Source of the DNA: Bacillus bingmayongensis
Lineage (GTDB): Bacteria; Bacillota; Bacilli; Bacillales; Bacillaceae_G
NCBI RefSeq assembly: GCF_000299035.1
Contig: NZ_JH921517.1
Location: 1,043,317-1,107,316, forward strand
Direction: 5' to 3'
Length of the DNA: 64,000 nt
Shown: piece after piece, positions 1-64,000 of the stretch
How positions within the stretch are numbered: position 1 is the first letter of the stretch
How the letters are laid out: each line of letters opens with the position of its first letter
Translations under genes and position numbers: made by a program
Notes under the pieces: generated by a model
The model's database searches: none
Seen by the model: only the letters and a program-made list of their open reading frames with translations
What the model was told of the DNA's origin: nothing

Positions 1-70
1 AGGTAGCATATTTTTTTCATTCTTTATTATGTATTTTCACTAGAACCAATACCCATTATTAGTATATATA

Positions 71-772
71 TTATTTTGTATAGATTTCGCAATATTTATT
101 AATCAATTCATTTTGATTTAAAATTATTATGTTAGATGTAATATCTGTATGTAATGTACACATAGACATTTTATATTCGGGATCTATTTCTAAAATTTGA
201 AGAGTATATTTTGCGGAACTACTATCTGTAACTAATTTGATGTCGTTGCATCCATATATTTCAACAGAAAAAGAGTTTAAGGGTAAGGATAAACCTTTAC
301 CACAACATTTAATAAAGCTCTCTTTTAACGTCCATATATCATAAAATTTATCTAGTTGTTGTCGGAAATCACCTTTCATTATATAGTTGTATTCTTTTTT
401 TGTAAAAAATTTTTTAGCTAAACTAATGTACTCAATAATTTTTATCTTTTCAATATCAATTCCTACAGGATGATTATCAAATACACATACAACAAAATCT
501 CCGGAATGAGATAGATTAAATGAAATAGTGGGATGATTCTTTAAATATGGTTTTCCGTAATTATTTTTGCAAAACATGATATCTTTATGATGAATATTGA
601 ACTTTTGATTAATTACTGATCTTAGTAATATTTCCCCAATTAAAGCTCTAAGTTTATCTCTTTTTTTTATAAATTTTTCAATTCTATTTCTTTTTTTAGT
701 GTCAATTAATAAACTGAGGGTGTTTAATTGCTCATTAGTTATATCAAGAATTTTAACTGCATATATCTCCAT
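71..772 (-). CDS. Sfp-type 4'-phosphopantetheinyl transferase
   Basis: This 233-residue protein should move 4'-phosphopantetheine from CoA to the conserved Ser of carrier domains, which activates the NRPS and PKS proteins encoded next door. The family signatures are visible: GIDIE near residue 104, which binds Mg and CoA, and WTLKESFIK near residue 147, matching the WxxKE(A/S)xxK motif. A central FNLSHS stretch is also typical of the Sfp/Gsp group. Its length fits Sfp (about 225). The start ATG follows an AGAGGCAAG ribosome site. It is transcribed away from the synthase operon, so it probably has its own promoter in the shared upstream region. A dedicated PPTase beside the cluster suggests the region can travel as a unit. 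The family call is secure; the assignment to this cluster rests on position. Confidence 0.93.
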   Translation of the reverse strand: MEIYAVKILDITNEQLNTLSLLIDTKKRNRIEKFIKKRDKLRALIGEILLRSVINQKFNIHHKDIMFCKNNYGKPYLKNHPTISFNLSHSGDFVVCVFDNHPVGIDIEKIKIIEYISLAKKFFTKKEYNYIMKGDFRQQLDKFYDIWTLKESFIKCCGKGLSLPLNSFSVEIYGCNDIKLVTDSSSAKYTLQILEIDPEYKMSMCTLHTDITSNIIILNQNELINKYCEIYTK

Positions 773-1010
773 AAACTTGCCTCTTTTCTTTTATCTCACC
801 ATTATTATTTAAATACGCCACAAATTTATATATAGATGACATACCATAATTGTTTCATGTACTATCCGTAACCTCGTTATTTCGTTCATTAATATACATA
901 TACAGGGTTTAGTAATGATTAAAAAAACTTTGTTTAGTAGTTGATGATTATATACAATTTCAAGAATGAATCAAATTAATATACATCCTAATATATTTTA
1001 ATTCTTTTTT

Positions 1011-1289
1011 TTAACTGCTCACTTGTAATCTCTCGTATTCCGTTTCAATATAGGATCGGGTCTCAATTAGTTGGGTATGAAGATGTTTTAATTCTTTGAT
1101 AGATTCTTCTTCTATAACCATATAAACCTCAATTAAGCTCATCATTATATTGATATCGTTTATAATATTTTGAATGACTTGGTTAGATGTATGTTTTTCA
1201 TCATATTGTAAGGATCTTAATACTCTCCCCAGGCAAAATGTTATTTTTTGTTCTAAATTATTAATAAATTTTTTTGTATGTATTCCCAT
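1011..1289 (-). CDS. small helical protein of unknown function
   Basis: I do not recognise this 92-residue protein. I start it at an internal ATG that follows a G-rich ribosome site (GGGGGAAAGCGGG); a TTG five codons upstream is possible. The sequence is almost entirely predicted amphipathic helix, with Leu/Ile spacing and a Glu-rich second half (for example IEEESIKELKHL), so a helical bundle or coiled coil is likely. There is no signal peptide, membrane segment, Cys pair or recognisable DNA-binding motif. It lies in the divergent region between the PPTase gene and the NRPS operon. It could be a cluster-specific regulator or accessory protein, but nothing in the sequence shows which. Confidence 0.55.
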   Translation of the reverse strand: MGIHTKKFINNLEQKITFCLGRVLRSLQYDEKHTSNQVIQNIINDINIMMSLIEVYMVIEEESIKELKHLHTQLIETRSYIETEYERLQVSS

Positions 1290-1610
1290 CCCGCTTTCCC
1301 CCAAATTCCGTTATAGATATTCAAGTTAAAAAGACTGATAATTTAAAATATTTTTTGAGTATAAAAATCAATTACATTTTATCATGAAAGGTAAAAAAAT
1401 AAAGGTATATATTGGTTGAAATAAAAAATCCCAATGATAAAGATTGGAAGGGGAATTTTACTCTATATAAATGCCCTAAGTCTTAATAATGAACAAAAGT
1501 ATCCACAGGAAACTTGAGAAATATAGAGAAAAGTGGAAATGAAATGTACAATATTAGAACAATATGGTTCAATAATGTCAGGTTACATTTTGAAGAAAGA
1601 GGTGGCATTT

Positions 1611-4600
1611 TTGGTTGTCGAATTACAATATATTCCGTTGACACACCCTCAAAAAAGAATACTTAACATTGAATATTTTTATCCAGAGATTCCTATAAAC
1701 CATATTGGCGGCATTATTCAAATAACAGGAAAACTAAATCTTATGTATTTAGAGCAAGCAATTCAGTCGTGTATTCAAACAACAGAGGCATTAAGAGTCC
1801 ATTTAACTAGTAAGGATGGGGAGGTCTTACAATATATTAAAAAAAATAATCATATAAAGATTCCATTCTACGATTTTTCTAGCGATGAGTGCCCGAAAGA
1901 AAGCATGTTACAATGGGCCGAAAGAGAATTTCAACAACCATTCTTGTTTTTGGAAAATCCGCTTGTTAAATTTGCTGTACTAAAGATTGATGAAAATACA
2001 TGTGGTTATCTTATCAAGTGTCATCATATTATTGCTGATGGATGGTCAATGAAAATTATTATTGATAAAATTGAGAAACTTTATATGCAACTCGTAGAAG
2101 AAAAAAATCCCATTGAAAAATCCGACAATTATTATATCTGGGGTGAAAAAGAAAAAAAATATATGGAATCTTCACGATTTAAGAAAGATGAAGATTTTTG
2201 GAAGAACGAATTTTCAGATTTGAAAGGAATCTATTTGCAGAAAAGTTCTGAGCAAATTAATGGGAATCGAAAGACATTCAAAATTGGTGCTGTCCAATCA
2301 AAAAAGATTTATCAGTTCATAAAAGAACAGGGATGCTCTCTTAATGCACTATTTACAGCCGCGGTATTCTGTTATTTAAGTAAAGCATCTGCTCAAAATG
2401 ATTTAATTATAGGAACACCTGTTCTTAATAGGTCAGGGAATAAGGAAAAGGCAACAGCAGGAATGACTGTTAGTACAATGCCATTTAGAAAAAAGATAAA
2501 TTTAAATTTACCCTTTTCAACTTTTTTATTAGAAATCAATAAAACATACTTAAAATATTTTCAACATCAGCGTTATCCATATGACGTACTTGTAAAAGAA
2601 TTACAGTTAGCTAAAGAAGGTTATGAACAGCTTTTTCAAATCTATATTAATTCATATAGTACTAATATGGTATCTGATATTGATGGGAACTCAGTAGAAT
2701 ACATTGAACTTTATAACGGATATCAACCGTATTCCTTACAAATTGTGATAAAGGAATGGGATAAGAGCGGGACTATAGAACTCCAGTTTGATTATAAGCA
2801 ATTAGACTATAGGGAAGACGAGATAGATCTTCTAAATGAACGCTTAAATATATTAATTGAAAATGTTTTACAGAATCCTGAAATTTGTATGAAGGATATA
2901 TCCCTTTTAAATAATCATGAGTTAGAAGAAGAAATCTATGAGTGGAATCAGACGAAAACTGATTATCCTAAAGAAAAAGTTATTTATGAGCTATTTAAAG
3001 AACAGGTAAGATTACATTCAAATAAGATAGCAATTGAAGATCAAAATAAAGTGTTATCTTACCAGGAATTAGAAGAATATTCAAATAAAATCGCCCGTTA
3101 TTTTTTAGAAAAAGGCTTAAAGCGTAACGATTTTGTTGCAGTTTGTATGAATCATTCTCCAGAAATGATTGCTTTGCTGCTTGGGATTTTAAAAGCGGGT
3201 GGTGCTTATGTACCCATTGACCCTGATTATCCTGTAGAGCGTATGGATTTTATATTAGAAGATAGTGAATCAACTTTTCTTGTAACAGATTCAACCGTAG
3301 AGCAGATAAAAAACTGTACATTCAGTGGAAATATTATTCGCTTTGAGTTGAGTATTTTTACACCATATGACGCGGGATACTTGCATACAATAAATTCCCC
3401 AACAGATACTGCATATATGATTTATACCTCAGGGTCTACTGGCCAGCCTAAAGGGGTTATTATTGCACATCAAAATCTTGTGAATTATATTACATCCTCC
3501 TCTAAAAATTATATAACATCTCATGAAGATAGTTTTGCCTTATATTCATCCATTTCATTTGATTTAACAGTTACTTCTATATTTACGCCTTTAATAACAG
3601 GGAATAAAATTGTTATTTATAGACAAGAAGATACAACAGAGTTCGTTATTCAACGCATATTTAGAGAAAATAAAACGACAGTGATCAAATTAACACCTGC
3701 ACATTTATCTTTACTAAAAGATTGTGATATATCAAAATCCAGTGTTAAGAGATTAATTGTTGGGGGAGAGCAGTTATCAACGGATTTAGCAAAAAAAATA
3801 GTAGAAGCAGGAAAGAACCAAATCACAATTTTTAATGAATACGGACCGACTGAAGCTACAGTGGGATGTATGATTCATAAATATGATGTAAATACGGATT
3901 TACATAAATCAGTTCCAATCGGTTTGCCTATTCAAAATACGGAGATTTACCTTTTAGATGAGTTGCGTCAGCCAGTAATGCCAGGGGAAATTGGTGAAGT
4001 GTTTATTTCAGGAGATGGAATAGGAAAAGGGTATTGGAAACGACTAAATTTACAGGAACAAAATTTTATGGAAAATCCATTTGTTACGGGCAAAAGGATG
4101 TATAAAACAGGAGATCTCGGGAAAAGATTGGAAAATGGAAAAATTGAATATTTAGGAAGGAAAGATAACCAAGTTAAAATACGAGGCTATCGAATAGAAT
4201 TAGATGAAATTGAATTGACATTACTTTCTTTGAATGAAATTGAAGAAGCTGTAGTTGTGGCGTTTGATAATGAACATAAGCAAAAACAGTTGGTGGCATA
4301 TATTGTACAGACGGAAGAATCAACAACCTTTCTTTTAAGAAAAAAACTTGCGAGGTTGCTTCCTGCTTTTATGATTCCATCCTATTTTGTTCCTGTAGAC
4401 AGGCTCCCTTTGACACAAAATGGAAAAATAAATAGAGGTGCACTGCCAACTCCAGATTTAAAGCATTTGGGTAGTCATCTTGAATTGAACAACCAACAAA
4501 AAGCATTAGAGGGTCTTTTGTTAGAAATTGCACAAGAAGTGCTGGGGCGACAGAATATTAAGTTAGAGGATCATTTCTATCAAATAGGCGGAGATTCAAT

Positions 4601-6104
4601 TAAAGCTATCCAATATGTATCTAAATTAAAAGAAAAAGGATTGTATTTAAAAACAAACGACATTTTTACTTATCCCGTATTCAAAGAGCTAGCAAGTGTT
4701 GTGGAAAATCAACCAGTAAGGGAAATTCCACAAGCACAAACAGAAGGGGAAGTAATGGAAACGCCTATTACAAAATGGTTTTGGTGTTTAGGTTTGAATC
4801 AACCTGCTTTTTGGCATCAATCTGTTATGTTATCTTCGGAAAATATAATAAGAGAGGCTGAAGTAAAAGAAGTTGTACAGATTCTTTCAAATCATCATGA
4901 TGCATTAAGGATAAAGGTAAAAACCAAAAATAATAGACTTTATTATGACAACGCTATGCAGGATATAGAAATAAAAAGTTATGACTTATCCTTGTTAACT
5001 GAGGATCAAGTAGATGAGGAAATAAAGCGACTTGGACCACAATTAAGAGAAACTATGGACATATATAGTGATACTTTATTGAAAATTGGATTAATTAAAA
5101 CGAAAAATAAAACTATGGTGCTGTTCACAGCACATCATCTTATTGTTGATGGTGTATCTTGGCAAGTTTTTATAGAAGATTTTCTGAATATTTATAATGC
5201 TATTCGTAAGGGTGAAACATGGAGAGTGCCTTTAAAAACTCATTCATACCAAGTATTTGCGGAGAAGGTAAATGAATTAGCTAAATCTGAAGAATTATTA
5301 AGTGAGCAGGCATATTGGCTAAAAGAAGTGAAACGCATCCAGCTTTTATATAATCAAAATAAAGGAGAGGAAAAAGTAAAAGATAGTATGAAAATGCAAC
5401 GGAAATTAGATTTAAGTATGACTGAGAAGCTTCTAAGTACAGCGAATAGAGCTTATCAAACGCAAATTTATGAACTGCTGCTTGCGGCTCTAACACGTGC
5501 TTGTCATCAATGTACAAGTCAAAATATCGTCTCATTAGAATTAGAGGGGCACGGTAGAGATCAGATGGAAGGGAATATGGATTTTTCAAGAACGTTAGGG
5601 TGGTTTACTACAATGTTTCCTGCTAATTTCAGTGTGGAGCAGAGTTTATCGGCACATATACGTTCTGTAAAAGAAACATTCAGACAGATTCCGCGAAAAG
5701 GGATGGGCTATGGTATTTTGGCTTACTTAAACAATCAGTTTCTTCCTCATCAAAAACCAGAATTAAGATTTAATTATTTAGGAGAAATTGATCAAATGTT
5801 AACTGATAAATGTGGTTACAGTATATCATATTTAAATTCTGGAAATGAGTCTTCGCCAGAAAATCAACTGACTACACATTTGGATCTAACTGCAAGTATT
5901 CATAATCAACAACTTACTTTTAATTTGGCATTCAGCCACCACACGTATGAAATTCAGCAGATGGAGGAATTAATGGATGAACTGCTGTATCAGCTGGAGC
6001 TAATAACAAACCATTGCTGTGAGAAGAATTATACCGAGTTTACACCATCCGATTTTGAGACAGCCTCTATATCTTTAGAAGAAATGGATTCATTGTTTAG
6101 GTAA
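1611..6104 (+). CDS. NRPS, C-A-T-E, predicted N-acyl-D-Asn starter module (AmiA/XcnA-like)
   Basis: About 1497 residues with one NRPS module plus epimerization. An N-terminal condensation domain has HHIIADG near residue 138. As the first domain it would be a lipo-initiating C domain that adds a fatty acyl group. The adenylation domain (about 450-950) has YTSGSTGQPKG and EYGPTE. Reading the Stachelhaus positions by hand gives D-L-T-K-I-G-E-V-G-K, one change from the published Asn code. A thiolation site GGDSIKA lies near 993. An epimerization domain follows, with HHLIVDGVSW, EGHGRD, GWFTTMFP and FNYLGEID. The order fits an N-acyl-D-Asn prodrug cap, as in zwittermicin, xenocoumacin and amicoumacin. 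The frame is open from a GTG at 1533, but I prefer the TTG at 1611 because AGAAAGAGGTGG precedes it and the C domain begins just after. It opens the operon. Confidence 0.9.
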   Translation: MVVELQYIPLTHPQKRILNIEYFYPEIPINHIGGIIQITGKLNLMYLEQAIQSCIQTTEALRVHLTSKDGEVLQYIKKNNHIKIPFYDFSSDECPKESMLQWAEREFQQPFLFLENPLVKFAVLKIDENTCGYLIKCHHIIADGWSMKIIIDKIEKLYMQLVEEKNPIEKSDNYYIWGEKEKKYMESSRFKKDEDFWKNEFSDLKGIYLQKSSEQINGNRKTFKIGAVQSKKIYQFIKEQGCSLNALFTAAVFCYLSKASAQNDLIIGTPVLNRSGNKEKATAGMTVSTMPFRKKINLNLPFSTFLLEINKTYLKYFQHQRYPYDVLVKELQLAKEGYEQLFQIYINSYSTNMVSDIDGNSVEYIELYNGYQPYSLQIVIKEWDKSGTIELQFDYKQLDYREDEIDLLNERLNILIENVLQNPEICMKDISLLNNHELEEEIYEWNQTKTDYPKEKVIYELFKEQVRLHSNKIAIEDQNKVLSYQELEEYSNKIARYFLEKGLKRNDFVAVCMNHSPEMIALLLGILKAGGAYVPIDPDYPVERMDFILEDSESTFLVTDSTVEQIKNCTFSGNIIRFELSIFTPYDAGYLHTINSPTDTAYMIYTSGSTGQPKGVIIAHQNLVNYITSSSKNYITSHEDSFALYSSISFDLTVTSIFTPLITGNKIVIYRQEDTTEFVIQRIFRENKTTVIKLTPAHLSLLKDCDISKSSVKRLIVGGEQLSTDLAKKIVEAGKNQITIFNEYGPTEATVGCMIHKYDVNTDLHKSVPIGLPIQNTEIYLLDELRQPVMPGEIGEVFISGDGIGKGYWKRLNLQEQNFMENPFVTGKRMYKTGDLGKRLENGKIEYLGRKDNQVKIRGYRIELDEIELTLLSLNEIEEAVVVAFDNEHKQKQLVAYIVQTEESTTFLLRKKLARLLPAFMIPSYFVPVDRLPLTQNGKINRGALPTPDLKHLGSHLELNNQQKALEGLLLEIAQEVLGRQNIKLEDHFYQIGGDSIKAIQYVSKLKEKGLYLKTNDIFTYPVFKELASVVENQPVREIPQAQTEGEVMETPITKWFWCLGLNQPAFWHQSVMLSSENIIREAEVKEVVQILSNHHDALRIKVKTKNNRLYYDNAMQDIEIKSYDLSLLTEDQVDEEIKRLGPQLRETMDIYSDTLLKIGLIKTKNKTMVLFTAHHLIVDGVSWQVFIEDFLNIYNAIRKGETWRVPLKTHSYQVFAEKVNELAKSEELLSEQAYWLKEVKRIQLLYNQNKGEEKVKDSMKMQRKLDLSMTEKLLSTANRAYQTQIYELLLAALTRACHQCTSQNIVSLELEGHGRDQMEGNMDFSRTLGWFTTMFPANFSVEQSLSAHIRSVKETFRQIPRKGMGYGILAYLNNQFLPHQKPELRFNYLGEIDQMLTDKCGYSISYLNSGNESSPENQLTTHLDLTASIHNQQLTFNLAFSHHTYEIQQMEELMDELLYQLELITNHCCEKNYTEFTPSDFETASISLEEMDSLFR

Positions 6105-7582
6105 TGAGAGCTGAAAAATTACCTTCTATATTAAAGGTTTGGATAATATGTACTCTCTGTTTATTGGTTATTGTGATGAATGCTGATGTGGGTAGTGCGA
6201 AAAATGATTACAATGCATTGGATCAAATTATTGAACAACAAATGAAAAAAAGTAAGATTCCAGGTATGTCAGTTGTTGTTGTTAAAGGAGATACCGTCAT
6301 TTATAGCAAGGGGATTGGTCACATAAATGACCATAGTAATAAAATGGTTACTAGTTCAACATTGTTTGAGCTAGGGTCCACATCGAAAGCGTTCACTTCA
6401 TTGGCAATCTTAACGCTCGCTCAGAATGAGCAAATCGATTTAAAAGCACCTGTTAGTCGATATATACCAGGATTTCATGCTATGTACCATGGGGAAAAAC
6501 AAGAAATAACAATTGAACAATTGATTCATCATACAAGTGGTATTCCTTTATCATCCATTGCTCGTATAAAAGCGGATTCTAGTGAAAAAGCTTTACAGCA
6601 CACAGTCGAGAATATCAATGGGATTGAACTCGATCGTAAGCCAGGAACTGCATTTCAATACGCTACTATTAATTATGACGTACTAGGTTATATCATCCAA
6701 AAAATTTCAAGGCAGACGTATGAAGAATATATAACTGAGCAGATTTTTAAACCACTCAATTTGTCACGTACGTATGCAGGAAGGCAGGATGTATATAAAG
6801 ACGAATTTGCAGAAGGTTTTAAACTGAATTTTTTTAAAGCCAGTGCATACGAAGCACCTGAATATAAAGGAAATACACCAGCAGGCTATATCATTATGAA
6901 TGCAAATGATCTGGCAAAATGGCTTCAGTATCAATTAAACGAAAACAATTCAATTATAAAAAAGAGTCATGAACCGGATTTGAAAGTTAGAACAGAGGAG
7001 TATGGAGTGTACTATAACTACGGGTGGTATATAAAAAAGGATAAACACCATACGCAAGAACTTTTTCATGGAGGTTCTAATCCCAATTATTCGTCTTTTT
7101 TCATCATCCGGCCGGAAGAGAACCTAGCTATTGGTGTTCTAGCAAATATGAACAGTGCTTATACAGAGCTGGCAGCCAGGAAAGTGTTGCATACAGTAGC
7201 GAATGAAAAAGCAAACAGTAATATGACTGATCCTTTTCAATTCATCGACGCGTTATCTGTGATTGTATTTACATTATGTATATTTGTTAATTTTATCATC
7301 ACGTATCGTGCATTCGTTTTTATAAAAGAAATGCACCGAGGAATAAGAGGGTGGCAGGTACTAAACCGCCGAGTAGTTTTATCGATAGCAATGTGGCTTT
7401 TTGTTTTGATATTAGGTTTCTTGATACCGAGTTTGATCTCGCAAGTTTTCTTTAAAGGTTTGCCCTGGGATTTGATTTTGATATGGGGGCCTTATTCACT
7501 TCGTTATTTATCTATTGGTTTTTATGTAATGCTCATAGATGGTTGTGTATTTAGAATTATCAAAAGTTTCACTAAAATATAA
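6104..7582 (+). CDS. membrane-anchored D-Asn prodrug peptidase (ClbP/ZmaM/XcnG family)
   Basis: A 492-residue serine hydrolase of the class C beta-lactamase/ClbP type, expected to cut the N-acyl-D-Asn cap from the pre-antibiotic on the outer face of the membrane. An N-terminal hydrophobic segment (about 10-30) acts as signal or anchor. The catalytic S92-T-S-K95 and Tyr186 (in FQYATINY) closely match the Ser95/Lys98/Tyr186 triad of ClbP. A GGSNPN region near 326 stands where the KTG-like box is expected. Three C-terminal hydrophobic helices (about 385-410, 425-450 and 460-485) reproduce the ClbP layout of one outer domain plus three membrane helices. Its start shares one base with the stop of the D-Asn NRPS gene, so the cap maker and cap remover are translationally coupled. 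Family confidence is high. Confidence 0.92.
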   Translation: MRAEKLPSILKVWIICTLCLLVIVMNADVGSAKNDYNALDQIIEQQMKKSKIPGMSVVVVKGDTVIYSKGIGHINDHSNKMVTSSTLFELGSTSKAFTSLAILTLAQNEQIDLKAPVSRYIPGFHAMYHGEKQEITIEQLIHHTSGIPLSSIARIKADSSEKALQHTVENINGIELDRKPGTAFQYATINYDVLGYIIQKISRQTYEEYITEQIFKPLNLSRTYAGRQDVYKDEFAEGFKLNFFKASAYEAPEYKGNTPAGYIIMNANDLAKWLQYQLNENNSIIKKSHEPDLKVRTEEYGVYYNYGWYIKKDKHHTQELFHGGSNPNYSSFFIIRPEENLAIGVLANMNSAYTELAARKVLHTVANEKANSNMTDPFQFIDALSVIVFTLCIFVNFIITYRAFVFIKEMHRGIRGWQVLNRRVVLSIAMWLFVLILGFLIPSLISQVFFKGLPWDLILIWGPYSLRYLSIGFYVMLIDGCVFRIIKSFTKI

Positions 7583-7601
7583 ACCAAAAGGGGTAAAGTA
7601 T

Positions 7602-8591
7602 ATGAGTGTTGACAAGCAGATCCGTCATATTCAGCCATATAATGACGTATTTTACCGAAGCTGTTTTTTTAATTGTTATTTTTCAGTAGTGCGCTCGTTT
7701 CATGAAGAGCTTTATCCATACCTCCTGAATGACAGTTATTCATATGTTACAGACAAAGATGGTTACTTAAAAATGGAAAGTATGTCTGTACATAATCCTG
7801 AAAAGCTAATGAATCTGCAAGGGATTTTTACAGATAAACAATTTAAAAATGATGATCTCATTTTGAGTTTAAAAAAAGATCTGCTTCAAGAAAGACCAAT
7901 CATTATATGGATGGATATGTATGCGCAGCCCTACAGATCGGAATACTTATCTAAGCATGAGCGCAACTGTGTATTAATTTTTGGCATCCAAGAAAATGAA
8001 CAAAAGTTTACTATTTTAGAAAACCGTTATTATGATAATTTGTCATATGAAATTCGTCAGATTTCTTTTCAAGATGTAAAAAAGGGATACTATGGATTTC
8101 ATGACAATTTTAACCCTCATCATACATTTCACTCTTATGCAGCTTTTTATCATGATTCAAAACAAAAAAAAGATAATGCACTTATGTTTCAAGACCGAGA
8201 AGTTTATTTTCTTCAAAATATGACTAAAAACATAAAGATAATGTTTAATGGTTTAGAAAGTTTTAAGCTCTTTATCAATCGGTTACATACAATCACGAAT
8301 TCCGAAAAGTTACTTCAATCATTTAATCAAATAATGAATACAAAAAAAATTGAGCAGTATCGTTTGTCATATCTTCCATCTATGGATAAGAACATTATTG
8401 AATTATTTAATGAAACGATACAAGAATGGGAAAAAGCTCGGTATCAGGCTGCAAAAATGTTTTTTTCAGAAAGTCATATATTAGATTATGCGACACGTAT
8501 AGGGGAGCCTTTAGAAAGAATTATTCAAATGGAAAAAGAGTATTTAGAGTGGTTAGTGGATGCTTGTGAAAAGGAGCGTACTTTGTTATGA
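7602..8591 (+). CDS. BtrH N-terminal/C39-like accessory protein, function unknown
   Basis: I start this 329-residue protein at an ATG preceded by AAAAGGGG with good spacing; the open frame extends further upstream. The segment from RSCFFNCYF to WMDMYAQPYRSEYLSKH resembles the BtrH N-terminal family, a papain/C39-like fold. There is an early Cys, a conserved DM-pYRSEY block, and a following HERNCVLIFGIQ stretch where the family places its His. Members occur beside NRPS and aminoglycoside genes as acyl-transferring or peptidase-like enzymes. The C-terminal 100 residues are helical. It follows the prodrug peptidase and overlaps the thioesterase gene by an ATGA. It may act on a carrier-bound intermediate, but no reaction can be assigned from sequence. 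In the amicoumacin operon a gene of unclear function takes the same place, as I recall. Confidence 0.6.
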   Translation: MSVDKQIRHIQPYNDVFYRSCFFNCYFSVVRSFHEELYPYLLNDSYSYVTDKDGYLKMESMSVHNPEKLMNLQGIFTDKQFKNDDLILSLKKDLLQERPIIIWMDMYAQPYRSEYLSKHERNCVLIFGIQENEQKFTILENRYYDNLSYEIRQISFQDVKKGYYGFHDNFNPHHTFHSYAAFYHDSKQKKDNALMFQDREVYFLQNMTKNIKIMFNGLESFKLFINRLHTITNSEKLLQSFNQIMNTKKIEQYRLSYLPSMDKNIIELFNETIQEWEKARYQAAKMFFSESHILDYATRIGEPLERIIQMEKEYLEWLVDACEKERTLL

Positions 8592-9304
8592 AATTATTCT
8601 GCCTACCATATGCAGGAAGTTCAAGCACAATCTTTAGTTCGTGGAAAAGATTTTTAGATAAGTCGCTTGAACTAGTAGCGCTAGAATTACCGGGACATGG
8701 AACAAGGATGGCGGAGCCGTTGCTCCATGACGTACTGACAGTAGTTGAAGATCTTTACTTACAGGTTCAGCCGCATCTAAGTTATGATGAGGAATTTGCG
8801 ATTTTTGGACATAGTATGGGTTCACTTCTAGCATATGAATTACAAAGAAAAATAAAAGATGAAAAGAAAAAAGAGCCTGTGCATGTATTTTTTTCAGGGC
8901 GTTTTCCCCCACATATCGCCGAGAAAAAAGTTTTTCATCAATTGCCAGATAACGAGCTCAAGGAAGCCATTATTAATATGGGGGGAGTACCTGAAGAATA
9001 TAGGAGGAATCATCAAATTCTCGACTTCTTTATACCTGTATTAAGAGCAGATTTTCAATTGCTAGAAACATATAAGTGTCAAGCTGTTCATTCTGTGCAG
9101 TGCGATATTTCTATTTTTTATGGAAAACATGATTTGCCGTCCGTGCTTTTTGATTTAGATGAATGGGGTCAATATACAAAAAGTCACTGTCGTTTTTATG
9201 AATTTAACGGGGATCATTTTTTTATCAATCAGTTGCCTGAAGAAGTAGTTTCATATATTAATAATATTTTAAATCGAACAGGAGTGGTAGGAAAATGGAG
9301 ATGA
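8588..9304 (+). CDS. type II thioesterase (alpha/beta hydrolase)
   Basis: A 238-residue stand-alone thioesterase of the GrsT/SrfAD type. The nucleophile elbow GHSMGS lies near residue 80, after the N-terminal LFCLPYAGSSS oxyanion loop. The family Asp is in FYGKHD near 178, and the catalytic His is in FNGDHFFI near 208. Such enzymes clear misloaded acyl groups from carrier domains and so repair stalled NRPS/PKS lines. Because none of the megasynthases in this window carries a C-terminal TE domain, this protein could also help release the final chain; that is inference. Its ATG overlaps the stop of the previous gene, and its own end overlaps the next start, which indicates one transcript. Confidence 0.92.
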   Translation: MKLFCLPYAGSSSTIFSSWKRFLDKSLELVALELPGHGTRMAEPLLHDVLTVVEDLYLQVQPHLSYDEEFAIFGHSMGSLLAYELQRKIKDEKKKEPVHVFFSGRFPPHIAEKKVFHQLPDNELKEAIINMGGVPEEYRRNHQILDFFIPVLRADFQLLETYKCQAVHSVQCDISIFYGKHDLPSVLFDLDEWGQYTKSHCRFYEFNGDHFFINQLPEEVVSYINNILNRTGVVGKWR

Positions 9305-10149
9305 AATATGTAGGTGTTGTTGGGGCCGGAGTTATGGGTGCCGATATGGCTCTAGATTTATCAATGAATGGTTATAAGGTTATATTAACTGACATAAATG
9401 AAGAAAAACTTCAAGATGCAGAAGAAAATATCAGGAAAACGTTCAAATTAGTGCAGCTAGTAAGAAAAAGAGTAGTTAAGCCCTCTCTTGAAGAGGTACT
9501 TGAAAATATTCATTTTAGTACAAATATTAACGATTTTGCAAGAGCAGAAATTATTATTGAAAATGTAACGGAAGATTGGTCGGTGAAACAAAAAATCTAT
9601 GAAAAATTAAGAGATATTTGTCATGAAAATACAATATATTTTGTAAATACAAGTTGCATTTCTATTACAAAGGTCGGAGCACTTATGCATTATCCAAATA
9701 AGGTAATCGGCGCTCATTTTATGAATCCTGTTCCTTTAAAAGAACTCGTTGAGGTAATTAAAGGCCATGAAACATCTGATGATACGGTTGAAACTACCAA
9801 ACACTTTCTAAAATCGTTTGGTAAAAATCCAGTTGTTGTAAATGATTTTCCTGGATTTGTTTCAAATCGTGTATTGATGTTGACTATTAATGAAAGTATC
9901 TGGACGGTTCAAGATCAAGTAGGAACACCGTATAATGTCGATAAAATCTTTCGAGATGGATTTGGGCATAAAATGGGACCCCTTGCAACAGCTGATTTAA
10001 TTGGTCTTGATACTATATTGAACTCACTTCTTGTATTATACGAAAGCTATAAAGACCCTAAATTCCGTCCGTGTCCGCTATTAGTAAAAATGGTTGATGC
10101 AGGTCAGCTTGGGAAAAAGTCAGGAAAAGGATTCTTTAGTTATGAGTGA
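9295..10149 (+). CDS. 3-hydroxyacyl-CoA dehydrogenase-like enzyme for hydroxymalonyl-ACP
   Basis: A 284-residue NAD-dependent dehydrogenase of the 3-hydroxybutyryl-CoA dehydrogenase family. GVVGAGVMGADMA at the N terminus is the Rossmann nucleotide-binding loop. The C-terminal domain carries the expected GAHFMNPVPLKELVE and NDFPGFVSNR blocks. In hydroxymalonyl- and methoxymalonyl-ACP pathways (ZmaG, FkbK/AsmI type) this enzyme oxidises the glyceryl-ACP hydroxyl to an aldehyde. Its neighbours are the other three members of that set: FkbH-like, ACP and acyl-CoA dehydrogenase. No O-methyltransferase is present, so the extender should be hydroxymalonyl rather than methoxymalonyl. A GGAGTGGTAGG ribosome site lies inside the end of the thioesterase gene. 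Confidence 0.9.
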   Translation: MEMKYVGVVGAGVMGADMALDLSMNGYKVILTDINEEKLQDAEENIRKTFKLVQLVRKRVVKPSLEEVLENIHFSTNINDFARAEIIIENVTEDWSVKQKIYEKLRDICHENTIYFVNTSCISITKVGALMHYPNKVIGAHFMNPVPLKELVEVIKGHETSDDTVETTKHFLKSFGKNPVVVNDFPGFVSNRVLMLTINESIWTVQDQVGTPYNVDKIFRDGFGHKMGPLATADLIGLDTILNSLLVLYESYKDPKFRPCPLLVKMVDAGQLGKKSGKGFFSYE

Positions 10150-10163
10150 AAGGAGAAAATGCT

Positions 10164-11219
10164 ATGAATAAAAAAGTGAAGTGCGTTGTATGGGATTTAG
10201 ATAATACATTATGGGAAGGTATCTTACTTGAGTCTGATGAGGTGAAATTAAAAGAATCAATGAAAGAAATATTAACTCAGCTTGATGAAAGAGGAATTTT
10301 ACATTCAATAGCAAGTAGAAATGATAAACAGACTGTTTTAAATAAACTGAAAGAATTTGGTATAGATCACTTCTTTTTATATCCTGAAATCAATTGGAAT
10401 GCTAAATCTACTTCAATAGACAAAATTAGCAAGAATTTAAACATTAATAAGGATACTCTTCTCTTTATTGATGACCAAGTGTTTGAAAGAGAAGAAGTTC
10501 AAAGTGTGCATCCAACTATAACATGTTGGGATGCAAAAAATTATAAAGATCTAATAGAAGATATAAGATTAAAACCTGATTTTATTACGGAAGATGCTAA
10601 AAGAAGAAGGGAAATGTATCTTGAGGATGATTGTAGAAAGAAGGATGAAGATAGCTTTGAAGGACCTTCTGAGCAATTTCTGGCTGGACTCAATTTGAAA
10701 TTTAGCATTATGCATGCTGAAGAAAATGATTTACGTCGAGCTGAAGAATTGACAGTTCGCACAAATCAATTAAATACAAGTGGTTATACGTATGATTATA
10801 AGGAATTAAATCATTTCAGAGTATCAGACTCACATATTTTACTCATTTGTGAGTTGGATGACAAGTATGGTTCATATGGAAAAATTGGTCTCTCTTTAAT
10901 AGAAGAAAAAAATAATGCATGGCATATTAAACTGCTGCTAATGTCATGCCGTGTCATGTCAAGAGGGGTCGGAACAATCTTATTAACAGCCATTTTAAAT
11001 GAAGCGAAAAAGCAAGGGAAAAAAGTATTTGCTGATTTTAAACAAACAGATCGTAATAGAGTAATGTATATCACATACAAGTTTGCTAACTTTAGAGAAG
11101 TATCATCAGATGCCGAAGGCTATATTTTATTTGAAAATGATCTAAACCAACTTCAAGCATATCCACCATATGTTGAAGTCGTATCAGATTTTGGAATGAA
11201 AATATCTGCAGGGAAATGA
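10164..11219 (+). CDS. FkbH-like glyceryl-ACP forming HAD enzyme
   Basis: A 351-residue HAD-superfamily FkbH homologue. It should take 1,3-bisphosphoglycerate, dephosphorylate it, and load a glyceryl group on the small ACP. The N-terminal DLDNTLWEG is the HAD nucleophile motif, ASRND is motif II, and FIDDQVFEREEV is motif III. The C-terminal GNAT-like half holds MSCRVMSRGVG, whose Cys is the expected acyl-carrying residue of the family. I start at the ATG preceded by AAAGGAGAAA, not at the ATG six codons upstream that overlaps the previous stop. A second FkbH domain exists inside the last PKS of the operon (see 36605-43045), so this free enzyme most likely serves the hydroxymalonyl route. Confidence 0.92.
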   Translation: MNKKVKCVVWDLDNTLWEGILLESDEVKLKESMKEILTQLDERGILHSIASRNDKQTVLNKLKEFGIDHFFLYPEINWNAKSTSIDKISKNLNINKDTLLFIDDQVFEREEVQSVHPTITCWDAKNYKDLIEDIRLKPDFITEDAKRRREMYLEDDCRKKDEDSFEGPSEQFLAGLNLKFSIMHAEENDLRRAEELTVRTNQLNTSGYTYDYKELNHFRVSDSHILLICELDDKYGSYGKIGLSLIEEKNNAWHIKLLLMSCRVMSRGVGTILLTAILNEAKKQGKKVFADFKQTDRNRVMYITYKFANFREVSSDAEGYILFENDLNQLQAYPPYVEVVSDFGMKISAGK

Positions 11220-11246
11220 AATTAATAAAAGCGAGGAGAATGACTA

Positions 11247-11516
11247 ATGAATCTTCATGAAAGAGTGAGAGAATATATTGAGAAAAATCTAGTTGTTTTT
11301 GATGAGGAAATAAATTTATCAAATGATAGTCATATTTTTGAGATGGGATTCGTCAATTCCCTGTTTGCAATGAAGCTTGTAAACTATTTAGAACAGGATT
11401 TCGGATTTGAGTTAGATAATCAGGATTTAAATATTGCGAATTTTAGTACAGTCAATCGAATTGTTGCGCTTATAGAAAAAAAACAGACAGGAGCGAACGT
11501 TCATGAAAATAGCTGA
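11247..11516 (+). CDS. acyl carrier protein for hydroxymalonyl extender
   Basis: An 89-residue stand-alone carrier protein. The phosphopantetheine Ser lies in MGFVNSLFAMKLV near residue 38. This variant of the DSL motif lacks the usual Asp and is typical of the FkbJ/AsmK/ZmaD type carriers that hold glyceryl and hydroxymalonyl units. The protein is acidic and helical, as expected. It sits between the FkbH gene and the acyl-CoA dehydrogenase gene, which completes the tethered pathway. A GCGAGGAGAATG ribosome site precedes the ATG. The next gene starts before this one ends. Confidence 0.93.
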   Translation: MNLHERVREYIEKNLVVFDEEINLSNDSHIFEMGFVNSLFAMKLVNYLEQDFGFELDNQDLNIANFSTVNRIVALIEKKQTGANVHENS

Positions 11517-12645
11517 AAAGAAAACGGATATTATTGAAGAAATTCGTCAGTATTGTGCAGAGAAGATTAGACCTTTTGCAGGGGATTTTGATGAGAAGGA
11601 AACTGTACCTAGGGAACTATTAAATGATATGGGAAGAAGAGGTTATTTTGCAGCGAATATTCCGGAAACTTACAACGGACTTGGGCTTAATCCTATTGAA
11701 TATGGTTTGTTTACTGAACAAATTGGTAAAGCGTGTTGTAACATTCGGACATTGACTACTGTGAATTCATTAGTTAGTGAATCTTTGTTAAGATACGGAA
11801 CAGAACAGCAGAAAAAAGAATGGCTGGTTCCAGTAGCAAGGGGAATGAAAATAGGAGCGTTTGCATTATCTGAGCCGAATATTGGCTCAGATGCTACTAA
11901 TGTCGAAACTACTTATTATAGTCAAGGAAATGAATACATCATAAATGGAGTTAAGAAATGGATTTCTTTTGGAGCAATTGCTGATTTTTTTATTGTAATT
12001 GCAAGGAATGGCAAAGAGGTTACTGCTTTTCTTGTTGATAGATATCAGAGTGGGGTAGATGTAAAACGGATTTCTGGTATGATGGCGAATCGTGCTTCAT
12101 ATCTTGCAGAAATTAATTTTAATCAAGTAAGAGTGTCGGAGCAACAAATACTCGGCCCATTGGGGGGAGGATTTAATCACATTGTTTCTTTAGCTTTGGA
12201 TCATGGGAGATATAGTGTGGCATGGGCGGGTCTTGCTATAGCACAAGAGGCTGTTGATACTATGGTTACTTACTCAAGAAAAAGAACTCAGTTCGGAGAG
12301 AAATTATACAAGCATCAGTTAATTAAAGGGATGATTGGCGACGCTGTAACGCGGCTTCACGGTGCACGTGCATTATGTTTGAAAGCTGGACAAATGAGAA
12401 TGTCTCAAGATCCAGATGCAATAATAGAAACATCTATAGCTAAATATTTCACGTCAAAAATAGCAGTAGATATTACAAATGAAAATATACAAATTCATGG
12501 AGGGATTGGTATTAGTAAGGAATGTTCCGCAGAGAGACTGTATAGAGAAGCAAAGGTTCTAGAAATCATTGAGGGAACTTCTCAAATTCAGCAACAGATC
12601 ATTGCAAATTATGGACTAAGAAAATATTTCGTCAAGCATATATAG
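11503..12645 (+). CDS. acyl-CoA dehydrogenase-like oxidase for hydroxymalonyl-ACP
   Basis: A 380-residue flavoprotein of the acyl-CoA dehydrogenase family (FkbI/AsmJ/ZmaE type), proposed to oxidise the C3 aldehyde on the carrier to the carboxylate and so finish hydroxymalonyl-ACP. Family blocks are clear: FALSEPNIGSDA near 125 (FAD/substrate loop), NGVKKWISFG near 152, RTQFGEKLYKHQLIKGM near 268, and IQIHGGIGISKEC with EGTSQIQ near the C terminus. The length matches the family. It overlaps the ACP gene by 14 bases and is followed 19 bases later by the large NRPS-PKS gene that would use the extender. Presence of all four pathway genes makes the substrate assignment strong. Confidence 0.9.
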   Translation: MKIAEKKTDIIEEIRQYCAEKIRPFAGDFDEKETVPRELLNDMGRRGYFAANIPETYNGLGLNPIEYGLFTEQIGKACCNIRTLTTVNSLVSESLLRYGTEQQKKEWLVPVARGMKIGAFALSEPNIGSDATNVETTYYSQGNEYIINGVKKWISFGAIADFFIVIARNGKEVTAFLVDRYQSGVDVKRISGMMANRASYLAEINFNQVRVSEQQILGPLGGGFNHIVSLALDHGRYSVAWAGLAIAQEAVDTMVTYSRKRTQFGEKLYKHQLIKGMIGDAVTRLHGARALCLKAGQMRMSQDPDAIIETSIAKYFTSKIAVDITNENIQIHGGIGISKECSAERLYREAKVLEIIEGTSQIQQQIIANYGLRKYFVKHI

Positions 12646-12664
12646 GCAGAACGGAGATGATCTT

Positions 12665-15600
12665 GTGAGTGATAAAGTGGAAAAATTAAATCGAACAAAT
12701 ATAGAGAATATGCTTGGCTTAACAACAATACAAGAAGGTTTACTTTTTCATCATTTGATGGAGCCAGACGGTGATGCATATTTTGAACAAATGTTTTTAC
12801 AAATTAAAGGGCAGATAGATCAAAGTTATTTTAAAGAGGCCTGGAAACTGACTGTTGAGAATAACGAAATGTTGAGAACTCTATTTAGATGGAAAGAAGT
12901 AATGAAGCCTGTACAAATTATTTTGAAAGAAAACACGGTGGATATTCGATATGTTGACTTATCTAATCGAAACGAAATTGATGTAAAACAGCTGAAGGAA
13001 GAAGTATTATCCCAAGATAGAAAAGAACGATTTAATCTTCAAGACGTACCTTTTCGTATTACCATTTGTAAAATAAGTGAAGAGAATAGTTGGATTATAG
13101 TCAGCTTTCATCATATTTTAATGGATGGTTGGAGCATGGGAATTGTACTAAGTGAATGGATGGAAGCATATAAAAACCTCACTGAAGGACAGGAAGTAAA
13201 GTTTTTGACAAAACCTTCTTATCAAGCTTTTGTCAAGTGGCAACAAGATCAGGTACGAAAAAAAGGTAAACAAGAAGAGTATTGGAAGAAATTATTTAAA
13301 GGATGGGAACCTGTAAGGTTGATGTCTAAAACAGAAGGGTCTGTTCAAAAAAGCGGACGGTTTTCTAAACATGAAATGCAATTATCAGCATCACAGGTAA
13401 AGGCTCTTCGAGAATTTGCGTCTGAAAATCAAGTGACATTAGCTTCGGTTGTTTATAGTGTATGGGGATTTCTTCTTATGAGGTATTCAGATCAAGAAGA
13501 TGTTGTTTTTGGTACAACCGTTTCGGGGAGAAATATTGAATTGCAGGGTATTGAAAAAATGACGGGGTTGTTTATTAATACATTACCATTACGTATGCAC
13601 GCTCATGCGCGATCCACAGTATTGGATTTTATACAAACCGTAAATAAGCAAACAAAAACAAGAAACGAGTATGAACACACACCTCTATCTGATTTGAAAG
13701 TATACGCAGGAGTTACAGCTGAGCAGCAATTATTTGAATCAAATGTCGTCATTGAAAATTATCCGATTGATCAAGTACTGAAAAGTAGTGATCATCCACT
13801 TTCAATTTATCATTTTGAAATGTTTGAGCAGACAGAATTGGATTTAACTTTAAGTGTGCAGGCATTTAATGAAAATATCCATCTCTCGTATATCTATAAT
13901 CCTGCTGTGTTTACAAGTAATCAAATGAAAATGATAAGTGAACACTTTACTCGCTTATTGTCTAATGTATTAAGGCATCCAGAGTATTCAGTTCCACAGC
14001 TCCAAATGCTGACAGAGACAGAAAAAGAATATCAACTCAATCAGATTTGTAAATATGATGGTCTCACAGGTTATGAAGAGCGAACTGTTATTGATATGTT
14101 TGAAGAGCAAGTGAAAAAAACCCCAAAAGCCAAGGCAATTGAATTTGGTTCAGAACAATTGACGTATGAGGAACTAAACAAAAAGGTTAATCAATTTGCT
14201 TATTTTTTAAAGAGAAAAGGTGTCTTGCCAGAACAAAGAATAGGTATTATGACGGAACATTCTATTGAAATGGTCATTGCTTGCCTAGCTATTTTAAAAA
14301 CAGGTGCTGCCTATGTTCCGATTGATCCAGATTATCCAAGAGAAAGAATTGAATATTTATTAAATGATAGTGGAGTAAAGATTCTTTTAACCCAGGAAAT
14401 GAATAATGTTACATATTCATACAATGGTATGAAATTTGATATTAAAAATCGAGAGTTATATCAAGGAAATGATGAAAATCCAGCTAAAAATTACGGTTCT
14501 CAAAATATTGCATACTGTATCTATACTTCAGGTACGACAGGTAGACCGAAAGGAGTATTAGTTAAGCATTTAGGTCTTGAAAATTATATTGATTGGGCAG
14601 CAAAGAAATATGTTCGAGGAGAAAAAAGAGATTTTGCATTATACACTTCTCTTGCATTTGATTTAACAATAACATCTATTTTCACGCCACTTGTCACGGG
14701 GAATACGATTATTATTTATCATCATAATAACCGCCAGTTGCTTGTCGAACATATTTTGAGAGACAATCGTGCTCATGTTATGAAATTAACACCATCTCAT
14801 TTGTATTTTATTAAGGATTTACAGTTTCCAAACAGTGCGATGAAGTGTTTCATTTTAGGTGGTGAACAATTAGAAACATCATTGGCTAAGAAGATTGAAA
14901 AAAACTTTGACCATCAGGTTGAGATTTTCAATGAATACGGACCAACTGAAACAGTAGTTGGGTGTACGAGTTATCTCTATTCTTCGACTAAAGATCATAA
15001 TGTGGATGTACCAATTGGACTTCCAGCTACCCAAACAGACATTTATATACTGGATCGTCATATGAATTTATTGCCTCAAGGTATGATAGGTGAATTATAT
15101 ATTGGGGGAAAAGGTGTAGCTAGGGGATATTTAGGAAGAGATGAATTAACAAAAGAGCGATTCGTTGAAAATCCGTTCAAGCCAGGTGAAAGGCTGTATA
15201 AAACTGGAGATGCTGCTTGTTTTATACCTGATGGAAATATTCGATTTTTGGGAAGAAAAGATGAGCAAATTAAGTTGAGAGGCTATCGTATTGAAATCGG
15301 TGAGATTGAACATTGGCTCAATACATATGAGAAGATCAAATCAGCAGCAGTTGCTGTGAAAATAGATCCATCAGAAACTCCTTGTCTTGTTGCTTATTTT
15401 ACATCAAGTCAATCAGTGAAGCAAAAAGAATTACGTGATTATTTAAGTCGTTATTTACCGGAATATATGGTCCCGTCACATTTTATAGCAGTAGATACAA
15501 TGCCTCTTACGGCAAATGGAAAACTGGATAAAAAGGCTTTACCAGCCATCAATAAGACTGTACGAAAAGAAGATGAGGCTGAACCTAATTCTGATACAAC

Positions 15601-18600
15601 AAAAATTATTCAAGAGATTTGGCACAATGTGCTTGGTGTGGCTAATATTGGTGTTCATGATAAGTTTTTTGAAATTGGTGGAAATTCTTTGAATCTCATT
15701 CAAGTTAATCAGCAATTATCAAAAAAGATGGGGAAAGATATTCCGATGGTCGAAATGTTTCGCAGGCCGACGATTTTTACGCTTGCTGATTACTTATTGG
15801 GAGTAGAACAAGAACCAAGCGAGAAAAAAGATACTACAGATAAACCAATACATGTCAGAAAAGCGAATGAACACATCGCAATTATTGGTATGGCAGGCCG
15901 TTTCCCAGGAGCAAAAAACTTAGATGAGTTTTGGGAGAATCTTCGAGGGGGAGTAGAATCTATTTCCTTCTTTACAGATGAGGAATTATTGGAAGCGGGT
16001 ATTGATAAACAAACATTAGATAGACCTGATTATGTAAAAGCAAAAGGAATTATAGAAGGTCCTGATTTATTTGATGCTCCTTTTTTCGGATATTCACCAG
16101 TACAAGTTGAGATGATGGATCCTCAAATTCGTTTGCTTCATGAGTATGCATGGAAAGCGTTAGAGGATGCAGGTTGTGTTTCTACTGAGTACCATGGGAA
16201 AATTGGATTGTTTACTGGCTCATCATCTAATTTTCAGTGGATTCAGCGTTTTGCTAAATCTTTGGATGGGAGTATGTCTGAGCTTTTTGAAATAGGTTCT
16301 TTAAATGATACTTATACTGTTAGTACGCGTATTGCTCATAAGTTGAATTTAAAAGGTCCAGCTATAACGCTACAGACAGCTTGCTCAACTTCTTTAGTGG
16401 CGCTGCATTTGGCATGTCAATCTATCTTAAATGGTGAATCGGATGTAGCACTTGCAGGTGGGGTCTCAATTCTTCATCCTGTCACATCAGGATATATTTA
16501 TCAGGAAAATATGGTGAAATCTCCAGATGGACATTGCCGCGCATTTGACCAAGCCGCAAATGGAACGGTTGGGGGAGATGGGGTAGGCTTTGTGGTATTA
16601 AAATCGCTTAGCCAGGCATTAGCAGACGGGGATCAAATACATGCAGTGGTAAAAGGTTCGGCTATTAATAATGATGGAGATCAAAAAATCGGCTACAATG
16701 CACCAAGTGTCCAAGGACAGATGCAGGTCATACAAGAGGCGATTACTATGGCTAACATTAATCCAGAAACAATTAACTATGTAGAGACACATGGTACAGG
16801 TACTGCTCTAGGAGATCCGATTGAGATAGATGCATTGACCAAAGCTTTTCAAACAAATAAACGAAGATTTTGCAGAATTGGCTCTGTTAAAACCAATATT
16901 GGTCATCTTGATGCGGCAGCAGGAATAGCTGGTTTAATCAAAACAGTTCTTTCATTAAAAAATAAGCATTACGTTCCAAGTCTTCATTTTAAACAGGCAA
17001 ATCCTAATATCGACTTTGAAAACAGTCCGTTCTTTGTCAATGATCAACTTACGCCATGGGAAAAAAACAGTACGCCACGTCGAGCTGGTATCAGCTCATT
17101 TGGAATGGGGGGGACAAATGCTCATGTGATTTTGGAGGAAGCACCATCGTGTAAAAGAAAAGAAAATCCAAGATCTTACCAGCTGTTTCCTTTATCAGCT
17201 AAAACGAGGACTGGTCTTGAAAAGATGAAAAAAGATTTATTACATCATATTGAAAGTAATGAGAATTTGAATATCACAGATGCTTCATATACTTTACAAA
17301 CTGGAAGAAAGCATTTTGACTATAAACAAATATTTGTTGCAAAGGATAGGGAAGAGGCTGTCCGTTTGCTTACACAAAGTCAAGAGCGAGGTATTGGTTC
17401 GATTACTCATACTCAGCAAAATAAGGAAAAAAAGTTGGTGTTCATGTTTTCAGGCCAAGGTAGTCAGTACGTGAATATGGGGCTTAATCTTTACCGGGAG
17501 GAACCTCTATTTAAAAAAACGATGGATGCTTGTTTTCAGGAGTTTTACAATATCACAGGTGAAAGATTAGAAATGATTTTATATCCTGATAAACAGCATG
17601 AAGAAACAGCATTCAAAAAGATTTTAGAAACAAAATATGCCCAACCGGCGATCTTTTCAATTGAATATGCACTAGCAGTTCTGTTAATGAATTGGGGAAT
17701 GCGTCCTTGGACCATGATTGGGTACAGTTTTGGAGAGTTAACGGCTGCAACATTATCAGGAGTTTTTACATTATGTGATGCTATGAAACTGATCTGCCTA
17801 AGAGGACAATCCATGCAAGAAGCACCAAAGGGAGCTATGCTAAGTGTCCCGCTTCCGGAAAAAGAAATTCAAGCCTTGCTTCCTGAACAAATATCATTAG
17901 CTGTAGTAAACGATTCCTCCTGTATTGTATCTGGTTTGGAGGAAGAAATTTTCGCCTTTGAAGAACAGTTAAAACAGAAGAAATTACTGTGCATGCGCCT
18001 AAAGGGTTCTATTGCAGCACATTCTCATGTAATGGCTCATGCGGCTAAAGTCTTCGGAGAACAAGCAAAACATATGTCATATCAGAAGCCTAAAATTCCG
18101 TTCTTCTCTAATTTAACAGGTGATTGGATGACTGATAAAGATGCCGTAAACTGTGAATACTGGATGAAGCATATGACTGAGCCTGTTCGGTTCGCAGAAG
18201 GTATTCAGAAATTGTCAAATTATGAAGATATTATATTTATCGAGATTGGCCCTGGACAAGATTTAAGTGTTTTGGTGAAGAGGTCTTTAAAGATAGAGAA
18301 AAATCAACAAGCATGTAATATGCTAAGGCATGCGAAGCAATCTATGTCGGATGTTCAATTTTTACTCGGGAAAATTGGAATGCTTTGGATGCACGGTACT
18401 AAAATAGATTGGATCAGTTTCCATTTAAATAGAAACCCAGGAAAAATTTCATTGCCGACTTATCCGTTTGAAAAAGAATCTTTTTGGTATGAAACAAATA
18501 AAAGTCCGGTACCACCTGTAATTTCATCAGAAGGTGTGAAGAAGCCATTGAGGGATTGGTTCTATATGCCTCAGTGGAAAAAAGAAATTTTACCATTTTC

Positions 18601-21600
18601 CTCACAAGGCCAAGGTAATAATGAATGCGTACTAATTTTTATGGAAGAAACGGCCTTTGCACAACAGCTGATAACTGAAGTCACAAAGGTTCAAGATCAT
18701 TGCATTATTGTGCAAAAGGGGAGTCATTTTAATAAACATGAAAATAACTTGTATACCATTCGTCCGGATTCAGCTGATGATTATCAACAATTGTTTGATT
18801 CTTTAATAAAAGATGATAACCATATTTCTCGTGTAATACACTTGTGGGGGCTAGCTGAAAGGGATACTAAGGTTGAAACGCCTGAGTGGACTAAGCAAAT
18901 GCAAAGTGAATGTTTTTATTCACTACTTTACTTAGGACAAGTTTTAAAAAAGAGAGTAATAGATCAAGAGGTTCATATCACTGTCTTATCCTCACTTGCT
19001 TACTATATCGGAGGAGAAACGGTTCTATATCCGGAAAAAGCGCTTCATCTAGGGCCGAGTATGGTAATTTCGCAGGAATCACCGCTTCTTCATTATAGAA
19101 TTATAGATATTGATAAACAGCAGATAGGAACGTGGAAGGAAGAGAAGTTGCTGAAGCTATTACAAGAAGAATTTTTGAGAGACAAGGGAAGTATATTAAC
19201 AGTTTATAGAGATAATAAACGGTACATTAGAGATTACGTTCAAACAGCTCTCCCTTCACAATCTATGAAAGGTAATATAGGGCATTTAAAACAGAACGGT
19301 GTGTATATATTGATAGGTGGATTGGGCTTTATTGGTTTGAATTTGGCACAAACATTGGCGGAAAAGACCCAAGGAAAACTTATTCTGACAAGTAGATCAG
19401 GACTTCCTCCAAGGAAAGAATGGCAGTTATTAATTGAGTCGCACTCTCAAGATGACCCTATTGTTAAAAAAATAATGAAAGTGAAGGCGATTGAAGAAGC
19501 TGGAGCACAAGTCATAATTGCTGCATTAGATGTCGGCAAAGAAGAGGATATAAATGAAGTGGTTCAGTTGGCGGAACGTACATTTGGAATGGTAAATGGT
19601 GTTATATATGCTGCAGGGGTAACTGGGGAACAATCATTTAGAATGATAGAACAAACAGACAAGGCATTTTCCGAAGCACATCTCCAAGCTAAAATGAACG
19701 GTGTTCTTTTGTTAGAAAAAGTTTTAAGAGATCGTCCGCTTGATTTTTGTATATTGCTTTCGTCTTTGTCACCCATTTTAGGTGGGCTTGGTTTCACTGC
19801 TTATACGGCTGTCAATCAATTCATAGATACTTTTGTGTATCAACACAACTTAAATCATCCTGTGCCATGGACTTCATTGAATTTTGACGGATGGGAATTT
19901 GAAGATGGAAAAAATCCTGATATACCAATCGCGAAAAATTTACAAGAGACGTTGATTCGTGCAAATGAAGGAAGAAATGTATTTGAAATAATTTTAAGAT
20001 TAGGACATTTCGATCAAATTATTGTTTCAGCAACCAATTTACAGGAACGTATTGATAAATATGTGGATCGTTTACAGTTATCAGGGGAAAAGGATACAAA
20101 AGAAAAGCTTCCTTTATATGATCGTCCGGAGATATCTACTGAATATATGGAACCAGTTACTGTTTTAGAAAAAGAGTTGAGTATTTACTGGCAGAATTTC
20201 TTTAAAATCAGTCAAATTGGTATTGATGACGATTTCTTTGAGATGGGTGGTGACTCATTAAAAGCAATTAATTTTATATCCATTATCCATAAAGCATTCA
20301 GTGTTGTAATACCATTACCAGAATTCTTTAAAATACCAACAATTAGGGAAATGGCTCAATACTTGAGCGGAGCAGAGAAAAAGACATATCAAATTATTGA
20401 AAAAGCGCCGCAAAAGGATTTTTATCCACTTTCTTCAGCTCAGAAGCGACTCTATCTTGTACAGCAATTTGATAAAACGAGCACTGGTTATAATGAATTT
20501 ACTGCTGGAAGAATAGTGGGAAAACTGAACATGGAAAAATTAGAGCGTACATTTATGAAATTAATCAAGCGGCATGAAAGTTTAAGAACTTCATTTGTCG
20601 TAATAGATGGTGTACCTGTTCAAAAAATTGAGGATAATGTTGAGTTTCATGTTGAATTCTTTGATTTATCAGATATAAACGATCAATTAAAGTCTGAACA
20701 AAGTCAAAAGGAAGTTATTAATCAATTTTTAAAGCCTTTTGAATTGGAACAAGCACCGTTGATGCGAACGGGCGTAATGAAGGTTACTGAAAATGAGTAT
20801 GTGTTGATGCTTGACATGCACCACATTATCTCTGACGGGTTATCGCAGGATATTTTAATTAGTGAGTTTATGGATTTGTATGATGGAAAGGAATTAACTT
20901 CTTTAGAGCTTCAGTACAAAGACTTCTCTGAGTGGCAAAATCAGATGCTTGCATCAAATGAACTTAACAAGCTAGGTGAATACTGGATAAAAAGGCTTGA
21001 AGGTGCACCTGTTTTGCAGCTTCCTACTGATTATAAAAGACCGGAAGTAAAAAGCTTTACAGGAGCCCATTATCAATTTCGGATTAGTAAGGAAGAATTA
21101 ACGGCATTTAAGCGAATAATCGCAAAGGAAGATGCAACGCTGTTTATGGGGATCTTGACGATTTATCAAATATTGCTTCATAAGCTTACTGGTCAATCAG
21201 ATATTGTAGTTGGTGTTCCTGTTGCAGGAAGAAAACAAGAGGAGCTTCAGAAGATTATAGGCATTTTTGTCAATATGCTTCCTCTGCGGTTCTATCCTAA
21301 AAAAGAAATGACGTTTATAGATCTTTTACGTCATGTAAGGCAGCTGGTGATCGAAGATTTTGAACATCAAGACTATCAATATGAAAATATGGTTCGAGAT
21401 TTAAAATTAAAACGAGATATGAGTAGAAACCTTATATTTGATGTCGTGTTTGCTCTTCAAAACCTAAACCAGCCTGAATTGGAGATAGAGGGAATTAAGC
21501 TTCATGACTATAAATATGAAACAGCAGTTTCTCGGTTTGACTTATTATGGATTGTAACTGAGGAAGATGGGCTATCAGCTGTCATTGAATATAATACGGA

Positions 21601-21766
21601 CTTATTTACGAAGGAAACGATTGAAAGGTTAGTAAATAGTTTGAAAGAAATTCTAGCGGCCATAATAAATGATACACATATCAAATTAGAGGACATTGAG
21701 AGCCTTTCATCTTTACAGGAACTAGATGAAGTCTCATTACTCGAATTAGATGACTTGAAAATCTAG
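12665..21766 (+). CDS. hybrid NRPS-PKS, C-A-T-KS-AT-KR-ACP-C (AmiI-like)
   Basis: A 3033-residue megasynthase from a GTG start after GGAGATGATCTT. Order: C (HHILMDG, about 148); A (YTSGTTGRPKG, about 620; hand-read code D-L-T-K-I-G-E-V-G-K, Asn type); T (GGNSLN, about 1005); KS (Cys1240 in TACSTSL, HGTGT, NIGHLD); AT (GQGSQ; Ser1688 in GYSFG; His1786 in IAAHS); KR (GGLGFIG about 2218, Tyr in AYTAVNQ); ACP (GGDSLK, about 2527); C (DMHHIISDG, about 2717). It would take the acyl-D-Asn starter, add Asn, extend it with one C2 unit, reduce the ketone, and pass the chain to the next amino acid. The AT has IAAHS where malonyl-ATs have HAFHS, which fits the hydroxymalonyl-ACP made upstream. The acidic C-terminal tail may dock to the next NRPS. 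Confidence 0.92.
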   Translation: MSDKVEKLNRTNIENMLGLTTIQEGLLFHHLMEPDGDAYFEQMFLQIKGQIDQSYFKEAWKLTVENNEMLRTLFRWKEVMKPVQIILKENTVDIRYVDLSNRNEIDVKQLKEEVLSQDRKERFNLQDVPFRITICKISEENSWIIVSFHHILMDGWSMGIVLSEWMEAYKNLTEGQEVKFLTKPSYQAFVKWQQDQVRKKGKQEEYWKKLFKGWEPVRLMSKTEGSVQKSGRFSKHEMQLSASQVKALREFASENQVTLASVVYSVWGFLLMRYSDQEDVVFGTTVSGRNIELQGIEKMTGLFINTLPLRMHAHARSTVLDFIQTVNKQTKTRNEYEHTPLSDLKVYAGVTAEQQLFESNVVIENYPIDQVLKSSDHPLSIYHFEMFEQTELDLTLSVQAFNENIHLSYIYNPAVFTSNQMKMISEHFTRLLSNVLRHPEYSVPQLQMLTETEKEYQLNQICKYDGLTGYEERTVIDMFEEQVKKTPKAKAIEFGSEQLTYEELNKKVNQFAYFLKRKGVLPEQRIGIMTEHSIEMVIACLAILKTGAAYVPIDPDYPRERIEYLLNDSGVKILLTQEMNNVTYSYNGMKFDIKNRELYQGNDENPAKNYGSQNIAYCIYTSGTTGRPKGVLVKHLGLENYIDWAAKKYVRGEKRDFALYTSLAFDLTITSIFTPLVTGNTIIIYHHNNRQLLVEHILRDNRAHVMKLTPSHLYFIKDLQFPNSAMKCFILGGEQLETSLAKKIEKNFDHQVEIFNEYGPTETVVGCTSYLYSSTKDHNVDVPIGLPATQTDIYILDRHMNLLPQGMIGELYIGGKGVARGYLGRDELTKERFVENPFKPGERLYKTGDAACFIPDGNIRFLGRKDEQIKLRGYRIEIGEIEHWLNTYEKIKSAAVAVKIDPSETPCLVAYFTSSQSVKQKELRDYLSRYLPEYMVPSHFIAVDTMPLTANGKLDKKALPAINKTVRKEDEAEPNSDTTKIIQEIWHNVLGVANIGVHDKFFEIGGNSLNLIQVNQQLSKKMGKDIPMVEMFRRPTIFTLADYLLGVEQEPSEKKDTTDKPIHVRKANEHIAIIGMAGRFPGAKNLDEFWENLRGGVESISFFTDEELLEAGIDKQTLDRPDYVKAKGIIEGPDLFDAPFFGYSPVQVEMMDPQIRLLHEYAWKALEDAGCVSTEYHGKIGLFTGSSSNFQWIQRFAKSLDGSMSELFEIGSLNDTYTVSTRIAHKLNLKGPAITLQTACSTSLVALHLACQSILNGESDVALAGGVSILHPVTSGYIYQENMVKSPDGHCRAFDQAANGTVGGDGVGFVVLKSLSQALADGDQIHAVVKGSAINNDGDQKIGYNAPSVQGQMQVIQEAITMANINPETINYVETHGTGTALGDPIEIDALTKAFQTNKRRFCRIGSVKTNIGHLDAAAGIAGLIKTVLSLKNKHYVPSLHFKQANPNIDFENSPFFVNDQLTPWEKNSTPRRAGISSFGMGGTNAHVILEEAPSCKRKENPRSYQLFPLSAKTRTGLEKMKKDLLHHIESNENLNITDASYTLQTGRKHFDYKQIFVAKDREEAVRLLTQSQERGIGSITHTQQNKEKKLVFMFSGQGSQYVNMGLNLYREEPLFKKTMDACFQEFYNITGERLEMILYPDKQHEETAFKKILETKYAQPAIFSIEYALAVLLMNWGMRPWTMIGYSFGELTAATLSGVFTLCDAMKLICLRGQSMQEAPKGAMLSVPLPEKEIQALLPEQISLAVVNDSSCIVSGLEEEIFAFEEQLKQKKLLCMRLKGSIAAHSHVMAHAAKVFGEQAKHMSYQKPKIPFFSNLTGDWMTDKDAVNCEYWMKHMTEPVRFAEGIQKLSNYEDIIFIEIGPGQDLSVLVKRSLKIEKNQQACNMLRHAKQSMSDVQFLLGKIGMLWMHGTKIDWISFHLNRNPGKISLPTYPFEKESFWYETNKSPVPPVISSEGVKKPLRDWFYMPQWKKEILPFSSQGQGNNECVLIFMEETAFAQQLITEVTKVQDHCIIVQKGSHFNKHENNLYTIRPDSADDYQQLFDSLIKDDNHISRVIHLWGLAERDTKVETPEWTKQMQSECFYSLLYLGQVLKKRVIDQEVHITVLSSLAYYIGGETVLYPEKALHLGPSMVISQESPLLHYRIIDIDKQQIGTWKEEKLLKLLQEEFLRDKGSILTVYRDNKRYIRDYVQTALPSQSMKGNIGHLKQNGVYILIGGLGFIGLNLAQTLAEKTQGKLILTSRSGLPPRKEWQLLIESHSQDDPIVKKIMKVKAIEEAGAQVIIAALDVGKEEDINEVVQLAERTFGMVNGVIYAAGVTGEQSFRMIEQTDKAFSEAHLQAKMNGVLLLEKVLRDRPLDFCILLSSLSPILGGLGFTAYTAVNQFIDTFVYQHNLNHPVPWTSLNFDGWEFEDGKNPDIPIAKNLQETLIRANEGRNVFEIILRLGHFDQIIVSATNLQERIDKYVDRLQLSGEKDTKEKLPLYDRPEISTEYMEPVTVLEKELSIYWQNFFKISQIGIDDDFFEMGGDSLKAINFISIIHKAFSVVIPLPEFFKIPTIREMAQYLSGAEKKTYQIIEKAPQKDFYPLSSAQKRLYLVQQFDKTSTGYNEFTAGRIVGKLNMEKLERTFMKLIKRHESLRTSFVVIDGVPVQKIEDNVEFHVEFFDLSDINDQLKSEQSQKEVINQFLKPFELEQAPLMRTGVMKVTENEYVLMLDMHHIISDGLSQDILISEFMDLYDGKELTSLELQYKDFSEWQNQMLASNELNKLGEYWIKRLEGAPVLQLPTDYKRPEVKSFTGAHYQFRISKEELTAFKRIIAKEDATLFMGILTIYQILLHKLTGQSDIVVGVPVAGRKQEELQKIIGIFVNMLPLRFYPKKEMTFIDLLRHVRQLVIEDFEHQDYQYENMVRDLKLKRDMSRNLIFDVVFALQNLNQPELEIEGIKLHDYKYETAVSRFDLLWIVTEEDGLSAVIEYNTDLFTKETIERLVNSLKEILAAIINDTHIKLEDIESLSSLQELDEVSLLELDDLKI

Positions 21767-21786
21767 TATAAAGAGGTGAGTAAAAA

Positions 21787-24447
21787 GTGGATGAATTAAA
21801 AGTAGCAACTCTTGAAAAGGTGAGAGAACGGACGTATTGGACAGATATTTTATCTGAGGCTCAGCCAGCTGTGCAATTTCCTTATCTTTCACATCGCCTC
21901 AATCAAAGAGATGAAGCAGCCAGTCTGACATTTACGATTCCATCTAATCTAAGTAAGAAAATTTTAGAGTCAGCAGGGGAATCGGATTTGCGCATGTTTA
22001 CCATTTTAATGACTGTAACTGTAGTTTTAATGCATCGTTATAGCGGTAAGTCGGAATTACTGACTGCCGCTCCTATAATTAAGCAAAAAAATACACAAAC
22101 GGGTATCAATAACATACTTCCATTAAAAGTAGAAATTGAGTCTAAAATGAACTTCAGGGAATGTCTTCAACGTGTAAAGGAGGCAATGAAGGGTGCATTC
22201 ATTCATCAAAATTACCCTGTGAAAAGTCTCTTAGATGAGCTGTGGATGATACAAAAGAAAAATCAAAATTATTTTGGTTTTTCTCTAATGTTAGAAAACC
22301 TTCACCAGGAAACAACACTGAAAGAAATGAATACCGATCTGTTAATTTCATTCAAGCGTGGAGAAGGTGATCACCTTAGTGGGGGGATTTTCTGGAATCT
22401 TCGCCATTATGATCAAGAAACAATACGCAGGCTGTCAAGCCATTTCTGTACGCTGGCAGAACAAGCTTTAAATTCACCAGAAAAAGAAGTGTCTGAATAT
22501 AAAATACTTTCTGATGAAGAGTTGGAACAAATGAAGGTATTCAACCAAATTATACAAACTTATCCTGAGGACAAATCGATTGTTGAATTATTTCAAGAGC
22601 AGGTAAGACAAAATCCTGATCATCTTGCGGTTGTTTTTGAGGACGTGCGCTATACGTATCGAGAGGTTGATGATTTGTCAGAGCGCATCGCTATGTTTTT
22701 AAGAAAAAAGAATGTAAATCAGAATGAACCAATCGGTCTTATGGTTTATCGTTCGGCCGAAATGATTATTGCGATACTAGGTATATTAAAAGCGGGTTGT
22801 CCATATTTACCGATTGATGTTCACCTACCTGTTGAAAGAATATGTTATATGCTTGAAAACAGCTGTACAAAGGTGATTTTGACAAATTCTACAGAAATAT
22901 TACCGATAGAAAATAGAGATATCATTCTAATTGATGACTTGTTTGATTTCATTGGAAATATGGCGGTTCATAGTGATAAACCTGTACCCACAGATTTGGC
23001 TTATGTTTTATATACATCCGGTACAACAGGGAATCCAAAAGGTGTGATGGTTGAACATCGTCAAGTCATAAATTTAGTACATGGACTAAAAAACCGTCAT
23101 CTTAATAGATTATCATTAGAAAGTCTTCATATCGGAATGCTGGCATCACATATATTTGATGCTTCTGTACAAACGATGTTTCCAGCTCTGCTTTTAGGTC
23201 ATACTCTTTACATTGCACCTGACAATATTAGAGTGGATGGAAAACAATTATGGTCTTTCTATGAAAAAAACCACATTCATGTGTCAGATGCAACACCTTC
23301 ACATTTACGTTTAATGACTGAAGCAGTTTCGGATAATGATTCCCATTGCGTTCAAGAATTAAAACTGCTTTTAGTCGGAGGGGAAATTCTAACATCAGAA
23401 TTAGTGAACCGATTTTTACAAACTTTTAAGAAAAGTAGACCGATTATGACAAATAACTATGGTCCAACAGAATGCTCTGTACAATCTACTGCATTTATAA
23501 TTCCTGAAGATTGGAATGAAAATGTGATTCCAATTGGAAGTCCAATGCCGAATGAACAAATATATATAGTGGATTCGTTTGATCAACTTGTACCAATTGG
23601 TATATTTGGAGAATTATGCATTTCTGGTGATGGTGTCGCAAGGGGATATATAAATCAGCCTGAGTTAACCAATCGAAAGTTCACATGGCTTCCTAGTCTT
23701 CCTGATAAAAAAGTGTATCGTACTGGTGATTTAGCGAGATGGCGTTCAGACGGCTTAATAGAATTTTTGGGAAGAAATGATAATCAAGTGAAGATCAGAG
23801 GTTTTAGAGTTGAACTGGATGAAATAAAGCAAGCTTTGCTTAATTTTCGAGAACTTGGTCAATGTGTTCGTGAAGTGGTTGTGGTTCCACAGCAAAAAGA
23901 ATCACAAGATCAATTTCTTTGTGCATATATCATATCAGACAAGCCACTGAATCAAAGAAAGCTGCGGGAATTTTTGAGCACGAAAGTGCCTAGTTATATG
24001 ATCCCAAGACACTTTATTCGAATTGATAAGTTTCCAATGAATATATCAGGTAAATTGGATTATCGTGCACTTCCTGATCCTGCGGAGCAGATGGTACTCA
24101 ATGAAACCGTGATAAAGGCTCATAATGAAACTGAAAAAAGACTAATTTCTATTTTTTCCGAAATCTTAAATATCTCAGCTTCACAAATTAGTATTGAAGA
24201 CAATTTTTTTGATATTGGAGGCAACTCATTTAACATTGTTGAATTGTCACACAAGATACTAAAAGAATTTCATAGAGAAATATCTGTTTTACAATTGTTC
24301 CAGTTTACATCTGTATCTGAAATTGCCGCTCTATTAAACAATACACATGATAATCAAAAATTGCTGGACAGTAGTGAAGATGAGGAGGATGAATCTTTTG
24401 AATTAGAAAATATCGCGCAATTGTTAGGGGGGAGTAATGATGAGTAA
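21787..24447 (+). CDS. NRPS, partial C-A-T (AmiJ-like)
   Basis: An 886-residue NRPS from a GTG start after AAGAGGTGAG. The first 235 residues resemble only the C-terminal half of a condensation domain and lack HHxxxDG; the complete C domain sits at the end of the preceding protein. The A domain (about 255-765) has YTSGTTGNPKG, NNYGPTE and ISGKLDYR. My hand-read code is D-A-Q-D-L-G-N-V-Q-K. From memory that matches a published Gln code at 8/10 and one Leu code at 7/10, so specificity is open. Amicoumacin and xenocoumacin use Leu here. A T domain with GGNSFN lies near 817. The tail is strongly acidic (DSSEDEEDESFE) and probably docks to the next PKS, whose start overlaps this stop. Confidence 0.88.
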   Translation: MDELKVATLEKVRERTYWTDILSEAQPAVQFPYLSHRLNQRDEAASLTFTIPSNLSKKILESAGESDLRMFTILMTVTVVLMHRYSGKSELLTAAPIIKQKNTQTGINNILPLKVEIESKMNFRECLQRVKEAMKGAFIHQNYPVKSLLDELWMIQKKNQNYFGFSLMLENLHQETTLKEMNTDLLISFKRGEGDHLSGGIFWNLRHYDQETIRRLSSHFCTLAEQALNSPEKEVSEYKILSDEELEQMKVFNQIIQTYPEDKSIVELFQEQVRQNPDHLAVVFEDVRYTYREVDDLSERIAMFLRKKNVNQNEPIGLMVYRSAEMIIAILGILKAGCPYLPIDVHLPVERICYMLENSCTKVILTNSTEILPIENRDIILIDDLFDFIGNMAVHSDKPVPTDLAYVLYTSGTTGNPKGVMVEHRQVINLVHGLKNRHLNRLSLESLHIGMLASHIFDASVQTMFPALLLGHTLYIAPDNIRVDGKQLWSFYEKNHIHVSDATPSHLRLMTEAVSDNDSHCVQELKLLLVGGEILTSELVNRFLQTFKKSRPIMTNNYGPTECSVQSTAFIIPEDWNENVIPIGSPMPNEQIYIVDSFDQLVPIGIFGELCISGDGVARGYINQPELTNRKFTWLPSLPDKKVYRTGDLARWRSDGLIEFLGRNDNQVKIRGFRVELDEIKQALLNFRELGQCVREVVVVPQQKESQDQFLCAYIISDKPLNQRKLREFLSTKVPSYMIPRHFIRIDKFPMNISGKLDYRALPDPAEQMVLNETVIKAHNETEKRLISIFSEILNISASQISIEDNFFDIGGNSFNIVELSHKILKEFHREISVLQLFQFTSVSEIAALLNNTHDNQKLLDSSEDEEDESFELENIAQLLGGSNDE

Positions 24448-27400
24448 GACAACAGGTTTAGAAATTGCTGTCATAGGTATGGCGTGCCGTTTTCCGGGTG
24501 CAAACAATATTAAAGAATTTTGGAGAAATCTAAAAAGTGGTACGGAATCTATCACCTTTTTTTCTAAAGAAGAGTTGTTAAAAGCTGGTGTTAAAGAAGA
24601 AGTACTAAATAATGATAACTATGTGCGGGCAAAAGGAACAGTCGATAATTATAATCATTTTGATGCAGAGTTTTTCGGATATTCTAAGCGAGAGGCAGAA
24701 GTAATGGATCCACAAATCCGTATGTTTCATGAAGTAGCTTGGGAATCGCTGGAGGATGCGGGGTATAATCCCGAATCTTACGATCAACCAATAGGACTGT
24801 TTGGAGCGGCATCAGCCAATTTATATTGGCAGGCATCTTCGATGCTATTACGGAATAATAGCGCATCTGAACAATTTTCAGCTATACAATTAACAGATAA
24901 GGATTTTATGAATACGAAAATCTCATACAAGTTAAATTTAACAGGACCAAGTGTAGCAGTTGACACGGCATGTTCATCCTCTTTAACAGCTGTTCATCTT
25001 GCCTCTCGTTCCTTACTTACAGGAGACTGTAAAATGGCACTAGCAGGAGGGGTTACGGTGTATTCTCCTCATAAGAAAGGGTATATGTATCAAGAAGGAA
25101 TGATCATGTCTCCTGATGGCCACTGTCGTGCGTTTGATGCGGAAGCGAGGGGAACCGTCGGTGGAGAAGGGTGTGGTGTGGTTGTATTAAAGACACTTAA
25201 ACAAGCAATAAAAGATCGTGATCATATTTATGCGGTTATTAAGGGTTCTGCCTATAACAATGATGGTAGTCGAAAAGTTGGTTATACAGCCCCTAGTATT
25301 GACGGTCAGGCGGAGGTTATAAAAAAAGCGCTGAAAATCAGCAAAGTAGAACCTGAAAGTATCTCTTATATTGAAGCGCATGGAACGGGTACATCCCTAG
25401 GAGATCCAGTAGAAATTGAAGCTTTAAAACAAGCTTTTAATACAAATAAGTACCAATACTGCGGAATAGGATCTGTAAAAACTAATATTGGTCATTTAGA
25501 TTCAGCGGCTGGAATTGCTGGTTTTATTAAAGTAGCGTTGACTTTATATAAAAAAACATTAATACCAAGTCTTCATTATCGAAAACCGAATCCGAAAATT
25601 GATTTTGAGAACAGCCCTTTTTATGTGAATACAACTGTGAAAAAGTGGACGAAGGAAAATGTTTTCCGAGCTGGAGTAAGCTCTTTTGGAATCGGTGGAA
25701 CAAATGTCCATGTTGTAATGGAAGAGCCACCACTTCAAAGTAGAGATTTTAAGGAATCAAAAATGGATCAATTAATGGTCCTTTCCGCAAGGTCTGAAGA
25801 AACAGTTGAAAAATCAGTGGAACGTTTAAAATATTTTATAGCAGAGAATCAGCATATACCGTTAAAGGATATGGCCTATACATTACAGGTAGGACGTAAG
25901 CACTTTCCTTATCGTCAGACATTTACTATTGGTCAACATGGTATGACTGGTCATGAATTAAAGCCTTATCGCTGCTTACAGCAGCCTGCAGTTATTTTTA
26001 TGTTTTCAGGACAAGGTTCTCAGTACGTGAACATGGGAAAAGACTTATATGATAAAGAACCTGTTTTTAAAATGGAAATAGAACGTTGCTTTTCTATCGT
26101 AGAAGAAATAGAAGGAGTACATTTCAAAAAGATTTTGTACCCAGAGAATGCTCAGGACACGGCAACAGCTGAGAAATTGATCCATCAGACAGTTTACACG
26201 CAGATTATTCTATTTTCTTTTGAATATGCATTAGCTTCTTTATTAATAAGTCGTGGTATTAAGCCTCATTACATGATAGGTCATAGCCTTGGAGAACTGA
26301 CAGCAGCTTGCTTGTCAGGTGTATTTACCTTAGAGGATGCGCTTAAGATTGTAATAACGAGGGGTAATTTGATGCAAACGATGCCTGAAGGTGACATGGT
26401 AAGTGTGGCAATGTCGGCAAAAAATGTAGAAAAAGAGCTAATAGAAGGGATTGAGCTGTCAGCTGTTAATAGCTCGGATCTCTCTGTTGTTTCAGGTTCA
26501 ACAGAGAAAATGAAAACTTTTGCATTAGGGTTAGAAAAAAAAGGAATCACGGTTCAGTATTTAAAAACATCTCATGCATTTCATTCGAGCATGATGCAAA
26601 CAGCGTCGATCCATTTTGCGAGAATGCTCAAAGGGATGCATTTTAGAGAACCTTCTATACCATTTCTTTCAAATGTAACTGGTACATGGATTGAAAATGA
26701 AGAAGTAATGGATTCAGAATACTGGGCATCGCAAATAAGAAGTAAAGTGGAGTTTGATGCCGGACTACAAACGCTTTTTAATATGGGAGAAGCCATCTTC
26801 GTTGAAGTTGGACCGGGAAACACGCTGTGTCAATTTGTCAGAAAACATAAAAATTATTCAAAAAATCACGCAGCAGTAAATTTGATTAGGCATCCAAAGG
26901 AAATAGGAGAAGACTATGCGTATTTACTAAATGGAATCGGGAAACTTTGGAAACTAGGTGTCAGTATCAATTGGGGAGAATTCCAAGGAAGTGAGCAATA
27001 TAAGCGTGTGTCACTTCCGACGTATCCTTTTGAACATCAACGATTTCCTGAGCCTCACGAGTTCTCTGAAAATATGGAAGGAAGACTAAAGGGGCAAATA
27101 ATATCCATAGATAAGCAACAACCGCCTTTTGATGAATGGTTTTATATTCCAGTCTGGGAGCGGATAGAACCGGCAATCAAATCAATACGTCATCAGGGGA
27201 AAAAGGTAATTGTTTTTGAAGAGACAGAGCGTCTAAGTGAGTATTTAAAGAACCAAGGTGCGGAAGTCGTAACAGTTAAAGTGGGTAAAAATTTTTTGGA
27301 AATAGGAAAAAATGTATTCGAAGCAGATCATCATCAAACTCCACATTTACAGTTACTCATGAGCAAGTTGAAAGAGAAAGATTTTGTACCTGATGATGTT

Positions 27401-28972
27401 GTGTGTATGTGGAAACCAGTAGAGGGAGATGAGATGGCGGACTTAGAAAAGACCTTGTCAGGCTATCTTCCGATTTTAGATATTGTGCGATTAATAGGAG
27501 CAGATAGCACTAAAAAAGTGAATCTCACTGTTATTACGAACAAAGGGCATGATGTAACAGGAACAGAGCATCTGCAACCTCATCAAGCTGCCATTGCAGG
27601 AGTTTGTTTAACAATTCCACAAGAATATAAAAATATTAAATGTAAAAATATTGATCTTTGCCTTGAAGAGAAAGAGTATGACACAGAGGAATGGCCTAGT
27701 TTTATTTCATATGAATTAGTAAAAGATGATTCACAAGCAGTTGTTGCATATCGAGGTAAAAGTCGCTGGATACGGGGGACAAAAAAGGTAAGTAAATCTA
27801 ATAATATCTCAACTTCTAGCATGCTTAAGAAAAAAGGAGTTTATATTATTACCGGAGGACTTGGAGGCATTGGTTTAACATTAGCAGCTTATTTGGCAAA
27901 GCATGTTCAGGCAAGGCTTGTTTTAATCAGTCGTACTTCAGTTCCTAAAAGAGAACTATGGCATGAAGAATCAATTCGGGAAACTATTCAAGCCAGAAAA
28001 ATAAAGAAACTGTTGGAGTTAGAAAAGCTTGGGGCAGAATTACTCGTTATAGAAGCTGACATATCAGAAGAGGATATGCTTCAAAAGGCTATAGCTAGAA
28101 CAATAGAGCGATTTGGTGGTGAGATAAACGGTATCATTCATGCAGCTGGGATTGCTGACGGGAAAATGATTCATACAAGATCAATAGAAGATGAGAAAAA
28201 GATATTGAGAGCAAAATTAAAGGGTACATTGCTATTACGAAAGATATTAAAAGATAAAAAAATAGATTTCTTTCTTCTTTGTTCCTCCCTTGTTTCATTT
28301 TTAGGTGCTGGTGGACAGGTAGCTTATGCAGCAGCTAATGCCTTTTTGGATAGCTATGCACATGCTGCTATGAGAGAAGGAAAAAATGTAATAACGGTGA
28401 ATTGGGATCGTTGGGATAAAGTTGGAATGTCATTTGAATGGGAAACTGCTGGCTTATTATCTCGATCACTTAAGGAACGGGAAAGTGAAAATAATGGAAT
28501 GCAACCTGCTGAAGGGGCACAAGCATTCATAGAAGTATTGCAGCTTGGTTATCCGCAAGTTCTTGTCTCGTTAAGTGATTTAAATACAAGAATAGAAAAT
28601 AGATTGTATCAAACAGTTGAGAAACAGCAGGATGCAACAGTTACTAAAAATGATTTAGGTAGTCTTGAAGAAAAGTTGACTAACATTTTTAAAGATTTTT
28701 TCCATTCTCAACAGACTGATATAAATGAGAATTTCTTCGAACTAGGGGCGTCTTCACTTGATTTACTCCAAGTGAGTGGAATCATAAAATCTGAATTGGG
28801 GTTGGAGGTTCCTGTTGTCATGATGTACAGCCATCCATCAATAGCATCTTTAGCAAATGCTATAAAATCCCAGCATGGGTACAATGAACAGGAAAATGTA
28901 AAAAAAATTGACAGACAGCAAGCGATAAACGAAGGGAAAAACCGTAGGAAACAGCGTTTAATACGAAAATAA
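24437..28972 (+). CDS. type I PKS, KS-AT-KR-ACP (AmiK-like)
   Basis: A 1511-residue single-module PKS. The KS has Cys near 177 in DTACSSSL plus HGTGT and NIGHLD. The AT has FMFSGQGSQY near 522, GHSLGEL near 615 and SHAFHS near 713, all typical of malonyl-CoA. The KR has GGLGGIG near 1140 and YAAANAF. The ACP has LGASSLD near 1436. No DH or ER is evident. It would add the first C2 unit after the amino acid and reduce the ketone to the hydroxyl that later closes the lactone ring. The C-terminal tail is very basic (KNRRKQRLIRK), and the next PKS ends in a similar basic tail, so these are likely docking elements. Its ATG lies inside the end of the NRPS gene. Confidence 0.93.
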   Translation: MMSKTTGLEIAVIGMACRFPGANNIKEFWRNLKSGTESITFFSKEELLKAGVKEEVLNNDNYVRAKGTVDNYNHFDAEFFGYSKREAEVMDPQIRMFHEVAWESLEDAGYNPESYDQPIGLFGAASANLYWQASSMLLRNNSASEQFSAIQLTDKDFMNTKISYKLNLTGPSVAVDTACSSSLTAVHLASRSLLTGDCKMALAGGVTVYSPHKKGYMYQEGMIMSPDGHCRAFDAEARGTVGGEGCGVVVLKTLKQAIKDRDHIYAVIKGSAYNNDGSRKVGYTAPSIDGQAEVIKKALKISKVEPESISYIEAHGTGTSLGDPVEIEALKQAFNTNKYQYCGIGSVKTNIGHLDSAAGIAGFIKVALTLYKKTLIPSLHYRKPNPKIDFENSPFYVNTTVKKWTKENVFRAGVSSFGIGGTNVHVVMEEPPLQSRDFKESKMDQLMVLSARSEETVEKSVERLKYFIAENQHIPLKDMAYTLQVGRKHFPYRQTFTIGQHGMTGHELKPYRCLQQPAVIFMFSGQGSQYVNMGKDLYDKEPVFKMEIERCFSIVEEIEGVHFKKILYPENAQDTATAEKLIHQTVYTQIILFSFEYALASLLISRGIKPHYMIGHSLGELTAACLSGVFTLEDALKIVITRGNLMQTMPEGDMVSVAMSAKNVEKELIEGIELSAVNSSDLSVVSGSTEKMKTFALGLEKKGITVQYLKTSHAFHSSMMQTASIHFARMLKGMHFREPSIPFLSNVTGTWIENEEVMDSEYWASQIRSKVEFDAGLQTLFNMGEAIFVEVGPGNTLCQFVRKHKNYSKNHAAVNLIRHPKEIGEDYAYLLNGIGKLWKLGVSINWGEFQGSEQYKRVSLPTYPFEHQRFPEPHEFSENMEGRLKGQIISIDKQQPPFDEWFYIPVWERIEPAIKSIRHQGKKVIVFEETERLSEYLKNQGAEVVTVKVGKNFLEIGKNVFEADHHQTPHLQLLMSKLKEKDFVPDDVVCMWKPVEGDEMADLEKTLSGYLPILDIVRLIGADSTKKVNLTVITNKGHDVTGTEHLQPHQAAIAGVCLTIPQEYKNIKCKNIDLCLEEKEYDTEEWPSFISYELVKDDSQAVVAYRGKSRWIRGTKKVSKSNNISTSSMLKKKGVYIITGGLGGIGLTLAAYLAKHVQARLVLISRTSVPKRELWHEESIRETIQARKIKKLLELEKLGAELLVIEADISEEDMLQKAIARTIERFGGEINGIIHAAGIADGKMIHTRSIEDEKKILRAKLKGTLLLRKILKDKKIDFFLLCSSLVSFLGAGGQVAYAAANAFLDSYAHAAMREGKNVITVNWDRWDKVGMSFEWETAGLLSRSLKERESENNGMQPAEGAQAFIEVLQLGYPQVLVSLSDLNTRIENRLYQTVEKQQDATVTKNDLGSLEEKLTNIFKDFFHSQQTDINENFFELGASSLDLLQVSGIIKSELGLEVPVVMMYSHPSIASLANAIKSQHGYNEQENVKKIDRQQAINEGKNRRKQRLIRK

Positions 28973-29013
28973 ATGTAACCCACACTTTAATTTTAGATAG
29001 GAGAGTGAAATCT

Positions 29014-32000
29014 ATGTCAGATGAGAAGTCATGGACTGAATCAGGATTGGAAGTTGCCGTCATCGGATTGGCAGGGAAATTTCCTGGTGCGAAAAACATT
29101 AATGCCTATTGGGAAAATATATCAAAGGGAAAAGAATCGGTTACCTTTTTTTCAGATGAAGAATTAAAGGAGGCGGGGGTTACTGAAAAATTTCTACAAC
29201 ATGCCAATTATGTAAAAGCAAAACCAATCATTGATAACGTTTCTAAATTTGATGCCGATTTTTTCGGATATTCTCCTAGAGAAGCTACATTAATGGACCC
29301 GCAAATTAGGATGATGCATGAATGTACATGGGAGGCTTTAGAACATGCAGGTTGTGATCCGGAACGTTACGATGGATCAATTGGTTTATATGCAGGTGCA
29401 TCAAGTAATCTTTCGTGGATGGGAGAGCATTTATCTTCTTTACAAAAGAATGAAGATACGTTTCAAATCATGAATTTAAATCATTCATCTTTCGCTTCAC
29501 GAATTGCGTATAAGCTCAATTTGAAAGGGCCGAGTGTATCTGTACAGACCGCGTGTTCAACCTCCCTTGTAGCAATCCATATGGCATGTCAAGGGCTTAT
29601 CGGCGGTGAGTGTGATTTAGCTTTAGCAGGTGGGGTGTCACTCAATCTGCCGCACAAAGCAGGTTATTTTTATCAAGAGGGGATGATTTATTCACCTGAT
29701 GGTCATTGTCGGCCATTTGATAAAAAGGCACAGGGAACGATTTTCGGAGAAGGTGTGGGGGTTGTTGCTTTAAAGCGTTTAAAAGACGCAAAAGAAGACG
29801 GGGATTTTATTTATGCTGTTATCAAGGGTTCAGCTATTAATAATGATGGAAATAATAAAGCTGGTTTTACAGCACCAAGTGTAGAAGGACAGGCAAGTGT
29901 GATAGAAATGGCAATGGAAATGGCGGAAATTGAACCTGATTCCATTGGGTATATTGAAGCGCATGGAACTGGAACTCCTATAGGGGATCCAATAGAAATT
30001 GAGGCATTGACACGTGCGTTTAAAACTGATAGAAAAGCCTTTTGCGCGCTAGGATCTGTAAAAGCTAATATTGGTCATCTTGACGCAGCATCTGGTGTAG
30101 CTGGTTTGATCAAAACAGTGATGATGTTGCATCATAAGAAATTCGTTCCAGCTCTTCATTTTGAGAAACCGAACCCAAGTATTCGCTTTCAGGAAACACC
30201 GTTTTATGTGAATACAGAACTGAAAGCATGGGATTTACCACATGGTCCAAGAAGAGCGGGGGTCAGTGCTTTCGGAATAGGTGGCGCAAATGCTCATGTT
30301 ATTCTTGAAGAATCACCGAATATGCAAGAAGAATCAAAACCGAAGGAGGAGGTATCTTCTGAACTGATTTTAATTTCTGCAAGAACAAAAAATGAGCTTA
30401 TGAAGTTAGCGGAAAATCTCAGGAATTATGTACATGATCATCCTGAAATACCGCTTTCTCAAATTGCGCACACATTAAAAATAGGGAGAAAGCATTTTAA
30501 ACACAGATATTCTTTGGTTTGCTCAAGTACACAAGAATTACAAGAAATGTTGAATATTAACCCTCTGAAGATCAATGAAACAGTCAAAAAAATTAAAAAC
30601 AAATCTTTTATCTTATCAGGAGAAAGTCAAGAGAGACTAAGAAGCTATATGCAGCTTTACCGTTTGGACAGACAATTTCAGGAAGAAGTGAATACTTATT
30701 TAAGACTATCTCAAGCGGTTTTAGATGAAGATATTAATGGTTTTTTTGCAGAATGTTTTGCAAATCCCAAAAAAATTGGCATGAAACATACACTCGGTCT
30801 TTCTTATGTCGTAATGTTCATTATGGAATATGCATCCTCGTGTTTTTTACAAAAAAATGGTATCAAGCCAGATAAGCTTATTGGAAGAGGATTTGGAGAG
30901 TTCACTGCAGCATGTGTAGCTGGTGTTTTTAAGCTGGAAGATGCGATATCTATTGCTTATAAAAGGGGCGAACTGATTAGTTACTCACCTACGGGAAAAA
31001 TGATTGGAATTCCTTTATCCGAACAAGAAATCTCTTCTTATTTGGAAAATACGTTATCATTGGCGCTGATAGAAGAAAAATACTGTGTCGTATCTGGTAT
31101 TGAAGAGGACGTACGTAGATTAGAGGAATGCCTTAAAGAACAAGCGATCCATGTGGATTTATTGGATATGGATTGTGCACTACAGTCAGTTGTTATGAGG
31201 GAAGCGGCTGATGAATTATTTAAGTTGATTCAATCTGTTCCGTTGAATCCACCTAAGATTCCATTGGTTTCTTCAGTGACAGGGAAGATATTAACTAATA
31301 TTGAGACGGTTGATGCTCAATATTGGACCTCTCAGATATGCAAACCAATTAGATTTTCTCAGACTATAAAGGAAAGTTTAAAAGAAGAAAATATCGTGTA
31401 TATTGACTTGCGTTTACTGACAGACTCCTGTGTTTTTACAAGCTATCAAGTAGCAGATAGATTGGAGAATATAAGTGATGAGACAAAAAGCGGTAATTTT
31501 ATATTATCAATCTTGGGGATGATGTGGAAACTAGGTGTGGATATTGATTTTACAACTTTAAAGCATTCTCAACATATAAAGAAAGTTCCTTTACCAACTT
31601 ATCCATTTACGAGAAAGGATTTCGCATTTTCAAATGTACAAAAAGATATAAAGCTCAACATAGATCAGTCCGAAATTCAAGAATTTGTCTCATTCATGCC
31701 GCTCTCTTCTCTTGAAAAAGAAATAAATTTAATGATTAGGAACCATTTTGGATTTCGGGAATTAGATGACCAAGTGCCATTTTTTGAGTTGGGTGCATCT
31801 TCACTCGACATATCACAGTTAGCAGTAAAATTGACTGAGAAGCTGCAACTAAAAGTAGAAACGGTTCTTCTTTACCAGTTTTCCACTGTTAATAGCCTTG
31901 CTAAGCATCTGCATCAGAAGTATAAAAAGACGTTTAAACAAAGAAAGCCATCTTCAAGAGACAATGAAAATCAAGTAGATGATAAGGAGCTTTATAATCA

Positions 32001-35000
32001 AAGTGATATTGCTATTATTGGAATGGCTGGACGTTTTCCGGGTGCAAGTACGTTAGAGGAATTTTGGAATAATCTTGTTCAGGGTAAAGAATCAATCAGT
32101 TTTTTCAATGATGAAGAATTAAAAGCATCTGGTGTGGATGAAAACTTGATGAAACATCCTAACTTTGTAAATGCAAAAGGTATTGTTGAGAACATTGATA
32201 TGTTTGATGCTGACTTTTTTCAGTATTCTTCTAGAGAAGCAGAGCTTATGGATCCGCAATTTAGACTTTTGCATGAATGTGCATGGGAAGCATTAGAGGA
32301 TGGAGGATGTGACCCAGAGCGCGTAAATGGGAAAATCGGTGTATTTACTGGAACGAGTCCAAATTTTGAATGGATAAATCGATCAGCAGCAAATTTGAAA
32401 GGGACAGAGCAATTCAGTTCTATGTTGTTAAATGACAGAGAATTTTTTAGTACACAGTTGGCATATAAATTAAATTTACATGGTCCGAGTATTACGATGC
32501 AGACCGCCTGCTCGACTTCTTTGGTTAACATTGGGATGGCTTGTCAGGCATTATTAAATGGATCATGTGACGCTGCACTTGCTGGTGGGATTACAGTGGG
32601 AATACCGCATAAATCCGGCTATATATATCAAGATGGGATGATTCAATCCCCAGATGGTCATTGTCGTCCTTTTGATGGAGATGCAAAGGGAACAGTATTT
32701 GGAGATGGGGCAGGGATTGTTTTATTAAAAAGGTATGAGGATGCTGTTAAAGAAGGGCATACAATCCATGCTGTTATTAAGGGCATAGGCATAAATAATG
32801 ATGGAAGTCGTAAAGTTGGATTTACAGCGCCAAGTGTAGAAGGACAGGCAGATGCGATTCGGGAAGCATATAAGAGTGCTAATATCGACCCCCAGACTAT
32901 TGGATATATTGAAACTCATGGGACCGGAACGCAAATGGGGGATCCAATAGAAATTGAAGCATTAGGTCATGTGTTTGAAAATAAGAATCAACGATTAATA
33001 CCAATTGGATCTGTAAAAAGTAACGTTGGTCATTTAAACAGTGCGGCAGGGATTGCAGGGCTTTTCAAAGCAGTGTTGGCTTTGAAATATAAAACAATTC
33101 CTCCAAGCCTTAATTATAAAACACCAAATAAGAATATAAATTTTGCCGAAACGCCGTTTTATGTTACTGAACAAGCAATGTATTGGAAGGAATCTGATTA
33201 TCCAAGAAGAGCAGGTGTGAGTTCATTTGGTATTGGGGGAACCAATGCGCATATCGTTATAGAGGAACCGATAAATCAAGAGAGTATGAAGGCGTCAAGG
33301 AACAATCATTTATTGTTATTGTCGGCGAAAACAGAGACGGCTTTGGAGACAATGACGGATAATTTGAAAGATTTTATACGTAAACATCCGAAAGTTCCTA
33401 TTGAAGATATAGCACACTCATTACAAGTTGGTAGAAAACAATTTCCATATAGAAAAACAGTTGTTTTTTCTAACAAAAATGAATGGATTGACCAAGGGTA
33501 TACTGGTCATTTAGAAATGACAGGGGTACAAAGTAAAAATAGCCGTACGGTTGCGTTTATGTTTTCAGGACAGGGGTCACAATATACTGGTATGTTAAAA
33601 GATTTATATCAGGAGGAAATAATTTTCCGTCAGGAAGTAGATTACTGTTTTGATTATGTAAGAGATAACTATGAAGTAGATTTAAAACGGATTGTGTTCT
33701 CTGAATCTAACGAAACTGAGAGTTTAACCCAAACATCAGAAGTACAACCGCTCCTTTTTATTTTTGAATATGCACTTGCGAAGCTTTTGCAAAGCTTTGG
33801 TATTATTCCGGATTATATGATAGGTCATAGTATAGGAGAATATACAGCTGCCTGTCTATCGGGTGTGTTTTCTCTAGAAACGGCTTTGGATCTTGTTGTA
33901 ATGCGAGGCAGACTGATGCAAAGTGTGAAACCAGGTGCAATGATGAGTGTAGCACTTTCGGAAGAAGAACTTTTGCCAATGTTATATGGGAATTTATCAA
34001 TTGCTGCTGTAAATGCTCAAAATTTATGTGTTGTGTCAGGTGAAAAAGAAGATATTAATCGATTTGAAGCCCAGCTTACAGAGAAAGGGATTGTCACACG
34101 CCACTTGTATACATCACATGCGTTTCATTCATATATGATGGAACCTGTTCTTCAAGAATTTGAAAAGGTCATTAAGGAATTAGATTTACAAAAACCACGT
34201 ATTCCTTATATTTCAAATTTAACAGGAACATGGATTGACAGTGAGCAGGTGCTGACTCCTGCTTATTGGACAGAGCATCTTCGCGAAACAGTACGCTTTT
34301 ACGATGGATTAGAACAAATTTTAAAAGATGAGCATGTGACATTAATTGAAATTGGACCAGGAAATAGTCTGACAGCATTAGCCAAAAGGCATCAAAAACG
34401 AACAAATAACCAGGAAGTACTGAATATAGTTAGACATGTTCACGAAAAAGCTAATGATCATGTATATTTTCTAAAATGTTTAGGTCAGCTATGGATGACG
34501 GGCTGTGAGATTGATTGGAAAGGATATTATAAAAATGAAACGAGAAAGATTATACATCTGCCAGCTTATCCATTTGAAAAGAAAAAGTATTGGATTGAAG
34601 CCAATAAGCTAATTGAGATTCATGCTTTTGATTCTTCATCCGAGGATAAAAAGAAACCAATGGATGAATGGTTTTACTTACCTTCTTGGGAACGTAAGCC
34701 ACAGTGTCCATGTATACAACATGACAAGGTAGAAATCGATAGTCAACAAAATCGGGTTTGGTTAATTTTTTATGAAGAAACTGATTTTAGTGATCAATTG
34801 ATACGAAAAATTGAACAAGATGGAGGGCAAGTGGTTATTGTAAAGAAAGGGGTGGACTTTGAAGAAGAGGGAGAACTAGTTTATAAGATTAACCCAGCTA
34901 AATCCAGTCATTATAAACGTCTGCTAGAATCGATTGACTTAAATAGTATGATGCCTGATCGTGTCATTCATTTATGGGGGATTTCAGACAATGATGAAAT

Positions 35001-36627
35001 TGAACAAGACGTTCAATTTCAAGTACACAATGAAAGTGGTTATTATAGTTTAATTTTCTTGGCACAAGCAGCCGGGATACAAAAGAATATAAAAGAATGT
35101 CAGATATTTATCTTAACAAGTAATATTCATGAGGTGACTGGGGATGAACATATATGTGCTGAGAAGGCTACAGTGCTTGGACCTTGTAAAGTCATTTCCC
35201 AGGAGTATAGCCATATTAAGTGCTGGAATATTGATATTGCTAAACCTCCTATACGTATAACCTGGAAAGAAGAAGATCTATTAAAGCAAATTTGGTCTGA
35301 ACTTAAGTATCCGGGAAAAGATCAACTGATTGCATATAGGAATGGACGCAGATGGATTCAGAATTATAAAAAGATGAGCCTGGCAAAAGAAGATGGTCTA
35401 CCTAAAATGATTCGTTCTGGAGGAACGTATTTAATTACCGGTGGATTAGGGGGTATTGGATTTGTTTTATCGAAAATGCTGGCAAAAACAGGCGGCGTTC
35501 AGTTGGTTTTAACAGGGAGAAGTGCTTTACCACCTCGTGATCAATGGGAAAGTTGGATGAATAAAAAAGGAGAAAAAGATCCTGTAACAGTAAAAATTAA
35601 GAAAATAAAAGAATTAGAAAGACTAGGTTCAAGAGTGACAGTTTTACAGGCTGATTCTGGTAATCTATATCAAATGCAGGCTGTTTTTAAAGAAATTCAT
35701 GCAACATATGGACAATTAAATGGTGTTTTTCATGCAGCTGGTTTGCCAGGAAGTACATCTTTTAGAGCGATTAAAGATATCCCGAAAGAAATCGATCAAG
35801 GAGAGGATCAATTTCAGTCAAAGGTCAAAGGCTTAACTGTGCTTGGAACATTACTGCGGCGAGAGGAAGTAGATTTCTGTCTTTTATTTTCATCAATTAG
35901 TTCACTGCTTGGTGGACTCGGTTTTTCAGCTTATTCTGCAGCGAATATATACATGGATGCCTTTGCACAAAGGATGAATCAGGAAAGTAAAACTCCTTGG
36001 ATTTGTATCAATTTTGATGCCTGGAATTTCTGGGGAGAGCATGATTCGACACTCGGAGAATCCATTACTAATCTTGCTATTATGCCAGAAGAAGGGGCGG
36101 ATCTGTTTAGTTATTTATTATCAGATGTTCAGAATCGCCATATATTGATTTCAACAGGGGACCTAGAGGAACGGATTAATCAATGGACTAGCTTTGAAAC
36201 AAGAACACTGCTCAAGGAAGAAAAGAAAACATCAATACACACAAGACCGGATTTAAAAAACTCATATGTAGCTCCTAGAAATCGGATTGAACAAGTAACT
36301 TGCCAAATTTTTCAGGATTTCCTTGGTCTTGAGCAAGTGGGCATTCATGATAATTTCTTTGATCTCGGCGCAAATTCTCTAGATATTGTTCAAATAACAA
36401 ATCGTGTGAATAAAGAATTAGGGACAAATGAAGCCGTAGTTACGTTATTTACTTATCCGTCAGTAGCTGAACTAGCACAACATTTGAATCCTACTCAAGA
36501 AGATAGCAATGAGGATTATGAAAAGGAAGTAGTACTAGCAGGATTAGATAGCAGAAAAAATCGTGTTCGTAATCAAAGAAACAAAAGATTGAGAGGCGGC
36601 GATAATGATGAAAAATCAAACTTATAA
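29014..36627 (+). CDS. type I PKS, KS-AT(inactive)-ACP-KS-AT-KR-ACP (AmiL-like)
   Basis: About 2537 residues and two modules, started at the ATG preceded by GATAGGAGAGTG. Module 1 has an intact KS (TACSTSL, HGTGT, NIGHLD), then an AT-like region of normal size that has lost GQGSQ. It reads GRGFG in place of GHSxG, with Gly626 at the Ser position, and DCALQS in place of SHAFHS, with Gln724 at the His position. An ACP (LGASSLD, about 926) follows and there is no KR. Module 2 has KS, an intact AT (GHSIGEY, SHAFHS), KR (GGLGGIG, AYSAAN) and ACP (LGANSLD). The first module should leave a ketone and the second a hydroxyl. Module 1 must be loaded by another AT. The basic C-terminal tail resembles that of the previous PKS. 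Confidence 0.92.
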   Translation: MSDEKSWTESGLEVAVIGLAGKFPGAKNINAYWENISKGKESVTFFSDEELKEAGVTEKFLQHANYVKAKPIIDNVSKFDADFFGYSPREATLMDPQIRMMHECTWEALEHAGCDPERYDGSIGLYAGASSNLSWMGEHLSSLQKNEDTFQIMNLNHSSFASRIAYKLNLKGPSVSVQTACSTSLVAIHMACQGLIGGECDLALAGGVSLNLPHKAGYFYQEGMIYSPDGHCRPFDKKAQGTIFGEGVGVVALKRLKDAKEDGDFIYAVIKGSAINNDGNNKAGFTAPSVEGQASVIEMAMEMAEIEPDSIGYIEAHGTGTPIGDPIEIEALTRAFKTDRKAFCALGSVKANIGHLDAASGVAGLIKTVMMLHHKKFVPALHFEKPNPSIRFQETPFYVNTELKAWDLPHGPRRAGVSAFGIGGANAHVILEESPNMQEESKPKEEVSSELILISARTKNELMKLAENLRNYVHDHPEIPLSQIAHTLKIGRKHFKHRYSLVCSSTQELQEMLNINPLKINETVKKIKNKSFILSGESQERLRSYMQLYRLDRQFQEEVNTYLRLSQAVLDEDINGFFAECFANPKKIGMKHTLGLSYVVMFIMEYASSCFLQKNGIKPDKLIGRGFGEFTAACVAGVFKLEDAISIAYKRGELISYSPTGKMIGIPLSEQEISSYLENTLSLALIEEKYCVVSGIEEDVRRLEECLKEQAIHVDLLDMDCALQSVVMREAADELFKLIQSVPLNPPKIPLVSSVTGKILTNIETVDAQYWTSQICKPIRFSQTIKESLKEENIVYIDLRLLTDSCVFTSYQVADRLENISDETKSGNFILSILGMMWKLGVDIDFTTLKHSQHIKKVPLPTYPFTRKDFAFSNVQKDIKLNIDQSEIQEFVSFMPLSSLEKEINLMIRNHFGFRELDDQVPFFELGASSLDISQLAVKLTEKLQLKVETVLLYQFSTVNSLAKHLHQKYKKTFKQRKPSSRDNENQVDDKELYNQSDIAIIGMAGRFPGASTLEEFWNNLVQGKESISFFNDEELKASGVDENLMKHPNFVNAKGIVENIDMFDADFFQYSSREAELMDPQFRLLHECAWEALEDGGCDPERVNGKIGVFTGTSPNFEWINRSAANLKGTEQFSSMLLNDREFFSTQLAYKLNLHGPSITMQTACSTSLVNIGMACQALLNGSCDAALAGGITVGIPHKSGYIYQDGMIQSPDGHCRPFDGDAKGTVFGDGAGIVLLKRYEDAVKEGHTIHAVIKGIGINNDGSRKVGFTAPSVEGQADAIREAYKSANIDPQTIGYIETHGTGTQMGDPIEIEALGHVFENKNQRLIPIGSVKSNVGHLNSAAGIAGLFKAVLALKYKTIPPSLNYKTPNKNINFAETPFYVTEQAMYWKESDYPRRAGVSSFGIGGTNAHIVIEEPINQESMKASRNNHLLLLSAKTETALETMTDNLKDFIRKHPKVPIEDIAHSLQVGRKQFPYRKTVVFSNKNEWIDQGYTGHLEMTGVQSKNSRTVAFMFSGQGSQYTGMLKDLYQEEIIFRQEVDYCFDYVRDNYEVDLKRIVFSESNETESLTQTSEVQPLLFIFEYALAKLLQSFGIIPDYMIGHSIGEYTAACLSGVFSLETALDLVVMRGRLMQSVKPGAMMSVALSEEELLPMLYGNLSIAAVNAQNLCVVSGEKEDINRFEAQLTEKGIVTRHLYTSHAFHSYMMEPVLQEFEKVIKELDLQKPRIPYISNLTGTWIDSEQVLTPAYWTEHLRETVRFYDGLEQILKDEHVTLIEIGPGNSLTALAKRHQKRTNNQEVLNIVRHVHEKANDHVYFLKCLGQLWMTGCEIDWKGYYKNETRKIIHLPAYPFEKKKYWIEANKLIEIHAFDSSSEDKKKPMDEWFYLPSWERKPQCPCIQHDKVEIDSQQNRVWLIFYEETDFSDQLIRKIEQDGGQVVIVKKGVDFEEEGELVYKINPAKSSHYKRLLESIDLNSMMPDRVIHLWGISDNDEIEQDVQFQVHNESGYYSLIFLAQAAGIQKNIKECQIFILTSNIHEVTGDEHICAEKATVLGPCKVISQEYSHIKCWNIDIAKPPIRITWKEEDLLKQIWSELKYPGKDQLIAYRNGRRWIQNYKKMSLAKEDGLPKMIRSGGTYLITGGLGGIGFVLSKMLAKTGGVQLVLTGRSALPPRDQWESWMNKKGEKDPVTVKIKKIKELERLGSRVTVLQADSGNLYQMQAVFKEIHATYGQLNGVFHAAGLPGSTSFRAIKDIPKEIDQGEDQFQSKVKGLTVLGTLLRREEVDFCLLFSSISSLLGGLGFSAYSAANIYMDAFAQRMNQESKTPWICINFDAWNFWGEHDSTLGESITNLAIMPEEGADLFSYLLSDVQNRHILISTGDLEERINQWTSFETRTLLKEEKKTSIHTRPDLKNSYVAPRNRIEQVTCQIFQDFLGLEQVGIHDNFFDLGANSLDIVQITNRVNKELGTNEAVVTLFTYPSVAELAQHLNPTQEDSNEDYEKEVVLAGLDSRKNRVRNQRNKRLRGGDNDEKSNL

Positions 36628-39600
36628 TTATCACGGTGGAGAGATTGCTGTAATTGGAATAGCTGGGCGTTTTCCAGGAGCTAAAAATATTGAGCAATTT
36701 TGGGACAATATTATAAATGGAAAAGAATCAATTTCCTTTTTCAGTGAAGAAGAACTGAAAAGTGAAGGGGTAGAGGAGTCTTTATTGAAGAATCCTCGTT
36801 TTGTTAAAGCAAAAGGAATAGTAGATGATATTGATTTATTTGACGCTGATTTTTTTGATTATACTCCAAAAGAAGCAGCAATAATGGATCCTCAATTTAG
36901 AATTTTTCATGAGTGTGTATGGACAGCTTTAGAAGATGCTGGCTATGATCCTTTCACATACAAAGGACAAATTGGATTATATGCGGGTGCTGGAATTAAT
37001 GCTGATTGGATGATGAGAACTCTGCAAGGTGTACAAGCAGGAGGAGATTCCAAAGTTTTAGAAACCGCTGTTTTAAATATGCGCGATTATCTAACCACAC
37101 TCATTTCCTATAAACTCAATTTAAAAGGACCGAGTATGATGGTACAGACTGCATGCTCGACTTCGATGGTATCCATTCATCTTGCAGCTCAGGCATTATT
37201 GAGCGGAGATTGTCATATGGCTGTAGCAGGCGGAGTGTCTATCCGTCTTCCTCAAAAATCGGGTTATCTTTATCAAGAAGGAATGATTCATTCACCAGAT
37301 GGTCACTGCCGTGTTTTTGATGACCAAGCAGAAGGAACAGTGTTTGGAGACGGGGCGGGAGCTGTTGTACTAAAAACACTTGAAGATGCATTAGAAGACA
37401 GGGACCATATTTATGCGGTTATTAAAGGAACAGCTATTAATAATGATGGAAATCTAAAAGTTGGCTACACAGCACCGAGTACGAAAGGGCAAGTAAGAGC
37501 TATCAAGACAGCATTAAATATAGCAGAGGTGGATCCAGAGACAATCACATATTTAGAGGCTCATGGTACAGGAACAACACTTGGAGACCCTATTGAGATT
37601 GAAGCCTTAAAACAAGCTTTTCAGACTAAACAGTATGGATTTTGTCGAATTGGTTCGGTTAAATCTAACATTGGTCATTTGAATGATGCTTCTGGTGTTG
37701 CAGGGTTTATTAAAACAGTTTTAAGTTTACAGCACAAACTGATTCCTCCAACAATCAATTTTGAAAAACCGAATGCTAAAATTGATTTTGAGAAATCACC
37801 ATTTATTGTAAATACATCTCTGGTTCCATGGGAAGAGAAAAATTTCCCTCGTCGTGCTGGTGTCAGTTCATTTGGAATAGGAGGAACGAATGCCCATGTG
37901 ATTTTAGAAGAAGCACCATCAGTCCAAAGATCATTTGCAGATGAACCTTCTGATCAACTTATACTGTTATCTGCAAAAACACCAGCCGCATTAGAAAAAA
38001 TGACTACAAAGTTTGCCGAGTATCTTATTAAAAATCAGCAAATCAACCTGGCTGATGTATCGTATACACTTCAAAGAGGAAAACACGTTTTTCCTTATAA
38101 GAAAGCGATTGTAAGTAAGGATGTTCCAGAACTGCTTGATATAATTAATGAAAATAGAAAAGACAAGATGAAATTAGCAAGCTCCCAAACTTCTAGCAGA
38201 CCTGTTGTCTTTTTATTTCCGGGTCAGGGTACACAGTACGTTGATATGGGAAGAGAATTATATGATACTGTTCCTGCTTTTAAAGCTGAACTAGACAAAT
38301 GTCTGAATCTATTACAGCAGTTTATGAGAGTTGATCCTCGTACTGTTTTATTTACTGACTCAAAGGACCATGATTCGGATCTAATTAATCAAACTGAATT
38401 TACACAACCTCTTCTTTTTAGTATCGAGTACGCCTTAGCAAAGACACTTATTCATTGGGGGATTAAGCCGGAAGCTATGGTGGGACACAGTATAGGGGAA
38501 TATACTGCAGCAGCAATTTCAGGTGTTATGTCCTTAGAAAATGCTTTAGAAATTGTGGCGTACAGAGGTAGCACTTTGCAAAGCTTACCTTCAGGCTCTA
38601 TGCTAAGTGTGGAACTTAGTGAAGCAGATTTAAAGAATTATTTAGAAGATAATGTATCGATTGCAGCTGTCAATTCAACTAGTTTGTGTGTTGTATCTGG
38701 AAAAGCAGATACACTGGATGCGTTAGAAAAAAGGTTGACTGTAGATGGACACATATCTAGGAAACTTTATACTTCGCATGCGTTTCATTCAGCTATGATG
38801 GATCCTATTGTACAGCCTTTTAAAGATAAATTGTTAGAATTCTGTTTTGAAAGCCCAAGTATTCCGTTTGTTTCAAATGTAACAGGGGATTGGATAACTA
38901 ATGCAGAGGCTACTAATCCAAGATATTGGGCAAATCACCTGCGCGGAACTGTTCGTTTTATGGATTGTGCAAAGCGTTTACAAGAAGAGTTGAACCCGAT
39001 TTTTATTGAGGTTGGACCAGGCAATTCACTCAGTTCCTTTATTCACAAAATGGATCAAGAAGAACAAGTATCTGCTATTCAATTGTTGCGGCACCCTAAG
39101 GAGCAATGTTCGGATTACCGTTATCTTTTAATTAGATTGGGAGATATGTGGCTTCAAGGGATACCGATTGATTGGAAAGCAATTCATCAAGTAGAAAAGC
39201 GTCATACGGTACCGCTACCTACTTATCCGTTTGAGAAAGAACGTTATTGGATCGATAAAGTAACGGAAGGGCCTGATATAGCCTTATCTTCTGAGTTTAA
39301 ACTTGTAATTCCTAACAGCCCGAAAACTGATAATAAACAAAATGGTTCGAATTATAACGTGGATTTTAATGCAACTGAGGTTGTATTGGCTAATATGTGG
39401 AAGGATATTCTCGGAATTAACCAAGTTAATATTGATACCCATTTCTTTGAAATGGGAGGGCATTCTTTAAATGCTACGGGATTAATATCAAGAATTCACA
39501 GAGAATTTGGGGTAGAATTAACATTAAGCGATATATTTAAGCATCCAACAATACAAACACTTGCAGAACTTATTGAACGTTCAGAAAGAAATCAATATAC

Positions 39601-42600
39601 AGCAATTACACCTGCTGAAGTGAAGGATGTATATAGGCTATCAGCAGCTCAAAAGAGAACGTTCCTTGTTCATCAAAGAATAGGGAAAATGACCACTTAT
39701 AATATGCCAATGGCGCTAATATGCTATGGTCCAATGGATGTGAAACGTTTTGAAAAGACTTTTAAACAGCTAATTGAAAGGCATGAAACACTTCGTACGA
39801 CATTTGAATTGAAGGATGGAGAACCTGTACAAAAAATTCATCGTGAGTTTGATTTTGCAATTGAAATAACTGAATCAGATATGGAAAATTTAGATAAGGA
39901 AATAGATGATTTTATTCGTCCTTTTGATTTAAAAGTGTCCCCTTTAATTCGTGTGAAGTTTGTAAAATTAGATAATAGAAAGCATGCTTTATTGGTTGAT
40001 ATGCATAATATTGTTGCTGATGGCGCGAGCATGAATATTTTTATTAAGGAATTTACGCAGTTGTACAAAGGTGAGGGTCTACCTGAAATAAAAGTACAAT
40101 ATAAGGATTACGCTGAATGGCAGCACGCATATTTCCAAAGTGATATGTTCTATAAACAAAAACAATATTGGATTCAGCAACTTGAAGCTGATGTACCGCA
40201 ATTAGCAATGCCGCTTGATTTCGAACGAACAGAAAAGAGCTTTCTTGGAAAAGCCATCAAATTTACAATTGACCCTAAAATCGTGAAAAAACTTGAACAG
40301 ATTGGTGATCAGTATCGCTTGACAAACAATGTACTGTTATTTCAATTATATGGAATTTTGCTTTCGCGTTATACAAATCAGCAGGAGCTAATGATTGGGT
40401 CTTTAGTTGCTGGCCGACGTCATGCTGACATAGAGTATACAATTGGGATGTTTACTAATTTTCTACCGATAAGGCTTCGAATTAATCAAGAACAATCTTT
40501 TATTGATAATGTATTGAAAACAAAGCAGACTCTACTTGAAGCATATGATCATCAAGATTATCCGTTTAATCAAATTGTTGAAGAATTGTGTCCTAAGACC
40601 GAACCAAACCGCAATCCTTTATTTGATACGATGTTGATTTACCATAATGAATATGATCCAAATATTAAAATGGAAGCAGATGGAATGAAATTTGAGACTT
40701 ATGAGTTTGCAAAAGGTATATCGAAACTGGATATGAAAATGGACGTAGTTAAAGAGGTAACAGGAGAATTAAAATGTGTACTTCAGTATAATAGTTCATT
40801 ATTTAAATCAGAATCCATGCAGGCATTTGTCTCGCATTTCAGTTCATTGATTGAAAAAGTAAGTGATCAGCCTCAAGAAATTATGAAAAATATACCAATA
40901 CTTAGTCCGAAAGAACAGGAAGAAGCAAAAAAGAAGAGGGTGACAACAAACAAAATTTCAAACTCGACTTTATTAACTGTGAGTTCGACTTTTATAGCTA
41001 ATCCACTTGCTCCATACATTAGATGGTGGGGAGAACAGTTTGATTTGAATGTTGAAATTGAATTTTCTCCCTATGGACAAGTCTTTCAAGAATTATTAAA
41101 TAAAGATAGTTTGTTATCTCGTCGTAAAAAAGGAGCGAATCTTCTAATGATCCGTTTAGAGGATTTAATGGGAGATGCAAGTCTATCAGAAAAAGAGAAA
41201 ATGCAGCATTTACAACAGAATTTGTTTGATCTTTTAAATATCATTAAGAATATAGAAAAGCATGTACCTTACCTGATTGGAATTCTTCCACTTAGAGAAA
41301 TATTTAATAGTCAATTCCAGAAACAGCTTGAGAGAATACAGAAAGACTGGATTGAAGGTTTAACTAGAATTGAAAATATTCATCTTATAGATTTCCGTCC
41401 ATTGAGGGAGACATATCAATTAGATGAAGTATTTGATTATCAAGCTGAAAAAGCTGCGCATATTCCATTCACTGAAAATTATTATGCAGCATTAGGAACG
41501 AGAATTGCACGCGAATTAATTGCTTGGCTGAAAGTGCCGTTCAAAGTTGCTGCAATTGATTGTGACCATACATTATGGAAAGGTGTGGTTTCTGAGGTTG
41601 GTGTTGAAGGGATTGAAATAACAAAGGCTCATCAAGAATTACAGAAGTTTTTAAAGAAAAAACAAGAGGAAGGATTACTACTTGTTCTTTGTAGCAAAAA
41701 CAATGAAGAAGATGTATGGAGCGTGTTTGATCATCATCCAGATATGATATTAAAGAAAAGTGATTTTGTTGATCATCGTATTAACTGGGGACAAAAGAAT
41801 GATAACATTGTAGAACTTGCCAAAGAATTAAACTTATCCACCGATCGTTTTATTTTCTTGGATGATGATCCCGCTCAATGTTTAACAATGAACCAGCGAC
41901 TTCCAGATGTCCTTACGCTACTTTTACCGACTAGCACTGAAGCGATTCCTCTGTTTTTGGAGCATGTATGGGCATTTGATCATTTTCATGTGACTGATGA
42001 AGATAAAAAACGAACGGAAAGATACTTGGCAGAAAAAGAGCGGAAATTGGCTCTTCACACAGCATCTTCTGTTGAGGATTTTCTCAGTACTCTAAATTTA
42101 AAGGTCAGTTTAAATCGTATAGTAGAAGAACATCTACCTCGCATTTCTCAAATGACTGCTAGAGTTAATCAGTTTAATATGAATCCAGCTGTTTATGATG
42201 AGCAATGGCTCCGCCAACAGTTGAATTCAAAGGGGAGAGTTGGATGGGTTGTTGAATCTACTGACCGATTTAGCGATGAGGGGATAATCGGAGTGATCCT
42301 GGCAAAACAGGCACAAGACACTTTATTCATTGATACCTTTTTAATAAGTTGCCGAGCACTTGGAAAAGGAATTGAAAGTAAGGTGTTATCAGGTATCGCT
42401 AAATATTGTCGAAACGAACAGCTTAAGTATATAAAGTTTAAATATGTTGATTCAGGGAAAAACCAGCCTTTTAAAGTATTTATGCATACACACGATATAC
42501 ATCTGATAGATGTGGATGATCAATCGATGTATCACATTGCAGTGAAAAATATTCCTGATTATAGTCCGTATATCGAGTACTACACAGATAAAAAAATAAC

Positions 42601-43045
42601 ATTGATTAAACAAGATGAATCGGATAAAGCTGCTGAATATGAAGTAAAAAGGGATCGATTAGCAAAAAGTTCAGTTTATCAATGGGATGTGTTATATCCT
42701 GAAAAATCTATGCATACATCATACTTACGTGCCCTTGAAACGAATTGTCCTGAAAAACTTCAATCTTTATTAGTGAGAAAAAATCAAAAATTCAGTTTAC
42801 AAGAAGTTGAATCAATGACTGAGCAAGAAACAATTCTTATGAATATATGGAAAGATATCCTCAAATTAGATAAAATAGGAATGCGCCAAGACTTTTTCAG
42901 TTTAGGAGGAAATTCGCTGTTAGCTATCAAAATGGAAGTGGAAATAGAAAAAAAAGGATGGGTTGTTGATAATATGAATTTTGCGACGGAACATACAATT
43001 AGAGGGCTCGCAAAATGTATGAGGAGAGAGAATCAGCATGCATAA
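36605..43045 (+). CDS. PKS-NRPS hybrid, KS-AT-T-C(variant)-FkbH-T (AmiM-like)
   Basis: A 2146-residue terminal synthase. Order: KS (TACSTSM, HGTGT, NIGHLN); AT (GQGTQY, GHSIGEY, SHAFHS); T (GGHSLN, about 951); C domain (about 1012-1440) reading DMHNIVADG, so the second His of HHxxxDG is Asn1135; SGNH-like linker (about 1455-1640); FkbH domain (DCDHTLWKG about 1652, CSKNNE, FLDDDPAQ, SCRALGKG); final T (LGGNSLL, about 2100). The KS-AT-T part would add the last C2 unit with no reduction. The FkbH domain could load a glyceryl unit on the last T. No TE, R or release domain is visible. It overlaps its neighbours on both sides. Domain calls are firm; the role of the C-FkbH-T tail is unknown. Confidence 0.92.
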   Translation: MMKNQTYNYHGGEIAVIGIAGRFPGAKNIEQFWDNIINGKESISFFSEEELKSEGVEESLLKNPRFVKAKGIVDDIDLFDADFFDYTPKEAAIMDPQFRIFHECVWTALEDAGYDPFTYKGQIGLYAGAGINADWMMRTLQGVQAGGDSKVLETAVLNMRDYLTTLISYKLNLKGPSMMVQTACSTSMVSIHLAAQALLSGDCHMAVAGGVSIRLPQKSGYLYQEGMIHSPDGHCRVFDDQAEGTVFGDGAGAVVLKTLEDALEDRDHIYAVIKGTAINNDGNLKVGYTAPSTKGQVRAIKTALNIAEVDPETITYLEAHGTGTTLGDPIEIEALKQAFQTKQYGFCRIGSVKSNIGHLNDASGVAGFIKTVLSLQHKLIPPTINFEKPNAKIDFEKSPFIVNTSLVPWEEKNFPRRAGVSSFGIGGTNAHVILEEAPSVQRSFADEPSDQLILLSAKTPAALEKMTTKFAEYLIKNQQINLADVSYTLQRGKHVFPYKKAIVSKDVPELLDIINENRKDKMKLASSQTSSRPVVFLFPGQGTQYVDMGRELYDTVPAFKAELDKCLNLLQQFMRVDPRTVLFTDSKDHDSDLINQTEFTQPLLFSIEYALAKTLIHWGIKPEAMVGHSIGEYTAAAISGVMSLENALEIVAYRGSTLQSLPSGSMLSVELSEADLKNYLEDNVSIAAVNSTSLCVVSGKADTLDALEKRLTVDGHISRKLYTSHAFHSAMMDPIVQPFKDKLLEFCFESPSIPFVSNVTGDWITNAEATNPRYWANHLRGTVRFMDCAKRLQEELNPIFIEVGPGNSLSSFIHKMDQEEQVSAIQLLRHPKEQCSDYRYLLIRLGDMWLQGIPIDWKAIHQVEKRHTVPLPTYPFEKERYWIDKVTEGPDIALSSEFKLVIPNSPKTDNKQNGSNYNVDFNATEVVLANMWKDILGINQVNIDTHFFEMGGHSLNATGLISRIHREFGVELTLSDIFKHPTIQTLAELIERSERNQYTAITPAEVKDVYRLSAAQKRTFLVHQRIGKMTTYNMPMALICYGPMDVKRFEKTFKQLIERHETLRTTFELKDGEPVQKIHREFDFAIEITESDMENLDKEIDDFIRPFDLKVSPLIRVKFVKLDNRKHALLVDMHNIVADGASMNIFIKEFTQLYKGEGLPEIKVQYKDYAEWQHAYFQSDMFYKQKQYWIQQLEADVPQLAMPLDFERTEKSFLGKAIKFTIDPKIVKKLEQIGDQYRLTNNVLLFQLYGILLSRYTNQQELMIGSLVAGRRHADIEYTIGMFTNFLPIRLRINQEQSFIDNVLKTKQTLLEAYDHQDYPFNQIVEELCPKTEPNRNPLFDTMLIYHNEYDPNIKMEADGMKFETYEFAKGISKLDMKMDVVKEVTGELKCVLQYNSSLFKSESMQAFVSHFSSLIEKVSDQPQEIMKNIPILSPKEQEEAKKKRVTTNKISNSTLLTVSSTFIANPLAPYIRWWGEQFDLNVEIEFSPYGQVFQELLNKDSLLSRRKKGANLLMIRLEDLMGDASLSEKEKMQHLQQNLFDLLNIIKNIEKHVPYLIGILPLREIFNSQFQKQLERIQKDWIEGLTRIENIHLIDFRPLRETYQLDEVFDYQAEKAAHIPFTENYYAALGTRIARELIAWLKVPFKVAAIDCDHTLWKGVVSEVGVEGIEITKAHQELQKFLKKKQEEGLLLVLCSKNNEEDVWSVFDHHPDMILKKSDFVDHRINWGQKNDNIVELAKELNLSTDRFIFLDDDPAQCLTMNQRLPDVLTLLLPTSTEAIPLFLEHVWAFDHFHVTDEDKKRTERYLAEKERKLALHTASSVEDFLSTLNLKVSLNRIVEEHLPRISQMTARVNQFNMNPAVYDEQWLRQQLNSKGRVGWVVESTDRFSDEGIIGVILAKQAQDTLFIDTFLISCRALGKGIESKVLSGIAKYCRNEQLKYIKFKYVDSGKNQPFKVFMHTHDIHLIDVDDQSMYHIAVKNIPDYSPYIEYYTDKKITLIKQDESDKAAEYEVKRDRLAKSSVYQWDVLYPEKSMHTSYLRALETNCPEKLQSLLVRKNQKFSLQEVESMTEQETILMNIWKDILKLDKIGMRQDFFSLGGNSLLAIKMEVEIEKKGWVVDNMNFATEHTIRGLAKCMRRENQHA

Positions 43046-44048
43046 AGATATAAAAGCTATTTTTAATGAAGAAGAGATAATAAAAAAAGCAGCAAAAATA
43101 TATGGGTTTAATAGAGAAGATGCTCATTTTCTTGCTGATGCAGAAAATTATGTATATGAATTTTCGAAAGATCGAGTATCATATATTTTGAAAATTACTC
43201 ATACAATTCGCAGAATACCTGAATATATTATGGGAGAAATGGAATGGCTTCACCATTTAATAAAGGGAGGACTCTCTGTTTCCAGACCAATTCCATCACT
43301 AAAAGGAAATTATATTGAAGAAGTATCTGATGGAAAGGGTGAGGGTGGCGCATTTTTATTGAGAGTTTATGAGAAAGCCACCGGTCATAAAGTAGAGGCG
43401 TCAGATTGGAACGAAGAATTATTTTATCAGCTTGGAAAGTATACAGGTAACATGCATCGTTTAACAAAAAGCTATCAGTTAAGTAATTCTGCATATAAAA
43501 GACAAGAGTGGGATGAAGAGGAACAATTAAAATTGAGAAAATACGTACCAAAAGATCAAACAATTGTTTTTCAACAGGCAGATAAGTTAATGGATGCACT
43601 ACGTCAATTACCAAAGGATCGAGATAATTATGGGCTAGTCCATGCGGATTTGCATCACGGTAATTTTTGCTGGGATAATGGTAAAATTACCATGTTTGAT
43701 TTTGATGATGTAGGCTACAACTGGTTTGTAAATGACATTAGCATTCTATTATACAATGTTTTATGGTACCCAGTGATTCCATATGAAGATAAGGCAGCGT
43801 TCACGGAAAAATTTATGCGTAATTTTCTGAAAGGGTATGAAGAACACAATAAGCTGGATTTAAATTCCTTAGAGAGAATTCCTGATTTTCTACGTTTACG
43901 TCACATGCTCATCTATGGATTATTACATCAGGCTTTTGATTTTGATACAATTGGCCAAGAAGAAAAAGATATGCTTGCTAGATTTAAAGATGAAATAGAG
44001 AATCAAACTCCTATCACGGACTTTAATTTTACGGCATTAACAAAATAG
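43038..44048 (+). CDS. APH/HSK2-fold antibiotic kinase, likely self-resistance (AmiN-like)
   Basis: A 336-residue kinase of the aminoglycoside phosphotransferase/choline kinase fold. The Brenner catalytic loop reads HADLHHGN near residue 203, and the Mg-binding FDFDD follows near 224. A Lys in YILKIT near 54 should bind ATP. In amicoumacin producers the last operon gene, AmiN, phosphorylates the antibiotic and makes it unable to block the ribosome. This gene has the same place, overlapping the last PKS gene by eight bases, so producer protection is the best reading. It is the only resistance-type enzyme in the operon. No obvious terminator follows; an IS3-family remnant begins about 10 bases downstream. 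Confidence 0.88.
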   Translation: MHKDIKAIFNEEEIIKKAAKIYGFNREDAHFLADAENYVYEFSKDRVSYILKITHTIRRIPEYIMGEMEWLHHLIKGGLSVSRPIPSLKGNYIEEVSDGKGEGGAFLLRVYEKATGHKVEASDWNEELFYQLGKYTGNMHRLTKSYQLSNSAYKRQEWDEEEQLKLRKYVPKDQTIVFQQADKLMDALRQLPKDRDNYGLVHADLHHGNFCWDNGKITMFDFDDVGYNWFVNDISILLYNVLWYPVIPYEDKAAFTEKFMRNFLKGYEEHNKLDLNSLERIPDFLRLRHMLIYGLLHQAFDFDTIGQEEKDMLARFKDEIENQTPITDFNFTALTK

Positions 44049-44058
44049 AATAGGGTGC

Positions 44059-44400
44059 TTGTCAAAAAGACTAAACTACCTGTTCTCTAAATTTTTTAGG
44101 GGACAGGTAATTTAAATTCTCTTGAATTAGCATACAATTGTAGTAATGAATGTATGCTAGTACACTTTTTCGCACGACTATGTTGGATACTCTTGTTATT
44201 TTTGGTGAATAGAAAGCTTTACTTTTCAAATGTTTTAAGAAATCTTCTATTACGGTGTTATTCTGCAAATTTCCTTTTTATGATGTGCTTGTAATCATTC
44301 TGTTGTTTTTTGAGACTTGAAATGCCTTCGCTATATAAATATTTCCTTGATTAGAATAAAGAGGAACACCTTATACCTTTTTTGTTTGTTTCAACGTTTC
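44059..44400 (-). pseudogene. IS3-family transposase (OrfB) 3' remnant
   Basis: On the minus strand, 44071-44277 reads as the C terminus of an IS3-family DDE transposase: QNNTVIEDFLKHLKSKAF, then AYIHYYN and NYLSPKKFREQ, the usual C-terminal signature. The same frame continues upstream with YSNQGNIYIAKAFQ, equivalent to the HSDQGxxYTS block, but is broken by a TAA at 44278-44280 and another stop near 44370. The first half of the transposase and orfA are absent. It separates the kinase gene from the phosphatase gene, so it records an old insertion at the cluster edge. The left edge near 44059 (TGTCAAAAAGACTAAACT) may be the surviving element end; the right limit is uncertain. Confidence 0.75.
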
Positions 44401-44862
44401 TATTGTTACCAATTCACTCAGGTTTTAATTCGTTATATGCACATGTTAGAATTACGTTTGTTTTTTATTTTAATTCCTTTCCAGTTTATTTTTCCTGGAT
44501 AATAGGCTTTTCTCATCCCCCATTACTGGAGGTACTCCACTCACATAAATAAGTATTTTTTATTTGTTTATATAAATAAATGTTTCTCTCTTATAAGAAT
44601 TGTAAAAGAAATAAGCTCTACTAAAGGAATTATTATAGGGGTACTTCGAGATAAGATTAAGTAAGAACAAAACTTTCTCAATATATAAAAAGCCAAAATT
44701 AGGTGAGAGTTATTCATATTTACAATAGCATATTCTATACTATGAATTGTAATACGAATCTACTAAATAAGAGGGCAAGTATGAAGAGAATGAAATATTT
44801 ATACTTAATGAAGCTATTTATTAGATACATAATCAATTGATTTATATTTAATTGGAGGAGAG
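44401..44862. other. AT-rich gap before the phosphatase gene
   Basis: About 460 bases of AT-rich sequence with no credible gene. The first 100 bases probably belong to the decayed IS3-family element. The rest should hold the promoter of the phosphatase gene, which has a strong GGAGGAGAG ribosome site at its end. I cannot assign a convincing -35/-10 pair. Confidence 0.4.
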
Positions 44863-46182
44863 ATGATGTTTAAAAAAGTAGCAACAATCGCATTGGGAGT
44901 TAGCCTATTATTTTCAGGAGTTTATTTTCATTTTGATAAAAAAGTATCTGCAAAAAATGGACATGTAAATAAGAAAGTTAAAAATGTAATCTTTTTAATC
45001 CCGGATGGTTTTTCAGCAGGTTATGCGAGCAGTTACTATTGGTATAAAGGCTCAGGTTCAGTGATGGATCAAATACTTGTAGGAATGATTCGTACACATC
45101 CTGCAAATCAGCAAGTGACTGATTCGGCAGCAGCAGGAACAGCAATGGCAACGGGAGTAAAAACTAATAATGATATGGTAAGTGTTTCGCCTCAAGGAGA
45201 GAAATTAAAAACAATTCTTGAAGCTTCTAAAGAAGCAGGGAAATCAACGGGATTAGTTGCAACAGCAAGTATTACTGATGCTACCCCGGCAACTTTTGCT
45301 TCTCATGTAGTTTCTCGTGCTAAAGAAGTGGATATTGCAACTCAAATAGTAGATAACAATGTTGATATACTCTTAGGGGGAGGAAAACAATTCTTTCTTC
45401 CTATAACAGAAGGGGGAAAGCAACCAACAAGAAATTTAATTGCTGAGGCACAAAAAAAAGGATATCAATTAATAGATACGCATGAACAGCTTGTTAAAGC
45501 TAAAACAAAAGGGAAAATATTAGGTTTATTCGCTAATGAAGCAATGTCACCTGAATTAGATCGGGAAAACACCAATCAGCCAAGCCTTGAAGATATGACA
45601 ACATTAGCTCTGAATACGTTAAAAAAAGATGAAAATGGATTTTTTCTTATGGTGGAAGGTAGTCAAATAGATGATGCGGGTCATGAGCATGATGCTGCAA
45701 GAGCTATGAAAGAAGTTGAGGCATTCGAAAAAGCAGTAAAAGTTTCTCTTGATTATGCAAAAAAAGATGGAGAAACTTTGGTTGTTATAGCGGGAGATCA
45801 TGATACTGGAGGGCTGTCAATTGGGAGAGGAAGCGTCTTTGCTACACATGTTGAAATCTTGCGTAATGTAAATGCTTCAGGGGATTTTATGACCAAGCAA
45901 ATCAATAATGAAAAAAGTAACATACAAGAAGTGCTAAAACAGTATGCAAATATTGATTTAAATGATCAAGAAATAAAAAGAATTAAGGAATCGGCAGATA
46001 TGAAACCGACTATTAATGATATCATTAGTGAACATGCAGTAATAGGGTGGACAACTATTGGGCATACAGGTGTTAATAATCCCGTATATGCATTTGGTCC
46101 GAATTTTGAATGGTTTAGAGGGTTACATGATAATACAGACCTTCCAAAATTAATTGCAAAAGCATCTGGAATTAAGCTTTAA
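44863..46182 (+). CDS. secreted alkaline phosphatase, likely activates phosphorylated antibiotic (AmiO-like)
   Basis: A 439-residue alkaline phosphatase of the PhoA/PhoB superfamily. A signal peptide (residues 1-30, with a basic start, a hydrophobic core and VSAKN near the cut) sends it outside the membrane. Metal and catalytic motifs are visible: [11 protein letters not shown] near 46, [12 protein letters not shown] near 87 with the nucleophilic Ser, [13 protein letters not shown] near 263, AGDHDTGG near 309, and GHTG near 409. In amicoumacin producers AmiO dephosphorylates the exported inactive phospho-antibiotic. The kinase next door on the 5' side supports that reading. The alternative is a general phosphate-scavenging enzyme. 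The IS3 remnant between the two genes means it has its own promoter. Confidence 0.88.
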
Positions 46183-46221
46183 AAAAGATATCTCTATTTT
46201 TAAAATTAAATTAAAATTCGG

Positions 46222-46480
46222 AATTATATTTAAATTATTCCTCATCAAGAAGAAACGAGAATTAAGCGAATATAAAGCGATTTATATCATAAAAGATTAT
46301 TTTTCACTTATTTATCAATCTTTACAAAAAGACACCCAAGAATTAACAAAGATATTGTTTCGTCTGTTCAATCTCTTACAGAAAAACGGACGAAAATCCC
46401 ATAAGTATGAGAAGAAAACTGTATTCGATATCTTAGGCATCGTATACAACTTTTCTATGTCTCACAATCATGTAGCGTAA
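46222..46480 (+). pseudogene. IS231-like (IS4 family) transposase C-terminal fragment
   Basis: The last 85 codons of an open frame ending at 46480 match the C terminus of the intact transposase at 47761-49191 almost residue for residue: [35 protein letters not shown]. The rest of the transposase is missing, so this is a 3' remnant in the opposite orientation to the intact copy. The fragment begins only about 40 bases after the phosphatase stop. About 112 bases past its stop lies a hairpin related to the ends of the intact element, at the same distance as in the intact copy. Confidence 0.85.
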
Positions 46481-46592
46481 TTCGAAAAAGTGAAAACCGA
46501 TAGGGTTTATTTGGTATGCAAATCTTTAAAGAACTTACACTGGACCTTTTAGAAAAAAGAAAAAATCTCATGTGAAATTAAACTTATATAAG

Positions 46593-46641
46593 CTTAGCTT
46601 GATGGGCATGGGGGTCACCATATCATATTTATCAATCTAAG
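46593..46641. repeat. IS231-type terminal hairpin (end of transposase remnant)
   Basis: An imperfect palindrome running from CTTAGCTTGATGG to ATCAATCTAAG. It belongs with three similar hairpins at 47605-47651, 49266-49312 and 49406-49455. Its spacing from the remnant's stop codon (about 112 bases) matches that in the intact element (about 109), so it marks the original end of the decayed copy. Confidence 0.6.
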
Positions 46642-46673
46642 TGTAATTCAGGCTAAAAAAACAGGTTACCCCC

Positions 46674-46720
46674 AAAAAAGCCCACTTCTTATCTTAAAAT
46701 AGATATGAAGTGAGCTTTTT
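46674..46720. terminator. Rho-independent terminator hairpin, usable in both directions
   Basis: A-rich flank, then GCCCACTTCTTATC pairing with GATATGAAGTGAGC, then a T run. It follows the phosphatase gene and transposase scar and could end transcription from either side. Confidence 0.6.
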
Positions 46721-46885
46721 GGATTCTATCAATAATGAAACGTTAAGTTAATCTGACATGAATATCATATACATACTGTTATAAAAAGTTCCATTTGATA
46801 AAATGGAACTAATAGGAAAAAGAGGATGGTATTACTTTGGAATAAAGTTTGATTAAAAAGTAGTTTATAACATTGATTTCATCAT

Positions 46886-46937
46886 AAAAAATCCCTCTAC
46901 ATTTTGAACAAAGATTGAACAAAATATAGAGGAATTA
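46886..46937 (-). terminator. terminator for the small CxxC protein gene
   Basis: On the minus strand, ATTCCTCTATATTTTGTTC pairs with GAACAAAATGTAGAGGGAT and is followed by a T run. It lies about 70 bases after the stop of the minus-strand gene at 47010-47201. Confidence 0.7.
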
Positions 46938-47009
46938 TTTTTTAATACATGAACTTTTTATAAAAAAGATTGATAATTTCGATAGGGGAATCATTAAGAA
47001 TATCCCCGA

Positions 47010-47201
47010 TTATATACTAAGTTTGTCTTTACAGCTCTCACAAATAAATTTTCCCTCTAAATTTAAAAAGGCTTTAATTTCTGTAAATCCTTTTTTCTTA
47101 GGATACGGTACGATTACTAATGCTTGTTCGTCCTTTTTAATATCTTTCTTACAATAGATACATTTTGGAACTATCAATGCCACTTTAATCCCCTCTTTCA
47201 A
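47010..47201 (-). CDS. small two-CxxC (zinc ribbon-like) protein
   Basis: A 63-residue protein with CIYC at 14-17 and CESC near 54-57, an arrangement typical of a four-Cys zinc or iron site. Between them is a basic and hydrophobic stretch (YPKKKGFTEIKAFL). Similar short Bacillus cereus group proteins exist as unnamed families. I see no DNA-binding or membrane segment. The start is supported by AAAGAGGG about nine bases upstream, and a clear terminator follows the stop. It is not related to the antibiotic cluster by sequence or orientation. Function unknown. Confidence 0.6.
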   Translation of the reverse strand: MKEGIKVALIVPKCIYCKKDIKKDEQALVIVPYPKKKGFTEIKAFLNLEGKFICESCKDKLSI

Positions 47202-47430
47202 CTGCCCTTTTTTAAACTATACAAATATCAAAATATCCATACTTTTATTATACAATCTATCAAATAAAAGATGTTATGAAATTCCAACTCATATCATCTT
47301 GAATCTTTAGCTGTACCTGCACCTATACCTGAACCTCGACCTTGTTTAATCTATTCTTCAATTTCAGAAGTTCTTTTTCTTTTAAAAATAAAAACACCCC
47401 TTTAGACAAAAATATCTAAAAGGATTTTTT

Positions 47431-47490
47431 AAAACGTCGCGACTTTCTTCAAAACATCGCGTCTTTTTTATAAACACCGTGACTTTTTTT
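47431..47490. repeat. three tandem 20-bp repeats around TCGCGAC
   Basis: Three consecutive 20-base units start at 47431, 47451 and 47471: AAAACGTCGCGACTTTCTTC, AAAACATCGCGTCTTTTTTA and TAAACACCGTGACTTTTTTT. A shortened fourth may follow (TAAGCGAC). The surrounding 47202-47604 has no intact gene. It includes a decayed minus-strand Gly-x repeat reading frame near 47310-47350. Confidence 0.6.
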
Positions 47491-47604
47491 TAAGCGACAC
47501 CTCACTCCTTTTTTATATTTTTTAACTCCCAAAACATATGATAACTAACAATAAAGTTATTAGTAGTACACTTATAAGTGTACTTATAAATTTCATTTGC
47601 TTTT

Positions 47605-47651
47605 CTTAGCTTGATTGTGATGTGGTGCTACCCCACATCCATCAACTTAAG
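47605..47651. repeat. left terminal hairpin and inverted repeat of the IS231-like element
   Basis: The palindrome runs from CTTAGCTTGATTGTG to CATCCATCAACTTAAG. Positions 47631-47652 are the exact reverse complement of 49265-49286, a perfect 22-base terminal inverted repeat. Confidence 0.8.
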
Positions 47652-49286
47652 GTATATTTTTATATAAAATACGGTCTTTCCATATAGTTTTTTATTATCT
47701 TTTATAGATTTTATAAAAGTGGGCATATCAAATAAACCCTGACGGGCTTCAATTTTTTTACTATGCTACCTGATGAGTAGAAGTGGTATACTCATAAACA
47801 ACACCCAAAATATCAAAGACTGTCTTTTTCTCATATCGATGAGATTTTCGTCCGTTGTGCTGTAGGAGGTTAAACAGACGAAGGAGAACCTTTGATAATT
47901 CTTGGGTGTTTTTGTGTAATGCTTGGTAAAAAAGTAAAAAATAATCCTTAATTATGTACATCGCTTTATATTCATTTAGCTCTTTCTGTTTCTTACGTAA
48001 CAAGAGTTCTCGCATTTTAAACATAGTAGAAGAACATAATAGAATACTAATGAGTTGCCCATAAAGATGACATTCTAATCGTTCTTGTTTAATAGATTTA
48101 CAACGATGAATTTGAAACCAAGATTTCCATATTTTAAATAACAGCTCAATTTGCCAACGTAGTGAATATAGATCATAAATTTTCTCTTTTGGTACCCATT
48201 CCGTAGGAATGTTTGTCATATATACCGTAATACCTTGTAAAAGTTTTGTACGCTCTGTATATGTAATTCCTTTTTTCTTTTCACGAATAGCTCGATCACG
48301 TAGGCGTTTCTGTTTTTGCTCCTCGGTACATCTATAAACTACAATACGAGTAGGCAGTTTGTCTTTACTCCCTACATATATATCATGTAATTCATACACT
48401 TGGCCAGGCTGCAATTGTTTCATGATGTCTTCCAAATGAATTTGTATATATATCGGTTTTAATTGAGCGGGTTTTGTTTTAAATACCACTGTTTCAAATT
48501 CTTTTCTATATATTTTAGTTGGTAACTTAAGACGTGATAAATAATATCCCTGCTTATCTTGAATCGACTTAAAGTCTTGTACACGAAAATATCCTAAGTC
48601 ACGAATATATAGTTCATTCTTTTGTGCCATGCCTGTTCGAGTCGCACTATATGCCTGATCACTTCGTTTTCCTGGTTCAATTTCCACATCAGAAAATTTT
48701 CCACTCAACAAGTCATACTCTAGTTGAATTTTCACACCAGCTGTATGACTACATCCTCCGGCACCAGGATAAGTAGTTGCGAATCGATCTGGAACTTGGA
48801 AGGTTGTAGAATCAAGGACGAGAATCCGCTCAAAATAAGAAGAAAGAGAATGAGAAATCTTAGATACTCCTCCAATCTTAGCTTGTAGAAGTGTAGTAAA
48901 TACAGTGCGAAAGAAGGCTACAGAAGCCGAATTAAATCGTCGATTAAGTCCCTCCGGACTTAATAAAATTCCTGTTGAAGTTTCTAATTGACTACAAAGT
49001 TGAGTAAGAGAGGTAGTAACGATTTGTTGATTTAACCATACACACAAAGACAAGAAATGGTGCCCGTGGCACTTGCGTTTTCGTTTCATTCCGCCTGCTT
49101 CTATAGCTAATTGATTAAGTGTAGCGGGAGACATATATCGATATAACTCTTCGGCAAATAAAGATAACTCTTGTTTTTGGTTCATATTCATAAAAAGCAC
49201 GTCACCCTTTCTCATTAACATAAGAAAATAGTAACGTGCTTTTAACTTCAAAAATAGTCTAAATCCTTAAGTTGATGGATGTGGGG
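47631..49286 (-). mobile_element. IS231-like insertion sequence (IS4 family), apparently intact
   Basis: A 1656-base element bounded by perfect 22-base inverted repeats (47631-47652 and 49265-49286) and holding one full-length transposase gene on the minus strand. Each end sits within a larger imperfect palindrome of about 47 bases, so the exact outer boundary could be 26 bases further out. I cannot identify a target duplication with confidence. A 3' remnant of a related element lies 1.2 kb away in the opposite orientation. Confidence 0.85.
47761..49191 (-). CDS. IS231-like IS4-family transposase
   Basis: A DDE transposase of 476 residues when started at the ATG preceded by AGAAAGGGTGA; the open frame runs 20 codons further. 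DDE elements: Asp in LVLDSTTFQVPD near 128, Asp in YIRDLGYF near 190, and the Glu in the IS4 signature Y-(2)-R-(3)-E-(6)-K, visible as YSLRWQIELLFKIWK near 350. The length equals that of IS231 transposases (about 478). The reading frame is intact and the terminal repeats are perfect, so the element may still be mobile. Its own C-terminal sequence is duplicated as a fragment at 46222-46480. Confidence 0.95.
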   Translation of the reverse strand: MNMNQKQELSLFAEELYRYMSPATLNQLAIEAGGMKRKRKCHGHHFLSLCVWLNQQIVTTSLTQLCSQLETSTGILLSPEGLNRRFNSASVAFFRTVFTTLLQAKIGGVSKISHSLSSYFERILVLDSTTFQVPDRFATTYPGAGGCSHTAGVKIQLEYDLLSGKFSDVEIEPGKRSDQAYSATRTGMAQKNELYIRDLGYFRVQDFKSIQDKQGYYLSRLKLPTKIYRKEFETVVFKTKPAQLKPIYIQIHLEDIMKQLQPGQVYELHDIYVGSKDKLPTRIVVYRCTEEQKQKRLRDRAIREKKKGITYTERTKLLQGITVYMTNIPTEWVPKEKIYDLYSLRWQIELLFKIWKSWFQIHRCKSIKQERLECHLYGQLISILLCSSTMFKMRELLLRKKQKELNEYKAMYIIKDYFLLFYQALHKNTQELSKVLLRLFNLLQHNGRKSHRYEKKTVFDILGVVYEYTTSTHQVA

Positions 49287-49312
49287 TGGTACCCCATACC
49301 TATCAAGCTTAG
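49266..49312. repeat. right terminal hairpin of the IS231-like element
   Basis: The palindrome runs from CTTAAGTTGATGGATGTGG to CTATCAAGCTTAG and contains the 22-base inverted repeat that matches 47631-47652. Confidence 0.8.
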
Positions 49313-49405
49313 AATTTGAAATATCCCTAAAATGAAAATTTTATGTCTCTACAGTTATTTATGAGAATTTAGCTCGTTTTTATCGTTTTGAGGAAGAATG
49401 TATTT

Positions 49406-49455
49406 CTTAACTTGATGGCGATGTGGTGCTACTCTATATATAGAGACTCGTTAAG
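49406..49455. repeat. orphan IS231-type hairpin
   Basis: CTTAACTTGATGGCGATGTGG, then a shortened second arm ending in CTCGTTAAG. Its first arm resembles the outer arm of the left element end at 47605, so it is a further, partly deleted copy of the same hairpin family with no transposase attached. Confidence 0.5.
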
Positions 49456-49566
49456 AGTGAAAACTATGCTTTAAATACATTCAATAATATGCATATGATT
49501 GCAGGAAAAAGAATAATGACTGGCGAAATTTTACAACATATGAATTGAAATAAGGAGTCATGTCAT

Positions 49567-49797
49567 ATGAATTTAGAAAAACCAAAACCAGTAAATGAAG
49601 AGATAGTCGAGTTAAAAGAGCTTGTAAAAGAATTGCATGGCAGTGTGCATCAACTACAGAGTGAGGTTCAACAGCTAAGGCATGAAAGGCCAGTTGTTGA
49701 AGTTAAAAAAGGCGTTCAATTGTCACCAACAATCGTTGGACAAATTGGTGGCATTATTTTGGGGGCACTTGCGATTATTGGAATATTTTTTCAGTAA
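49567..49797 (+). CDS. small coiled-coil, single-pass membrane protein
   Basis: A 76-residue protein. Residues 10-42 form a Glu/Leu-rich coiled coil (EEIVELKELVKELHGSV). Residues 54-75 form one hydrophobic helix that ends the protein (IVGQIGGIILGALAIIG), so it is tail-anchored with the coiled coil inside the cell. An AATAAGGAG ribosome site precedes the ATG, and a bidirectional terminator follows at once. Small DUF-type proteins of this shape are common in the B. cereus group. Function unknown; it resembles a haemolysin XhlA-like layout, but that is only a likeness of topology. Confidence 0.7.
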   Translation: MNLEKPKPVNEEIVELKELVKELHGSVHQLQSEVQQLRHERPVVEVKKGVQLSPTIVGQIGGIILGALAIIGIFFQ

Positions 49798-49832
49798 AAA
49801 AGGTTTGCAGCAATATGCTGCAAACCTTTTTT
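49796..49832. terminator. bidirectional terminator between convergent genes
   Basis: AAAAAAGGTTTGCAG pairs with CTGCAAACCTTTTTT across a CAATATG loop, giving T runs on both strands. It serves the small membrane protein on the plus strand and the transporter on the minus strand. Confidence 0.88.
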
Positions 49833-51159
49833 ACATTAAATAACGTAAATATATATAAGCATGTGATAATAATAATGCAATGAGTGTTAACGGTAATCCG
49901 ATTTTTAAGAAATCGAGATAGGAGAATCCATGTCCTTCTCGGTTTGCAATCCCTGCAACAACTACGTTTGCTGATGCTCCGATTAGTGTTCCGTTTCCTC
50001 CTAAGCAAGCACCGAGTGATAAGGCCCACCATAGCACTTCAATTTGAGGAGAATCAACAGAAAGTCCAAGTCCGGATGCTAAATCTTGAATAAGTGGAAT
50101 CATCGTTGCGACAAATGGAATATTATCAATAGTAGCTGACGCTACTCCTGATACCCATAAGATAAGAATCGCTGCAAAACCGATATCGCCATTTGTTACA
50201 TCAATTACTTCTTTCGCAAGAGATGAAATAAGTCCAATATCAATTAAACCGCCAACAAGAACAAATAATCCAGCGAAGAAGAATATCGTTACCCATTCTA
50301 CATGAGCAAATACATCTTCTAATTCATGTTGTTTTACACCAATTAACATGAGAAGTGTTGCACCTGTCAGCGCGATAACTGCTGCATCTACATGAATAAT
50401 CGAATGAAGAACAAAGCCAAGAATTGTCAGACCTAAAATGGAAAGGGATTTTAAGAGTAAGCTTCGGTCACGAATATAGTCTTTTTCATTTAGTGCCATA
50501 AGCTTGGCAACTTGTTCAGAAGTTGTTTTCAATTTTTTACGATACATAAGATAAATAATTCCTAATGTAACAATTGAAATAATAAGTACAATTGGTGTTA
50601 AATTGAGTAAAAAAGCATTAAAATCTAAGTGTTTATTAGCAGAGCCAATCATGATGTTTGGAGGATCTCCAATTAGTGTTGCGGTACCACCAATATTTGA
50701 AAATAATACTTCTGAAATCAAATAGGGAACAGGTTGTACCTTTAAAATACGAGTTATGGATAATGTAACAGGGACGATTAATAAAACGGTTGTTACGTTA
50801 TCTAAAAATGCAGAGCCGACAGCGGTTAATAGGGATAAAAGTAATAAAATTCGAATGGGTTTTCCGCCGGCTGCTTTTGCTGCTTTTATGGCTACATATT
50901 CAAATACACCAGATTGACTCGTAATATGTACAAGAATCATCATTCCAATTAAAAGGGTAATGGTTTCCCATTGAATATGTGATGTAAAGGCAGTATGTAA
51001 GTCTACAATTCCAAAAATAATCATAATGGCAGCACCGAACAGTGCAATTACAGCACGGTTCAATTTCTCAGAAATAATAAATCCGTATGTCACTAAAAAT
51101 ACGGCGATTGCAAAATAATATTGCAGGTTTGCTACTTCATGTGCTGAATGTTCCAACAT
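49831..51159 (-). CDS. ArsB/NhaD-superfamily ion transporter
   Basis: About 442 residues from the ATG preceded by AAAGAAGGTGAC; the frame is open 41 codons further but without a ribosome site. It has eleven or twelve hydrophobic helices. The two family repeats are visible: GSAFLDNVTTVLLIVP with IGGTATLIGDPPNIMIGSA in the first half, and ATIDNIPFVATMIPL with GGNGTLIGASANVV in the second. This layout is shared by arsenite exporters, Na/H antiporters of the NhaD type and the P-protein family, so the ion is uncertain. It ends at a shared terminator and is not adjacent to the ars operon at 54.7 kb, which makes an arsenic role less likely. Confidence 0.85.
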   Translation of the reverse strand: MLEHSAHEVANLQYYFAIAVFLVTYGFIISEKLNRAVIALFGAAIMIIFGIVDLHTAFTSHIQWETITLLIGMMILVHITSQSGVFEYVAIKAAKAAGGKPIRILLLLSLLTAVGSAFLDNVTTVLLIVPVTLSITRILKVQPVPYLISEVLFSNIGGTATLIGDPPNIMIGSANKHLDFNAFLLNLTPIVLIISIVTLGIIYLMYRKKLKTTSEQVAKLMALNEKDYIRDRSLLLKSLSILGLTILGFVLHSIIHVDAAVIALTGATLLMLIGVKQHELEDVFAHVEWVTIFFFAGLFVLVGGLIDIGLISSLAKEVIDVTNGDIGFAAILILWVSGVASATIDNIPFVATMIPLIQDLASGLGLSVDSPQIEVLWWALSLGACLGGNGTLIGASANVVVAGIANREGHGFSYLDFLKIGLPLTLIALLLSHAYIYLRYLM

Positions 51160-51403
51160 GTCACCTTCTTTAAAATATGTATTAAATTGTCGAAAAATAT
51201 CCCTCCGCATAAATTCTATTGTAGCAAATTCAAAAAAGAAAGAAAACCATTTACGGCCGGTGAGGGAACAGTGAAATTTCATATATCATATAAAAAATAA
51301 AAAACAAAGTGCAAATTATTATGCAAAGTGAACTTTGTCCTCTAATATAGAGATAGCAATTTACATTATTTTTGCGTAAAATGGTTTAAAGAGGTGAATT
51401 CCG

Positions 51404-51754
51404 ATGGAAATAGTAAAAGATAGTGCTGTTATTCAACATGAAATCGAACGTTTTGTAAATAAAGATGTATATATTCATTTAGAAACGACAAACGGAGCAT
51501 ACGCTTCACACTTTAATGAAAAAATGATGACAGTCGGAGCATTCATTCGAAATGCAATTATTCGTTTTGAACGCGGGAAAATAACAGGAACAAATCCATA
51601 CCGAGTTGGTCTTAAAATGGACCATGGATGGGTATATGCAGAAGGTATTACGCATTGGGAAGTAGACGAACAAGATCGTCTATTACTAGCAGGGCATGAT
51701 AATAAAGGTCGCTTAGCAGTAGCGCTTGAATTGAGCTTAACGCCATTTAAATAA
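51404..51754 (+). CDS. yojF: YojF family protein (DUF1806)
   Basis: A 116-residue soluble protein matching the YojF family that is nearly always paired with bshB2. It has the expected length and a compact beta-rich pattern (YIHLETTNGAYASHF, GWVYAEGITHWEVDEQDRLLLAG). It starts after AAAGAGGTGAATT and lies 15 bases upstream of bshB2, so the two are co-transcribed. The biochemical role is not settled; the constant pairing suggests a link to bacillithiol metabolism. Confidence 0.88.
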   Translation: MEIVKDSAVIQHEIERFVNKDVYIHLETTNGAYASHFNEKMMTVGAFIRNAIIRFERGKITGTNPYRVGLKMDHGWVYAEGITHWEVDEQDRLLLAGHDNKGRLAVALELSLTPFK

Positions 51755-51769
51755 GAAAGAGGGAAAAGT

Positions 51770-52432
51770 ATGGAAAGACATGTGCTCGTTGTATTTCCGC
51801 ACCCAGATGATGAATCATTTGCAGCGGGAGGAACAATTAGTTTATTAAGACAGCAAGGTGTACCTGTAACATATGCATGCGGAACACTTGGACAAATGGG
51901 CCGTAACATGGGGAAAAATGTTTTCGCTAACCGTGAAACGATTCCAAATATCCGTGAAAAGGAATTAAAAGACGCATGTGAAGCGATGGGAATTGAAGAT
52001 TTAAGAATGCTTAGTTTCCATGATAAAACGTTAGAATTCGAAGATGTAGATTTTGTAGCTGATAAAATTGAAGCTGTTATTCGCGATGTACAGCCATCAC
52101 GAATTATTACATTCTATCCAGAACATGGCGTTCATCCAGATCACGATGCATTTGGCCGTGCTACAGTTCGCGCTGTATCACGTATGCCAAAAGAAACACG
52201 CCCGGTCATCCATGCAGTTGCGATTACAAAAAATCGTGAAGAAGTATTAGGTGAGCCAGACGTTGTGAATAATATAAGTGAAGCATTTGAACAAAAATTG
52301 GCAGCTTTACGTGCGCATCGTTCGCAAACAGAAGCGATGTTAGAAGAAACGGAAGTAAAACTGCAAAACAAAGATGCTGCAACATTAAAATGGTTACAAA
52401 TTGAACAATTTTGGACTTATAAATGGGAGTAG
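51770..52432 (+). CDS. bshB2: bacillithiol biosynthesis deacetylase BshB2
   Basis: A 220-residue zinc deacetylase of the PIG-L/LmbE family. The metal motif HPDDE lies at residues 11-15, with FAAGGTI next to it, and the second metal His lies in HPDHDAFGRA near 122. BshB1/BshB2 remove the acetyl group from GlcNAc-malate to give GlcN-malate on the way to bacillithiol; they may also deacetylate S-conjugates. It follows yojF by 15 bases with a GAAAGAGGGAAAAG ribosome site and ends at a clear terminator. Confidence 0.93.
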   Translation: MERHVLVVFPHPDDESFAAGGTISLLRQQGVPVTYACGTLGQMGRNMGKNVFANRETIPNIREKELKDACEAMGIEDLRMLSFHDKTLEFEDVDFVADKIEAVIRDVQPSRIITFYPEHGVHPDHDAFGRATVRAVSRMPKETRPVIHAVAITKNREEVLGEPDVVNNISEAFEQKLAALRAHRSQTEAMLEETEVKLQNKDAATLKWLQIEQFWTYKWE

Positions 52433-52466
52433 ACTAGAAGGACGACTTCTGGTATTCCTTCTATAT

Positions 52467-52499
52467 AAAAGCGATGTCACATTGTGGCGTCGCTTTTTC
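52467..52499 (+). terminator. terminator after bshB2
   Basis: AAAAGCGATGTCAC pairs with GTGGCGTCGCTTTTT over a short loop, with a T run, about 35 bases after the bshB2 stop. Confidence 0.75.
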
Positions 52500-52568
52500 T
52501 GTTAGATAGGCACTTCTTATATGTACGACACATACACTACAGCAAATCTTGAAAAGAGGGGGTAACTT

Positions 52569-52828
52569 ATGTATTATTCCTATGAAGACGTGTTCGGTTA
52601 TTTTCGAGATGGTTATGAGATAAGTGGTGAAGTGATTGCGTTAGTTGATCCATATGTTGTACAAACATTGCAATCTATAGTGGGAAAAAGATTGTGGTTG
52701 AAACAATTCGGGGAAGGGTAAATGGGACATTGCGAAGTGTAAAGCCAGATCATATTGTATTAGAAGAAAAAGAAATACCTACGTTTGTTCGAGTGCAGCA
52801 AATTGTGTGGTTTACGCCTGAAAAGTAA
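52569..52828 (+). pseudogene. frameshifted DUF2642 (YuzF-like) small gene
   Basis: A GAGGGGGTAACTT ribosome site leads into MYYSYEDVFGYF, which runs to a stop at 52719-52721 after 50 codons. In the +1 frame the sequence resumes as KKIVVETIRGRVNGTL and continues to WFTPEK and a stop at 52826-52828. Joining the two at the short A run (52685-52689) gives one protein of about 86 residues with the DUF2642 pattern. A single missing A would explain the break. It is either a true pseudogene or a sequencing error in a homopolymer. Confidence 0.7.
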
Positions 52829-53057
52829 AGGTATTTTGTATATAAATACGGATTGAAAAACCGACATAAAACCATTCTTTTTAGGTGGGAGAGAGGATCC
52901 ACTCATGGGTAGAAGCGGTCAGTTCTTTTTTTCGCCCCATGCCATGTGAAAACAGAAGGAGGTAATGAGTAAAGACCTTCTTTTATTTTCATAACCGTGA
53001 CTTATATGTCGATAAATTAAAATGATATATAGAGACAAATTACGAGAATGAAGCTAA

Positions 53058-53083
53058 GAACCTACTATTAAATTAGTAGGTTC
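53058..53083. terminator. hairpin, possible weak terminator
   Basis: GAACCTACTA pairs perfectly with TAGTAGGTTC over a six-base loop, but the T run after it is poor. It lies in the 470-base gap between the DUF2642 gene and the exporter gene, which otherwise holds no gene before the leader at 53154. Confidence 0.4.
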
Positions 53084-53153
53084 ATTATATACAAAAACTT
53101 ATAATATATGTTAATCTTTGTAAAGAGAAGTAATAAAAAATAAATGTTAATTC

Positions 53154-53295
53154 ATACCCTCCTATAGGTATTAACATGAAGCAATTGAGGTGTTTTTTGT
53201 GTTGTTTTATGATCGAATTTCGATAATGGCCCCTCCAGTTCCGTAGCGAAAGAAAGCTCTAAATATCTGAGATTTTCTAAGTTATAGGAGGGTAT
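53154..53295 (+). promoter_or_regulatory. structured leader able to hide the exporter's ribosome site
   Basis: ATACCCTCCTATA at 53154-53166 is the exact reverse complement of TATAGGAGGGTAT at 53283-53295. The second arm contains the AGGAGGG ribosome site of the exporter gene that starts at 53301. If the arms pair, translation is blocked. Between them lies a possible 16-codon leader reading frame (53176-53226; MKQLRCFLCCFMIEFR) that ends in the small palindrome ATCGAATTTCGAT. This is the arrangement of translational attenuators in front of drug resistance genes. It is inferred from sequence only; the leader's own ribosome site is weak. Confidence 0.55.
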
Positions 53296-53300
53296 TAGAA

Positions 53301-54500
53301 ATGAAAAAAGTCTCAGTACCATCGTTATGGTTAATGATTATTCTTGTGGCATTCCCGCAAATTAGTGAAACAATTTACACACCATCTTTACCGGATATTT
53401 CGAAAGCGTTACATGTCAGTAATAATGCTACGCAGCTAACGCTTAGCATTTACTTTGCTGGATTTGTGTTAGGTGTATTCTGCTGGGGATGGTTGTCTGA
53501 TATAATTGGGCGTCGTCCTGCGATGATTTGGGGAATTGTGACGTATGGTGTTGGTAGCTTATTATGCTACTTAGCTAGTTCAATTGAATTATTGCTGATC
53601 AGTCGTTTTGTACAAGCGTTTGGAGCAAGTACAGGATCAGTGGTTACCCAAACCATTCTCCGTGAAAGTGTACATGGGCATAAACGGCATGTAATGTTTG
53701 CGCAAATTTCAGCAGTCATTGCATTCACACCAGCTATTGGCCCATTAATCGGTGGCTGGATGGATCAAATATTTGGATTTAGAAGTGTGTTTCTTACTTT
53801 AGTTGTTATGAGTGTTGGGATAGTATTATGTACATTTATAAAATTACCAGAAACTCGAACAAATATAACAACGAATAGAATTAATGTTTTTTCTGTTATA
53901 AAGCGAATGGTCCGCGATCCAAAAGTAATGACATTTGGAGTACTTATTGGGGGAACAAACGGTATATTATTTAGCTATTACGCTGAAGCACCGTTTATCT
54001 TCATTGAGTATTTTAAGCTATCACCTGGTGTATTTGGTTTTTTAGGTATAGTAGTAGCCTTTGCTTCCGTAATTGGGGCGCAAATTTCAAAGCGATTACT
54101 TTCCATGTATAAACCAGAGAAAATTATTTATATAGGTTGCATTGTCATGACGGGAGGAGCAATTATTTTATTAGTTGTTGCCCTCAGTGGAACGATTGCA
54201 AATATGATATATATGATTCTATTTCTTGTAGCTGTATTTGTATTGCTTTTAGGAATAGGAATTGCTTTGCCGAATTGTTTAAGCCTAGCATTAGTAGATT
54301 TTCAAGATGTTATTGGAACAGCAGGTGCTTTATTTAGCTTAGGATATTATATTATCGTTACCGTTACAATTTGGGGAATGAGTCAGTTGCATACAGGCTC
54401 TTTACTTATCATGCCTTTATATTTTCTCATTCTTGTAGTTGTCATGACGGTTCTAAGTCGGATGTTTATTTATAATGCTAAGGTTATAGAATCTGTTTAA
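53301..54500 (+). CDS. Bcr/CflA-family multidrug efflux MFS transporter
   Basis: A 399-residue transporter with twelve hydrophobic segments. The Bcr/CflA signature is present: ETIYTPSLPDI in helix 1, the loop 2-3 motif GWLSDIIGRRPAM, and the helix 4-5 region RFVQAFGASTGSV with FTPAIGPLIGGWMDQ. Members export chloramphenicol, bicyclomycin and related drugs using the proton gradient. The ribosome site AGGAGGG is one arm of a perfect 13-base inverted repeat in the leader, so expression may respond to a ribosome-targeting drug. A terminator follows 50 bases after the stop. It lies 9 kb from the antibiotic cluster, so a link to export of that product is only a possibility. Confidence 0.9.
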   Translation: MKKVSVPSLWLMIILVAFPQISETIYTPSLPDISKALHVSNNATQLTLSIYFAGFVLGVFCWGWLSDIIGRRPAMIWGIVTYGVGSLLCYLASSIELLLISRFVQAFGASTGSVVTQTILRESVHGHKRHVMFAQISAVIAFTPAIGPLIGGWMDQIFGFRSVFLTLVVMSVGIVLCTFIKLPETRTNITTNRINVFSVIKRMVRDPKVMTFGVLIGGTNGILFSYYAEAPFIFIEYFKLSPGVFGFLGIVVAFASVIGAQISKRLLSMYKPEKIIYIGCIVMTGGAIILLVVALSGTIANMIYMILFLVAVFVLLLGIGIALPNCLSLALVDFQDVIGTAGALFSLGYYIIVTVTIWGMSQLHTGSLLIMPLYFLILVVVMTVLSRMFIYNAKVIESV

Positions 54501-54550
54501 GTATATAAAGTGAAAAAATATTTTTTATTCGCCTAATAGTTTTTTTAGAA

Positions 54551-54583
54551 AGATAAAGGAGGGTTTTGGAACCTCCTTTATCT
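54551..54583 (+). terminator. terminator after the exporter gene
   Basis: AGATAAAGGAGG pairs with CCTCCTTTATCT across GTTTTGGAA, followed by T residues. Confidence 0.75.
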
Positions 54584-54597
54584 TTAAGGATAATGAC

Positions 54598-54649
54598 TAT
54601 AAATGCAACCAATAAATCAATTTTATTTGATTTATTGGTTGCATTTATA
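54598..54649. repeat. perfect 23-bp inverted repeat upstream of arsR, with operator core
   Basis: 54598-54620 and 54627-54649 are exact reverse complements (TATAAATGCAACCAATAAATCAA on the left) around a six-base centre. The middle forms ATCAA-N6-TTGAT at 54616-54631, the same dyad seen at 54675 and 55031. The right arm overlaps the -35 box of the arsR promoter. It can be an ArsR operator, a cruciform or a bidirectional terminator. Confidence 0.65.
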
Positions 54650-54668
54650 ATAAAGCGGTGTATATAAT
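54639..54668 (+). promoter_or_regulatory. sigma-A type promoter of the ars operon
   Basis: TTGCAT (-35, 54639-54644) and TATAAT (-10, 54663-54668) with an 18-base spacer. One ATCAA-N6-TTGAT dyad lies just upstream (54616-54631) and a second just downstream (54675-54690), so a bound repressor would flank the promoter. Confidence 0.65.
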
Positions 54669-54674
54669 ATAAAT

Positions 54675-54690
54675 ATCAAAAAAACTTGAT
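54675..54690. promoter_or_regulatory. probable ArsR operator
   Basis: ATCAA-AAAAAC-TTGAT, a 16-base dyad just downstream of the -10 box and upstream of the arsR start. Spacing and half-sites equal the dyads at 54616 and 55031. Confidence 0.6.
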
Positions 54691-54706
54691 GAAGAGAGTG
54701 GAGCGT

Positions 54707-55012
54707 ATGAAAGAAAATTTTGAGCAGTTTGAAAAGAAATTTAAAGCGCTTGCGGATAAAAAAAGATTAGAGATCATGTATGAATTATGTCAACGTGGGC
54801 AGACGTGTGTATGTGATTTAACTGAAGTTTTTGGGATTTCGCAATCTAAACTTTCGTATCACTTAAAAATATTACTTGATGCGAATTTAATTGTAAAAGA
54901 AACAAAGGGAACATGGAGTTATTATGATTTAAATGATGAAGAAGTGAATAATTTGTTGTCGGAAGAACTTTGTTGTGTGTTCCGAAAAACTGGCAGAGGA
55001 AGTTGCTGCTAA
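54707..55012 (+). CDS. arsR: ArsR/SmtB-family arsenic-responsive repressor
   Basis: About 101 residues with a winged helix-turn-helix (DLTEVFGISQSKLSYHLKILLDANLI). The ArsR metal-sensing motif CVCDL sits at the start of the DNA-binding helix region, and two more Cys end the protein. As(III) binding to the Cys releases DNA. I choose the ATG at 54707, after AGAGTGGAG, because earlier TTG/ATG codons at 54686-54691 overlap an operator dyad and lack a ribosome site. It heads the operon arsR-acr3-arsC and should repress it through the ATCAA-N6-TTGAT sites. Confidence 0.93.
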   Translation: MKENFEQFEKKFKALADKKRLEIMYELCQRGQTCVCDLTEVFGISQSKLSYHLKILLDANLIVKETKGTWSYYDLNDEEVNNLLSEELCCVFRKTGRGSCC

Positions 55013-55030
55013 GTTTTTTGCACTAAATAA

Positions 55031-55046
55031 ATCAAAAAAAATTGAT
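55031..55046. promoter_or_regulatory. third ATCAA-N6-TTGAT dyad, between arsR and the permease gene
   Basis: ATCAA-AAAAAA-TTGAT in the 77-base gap between arsR and the Acr3 gene. It is the same half-site and spacing as the two dyads around the arsR promoter. It may tune an internal start or strengthen repression. Confidence 0.5.
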
Positions 55047-55089
55047 TAATAAATTCAACTTTATGTTGTTAAAACAAAAAGGAGAAAAA

Positions 55090-56130
55090 ATGAAACGATT
55101 ATCATTTTTAGATCGATATTTAACCCTTTGGATTTTTCTTGCGATGGCGGTGGGAATTGGAATAGGATATCTATTACCTGGGTTTGTGGATGGACTGAAT
55201 CGTTTACAGGTGGGAACAACCTCTATTCCGCTTGCAATTGGTTTAATTCTGATGATGTATCCGCCACTTGCAAAAGTTCGTTATGAAGAGATGGGGCGCG
55301 TTTTTACAGATGTAAAAGTATTAATATTATCACTCGTACAAAACTGGATTATTGGACCTGTCCTCATGTTTGCTTTAGCTATTATATTTTTACAGGATAA
55401 GCCAGAATACATGGTAGGACTAATCATGATCGGCTTAGCACGTTGTATTGCAATGGTTATTGTCTGGAATGACCTTGCGAAAGGTGATACAGAGTATGCA
55501 GCGGGATTGGTTGCTTTTAACTCTGTATTTCAAATGTTATTTTTCTCAGTTTATGCCTATGTGTTTGTAACAGTTATTCCAGAATGGCTAGGAATTGAAG
55601 GGGCTGTTGTTAACATTACAATGATAGAAGTTACAAAATCAGTCTTTATTTACTTAGGAATTCCGTTCATCACGGGAATACTAACACGCTTGATATTTGT
55701 AAAAGTAAAAGGGAGAGAGTGGTATGAAAAAGTATTCATTCCAAAGATCAGTCCAATTACATTAATCGCATTATTATTTACAATCATTGTGATGTTCTCG
55801 TTAAAAGGAGAGGTCATTGTTAGCGTACCGATGGATGTTGTACACATTGCGATTCCATTACTCATTTATTTTATAGTGATGTTCTTTGTTTCTTTCTTCA
55901 TGGGTAAGAAAGTTGGTGCAAGTTATGGGGTAACAACAACATTAGCGTTTACCGCAGGAAGTAACAACTTTGAGTTAGCAATCGCTGTAGCTGTCGGTGT
56001 ATTTGGAATTCAATCTGGAGCAGCGTTCGCGGCGGTTATTGGGCCTTTAGTTGAGGTACCCGTTATGATAGCACTTGTAAATGTAGCGCTATGGTTTCAG
56101 CGTAAATATTTTCAAACAGAACCGAAATAA
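55090..56130 (+). CDS. acr3: arsenite efflux permease, ACR3 family
   Basis: A 346-residue membrane protein with ten predicted helices. The ACR3 signatures are visible: [14 protein letters not shown]-like block ([17 protein letters not shown] near 125) with its essential Cys, and [20 protein letters not shown] near 295. ACR3 proteins export arsenite using the proton gradient. I start at the ATG preceded by AAAAAGGAG; the open frame begins 16 codons earlier without such a site. It is the middle gene of the ars operon. Confidence 0.93.
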
Positions 56131-56157
56131 ATATTTATAATAAAAGGGGAAATTCAC

Positions 56158-56562
56158 ATGGAAAACAAAAAAACGATTTACTTTTTATGCACAGGAAACT
56201 CTTGTCGCAGCCAAATTGCTGAAGGGTTTGGAAAAAAATATTTAGGTGACAAATGGAATGTATATTCTGCAGGGATTGAAGCCCATGGCGTGAATCCAAA
56301 TGCGATTCAAGCAATGAAAGAAGTAGAAATAGATATTACGAATCAAACATCTGATATGATTGATCGCGATATTTTAGATCGTGCAGACCTTGTTGTTACA
56401 CTTTGTGGTCATGCAAATGATGTATGTCCAGCGACACCTCAGCATGTAAAACGTGTTCACTGGGGATTTGATGATCCAGCAGGGCAAGAATGGTCAGAAT
56501 TCCAACGTGTTCGTGATGAGATTGGTGAACGAATTAAGAAGTTTGCTGAAACGGGGGAATAA
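56158..56562 (+). CDS. arsC: thioredoxin-coupled arsenate reductase
   Basis: A 134-residue protein of the low-molecular-weight phosphatase-like ArsC class. The P-loop [11 protein letters not shown] lies at 11-21 with the nucleophilic Cys11. Cys83 and Cys90 in [10 protein letters not shown] form the redox relay, as in the S. aureus and B. subtilis enzymes. It reduces arsenate to arsenite, which the permease upstream exports. AAAAGGGGAAATTCAC precedes the ATG, 27 bases after the permease stop. A strong terminator follows. Confidence 0.95.
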
Positions 56563-56582
56563 TCCATATCGTATCAGTATAA

Positions 56583-56634
56583 AAAAGAGGCTGCTCGAAA
56601 AGGTTGTTTTTAAAGACCTTTTCGGGCAGCCTTT
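56583..56634 (+). terminator. terminator of the ars operon
   Basis: AAAGAGGCTGCTCGAAAAGGT pairs with ACCTTTTCGGGCAGCCTTTT. The stem is long and ends in a T run. Confidence 0.85.
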
Positions 56635-56673
56635 TCCTATTTTTTGCTTTTGTTGATGTTTTTTTGTTACACA

Positions 56674-57075
56674 CTACATTTTGAATGATTTTTTTAGTAG
56701 AATCATAAACCAAACAAGGCTAATGGCAATGATAGAATGAGAGATTCCGACTATATAGGTTAATCCCTTGAAATTAGCTTCATTTAGTTGAAGAAGTCCT
56801 CGAGTTGCCAGTGAAGAAAGTGTTAAAATTAATCCAATATTATGGACGATGAACCACATATTAAAACCCTTCACTTTATGAAATGAAAATGATTTTGCTA
56901 ATGATAAGGCAATTAAAAAAAATAAAAATCCAAGTACTAGCGTATGTGTATGTAAAAGGTTCAGCAGAGTAGATCCTAGAATTCCCTTTGATTTTGCATA
57001 TTCTCTAGCGAATACACCTGAGAATAAACCGATAACTAAATATACGAACGATGCATAATATAATTTTTTCATCAA
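56674..57075 (-). CDS. DUF2871 family membrane protein
   Basis: A 133-residue protein with four hydrophobic helices (about 5-25, 40-62, 75-93 and 104-128). It matches the DUF2871 family, with the HTHTLVLGFLFFL block after helix 1, which resembles a haem-copper oxidase-like subunit fold. It starts after AGGAGGTAT on the minus strand. It converges with the ars operon and is transcribed alone. Function unknown. Confidence 0.8.
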   Translation of the reverse strand: MMKKLYYASFVYLVIGLFSGVFAREYAKSKGILGSTLLNLLHTHTLVLGFLFFLIALSLAKSFSFHKVKGFNMWFIVHNIGLILTLSSLATRGLLQLNEANFKGLTYIVGISHSIIAISLVWFMILLKKSFKM

Positions 57076-57414
57076 TATACCTCCTGAAGCAGAATCTGTA
57101 ATGTTGATTTTTGATTAGTAAATTCTTATTGTATTTTCAAATCATGGTAGTTACATAACAAAAACTCCTAGTTTTCCAGGAGTCATGGTATAACAGATTA
57201 AAAATTTAAAAACTCAATCATAATTATAGGATATTTGATTATATAAAACAATTGAATTTTATGTGAACAAAGAGAGTGTGTCAGAGCCTTCTCTCGAAAT
57301 TCATCACCCACTTCTAAACGTGAAGGTGCGATAGCATCAATGAAAGTGGGTGATGAATTTTTGTTAGACGAAGCCTATTTTTTAAGTGATTTTGGTCATC
57401 ATGGGCAGCAAGGG
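57076..57414. other. gap with a long inverted repeat
   Basis: No supported gene. It holds the upstream region of the DUF2871 gene and a perfect 17-base inverted repeat, AAATTCATCACCCACTT at 57297-57313 and its complement at 57344-57360, around a 30-base loop. On the minus strand this lies just past the P450 stop and may serve as its terminator. A 30-codon frame at 57340-57432 looks accidental. Confidence 0.45.
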
Positions 57415-58647
57415 TTAGAAAACTACTGGTAGAGTTGCAAGAGAACGGAATTTGCTATAATTATAAACCAGTTGCTCGGGTTTAGTTGCTAGGCGCAGAT
57501 TAGGTAGACGTTGCAGCAATGTGCCAAATGCAATTTGACCTTCCAAGCGTGCCAATGGAGCACCCAAACAGCGATGGATACCATTGCCGAAAGCTAGATG
57601 ATCATTTTCCTCGCGTGTAATATCTAATGCTTCGGGATTAGAGAATTTCTGCGGATCAATGTTGGCAGCTGCCAGGGAGAACAGTATCATTTCGCCTTTG
57701 TGGATCATTTTGCCATGCATTGTGATATCTTCACCCGCAAAACGGTTACCAATCATAATCGGACCAGCATAGCGCAACAGCTCGTCGACAGCAGAGGAAA
57801 GCATGGAAGGATTGTCCCGTAGCAGTTCCATTTGTTCGGGATGTTGCAGTAACGCCAGTACGCCATTACCAATGAGATTAACTGTTGTCTCATGTCCAGC
57901 GATAATGAGAAGCCAAATCGTCGAAAGAAGCTCGTTCTTACTCAGCTTGTCTTCTTTCTCTTGTGCTTGGACCAGAGCGCTCATCAGATCATCGCTAGGA
58001 TTTATGCGCTTTTCGGCTAGTAATGTTTCGATGTAATGAATAAACTTTTCGAGTGTTGCAGTAACTGCTGCTCCCTGACGAGGATCCATAGCAGCGTTCA
58101 TGAGCGTATGTGTCCAGTCACGAAATTGGTTTCGATCAGCAGTGGGAACCCCAAGCATCTCTGAAATAACAATAATGGGCAGAGGATAGGCAAAATCCGC
58201 AATAATATCCATCTTTCCTTTTTCCTTCACAGCATCCAACAATTCGTCGGCAATTTGCTGAATACGGGGACGAAGGTTCTCAATCATACGCGGGGTAAAG
58301 GCTTTAGAGACCAACCGGCGTAAACGGGTATGATCGGGTGGATCGACCGTAAGCATATTCGGCATATTCATCATCCATTCAAATAGCTTGCTCACAGATG
58401 TATTTTCCTCAATAAATTCCTGTTTATCTTGGGGTGGTTCGAATTTCCGTAAATCTTTGAGAAAACGAGGATCTTTCAATATGGTAACAACATCGTCATA
58501 GCGCAATGCGATCCACGCTCCTCCCATACCGTAAAAGTCATCAATACGAAAGAGGGGCTCTTGTTGTTCGAAGAGAGGCTTATAGAACATAATGGGATCA
58601 CGCATAGTTTCCGGTGAGTTTAAATCACCAAGAGTAATTTTTCTCAT
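57415..58647 (-). CDS. cytochrome P450 (CYP107-like)
   Basis: A 410-residue soluble P450. The I-helix oxygen motif AGHETT lies near 250, ExxR in DELLRY near 288, and the haem loop FGNGIHRCLGAP near 352 with its Cys ligand. The overall pattern (TVDPPDHTRLRRLVSKAFTPR, EMLGVP) is that of bacterial class I CYP107 enzymes, which hydroxylate secondary metabolites or fatty acids with outside ferredoxin partners; none is encoded here. Base composition is clearly more GC-rich than the surrounding genes, which suggests recent transfer. The ATG follows AAAGGAGCAAACG. It could tailor a small molecule, but it is 11 kb from the NRPS-PKS genes with unrelated genes between. Confidence 0.92.
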   Translation of the reverse strand: MRKITLGDLNSPETMRDPIMFYKPLFEQQEPLFRIDDFYGMGGAWIALRYDDVVTILKDPRFLKDLRKFEPPQDKQEFIEENTSVSKLFEWMMNMPNMLTVDPPDHTRLRRLVSKAFTPRMIENLRPRIQQIADELLDAVKEKGKMDIIADFAYPLPIIVISEMLGVPTADRNQFRDWTHTLMNAAMDPRQGAAVTATLEKFIHYIETLLAEKRINPSDDLMSALVQAQEKEDKLSKNELLSTIWLLIIAGHETTVNLIGNGVLALLQHPEQMELLRDNPSMLSSAVDELLRYAGPIMIGNRFAGEDITMHGKMIHKGEMILFSLAAANIDPQKFSNPEALDITREENDHLAFGNGIHRCLGAPLARLEGQIAFGTLLQRLPNLRLATKPEQLVYNYSKFRSLATLPVVF

Positions 58648-59042
58648 TCGTTTGCTCCTTTCATTATAACTGGTGAGTGAAATGGCTTATACATCCTCTT
58701 TACTGGATAATTCCATAATGGGTTAGGTTACAAAAAACATTCATCTGATTCTTAGAAGCAATCACATGACGATCTTTCTTTTCAAGAGGAAAGGCAGGAA
58801 TCCCTTCTTTTTTTATTCAATCTTAAATGGATTGCTCCACATCACCATCAAGCTAGCAAACACAAATGGAACAGTTCCTTCAACTGATGAAACAGAAAAA
58901 ATCTAAATATAGCGAAATAATTGATATGCCTAAAGGATTCAATGCAATTCCTGTACATGAATGTATTTTGCAAGAAACATATCCGAAATGTAGGTTGTAT
59001 GTAAAATAGGATGGAAACTTCTTAGCTAAAGTTAGTTAAAGA
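58648..59042. other. gap upstream of the P450 gene, possible gene debris
   Basis: It holds the P450 promoter region. A plus-strand frame at 58866-59009 (47 codons, starting MEQFLQLMKQKK) has no ribosome site and a stop just before its ATG. It may be the tail of a lost gene. Nothing else is supported. Confidence 0.3.
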
Positions 59043-59065
59043 AAGGCTGGTAAAAGACCAGCCTT
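59043..59065 (-). terminator. terminator of the Met-rich protein gene
   Basis: AAGGCTGGT pairs with ACCAGCCTT over AAAAG, about 30 bases past the minus-strand stop at 59097. Confidence 0.7.
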
Positions 59066-59096
59066 CCTTATATACGTATTTAAACAATTTTGTTTT

Positions 59097-59309
59097 TTAA
59101 CAACATTTCTCTTTCATTGCTTTCATCATAGACATAGTAGAATTCATCATTGCATCGCATTCTTGCATTTTATTCATCATAGCTTTATCCATTTCTACAT
59201 CCATTTGCATCATATTGTTCATCATCATTTTCATACATTTCATTTCACACATCATTTTTTCCATAGACATCATCATGTTTGTTGTTCCTACCATCATTGT
59301 TTTTTCCAT
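59097..59309 (-). CDS. extremely Met-rich small protein, probable metal binder
   Basis: A 70-residue protein with 27 methionines and 5 cysteines (positions 21, 25, 51, 69 and 70). Met occurs as MM, MMM and MxxM throughout (for example CEMKCMKMMMNNMMQM). The start is supported by AGGAGGATGTTAAA on the minus strand and a terminator follows, so it is a genuine gene. There is no signal peptide. Met/Cys clusters of this density bind Cu(I), Ag(I) or other soft metals, and helical spacing of the Met pairs would line one face. It could instead be an oxidant sink or a spore protein. I know of no named family; the gene stands alone. Confidence 0.75.
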   Translation of the reverse strand: MEKTMMVGTTNMMMSMEKMMCEMKCMKMMMNNMMQMDVEMDKAMMNKMQECDAMMNSTMSMMKAMKEKCC

Positions 59310-59418
59310 TTTAACATCCTCCTAAAATTTTTATATCTTGCAAATATAGGAATTCGTTTCCGTTTTACAAATACCTCTAGATGTAGTGTTGCTAAATATT
59401 TAGAAAGAATTTTCTTGA

Positions 59419-59526
59419 AAAGAAGAAAATGAGTTTTTAAGAGATGATGTTCAAATTAGAGATGAACGAATTGAGGAACTTGAGAAGAAATTACATGAAC
59501 TAAAAAGAGCAGCTAGCAATAGCTAA
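59419..59526 (+). pseudogene. 3' remnant of a coiled-coil protein gene
   Basis: An open frame of 35 codons with no start ends in RIEELEKKLHELKRAASNS. The heptad-like Leu/Ile and charge pattern is typical of a real C-terminal coiled coil, but the upstream frame is closed by a TGA at 59416-59418. Confidence 0.4.
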
Positions 59527-59632
59527 CTGCTCATCTCCAAGGGGGAGGAGAAAGATTATTGTATCTATATTATTGACGGAATATTGAGGTTTATTCTGAA
59601 TTTGAGTCAATATTTTGGGCACAAAAAAAAAT

Positions 59633-59735
59633 CTAAGCGACTTCTTTAGCTAGGTTTTCTATTGCTTGAGGAGTTTTTATAACCAATGCTACTATGAATT
59701 CGCTTGCGGTTATAAAATCCCTCGATGTATGCGTT
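59633..59735 (-). pseudogene. IS3-family transposase C-terminal remnant
   Basis: On the minus strand the sequence reads AYIEGFYNRKRIHSSIGYK, then, after a one-base shift in an A run, TPQAIENLAKEVA and a stop at 59633. This is the C-terminal signature of IS3-family OrfB. The rest of the element is gone. It differs from the remnant at 44059. Confidence 0.7.
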
Positions 59736-60143
59736 TTTTTATAGTAAAACAAGAAATTTTAATATCTTTTTGAATTTCTAGTGAGGGGAATTTTTTCAGC
59801 AGATATAGATGCAGAATAAAAATGGAGGAAGGAGATTATATGTTGTTAAAAAACGTATAAAGGATATGCAAAATAAAGACTATATTTTGCTAACATAAAA
59901 TCAAAGTACCACAAAACCTTTCAAAGTTCCTTCAGAAGTACAGAAGGAGCTTTCCATTCACATAATCAGCGTTCTAGGAATAAAACAAATTCTCAAAAAA
60001 GTCTTTCTTTCTATCTACCTCTTTATGTAAAATTATAGTTGTTCTTTAAGTAAAGAGCTTGTTCGTAATTAAGACATTATAGAGAATGCAACTATTTTAT
60101 CTATAATAAGGCATAATAAAAAATCAGTAAGGGGAACAAAAAA

Positions 60144-60995
60144 TTGCAGAAACTAAAGAGAATATCTAATCGAGTTTTATACTTACCACCGTATCAAGAA
60201 ACAGATCGTCCTATTCTAGCTGCTGTTAAAGGGGAAGAAAAGACACTATTAATTGATGCTGGAAATTCTTCGAAACATGCTAGATTATTTTTGGAACAAT
60301 TAGATACATATGATGTTAAAGGAGAATGGCTTATACTTACACATTCCGACTGGGATCATATATTTGGAATGCATGAGATGCAAATGCCAATTATTTCTCA
60401 TTATAAAACTTATAACAAAATTAAACAGTTACAGAATTTATCGTGGGAAGATAAATATTTAGACCAACGTGTTCAAGAGGGTCTAGAAATTCCATTTTGT
60501 GCGGATGCAATAAAGAAAGAGCTAGGAAATCAGAGGGAGATTATCCTCCCATTACCTGATATTACATTCGATAAGAAAATGACTTTGAATCTAGGAGGGG
60601 TCACGTGTGTAATTGAACATGTAGGTGGAGATCACGCTGATGATTCTACTGTCATTTATATTCAGGAAGAAAAAGTTCTTTTTCTAGGAGATTGTATGTA
60701 TGCAAATCTCTACTCAAAGAAGTGGAGTTATACGATAGAGAATACACTCCAGTTAATTGAACAAATTGAGAAATACGATGCAGAAATTTTTGTTTTATCC
60801 CATCATGAAGCTCCATTAACTAAAGAAGAGTTTCAATTAGAACTTAAATTCTTAAAAACTACAGCATTGCTTGCAAAAAAGTATGAAGGAAGCTCAGGGG
60901 CAATAGTTAAAGAAATGTCTAAGTCTTTACAGAGAAGTTTAACTGAAGATGAAATTGAGACCATTACTTTTTTTGTTAATGGATTTTCGGAATAA
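60144..60995 (+). CDS. metallo-beta-lactamase-fold hydrolase
   Basis: A 283-residue MBL-fold protein from a TTG start after TAAGGGGAAC. The metal motif reads THSDWDHIFG near 66-75, a Ser/Trp variant of HxHxDH in which the first His is kept and Asp/His follow. Further ligands are in HVGGDHADDS near 168, FLGDCMY near 188, and LSHHEAPL near 222. The long C-terminal part is helical. Substrate is unknown; the family includes thiolesterases, lactonases and glyoxalase II-like enzymes. It stands alone, and a hairpin terminator lies about 180 bases downstream. Confidence 0.85.
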   Translation: MQKLKRISNRVLYLPPYQETDRPILAAVKGEEKTLLIDAGNSSKHARLFLEQLDTYDVKGEWLILTHSDWDHIFGMHEMQMPIISHYKTYNKIKQLQNLSWEDKYLDQRVQEGLEIPFCADAIKKELGNQREIILPLPDITFDKKMTLNLGGVTCVIEHVGGDHADDSTVIYIQEEKVLFLGDCMYANLYSKKWSYTIENTLQLIEQIEKYDAEIFVLSHHEAPLTKEEFQLELKFLKTTALLAKKYEGSSGAIVKEMSKSLQRSLTEDEIETITFFVNGFSE

Positions 60996-61344
60996 CAAAG
61001 TTAATAATGTTTCAAGAGGGGAACTATAGATTAGTACCTATTTTTATATTGCTGTATTAAATTGGGGATTTAAGGTGAATCGAAATGTTATAAAGTAAAA
61101 TATGTTTACCATCATACGTAAATTTAAAGTTATCAGACTTAAGTGCGAAAAGAAGTAAGTACTATGCTGCTAGGGGATGCATATCAGTGTTATGAACGCT
61201 GATATTGCAACCCTTTTTTGTTCTGCTAAATTACAGACAAGTGTTCTCTGTCCTAGCTATTGTTTTTACCGCTCATCCTGAGATGAAGTACAGAATACTG
61301 AGGTCAATACGTTTATAATTACGTTTAAATAAACAAGGCTTGTC
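60996..61344. other. gap holding a terminator hairpin
   Basis: No supported gene. A strong hairpin lies at 61173-61217. The rest is AT-rich and includes the end region of the minus-strand small gene at 61345. Confidence 0.4.
61173..61217 (+). terminator. Rho-independent terminator
   Basis: GGGATGCATATCAGTG pairs with CGCTGATATTGCAACCC around TTATGAA, followed by TTTTTT. It is the first strong terminator after the MBL-fold hydrolase gene. Confidence 0.7.
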
Positions 61345-61530
61345 CTAAGATTTATTCTTATTTTTTTGCTTCTGTTCGCCTTCTTCTATATTCCATTCGT
61401 CGCCCCAGTAAATTGAAATATCATCGCCATCCTGCATGTTTACATCTTCCGTGGTGTTCAGCTCATTCGTGTGTTGAATTTTTTTTGGTACTAATTCTTT
61501 TTTTGAACTATTTGGCTTATTAGTAGACAT
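61345..61530 (-). CDS. small hydrophilic protein of unknown function
   Basis: A 61-residue protein, strongly polar, with Lys-rich ends and an acidic middle (EDVNMQDGDDISIYWGDEWNIEEGE). The AAGGAGGAGAGATACAC ribosome site before the ATG is excellent, which supports a real gene. The two Trp in a conserved-looking DISIYWGDEWN segment are the only distinctive feature. Small polar proteins of this kind are often made during sporulation in Bacillus, but I cannot place it in a family. Confidence 0.6.
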   Translation of the reverse strand: MSTNKPNSSKKELVPKKIQHTNELNTTEDVNMQDGDDISIYWGDEWNIEEGEQKQKNKNKS

Positions 61531-61639
61531 GTGTATCTCTCCTCCTTAAATTAATAGTTACTACATACTGGTATTATTTCTATTTTGCGAAGGTTTATAC
61601 CGTTCTTGTTTCTGGATGTTTGACCGTACAAGTTGATAA

Positions 61640-62025
61640 TTACACTTTAATGGAGAAATTGCAAAAGGTGGATACTACAGAGCAACAGTTGAAAATGCAA
61701 AATATGAAAAAGTAGATGGAATAGGGAGCATTGTAGATCGTGTTACGATCAATAATGCTCGAGCTGATGAAAAAGCAATTGATCTTTCAGAAATACAGTA
61801 TTTTGTTAAAGATGGAAAGACGGGGGAAAATATGAAGGCTAAGTTATGCCTATGTACAAAGAGAAATTCAAAAGTGTTCCAGCTGGCTACTCTTTAACTT
61901 TTGACGTTTCATTTAAGATGGAAAATCTCCCAAAAGATTTCAATAATCTGTATTTATATATGGATAGTAAGCTTGATCCATTTGGAGATATCCATTGGAA
62001 ACTTGATAATCTAGTATCTAATTAA
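61640..62025 (+). pseudogene. broken gene for a secreted or lipoprotein beta-domain protein
   Basis: One frame reads GEIAKGGYYRATVENAKYEK to DLSEIQYFVKDGKTGEN. Near 61845 the coding frame shifts and continues as MPMYKEKFKSVPAGYSLTF and then DPFGDIHWKLDNLVSN with a stop at 62025. The joined sequence looks like the C-terminal immunoglobulin-like domain of Bacillus lipoproteins (DUF4352/DUF5068-like pattern). The N terminus with its signal peptide is missing, so the gene is both truncated and frameshifted. Confidence 0.65.
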
Positions 62026-62050
62026 AAGATGTCTAATTTAGACATCTTTT
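62024..62050 (+). terminator. terminator after the lipoprotein pseudogene
   Basis: AAAAGATGTCTAA pairs with TTAGACATCTTTT with almost no loop. It overlaps the pseudogene stop and has T runs on both sides. Confidence 0.75.
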
Positions 62051-62424
62051 CTTGTTTAGAGGGTTGTATATACTATTCATTTCTAATTTGTATAATCTAA
62101 CATTATAGCAAGTTATCGTGTCGTAAAAAGGTTTAGTATTTTTATACTATTGAGATGAAAGGTAGAAACATTACAAATTTTAGCTTTTGATTATATAGAT
62201 GAAACCCACCAATTCATTCGGTGAATTTCATGGTTCATTCCTTTTGTGAAAATAGGTTTTTTAATATACAAATTGTGATGAATTAAAATTGATTATTTGT
62301 AAAAAAGAGGATAATTAGAATTAAAAGGTTTAAATTTTTCATTTTCCAGTTTATAGAAAAAAATAGGTGTGCTAAAATAACATAAAATGTCAGAAAAGTC
62401 TAAAATCGAAGGTGGATGAGGTGT
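62051..62424. other. AT-rich gap upstream of the moxR-type gene
   Basis: No gene seen. An imperfect hairpin (ATGAAACCCACC, then GGTGAATTTCAT) lies near 62200-62235, and the moxR promoter must lie in the last 100 bases; TAAAAT at about 62374 is a possible -10 box. Confidence 0.35.
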
Positions 62425-63354
62425 ATGACTATATTAGAAAAAATTAAAGAAAATGTTTCAAAAGTCATTGTAGGTAAGGAAGAGGTAATCGATTTAGCGA
62501 TGATTGCGCTAGTTGCAAATGGACATGTTTTATTAGAAGACGTACCAGGAACAGGAAAAACAACGCTTGCGAAAACGCTTGCTAAAAGTATTGATGGAGC
62601 ATTTCAACGTATACAGTTCACCTCTGATACACTGCCTGGTGATGTAGTAGGATTAGAATATTTTGATATGAAAGAGAGTGATTTTAAAACAAGAAAGGGA
62701 CCTATTTTTACAAATCTTGTTTTAGTGGATGAAATTAACAGGGCTGTTCCGCGGACACAATCAGCGTTACTGGAGGTAATGGAAGAACGAACAGTAACAA
62801 TTGCAGGGGTAACGCATGTATTACCAGATCCGTTTATTGTGTTAGCTACACAAAATCCGTTAGAATCGGCAGGAACATTTGCACTTCCAGATGCACAGTT
62901 AGATCGATTTCTATTAACAATTCGGCAAGGATACCCAGATCGTACATATGAAAAAGAAATGCTAAAACGATTTAAAGAAAACAATCCATTTAACCATTTA
63001 CAAAGCGTTGTATCTCTTTCTGACATATTGGAGTTGCAGGAACAATCTAAAAGAATTCGAATACATGATGAGGTGGAAGAGTACTTGCTCGATATTGTGG
63101 AAGCGACGCGAAAGCATGATCTAGTAGAAATAGGGGTTAGTCCACGGGGGTCTTTAGCTTTTATGAGGGCAGTTCAAGCAAGGGCTTTATTAAAGGGGCG
63201 GGAATATGTAACTCCTGATGATTTGAAAGCTTTGGCATCACCGGTTTGTGCACACAGACTAACATTAACAATTGAAGGGGATATGAAAACAACAAAAGTA
63301 GATGTACTGCAAGGGATTTTAGAAAAAATTGCAGTTCCAGTGGAAAGCGTATGA
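62425..63354 (+). CDS. MoxR-family AAA+ ATPase
   Basis: About 309 residues from the ATG that follows AAGGTGGATGAGGTGT; an ATG three codons upstream sits too close to that site. Walker A is EDVPGTGKTTLAK near 37, Walker B is LVLVDEINRA near 100, and sensor 1 lies in FIVLATQNPLE near 137. MoxR ATPases act as chaperones for metal or cofactor insertion or for assembly of complexes, usually with a DUF58 protein. The next gene is exactly that, overlapping by ATGA. In Bacillus these form an operon with a transglutaminase-like membrane protein, which would lie beyond the window. Confidence 0.92.
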   Translation: MTILEKIKENVSKVIVGKEEVIDLAMIALVANGHVLLEDVPGTGKTTLAKTLAKSIDGAFQRIQFTSDTLPGDVVGLEYFDMKESDFKTRKGPIFTNLVLVDEINRAVPRTQSALLEVMEERTVTIAGVTHVLPDPFIVLATQNPLESAGTFALPDAQLDRFLLTIRQGYPDRTYEKEMLKRFKENNPFNHLQSVVSLSDILELQEQSKRIRIHDEVEEYLLDIVEATRKHDLVEIGVSPRGSLAFMRAVQARALLKGREYVTPDDLKALASPVCAHRLTLTIEGDMKTTKVDVLQGILEKIAVPVESV

Positions 63355-64000
63355 ACGAAGTAATAAAAAAGAAAAATCCGTTGTTAGAACCTCTCTTTAT
63401 AGGGGGAATCGGAGTGATTTGTCTTATACTCGTCGTATATACAAATCAATTTTTGATTGTGGTCATCTTTTTGTTTTATCTATTGCTAGTTGGGTTTATA
63501 TACATGTATATGAAAGCGATCATGAAAGTGAGATGGGAGATTTATCAAAATCAAAAGAGACTCTTCATTAATGAAAGAGGAGAGTGCACGGTGCAAATTG
63601 TAAATGAGGCACGTTTCCCAATCTTTAAAGCAGCTCTTCAGTTTCGTTCTGATGAACAGATAGAGTGGGAAACAGATCAGAAGATGCAGCGTTCGCATCA
63701 CTCTTATCAAATTCCTCTCCAAATAGAAGGAAGAGATATCATAACAATTGCGTTAGAGGGAAATGCGAATGAAAGAGGGAGGCAAGGGTGGCAAGCTGCG
63801 GAAATTATGATATCAGATCCATTTGGTCTTCTAACGTATTACTTGCCTATTGAACAAAAGAAACTCCCTAAATTTCATATCCTTCCGCAAATGTCGAAAG
63901 TAACAATACCAGAAATGACAACATGGAAACGTGGATTTCGAAGAGCGGCTGTTTCTCCGTTATATGACGAAACGAAAATAGTAGGTGTGAAAGAGTATGA
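63351..64000 (+). CDS. DUF58 family protein (partial, runs off the window)
   Basis: The start overlaps the moxR stop by ATGA, and the frame stays open to the end of the window (216 codons seen). Two hydrophobic helices near the N terminus (about 15-32 and 36-54) anchor the protein. The following domain reaches the DUF58 region, with DPFGLLTYYLP near 163 and GFRRAAVSPLYDETKIVGVKEY near the end; the latter matches the start of the VWA-like DUF58 core (expected R-Y-GD-IRRI next). It should work with the MoxR ATPase. Confidence 0.88.
   Translation, partial: MNEVIKKKNPLLEPLFIGGIGVICLILVVYTNQFLIVVIFLFYLLLVGFIYMYMKAIMKVRWEIYQNQKRLFINERGECTVQIVNEARFPIFKAALQFRSDEQIEWETDQKMQRSHHSYQIPLQIEGRDIITIALEGNANERGRQGWQAAEIMISDPFGLLTYYLPIEQKKLPKFHILPQMSKVTIPEMTTWKRGFRRAAVSPLYDETKIVGVKEY

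Follow-up and report, generated by a model that had tools for sequence, protein, structure and literature searches.

Organization of the locus

The window analysed here, i.e., the whole stretch of 64,000 nucleotides, comes from Bacillus bingmayongensis, a species that we take to be close to the B. cereus group; membership of the host in that group is plausible. The open reading frame listing of the window contains 15 frames on the forward strand, from 1533, a mechanical start, to 46182 (Table 1). The likely start of the first gene, amiA, is the TTG codon at 1611. This start, already proposed in the preliminary description, is borne out by the strong ribosome-binding site directly ahead of it, AAAGAGGTGG, and by the alignment of AmiA to its reference, whose first aligned residue is number 31 in the mechanical frame, corresponding to 1623. 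Promoter-like sites 5' of amiA are at chance level (6 observed, 7.2 expected), and an Rfam search gave no match. The domain layout of the preliminary description, including the C-A-T-E order in the first gene and the genes for hydroxymalonyl-ACP supply, is confirmed by domain searches. For the first gene, Pfam gives C-A-T and a further condensation-type region, which is identified as the E domain by its motif. The tail of AmiM is absent from the preliminary description. A PPTase gene lies upstream in divergent orientation to amiA, and its product may serve to activate the carrier proteins of the cluster.

Table 1. Features of the ami locus and its surroundings in the window. Percentages in the last column are identities to the B. 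inaquosorum KCTC 13429 protein unless stated otherwise.
Feature	Position	Strand	Basis
PPTase (4'-phosphopantetheinyl transferase), divergent from amiA	71..772	-	Pfam ACPS and AASDHPPT_N; TIGR00556
amiA: starter C-A(Asn, DLTKIGEVG)-T-E	1611..6104	+	Pfam, motifs, code; 58%
amiB: membrane serine peptidase (beta-lactamase fold)	6104..7582	+	Pfam; 49%; STSK; ClbP peptidase entries matched
amiC: sub-threshold BtrH_N match	7539..8591	+	48%; invariant Cys and His
amiD: free-standing thioesterase	8588..9304	+	Pfam; 70%
amiE: 3-hydroxyacyl-CoA dehydrogenase, hydroxymalonyl-ACP supply	9295..10149	+	Pfam; 76%
amiF: FkbH protein (HAD), hydroxymalonyl-ACP supply	10146..11219	+	TIGR01686; 77%
amiG: acyl carrier protein, hydroxymalonyl-ACP supply	11247..11516	+	Pfam; 80%
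amiH: acyl-CoA dehydrogenase, hydroxymalonyl-ACP supply	11503..12645	+	Pfam; 78%
amiI: C-A(Asn)-T-KS-AT(GYSFG)-KR-T-C	12665..21766	+	Pfam, motifs; 67%
amiJ: partial C-A(DAQDLGNVQ; Leu predicted)-T	21787..24447	+	Pfam, code; 59%
amiK: KS-AT-KR-ACP	24437..28972	+	Pfam, motifs; 64%
amiL: KS-AT(inactive motif)-ACP-KS-AT-KR-ACP	29005..36627	+	Pfam, motifs; 64%
First AT of amiL	30517..31644	+	GRGFG for GHSxG; HAFH absent at the aligned place
amiM: KS-AT-ACP, then C-FkbH-PCP tail	36605..43045	+	Pfam, NCBIfam, motifs; 68%
AmiM tail: C (MHNIVADG), FkbH (DCDHT), PCP (GGNS)	39617..43042	+	Motifs; NCBIfam
amiN: amicoumacin kinase (APH fold), self-resistance	43038..44048	+	75%; PDB 6sui match
Integrase-core (rve_2) transposase remnant, between amiN and the phosphatase gene	44071..44277	-	E 1.6e-7
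Alkaline phosphatase at the amiO position, outside the AmiO clade	44863..46182	+	Pfam; 40% to AmiO; trees
Transposase fragment	46154..46480	+	70% identical to the 47761-49251 transposase at its C-terminus (82 residues); no family match of its own
Full-length DDE (IS4-family) transposase	47761..49251	-	Pfam

Comparison with proven amicoumacin clusters

The ami regions of B. inaquosorum KCTC 13429 and of one B. pumilus strain were fetched as references. Between KCTC 13429 and B. subtilis 1779, AmiA-M are reported to share more than 97% identity (PMC5055758). For the ami locus of strain 1779, proof was obtained by heterologous expression, the incorporation of Asn and Leu in the producer was shown by feeding, and a deletion together with preamicoumacin conversion established the role of AmiB (PMC4894447). 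Deletions of amiA and amiB in this cluster were made in the laboratory strain B. subtilis JH642+sfp. All 14 genes from amiA to amiN (1611-44048) have the order and strand of the B. inaquosorum cluster, with identities of 48-80%, and such an arrangement on one strand excludes chance. Compared with the B. pumilus cluster, the identities are 44-81% for AmiA-N, 38% for AmiO and 60% for AmiI, where the alignment of B. pumilus AmiL covers window residues 724-2536 only. Thus, the match to the amicoumacin gene order, as given in the preliminary description, held for amiA-N against both fetched clusters. Because the identities are higher to B. inaquosorum, the window falls closer to the B. subtilis type as that type is understood in PMC8835302. 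A scan of genome contigs returned 29 loci, with AmiK identities of at most 63%.

Among the clusters compared, the best match was in no case a system with a non-isocoumarin product. Zwittermicin A is such a product, and zwittermicin has its prodrug and hydroxymalonyl logic in common with amicoumacin. Clusters of this type occur widely in B. cereus and B. thuringiensis; they are described as closely related to those of amicoumacin and as frequent in B. cereus (PMC8835302). That the window carries a zwittermicin-type cluster is nevertheless exceedingly improbable, because AmiI is 67% and 60% identical to its counterparts in the two ami clusters, whereas the published value for ZmaK, by which zwittermicin was judged here, is below 40% identity to AmiI (PMC8835302); AmiK-M and AmiN, moreover, match ami throughout. 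We conclude with high confidence, from gene content, order and identity, that this is an amicoumacin cluster of the B. subtilis type, predicted to produce an 8-hydroxy-3,4-dihydroisocoumarin. The amicoumacin system itself is already known, and the window is a further, diverged member of the family. A published survey of ami clusters in many Bacilli names B. bingmayongensis (PMC8835302), so that such a cluster has probably already been described from a B. cereus-type genome. The divergence of the cluster (48-80% to the reference for AmiA-N) makes it useful for separating conserved from tolerated positions.

Specificity and logic of the assembly line

Of the catalytic motifs of the assembly line, the KS Cys, the KR Tyr, the carrier Ser and the His of the C and E domains (HHLIVDGV in the AmiA E domain) are kept, as is the motif of the peptidase. 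The HHxxxD motif was found in the partial C domain of AmiJ in none of the three clusters. Adenylation codes were read from motif anchors. The code of the AmiA and AmiI A domains, DLTKIGEVG, is identical in all three clusters. In the AT domain of AmiI the motif GYSFG is likewise common to the three, which fits a common unusual extender unit. The AmiJ code of the window, DAQDLGNVQ, is presumably absent from textbook Leu codes; it differs by one residue from that of B. inaquosorum (DAQDMGNVQ) and by one from that of B. pumilus (DAQDLGAVQ). The addition of Leu by AmiJ is predicted by likeness to the producers.

On this basis, AmiA would form N-acyl-D-Asn, AmiI would add Asn and a hydroxymalonyl unit provided by AmiE-H, followed by reduction, and AmiJ would add Leu. 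Four malonyl extensions would then follow on AmiK, AmiL and AmiM, the first and third of them with reduction and the others without; Pfam and the motifs of these three proteins show that the KR order given previously, i.e., present, absent, present, absent, is correct. The KR of AmiK would leave a hydroxyl at the former Leu carbonyl (C3), which carries the lactone oxygen. Module 1 of AmiL, without a KR, would leave C4a as a ketone and so allow ring closure; the KR of module 2 would lead to loss of the C6 oxygen as water; and AmiM, again without a KR, would leave C8 as a phenol. The chain would then cyclise to the 8-hydroxy-3,4-dihydroisocoumarin. This module logic, as set out in the preliminary description, is sound as a deduction from domain order backed by identity to producers.

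A variation on this product would be a congener of amicoumacin in which Leu is replaced by another aliphatic residue, or in which D-Asn bears a different acyl chain. AmiJ is indeed less conserved (59% to B. inaquosorum) than AmiI, AmiK, AmiL and AmiM, and its code is one position away from that of each reference. The two references, however, differ from each other at the same two positions, and the structures reported for the two types are the same (PMC8835302). We therefore consider a congener unlikely, though not negligibly so, and amicoumacin itself the preferred product.

An acyltransferase without its serine and the tail of AmiM

In an alignment of seven distinct clusters, from the window, B. 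inaquosorum, two B. pumilus strains, B. zhangzhouensis, B. safensis and B. stratosphericus (nine rows including two repeats), the position of the catalytic Ser in the first AT of AmiL is Gly or Asp in all seven. The domain is also about 100 residues shorter in five of them. Since the catalytic Ser is missing, module 1 of AmiL would need to be loaded by another AT, and this is the arrangement that the sequences suggest.

The C-FkbH-PCP tail of AmiM is kept in all three clusters, with DCDHT or DCDGT as the FkbH motif and GGNS in the PCP; in the window the FkbH domain scores 271.2 bits against a cut-off of 146.65. The C domain of the tail has Met for the first His in all three clusters, with the second His and the DG retained. 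The published count of eight modules is made up of three amino acids and five malonates (PMC4894447), and by that count the tail has no role in the amicoumacin structure. X. bovienii, an amicoumacin producer, has an AmiL-M of 3419 residues (PMC5055758). By length arithmetic this corresponds roughly to a shortened AmiL plus a tail-less AmiM, so that X. bovienii AmiL-M seems too short to include the tail.

Both the inactive AT of AmiL and the tail of AmiM are general to the Bacillus ami clusters examined, beyond this window. Term searches of the body text of open-licence papers turned up no amicoumacin paper treating either.

The likeness of AmiC to BtrH consists of a single sub-threshold match to Pfam BtrH_N (E 3.1e-6; 27.9 bits, below the gathering threshold of 29.7). 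An NCBIfam search with AmiC gave no match, a PDB sequence search gave no relative below E 0.7, and a structure prediction from the single sequence had a mean pLDDT of 34.1.

One tentative reading is that the tail of AmiM is an accessory branch, in which the FkbH domain would charge the last PCP with a glycerate-type unit; from there, either the tail C domain or the BtrH-like AmiC would transfer it to amicoumacin or a precursor. The outcome would be an acylated form so far unseen, or a step of release. The FkbH and PCP motifs kept in all three clusters point this way, as does amicoumacin-making X. bovienii, which is without amiC as described in PMC5055758 and, judged by length, without the tail. 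Against a link between the tail and AmiC speaks an ACP-C-FkbH-PCP stretch in a dissimilar Niallia taxi cluster; the stretch is 35% identical to AmiM 841-2110 and is accompanied by no AmiC match there. On balance we hold this accessory branch to be improbable, at about the level of the congener; if it exists, it would apply to all Bacillus ami clusters. The analysis thus highlights two features of the Bacillus ami assembly line, i.e., an AT without its Ser that appears to be served by another, and a conserved glycerate-type tail that has no place in the known structure.

Prodrug peptidase, kinase and phosphatase

AmiB keeps the S-x-x-K motif (STSK). Its best solved relative is Flp (205.5 bits), which we take to be a S. 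aureus-type protein and which ranks ahead of the entries named ClbP peptidase (residues 39-352, 167.5 bits). AmiB also matches 7mdc and 7ul6, which are labelled beta-lactamase and which we assume to be full-length ClbP, over residues 38-477 with 193 bits. At the membrane, AmiB would cleave off the acyl-D-Asn and thereby release active amicoumacin A.

AmiN matches the solved amicoumacin kinase PDB 6sui with 557.6 bits over residues 1-335, in agreement with the earlier assignment of the APH kinase as an amicoumacin part. Roles of kinase and phosphatase in self-protection against amicoumacin have been described (PMC8835302). In the cell, AmiN would phosphorylate amicoumacin and so inactivate it, and an exported phosphatase would reactivate the phospho-amicoumacin.

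The phosphatase gene of the window is co-directional with the operon, whereas amiO is convergent in the references. The phosphatase search covered 10 genomes, eight of them with a phosphatase, and in all five ami genomes searched the best non-cluster phosphatase outscored the cluster's own AmiO. A first tree (17 rows, two of them repeats), which carried a long-branch warning, placed the window phosphatase outside the AmiO clade. After removal of the longest row, a new tree of 14 rows shows the five AmiO proteins as a clade (100/99), and the window phosphatase pairs with one from another genome (L059 of genome G132; 100/100). An AU test rejects a grouping of the window phosphatase with the five AmiO alone (p 1.13e-05), this group having been named after the first tree. 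The best tree joins the pair of L059 and the window phosphatase to the AmiO proteins with support of 29/10, a value that neither establishes nor excludes a sister relation. In the sample of 397 genomes from the order of B. inaquosorum, amiC is found in three, and G132 is outside those three.

Thus, the cluster is complete, as it had been called, for amiA-N; the phosphatase, which had been counted among the ordinary amicoumacin parts, is only 40% identical to AmiO and falls outside its clade. Our reading is that a phosphatase of another lineage probably replaced amiO in this genome, and that the role of AmiO would be filled here by this alkaline phosphatase of another clade. The cluster suggests, then, that the reactivating phosphatase can derive from another lineage while the kinase stays.

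A few distant ami clusters have a co-directional amiO with a flanking transposon (PMC8835302). In the window, the phosphatase gene is bracketed by transposase remnants, the second of which overlaps the end of the gene in a different frame; co-expression of the phosphatase with the operon is therefore uncertain. In other ami clusters an MFS gene adjoins amiA (PMC12366304). None of the 17 flanking ORFs compared with the reference regions matches them at E 1e-3, and no counterpart of the MFS gene is among these ORFs; the window has about 1.6 kb upstream of amiA. A possible insertion-sequence rearrangement at the phosphatase end, with remnants at 44071-44277 and 46154-46480 around a phosphatase outside the AmiO clade, and the fact that no adjacent exporter is seen in the window might mean that the cluster is silent or incomplete. 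Genes amiA-N, however, are intact in frames and motifs, and ami clusters without amiO are published, in which other phosphatases are thought to stand in (PMC8835302). A silent or incomplete cluster is accordingly unlikely, with chances slightly below those of a congener, and we favor a working amicoumacin cluster with a substituted phosphatase.

Flanking DNA

The best-scoring match of the flank 49831-52432 in the same 397 genomes has 73% identity, and the flank 60000-64000 reaches 71% in 20 genomes chosen from those 397. Compared with plasmids, the flank 46500-64000 shows 85% identity over 8% of the query, in arsenic genes of Bacillus arachidis, and 79% over 7%, in a P450 gene of Priestia megaterium. 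A plasmid location was considered and rejected: among plasmids, AmiK found no match at the DNA level and AmiC none at the protein level. The top listed plasmid protein matches are 41% for AmiN, 35% over 97% for AmiM and 42% for the PPTase.

Relation to known systems

The ami clusters of B. inaquosorum KCTC 13429 and B. subtilis 1779 are like the window in genes amiA-N, their order and strand, their domains, the Asn codes and the kinase. They differ at the two ends: in B. inaquosorum the phosphatase gene is convergent and its product belongs to the AmiO clade, whereas that of the window is co-directional and of another clade, and the PPTase gene upstream in the window is matchless in the fetched B. 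inaquosorum reference region. The clusters of the B. pumilus group have the gene set, the tail motifs of AmiM and the inactive first AT of AmiL in common with the window, but their identity to it is lower (60% for AmiI), and in each of the five distinct loci examined, AmiL has a first AT shorter by about 100 residues. The Xenorhabdus ami and xenocoumacin clusters, as presented in PMC5055758, have the assembly logic and the prodrug peptidase of the window, but their genes are rearranged, and X. bovienii is described there as having neither amiC nor amiN nor amiO.

Sequence features of AmiL, AmiM and AmiC

The first of the two acyltransferases of the polyketide synthase AmiL has lost its catalytic Ser. 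This residue is absent from all seven distinct amicoumacin (ami) clusters compared, and in five of them the domain is also about 100 residues shorter. AmiM, in turn, ends in a conserved C-FkbH-PCP tail, to which nothing in the structure of amicoumacin corresponds. A stretch resembling this tail lies within an unlike NRPS/PKS cluster on a Niallia taxi megaplasmid (locus L073, ~17366-28275).

AmiC gave a sub-threshold match to BtrH_N, and its residues Cys42, Cys46 and His140 are invariant (n=5 sequences). AmiC is possibly a cysteine acyltransferase.

Genes flanking the ami cluster

The PPTase gene and amiA enclose a frame of 97 residues, for which family searches returned no match. At the end of the cluster, the alkaline phosphatase gene is flanked on either side by transposase remnants. 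Further on, positions 55093-56563 share 85% DNA identity with an arsenic operon of a Bacillus arachidis plasmid, and the cytochrome P450 gene is 79% identical in DNA to genes of three Priestia megaterium plasmids.

Positions of the features within the window
Feature	Position	Strand
97-residue frame	1011-1304	-
AmiC	7539-8591	+
First AmiL acyltransferase	30517-31644	+
AmiM C-FkbH-PCP tail	39617-43042	+
Phosphatase gene with transposase remnants	44071-46480	
ArsR-type regulator, SBF-family (ACR3-like) pump, LMWPc (arsenate-reductase-like) protein	54686-56562	
Cytochrome P450 gene	57415-58647
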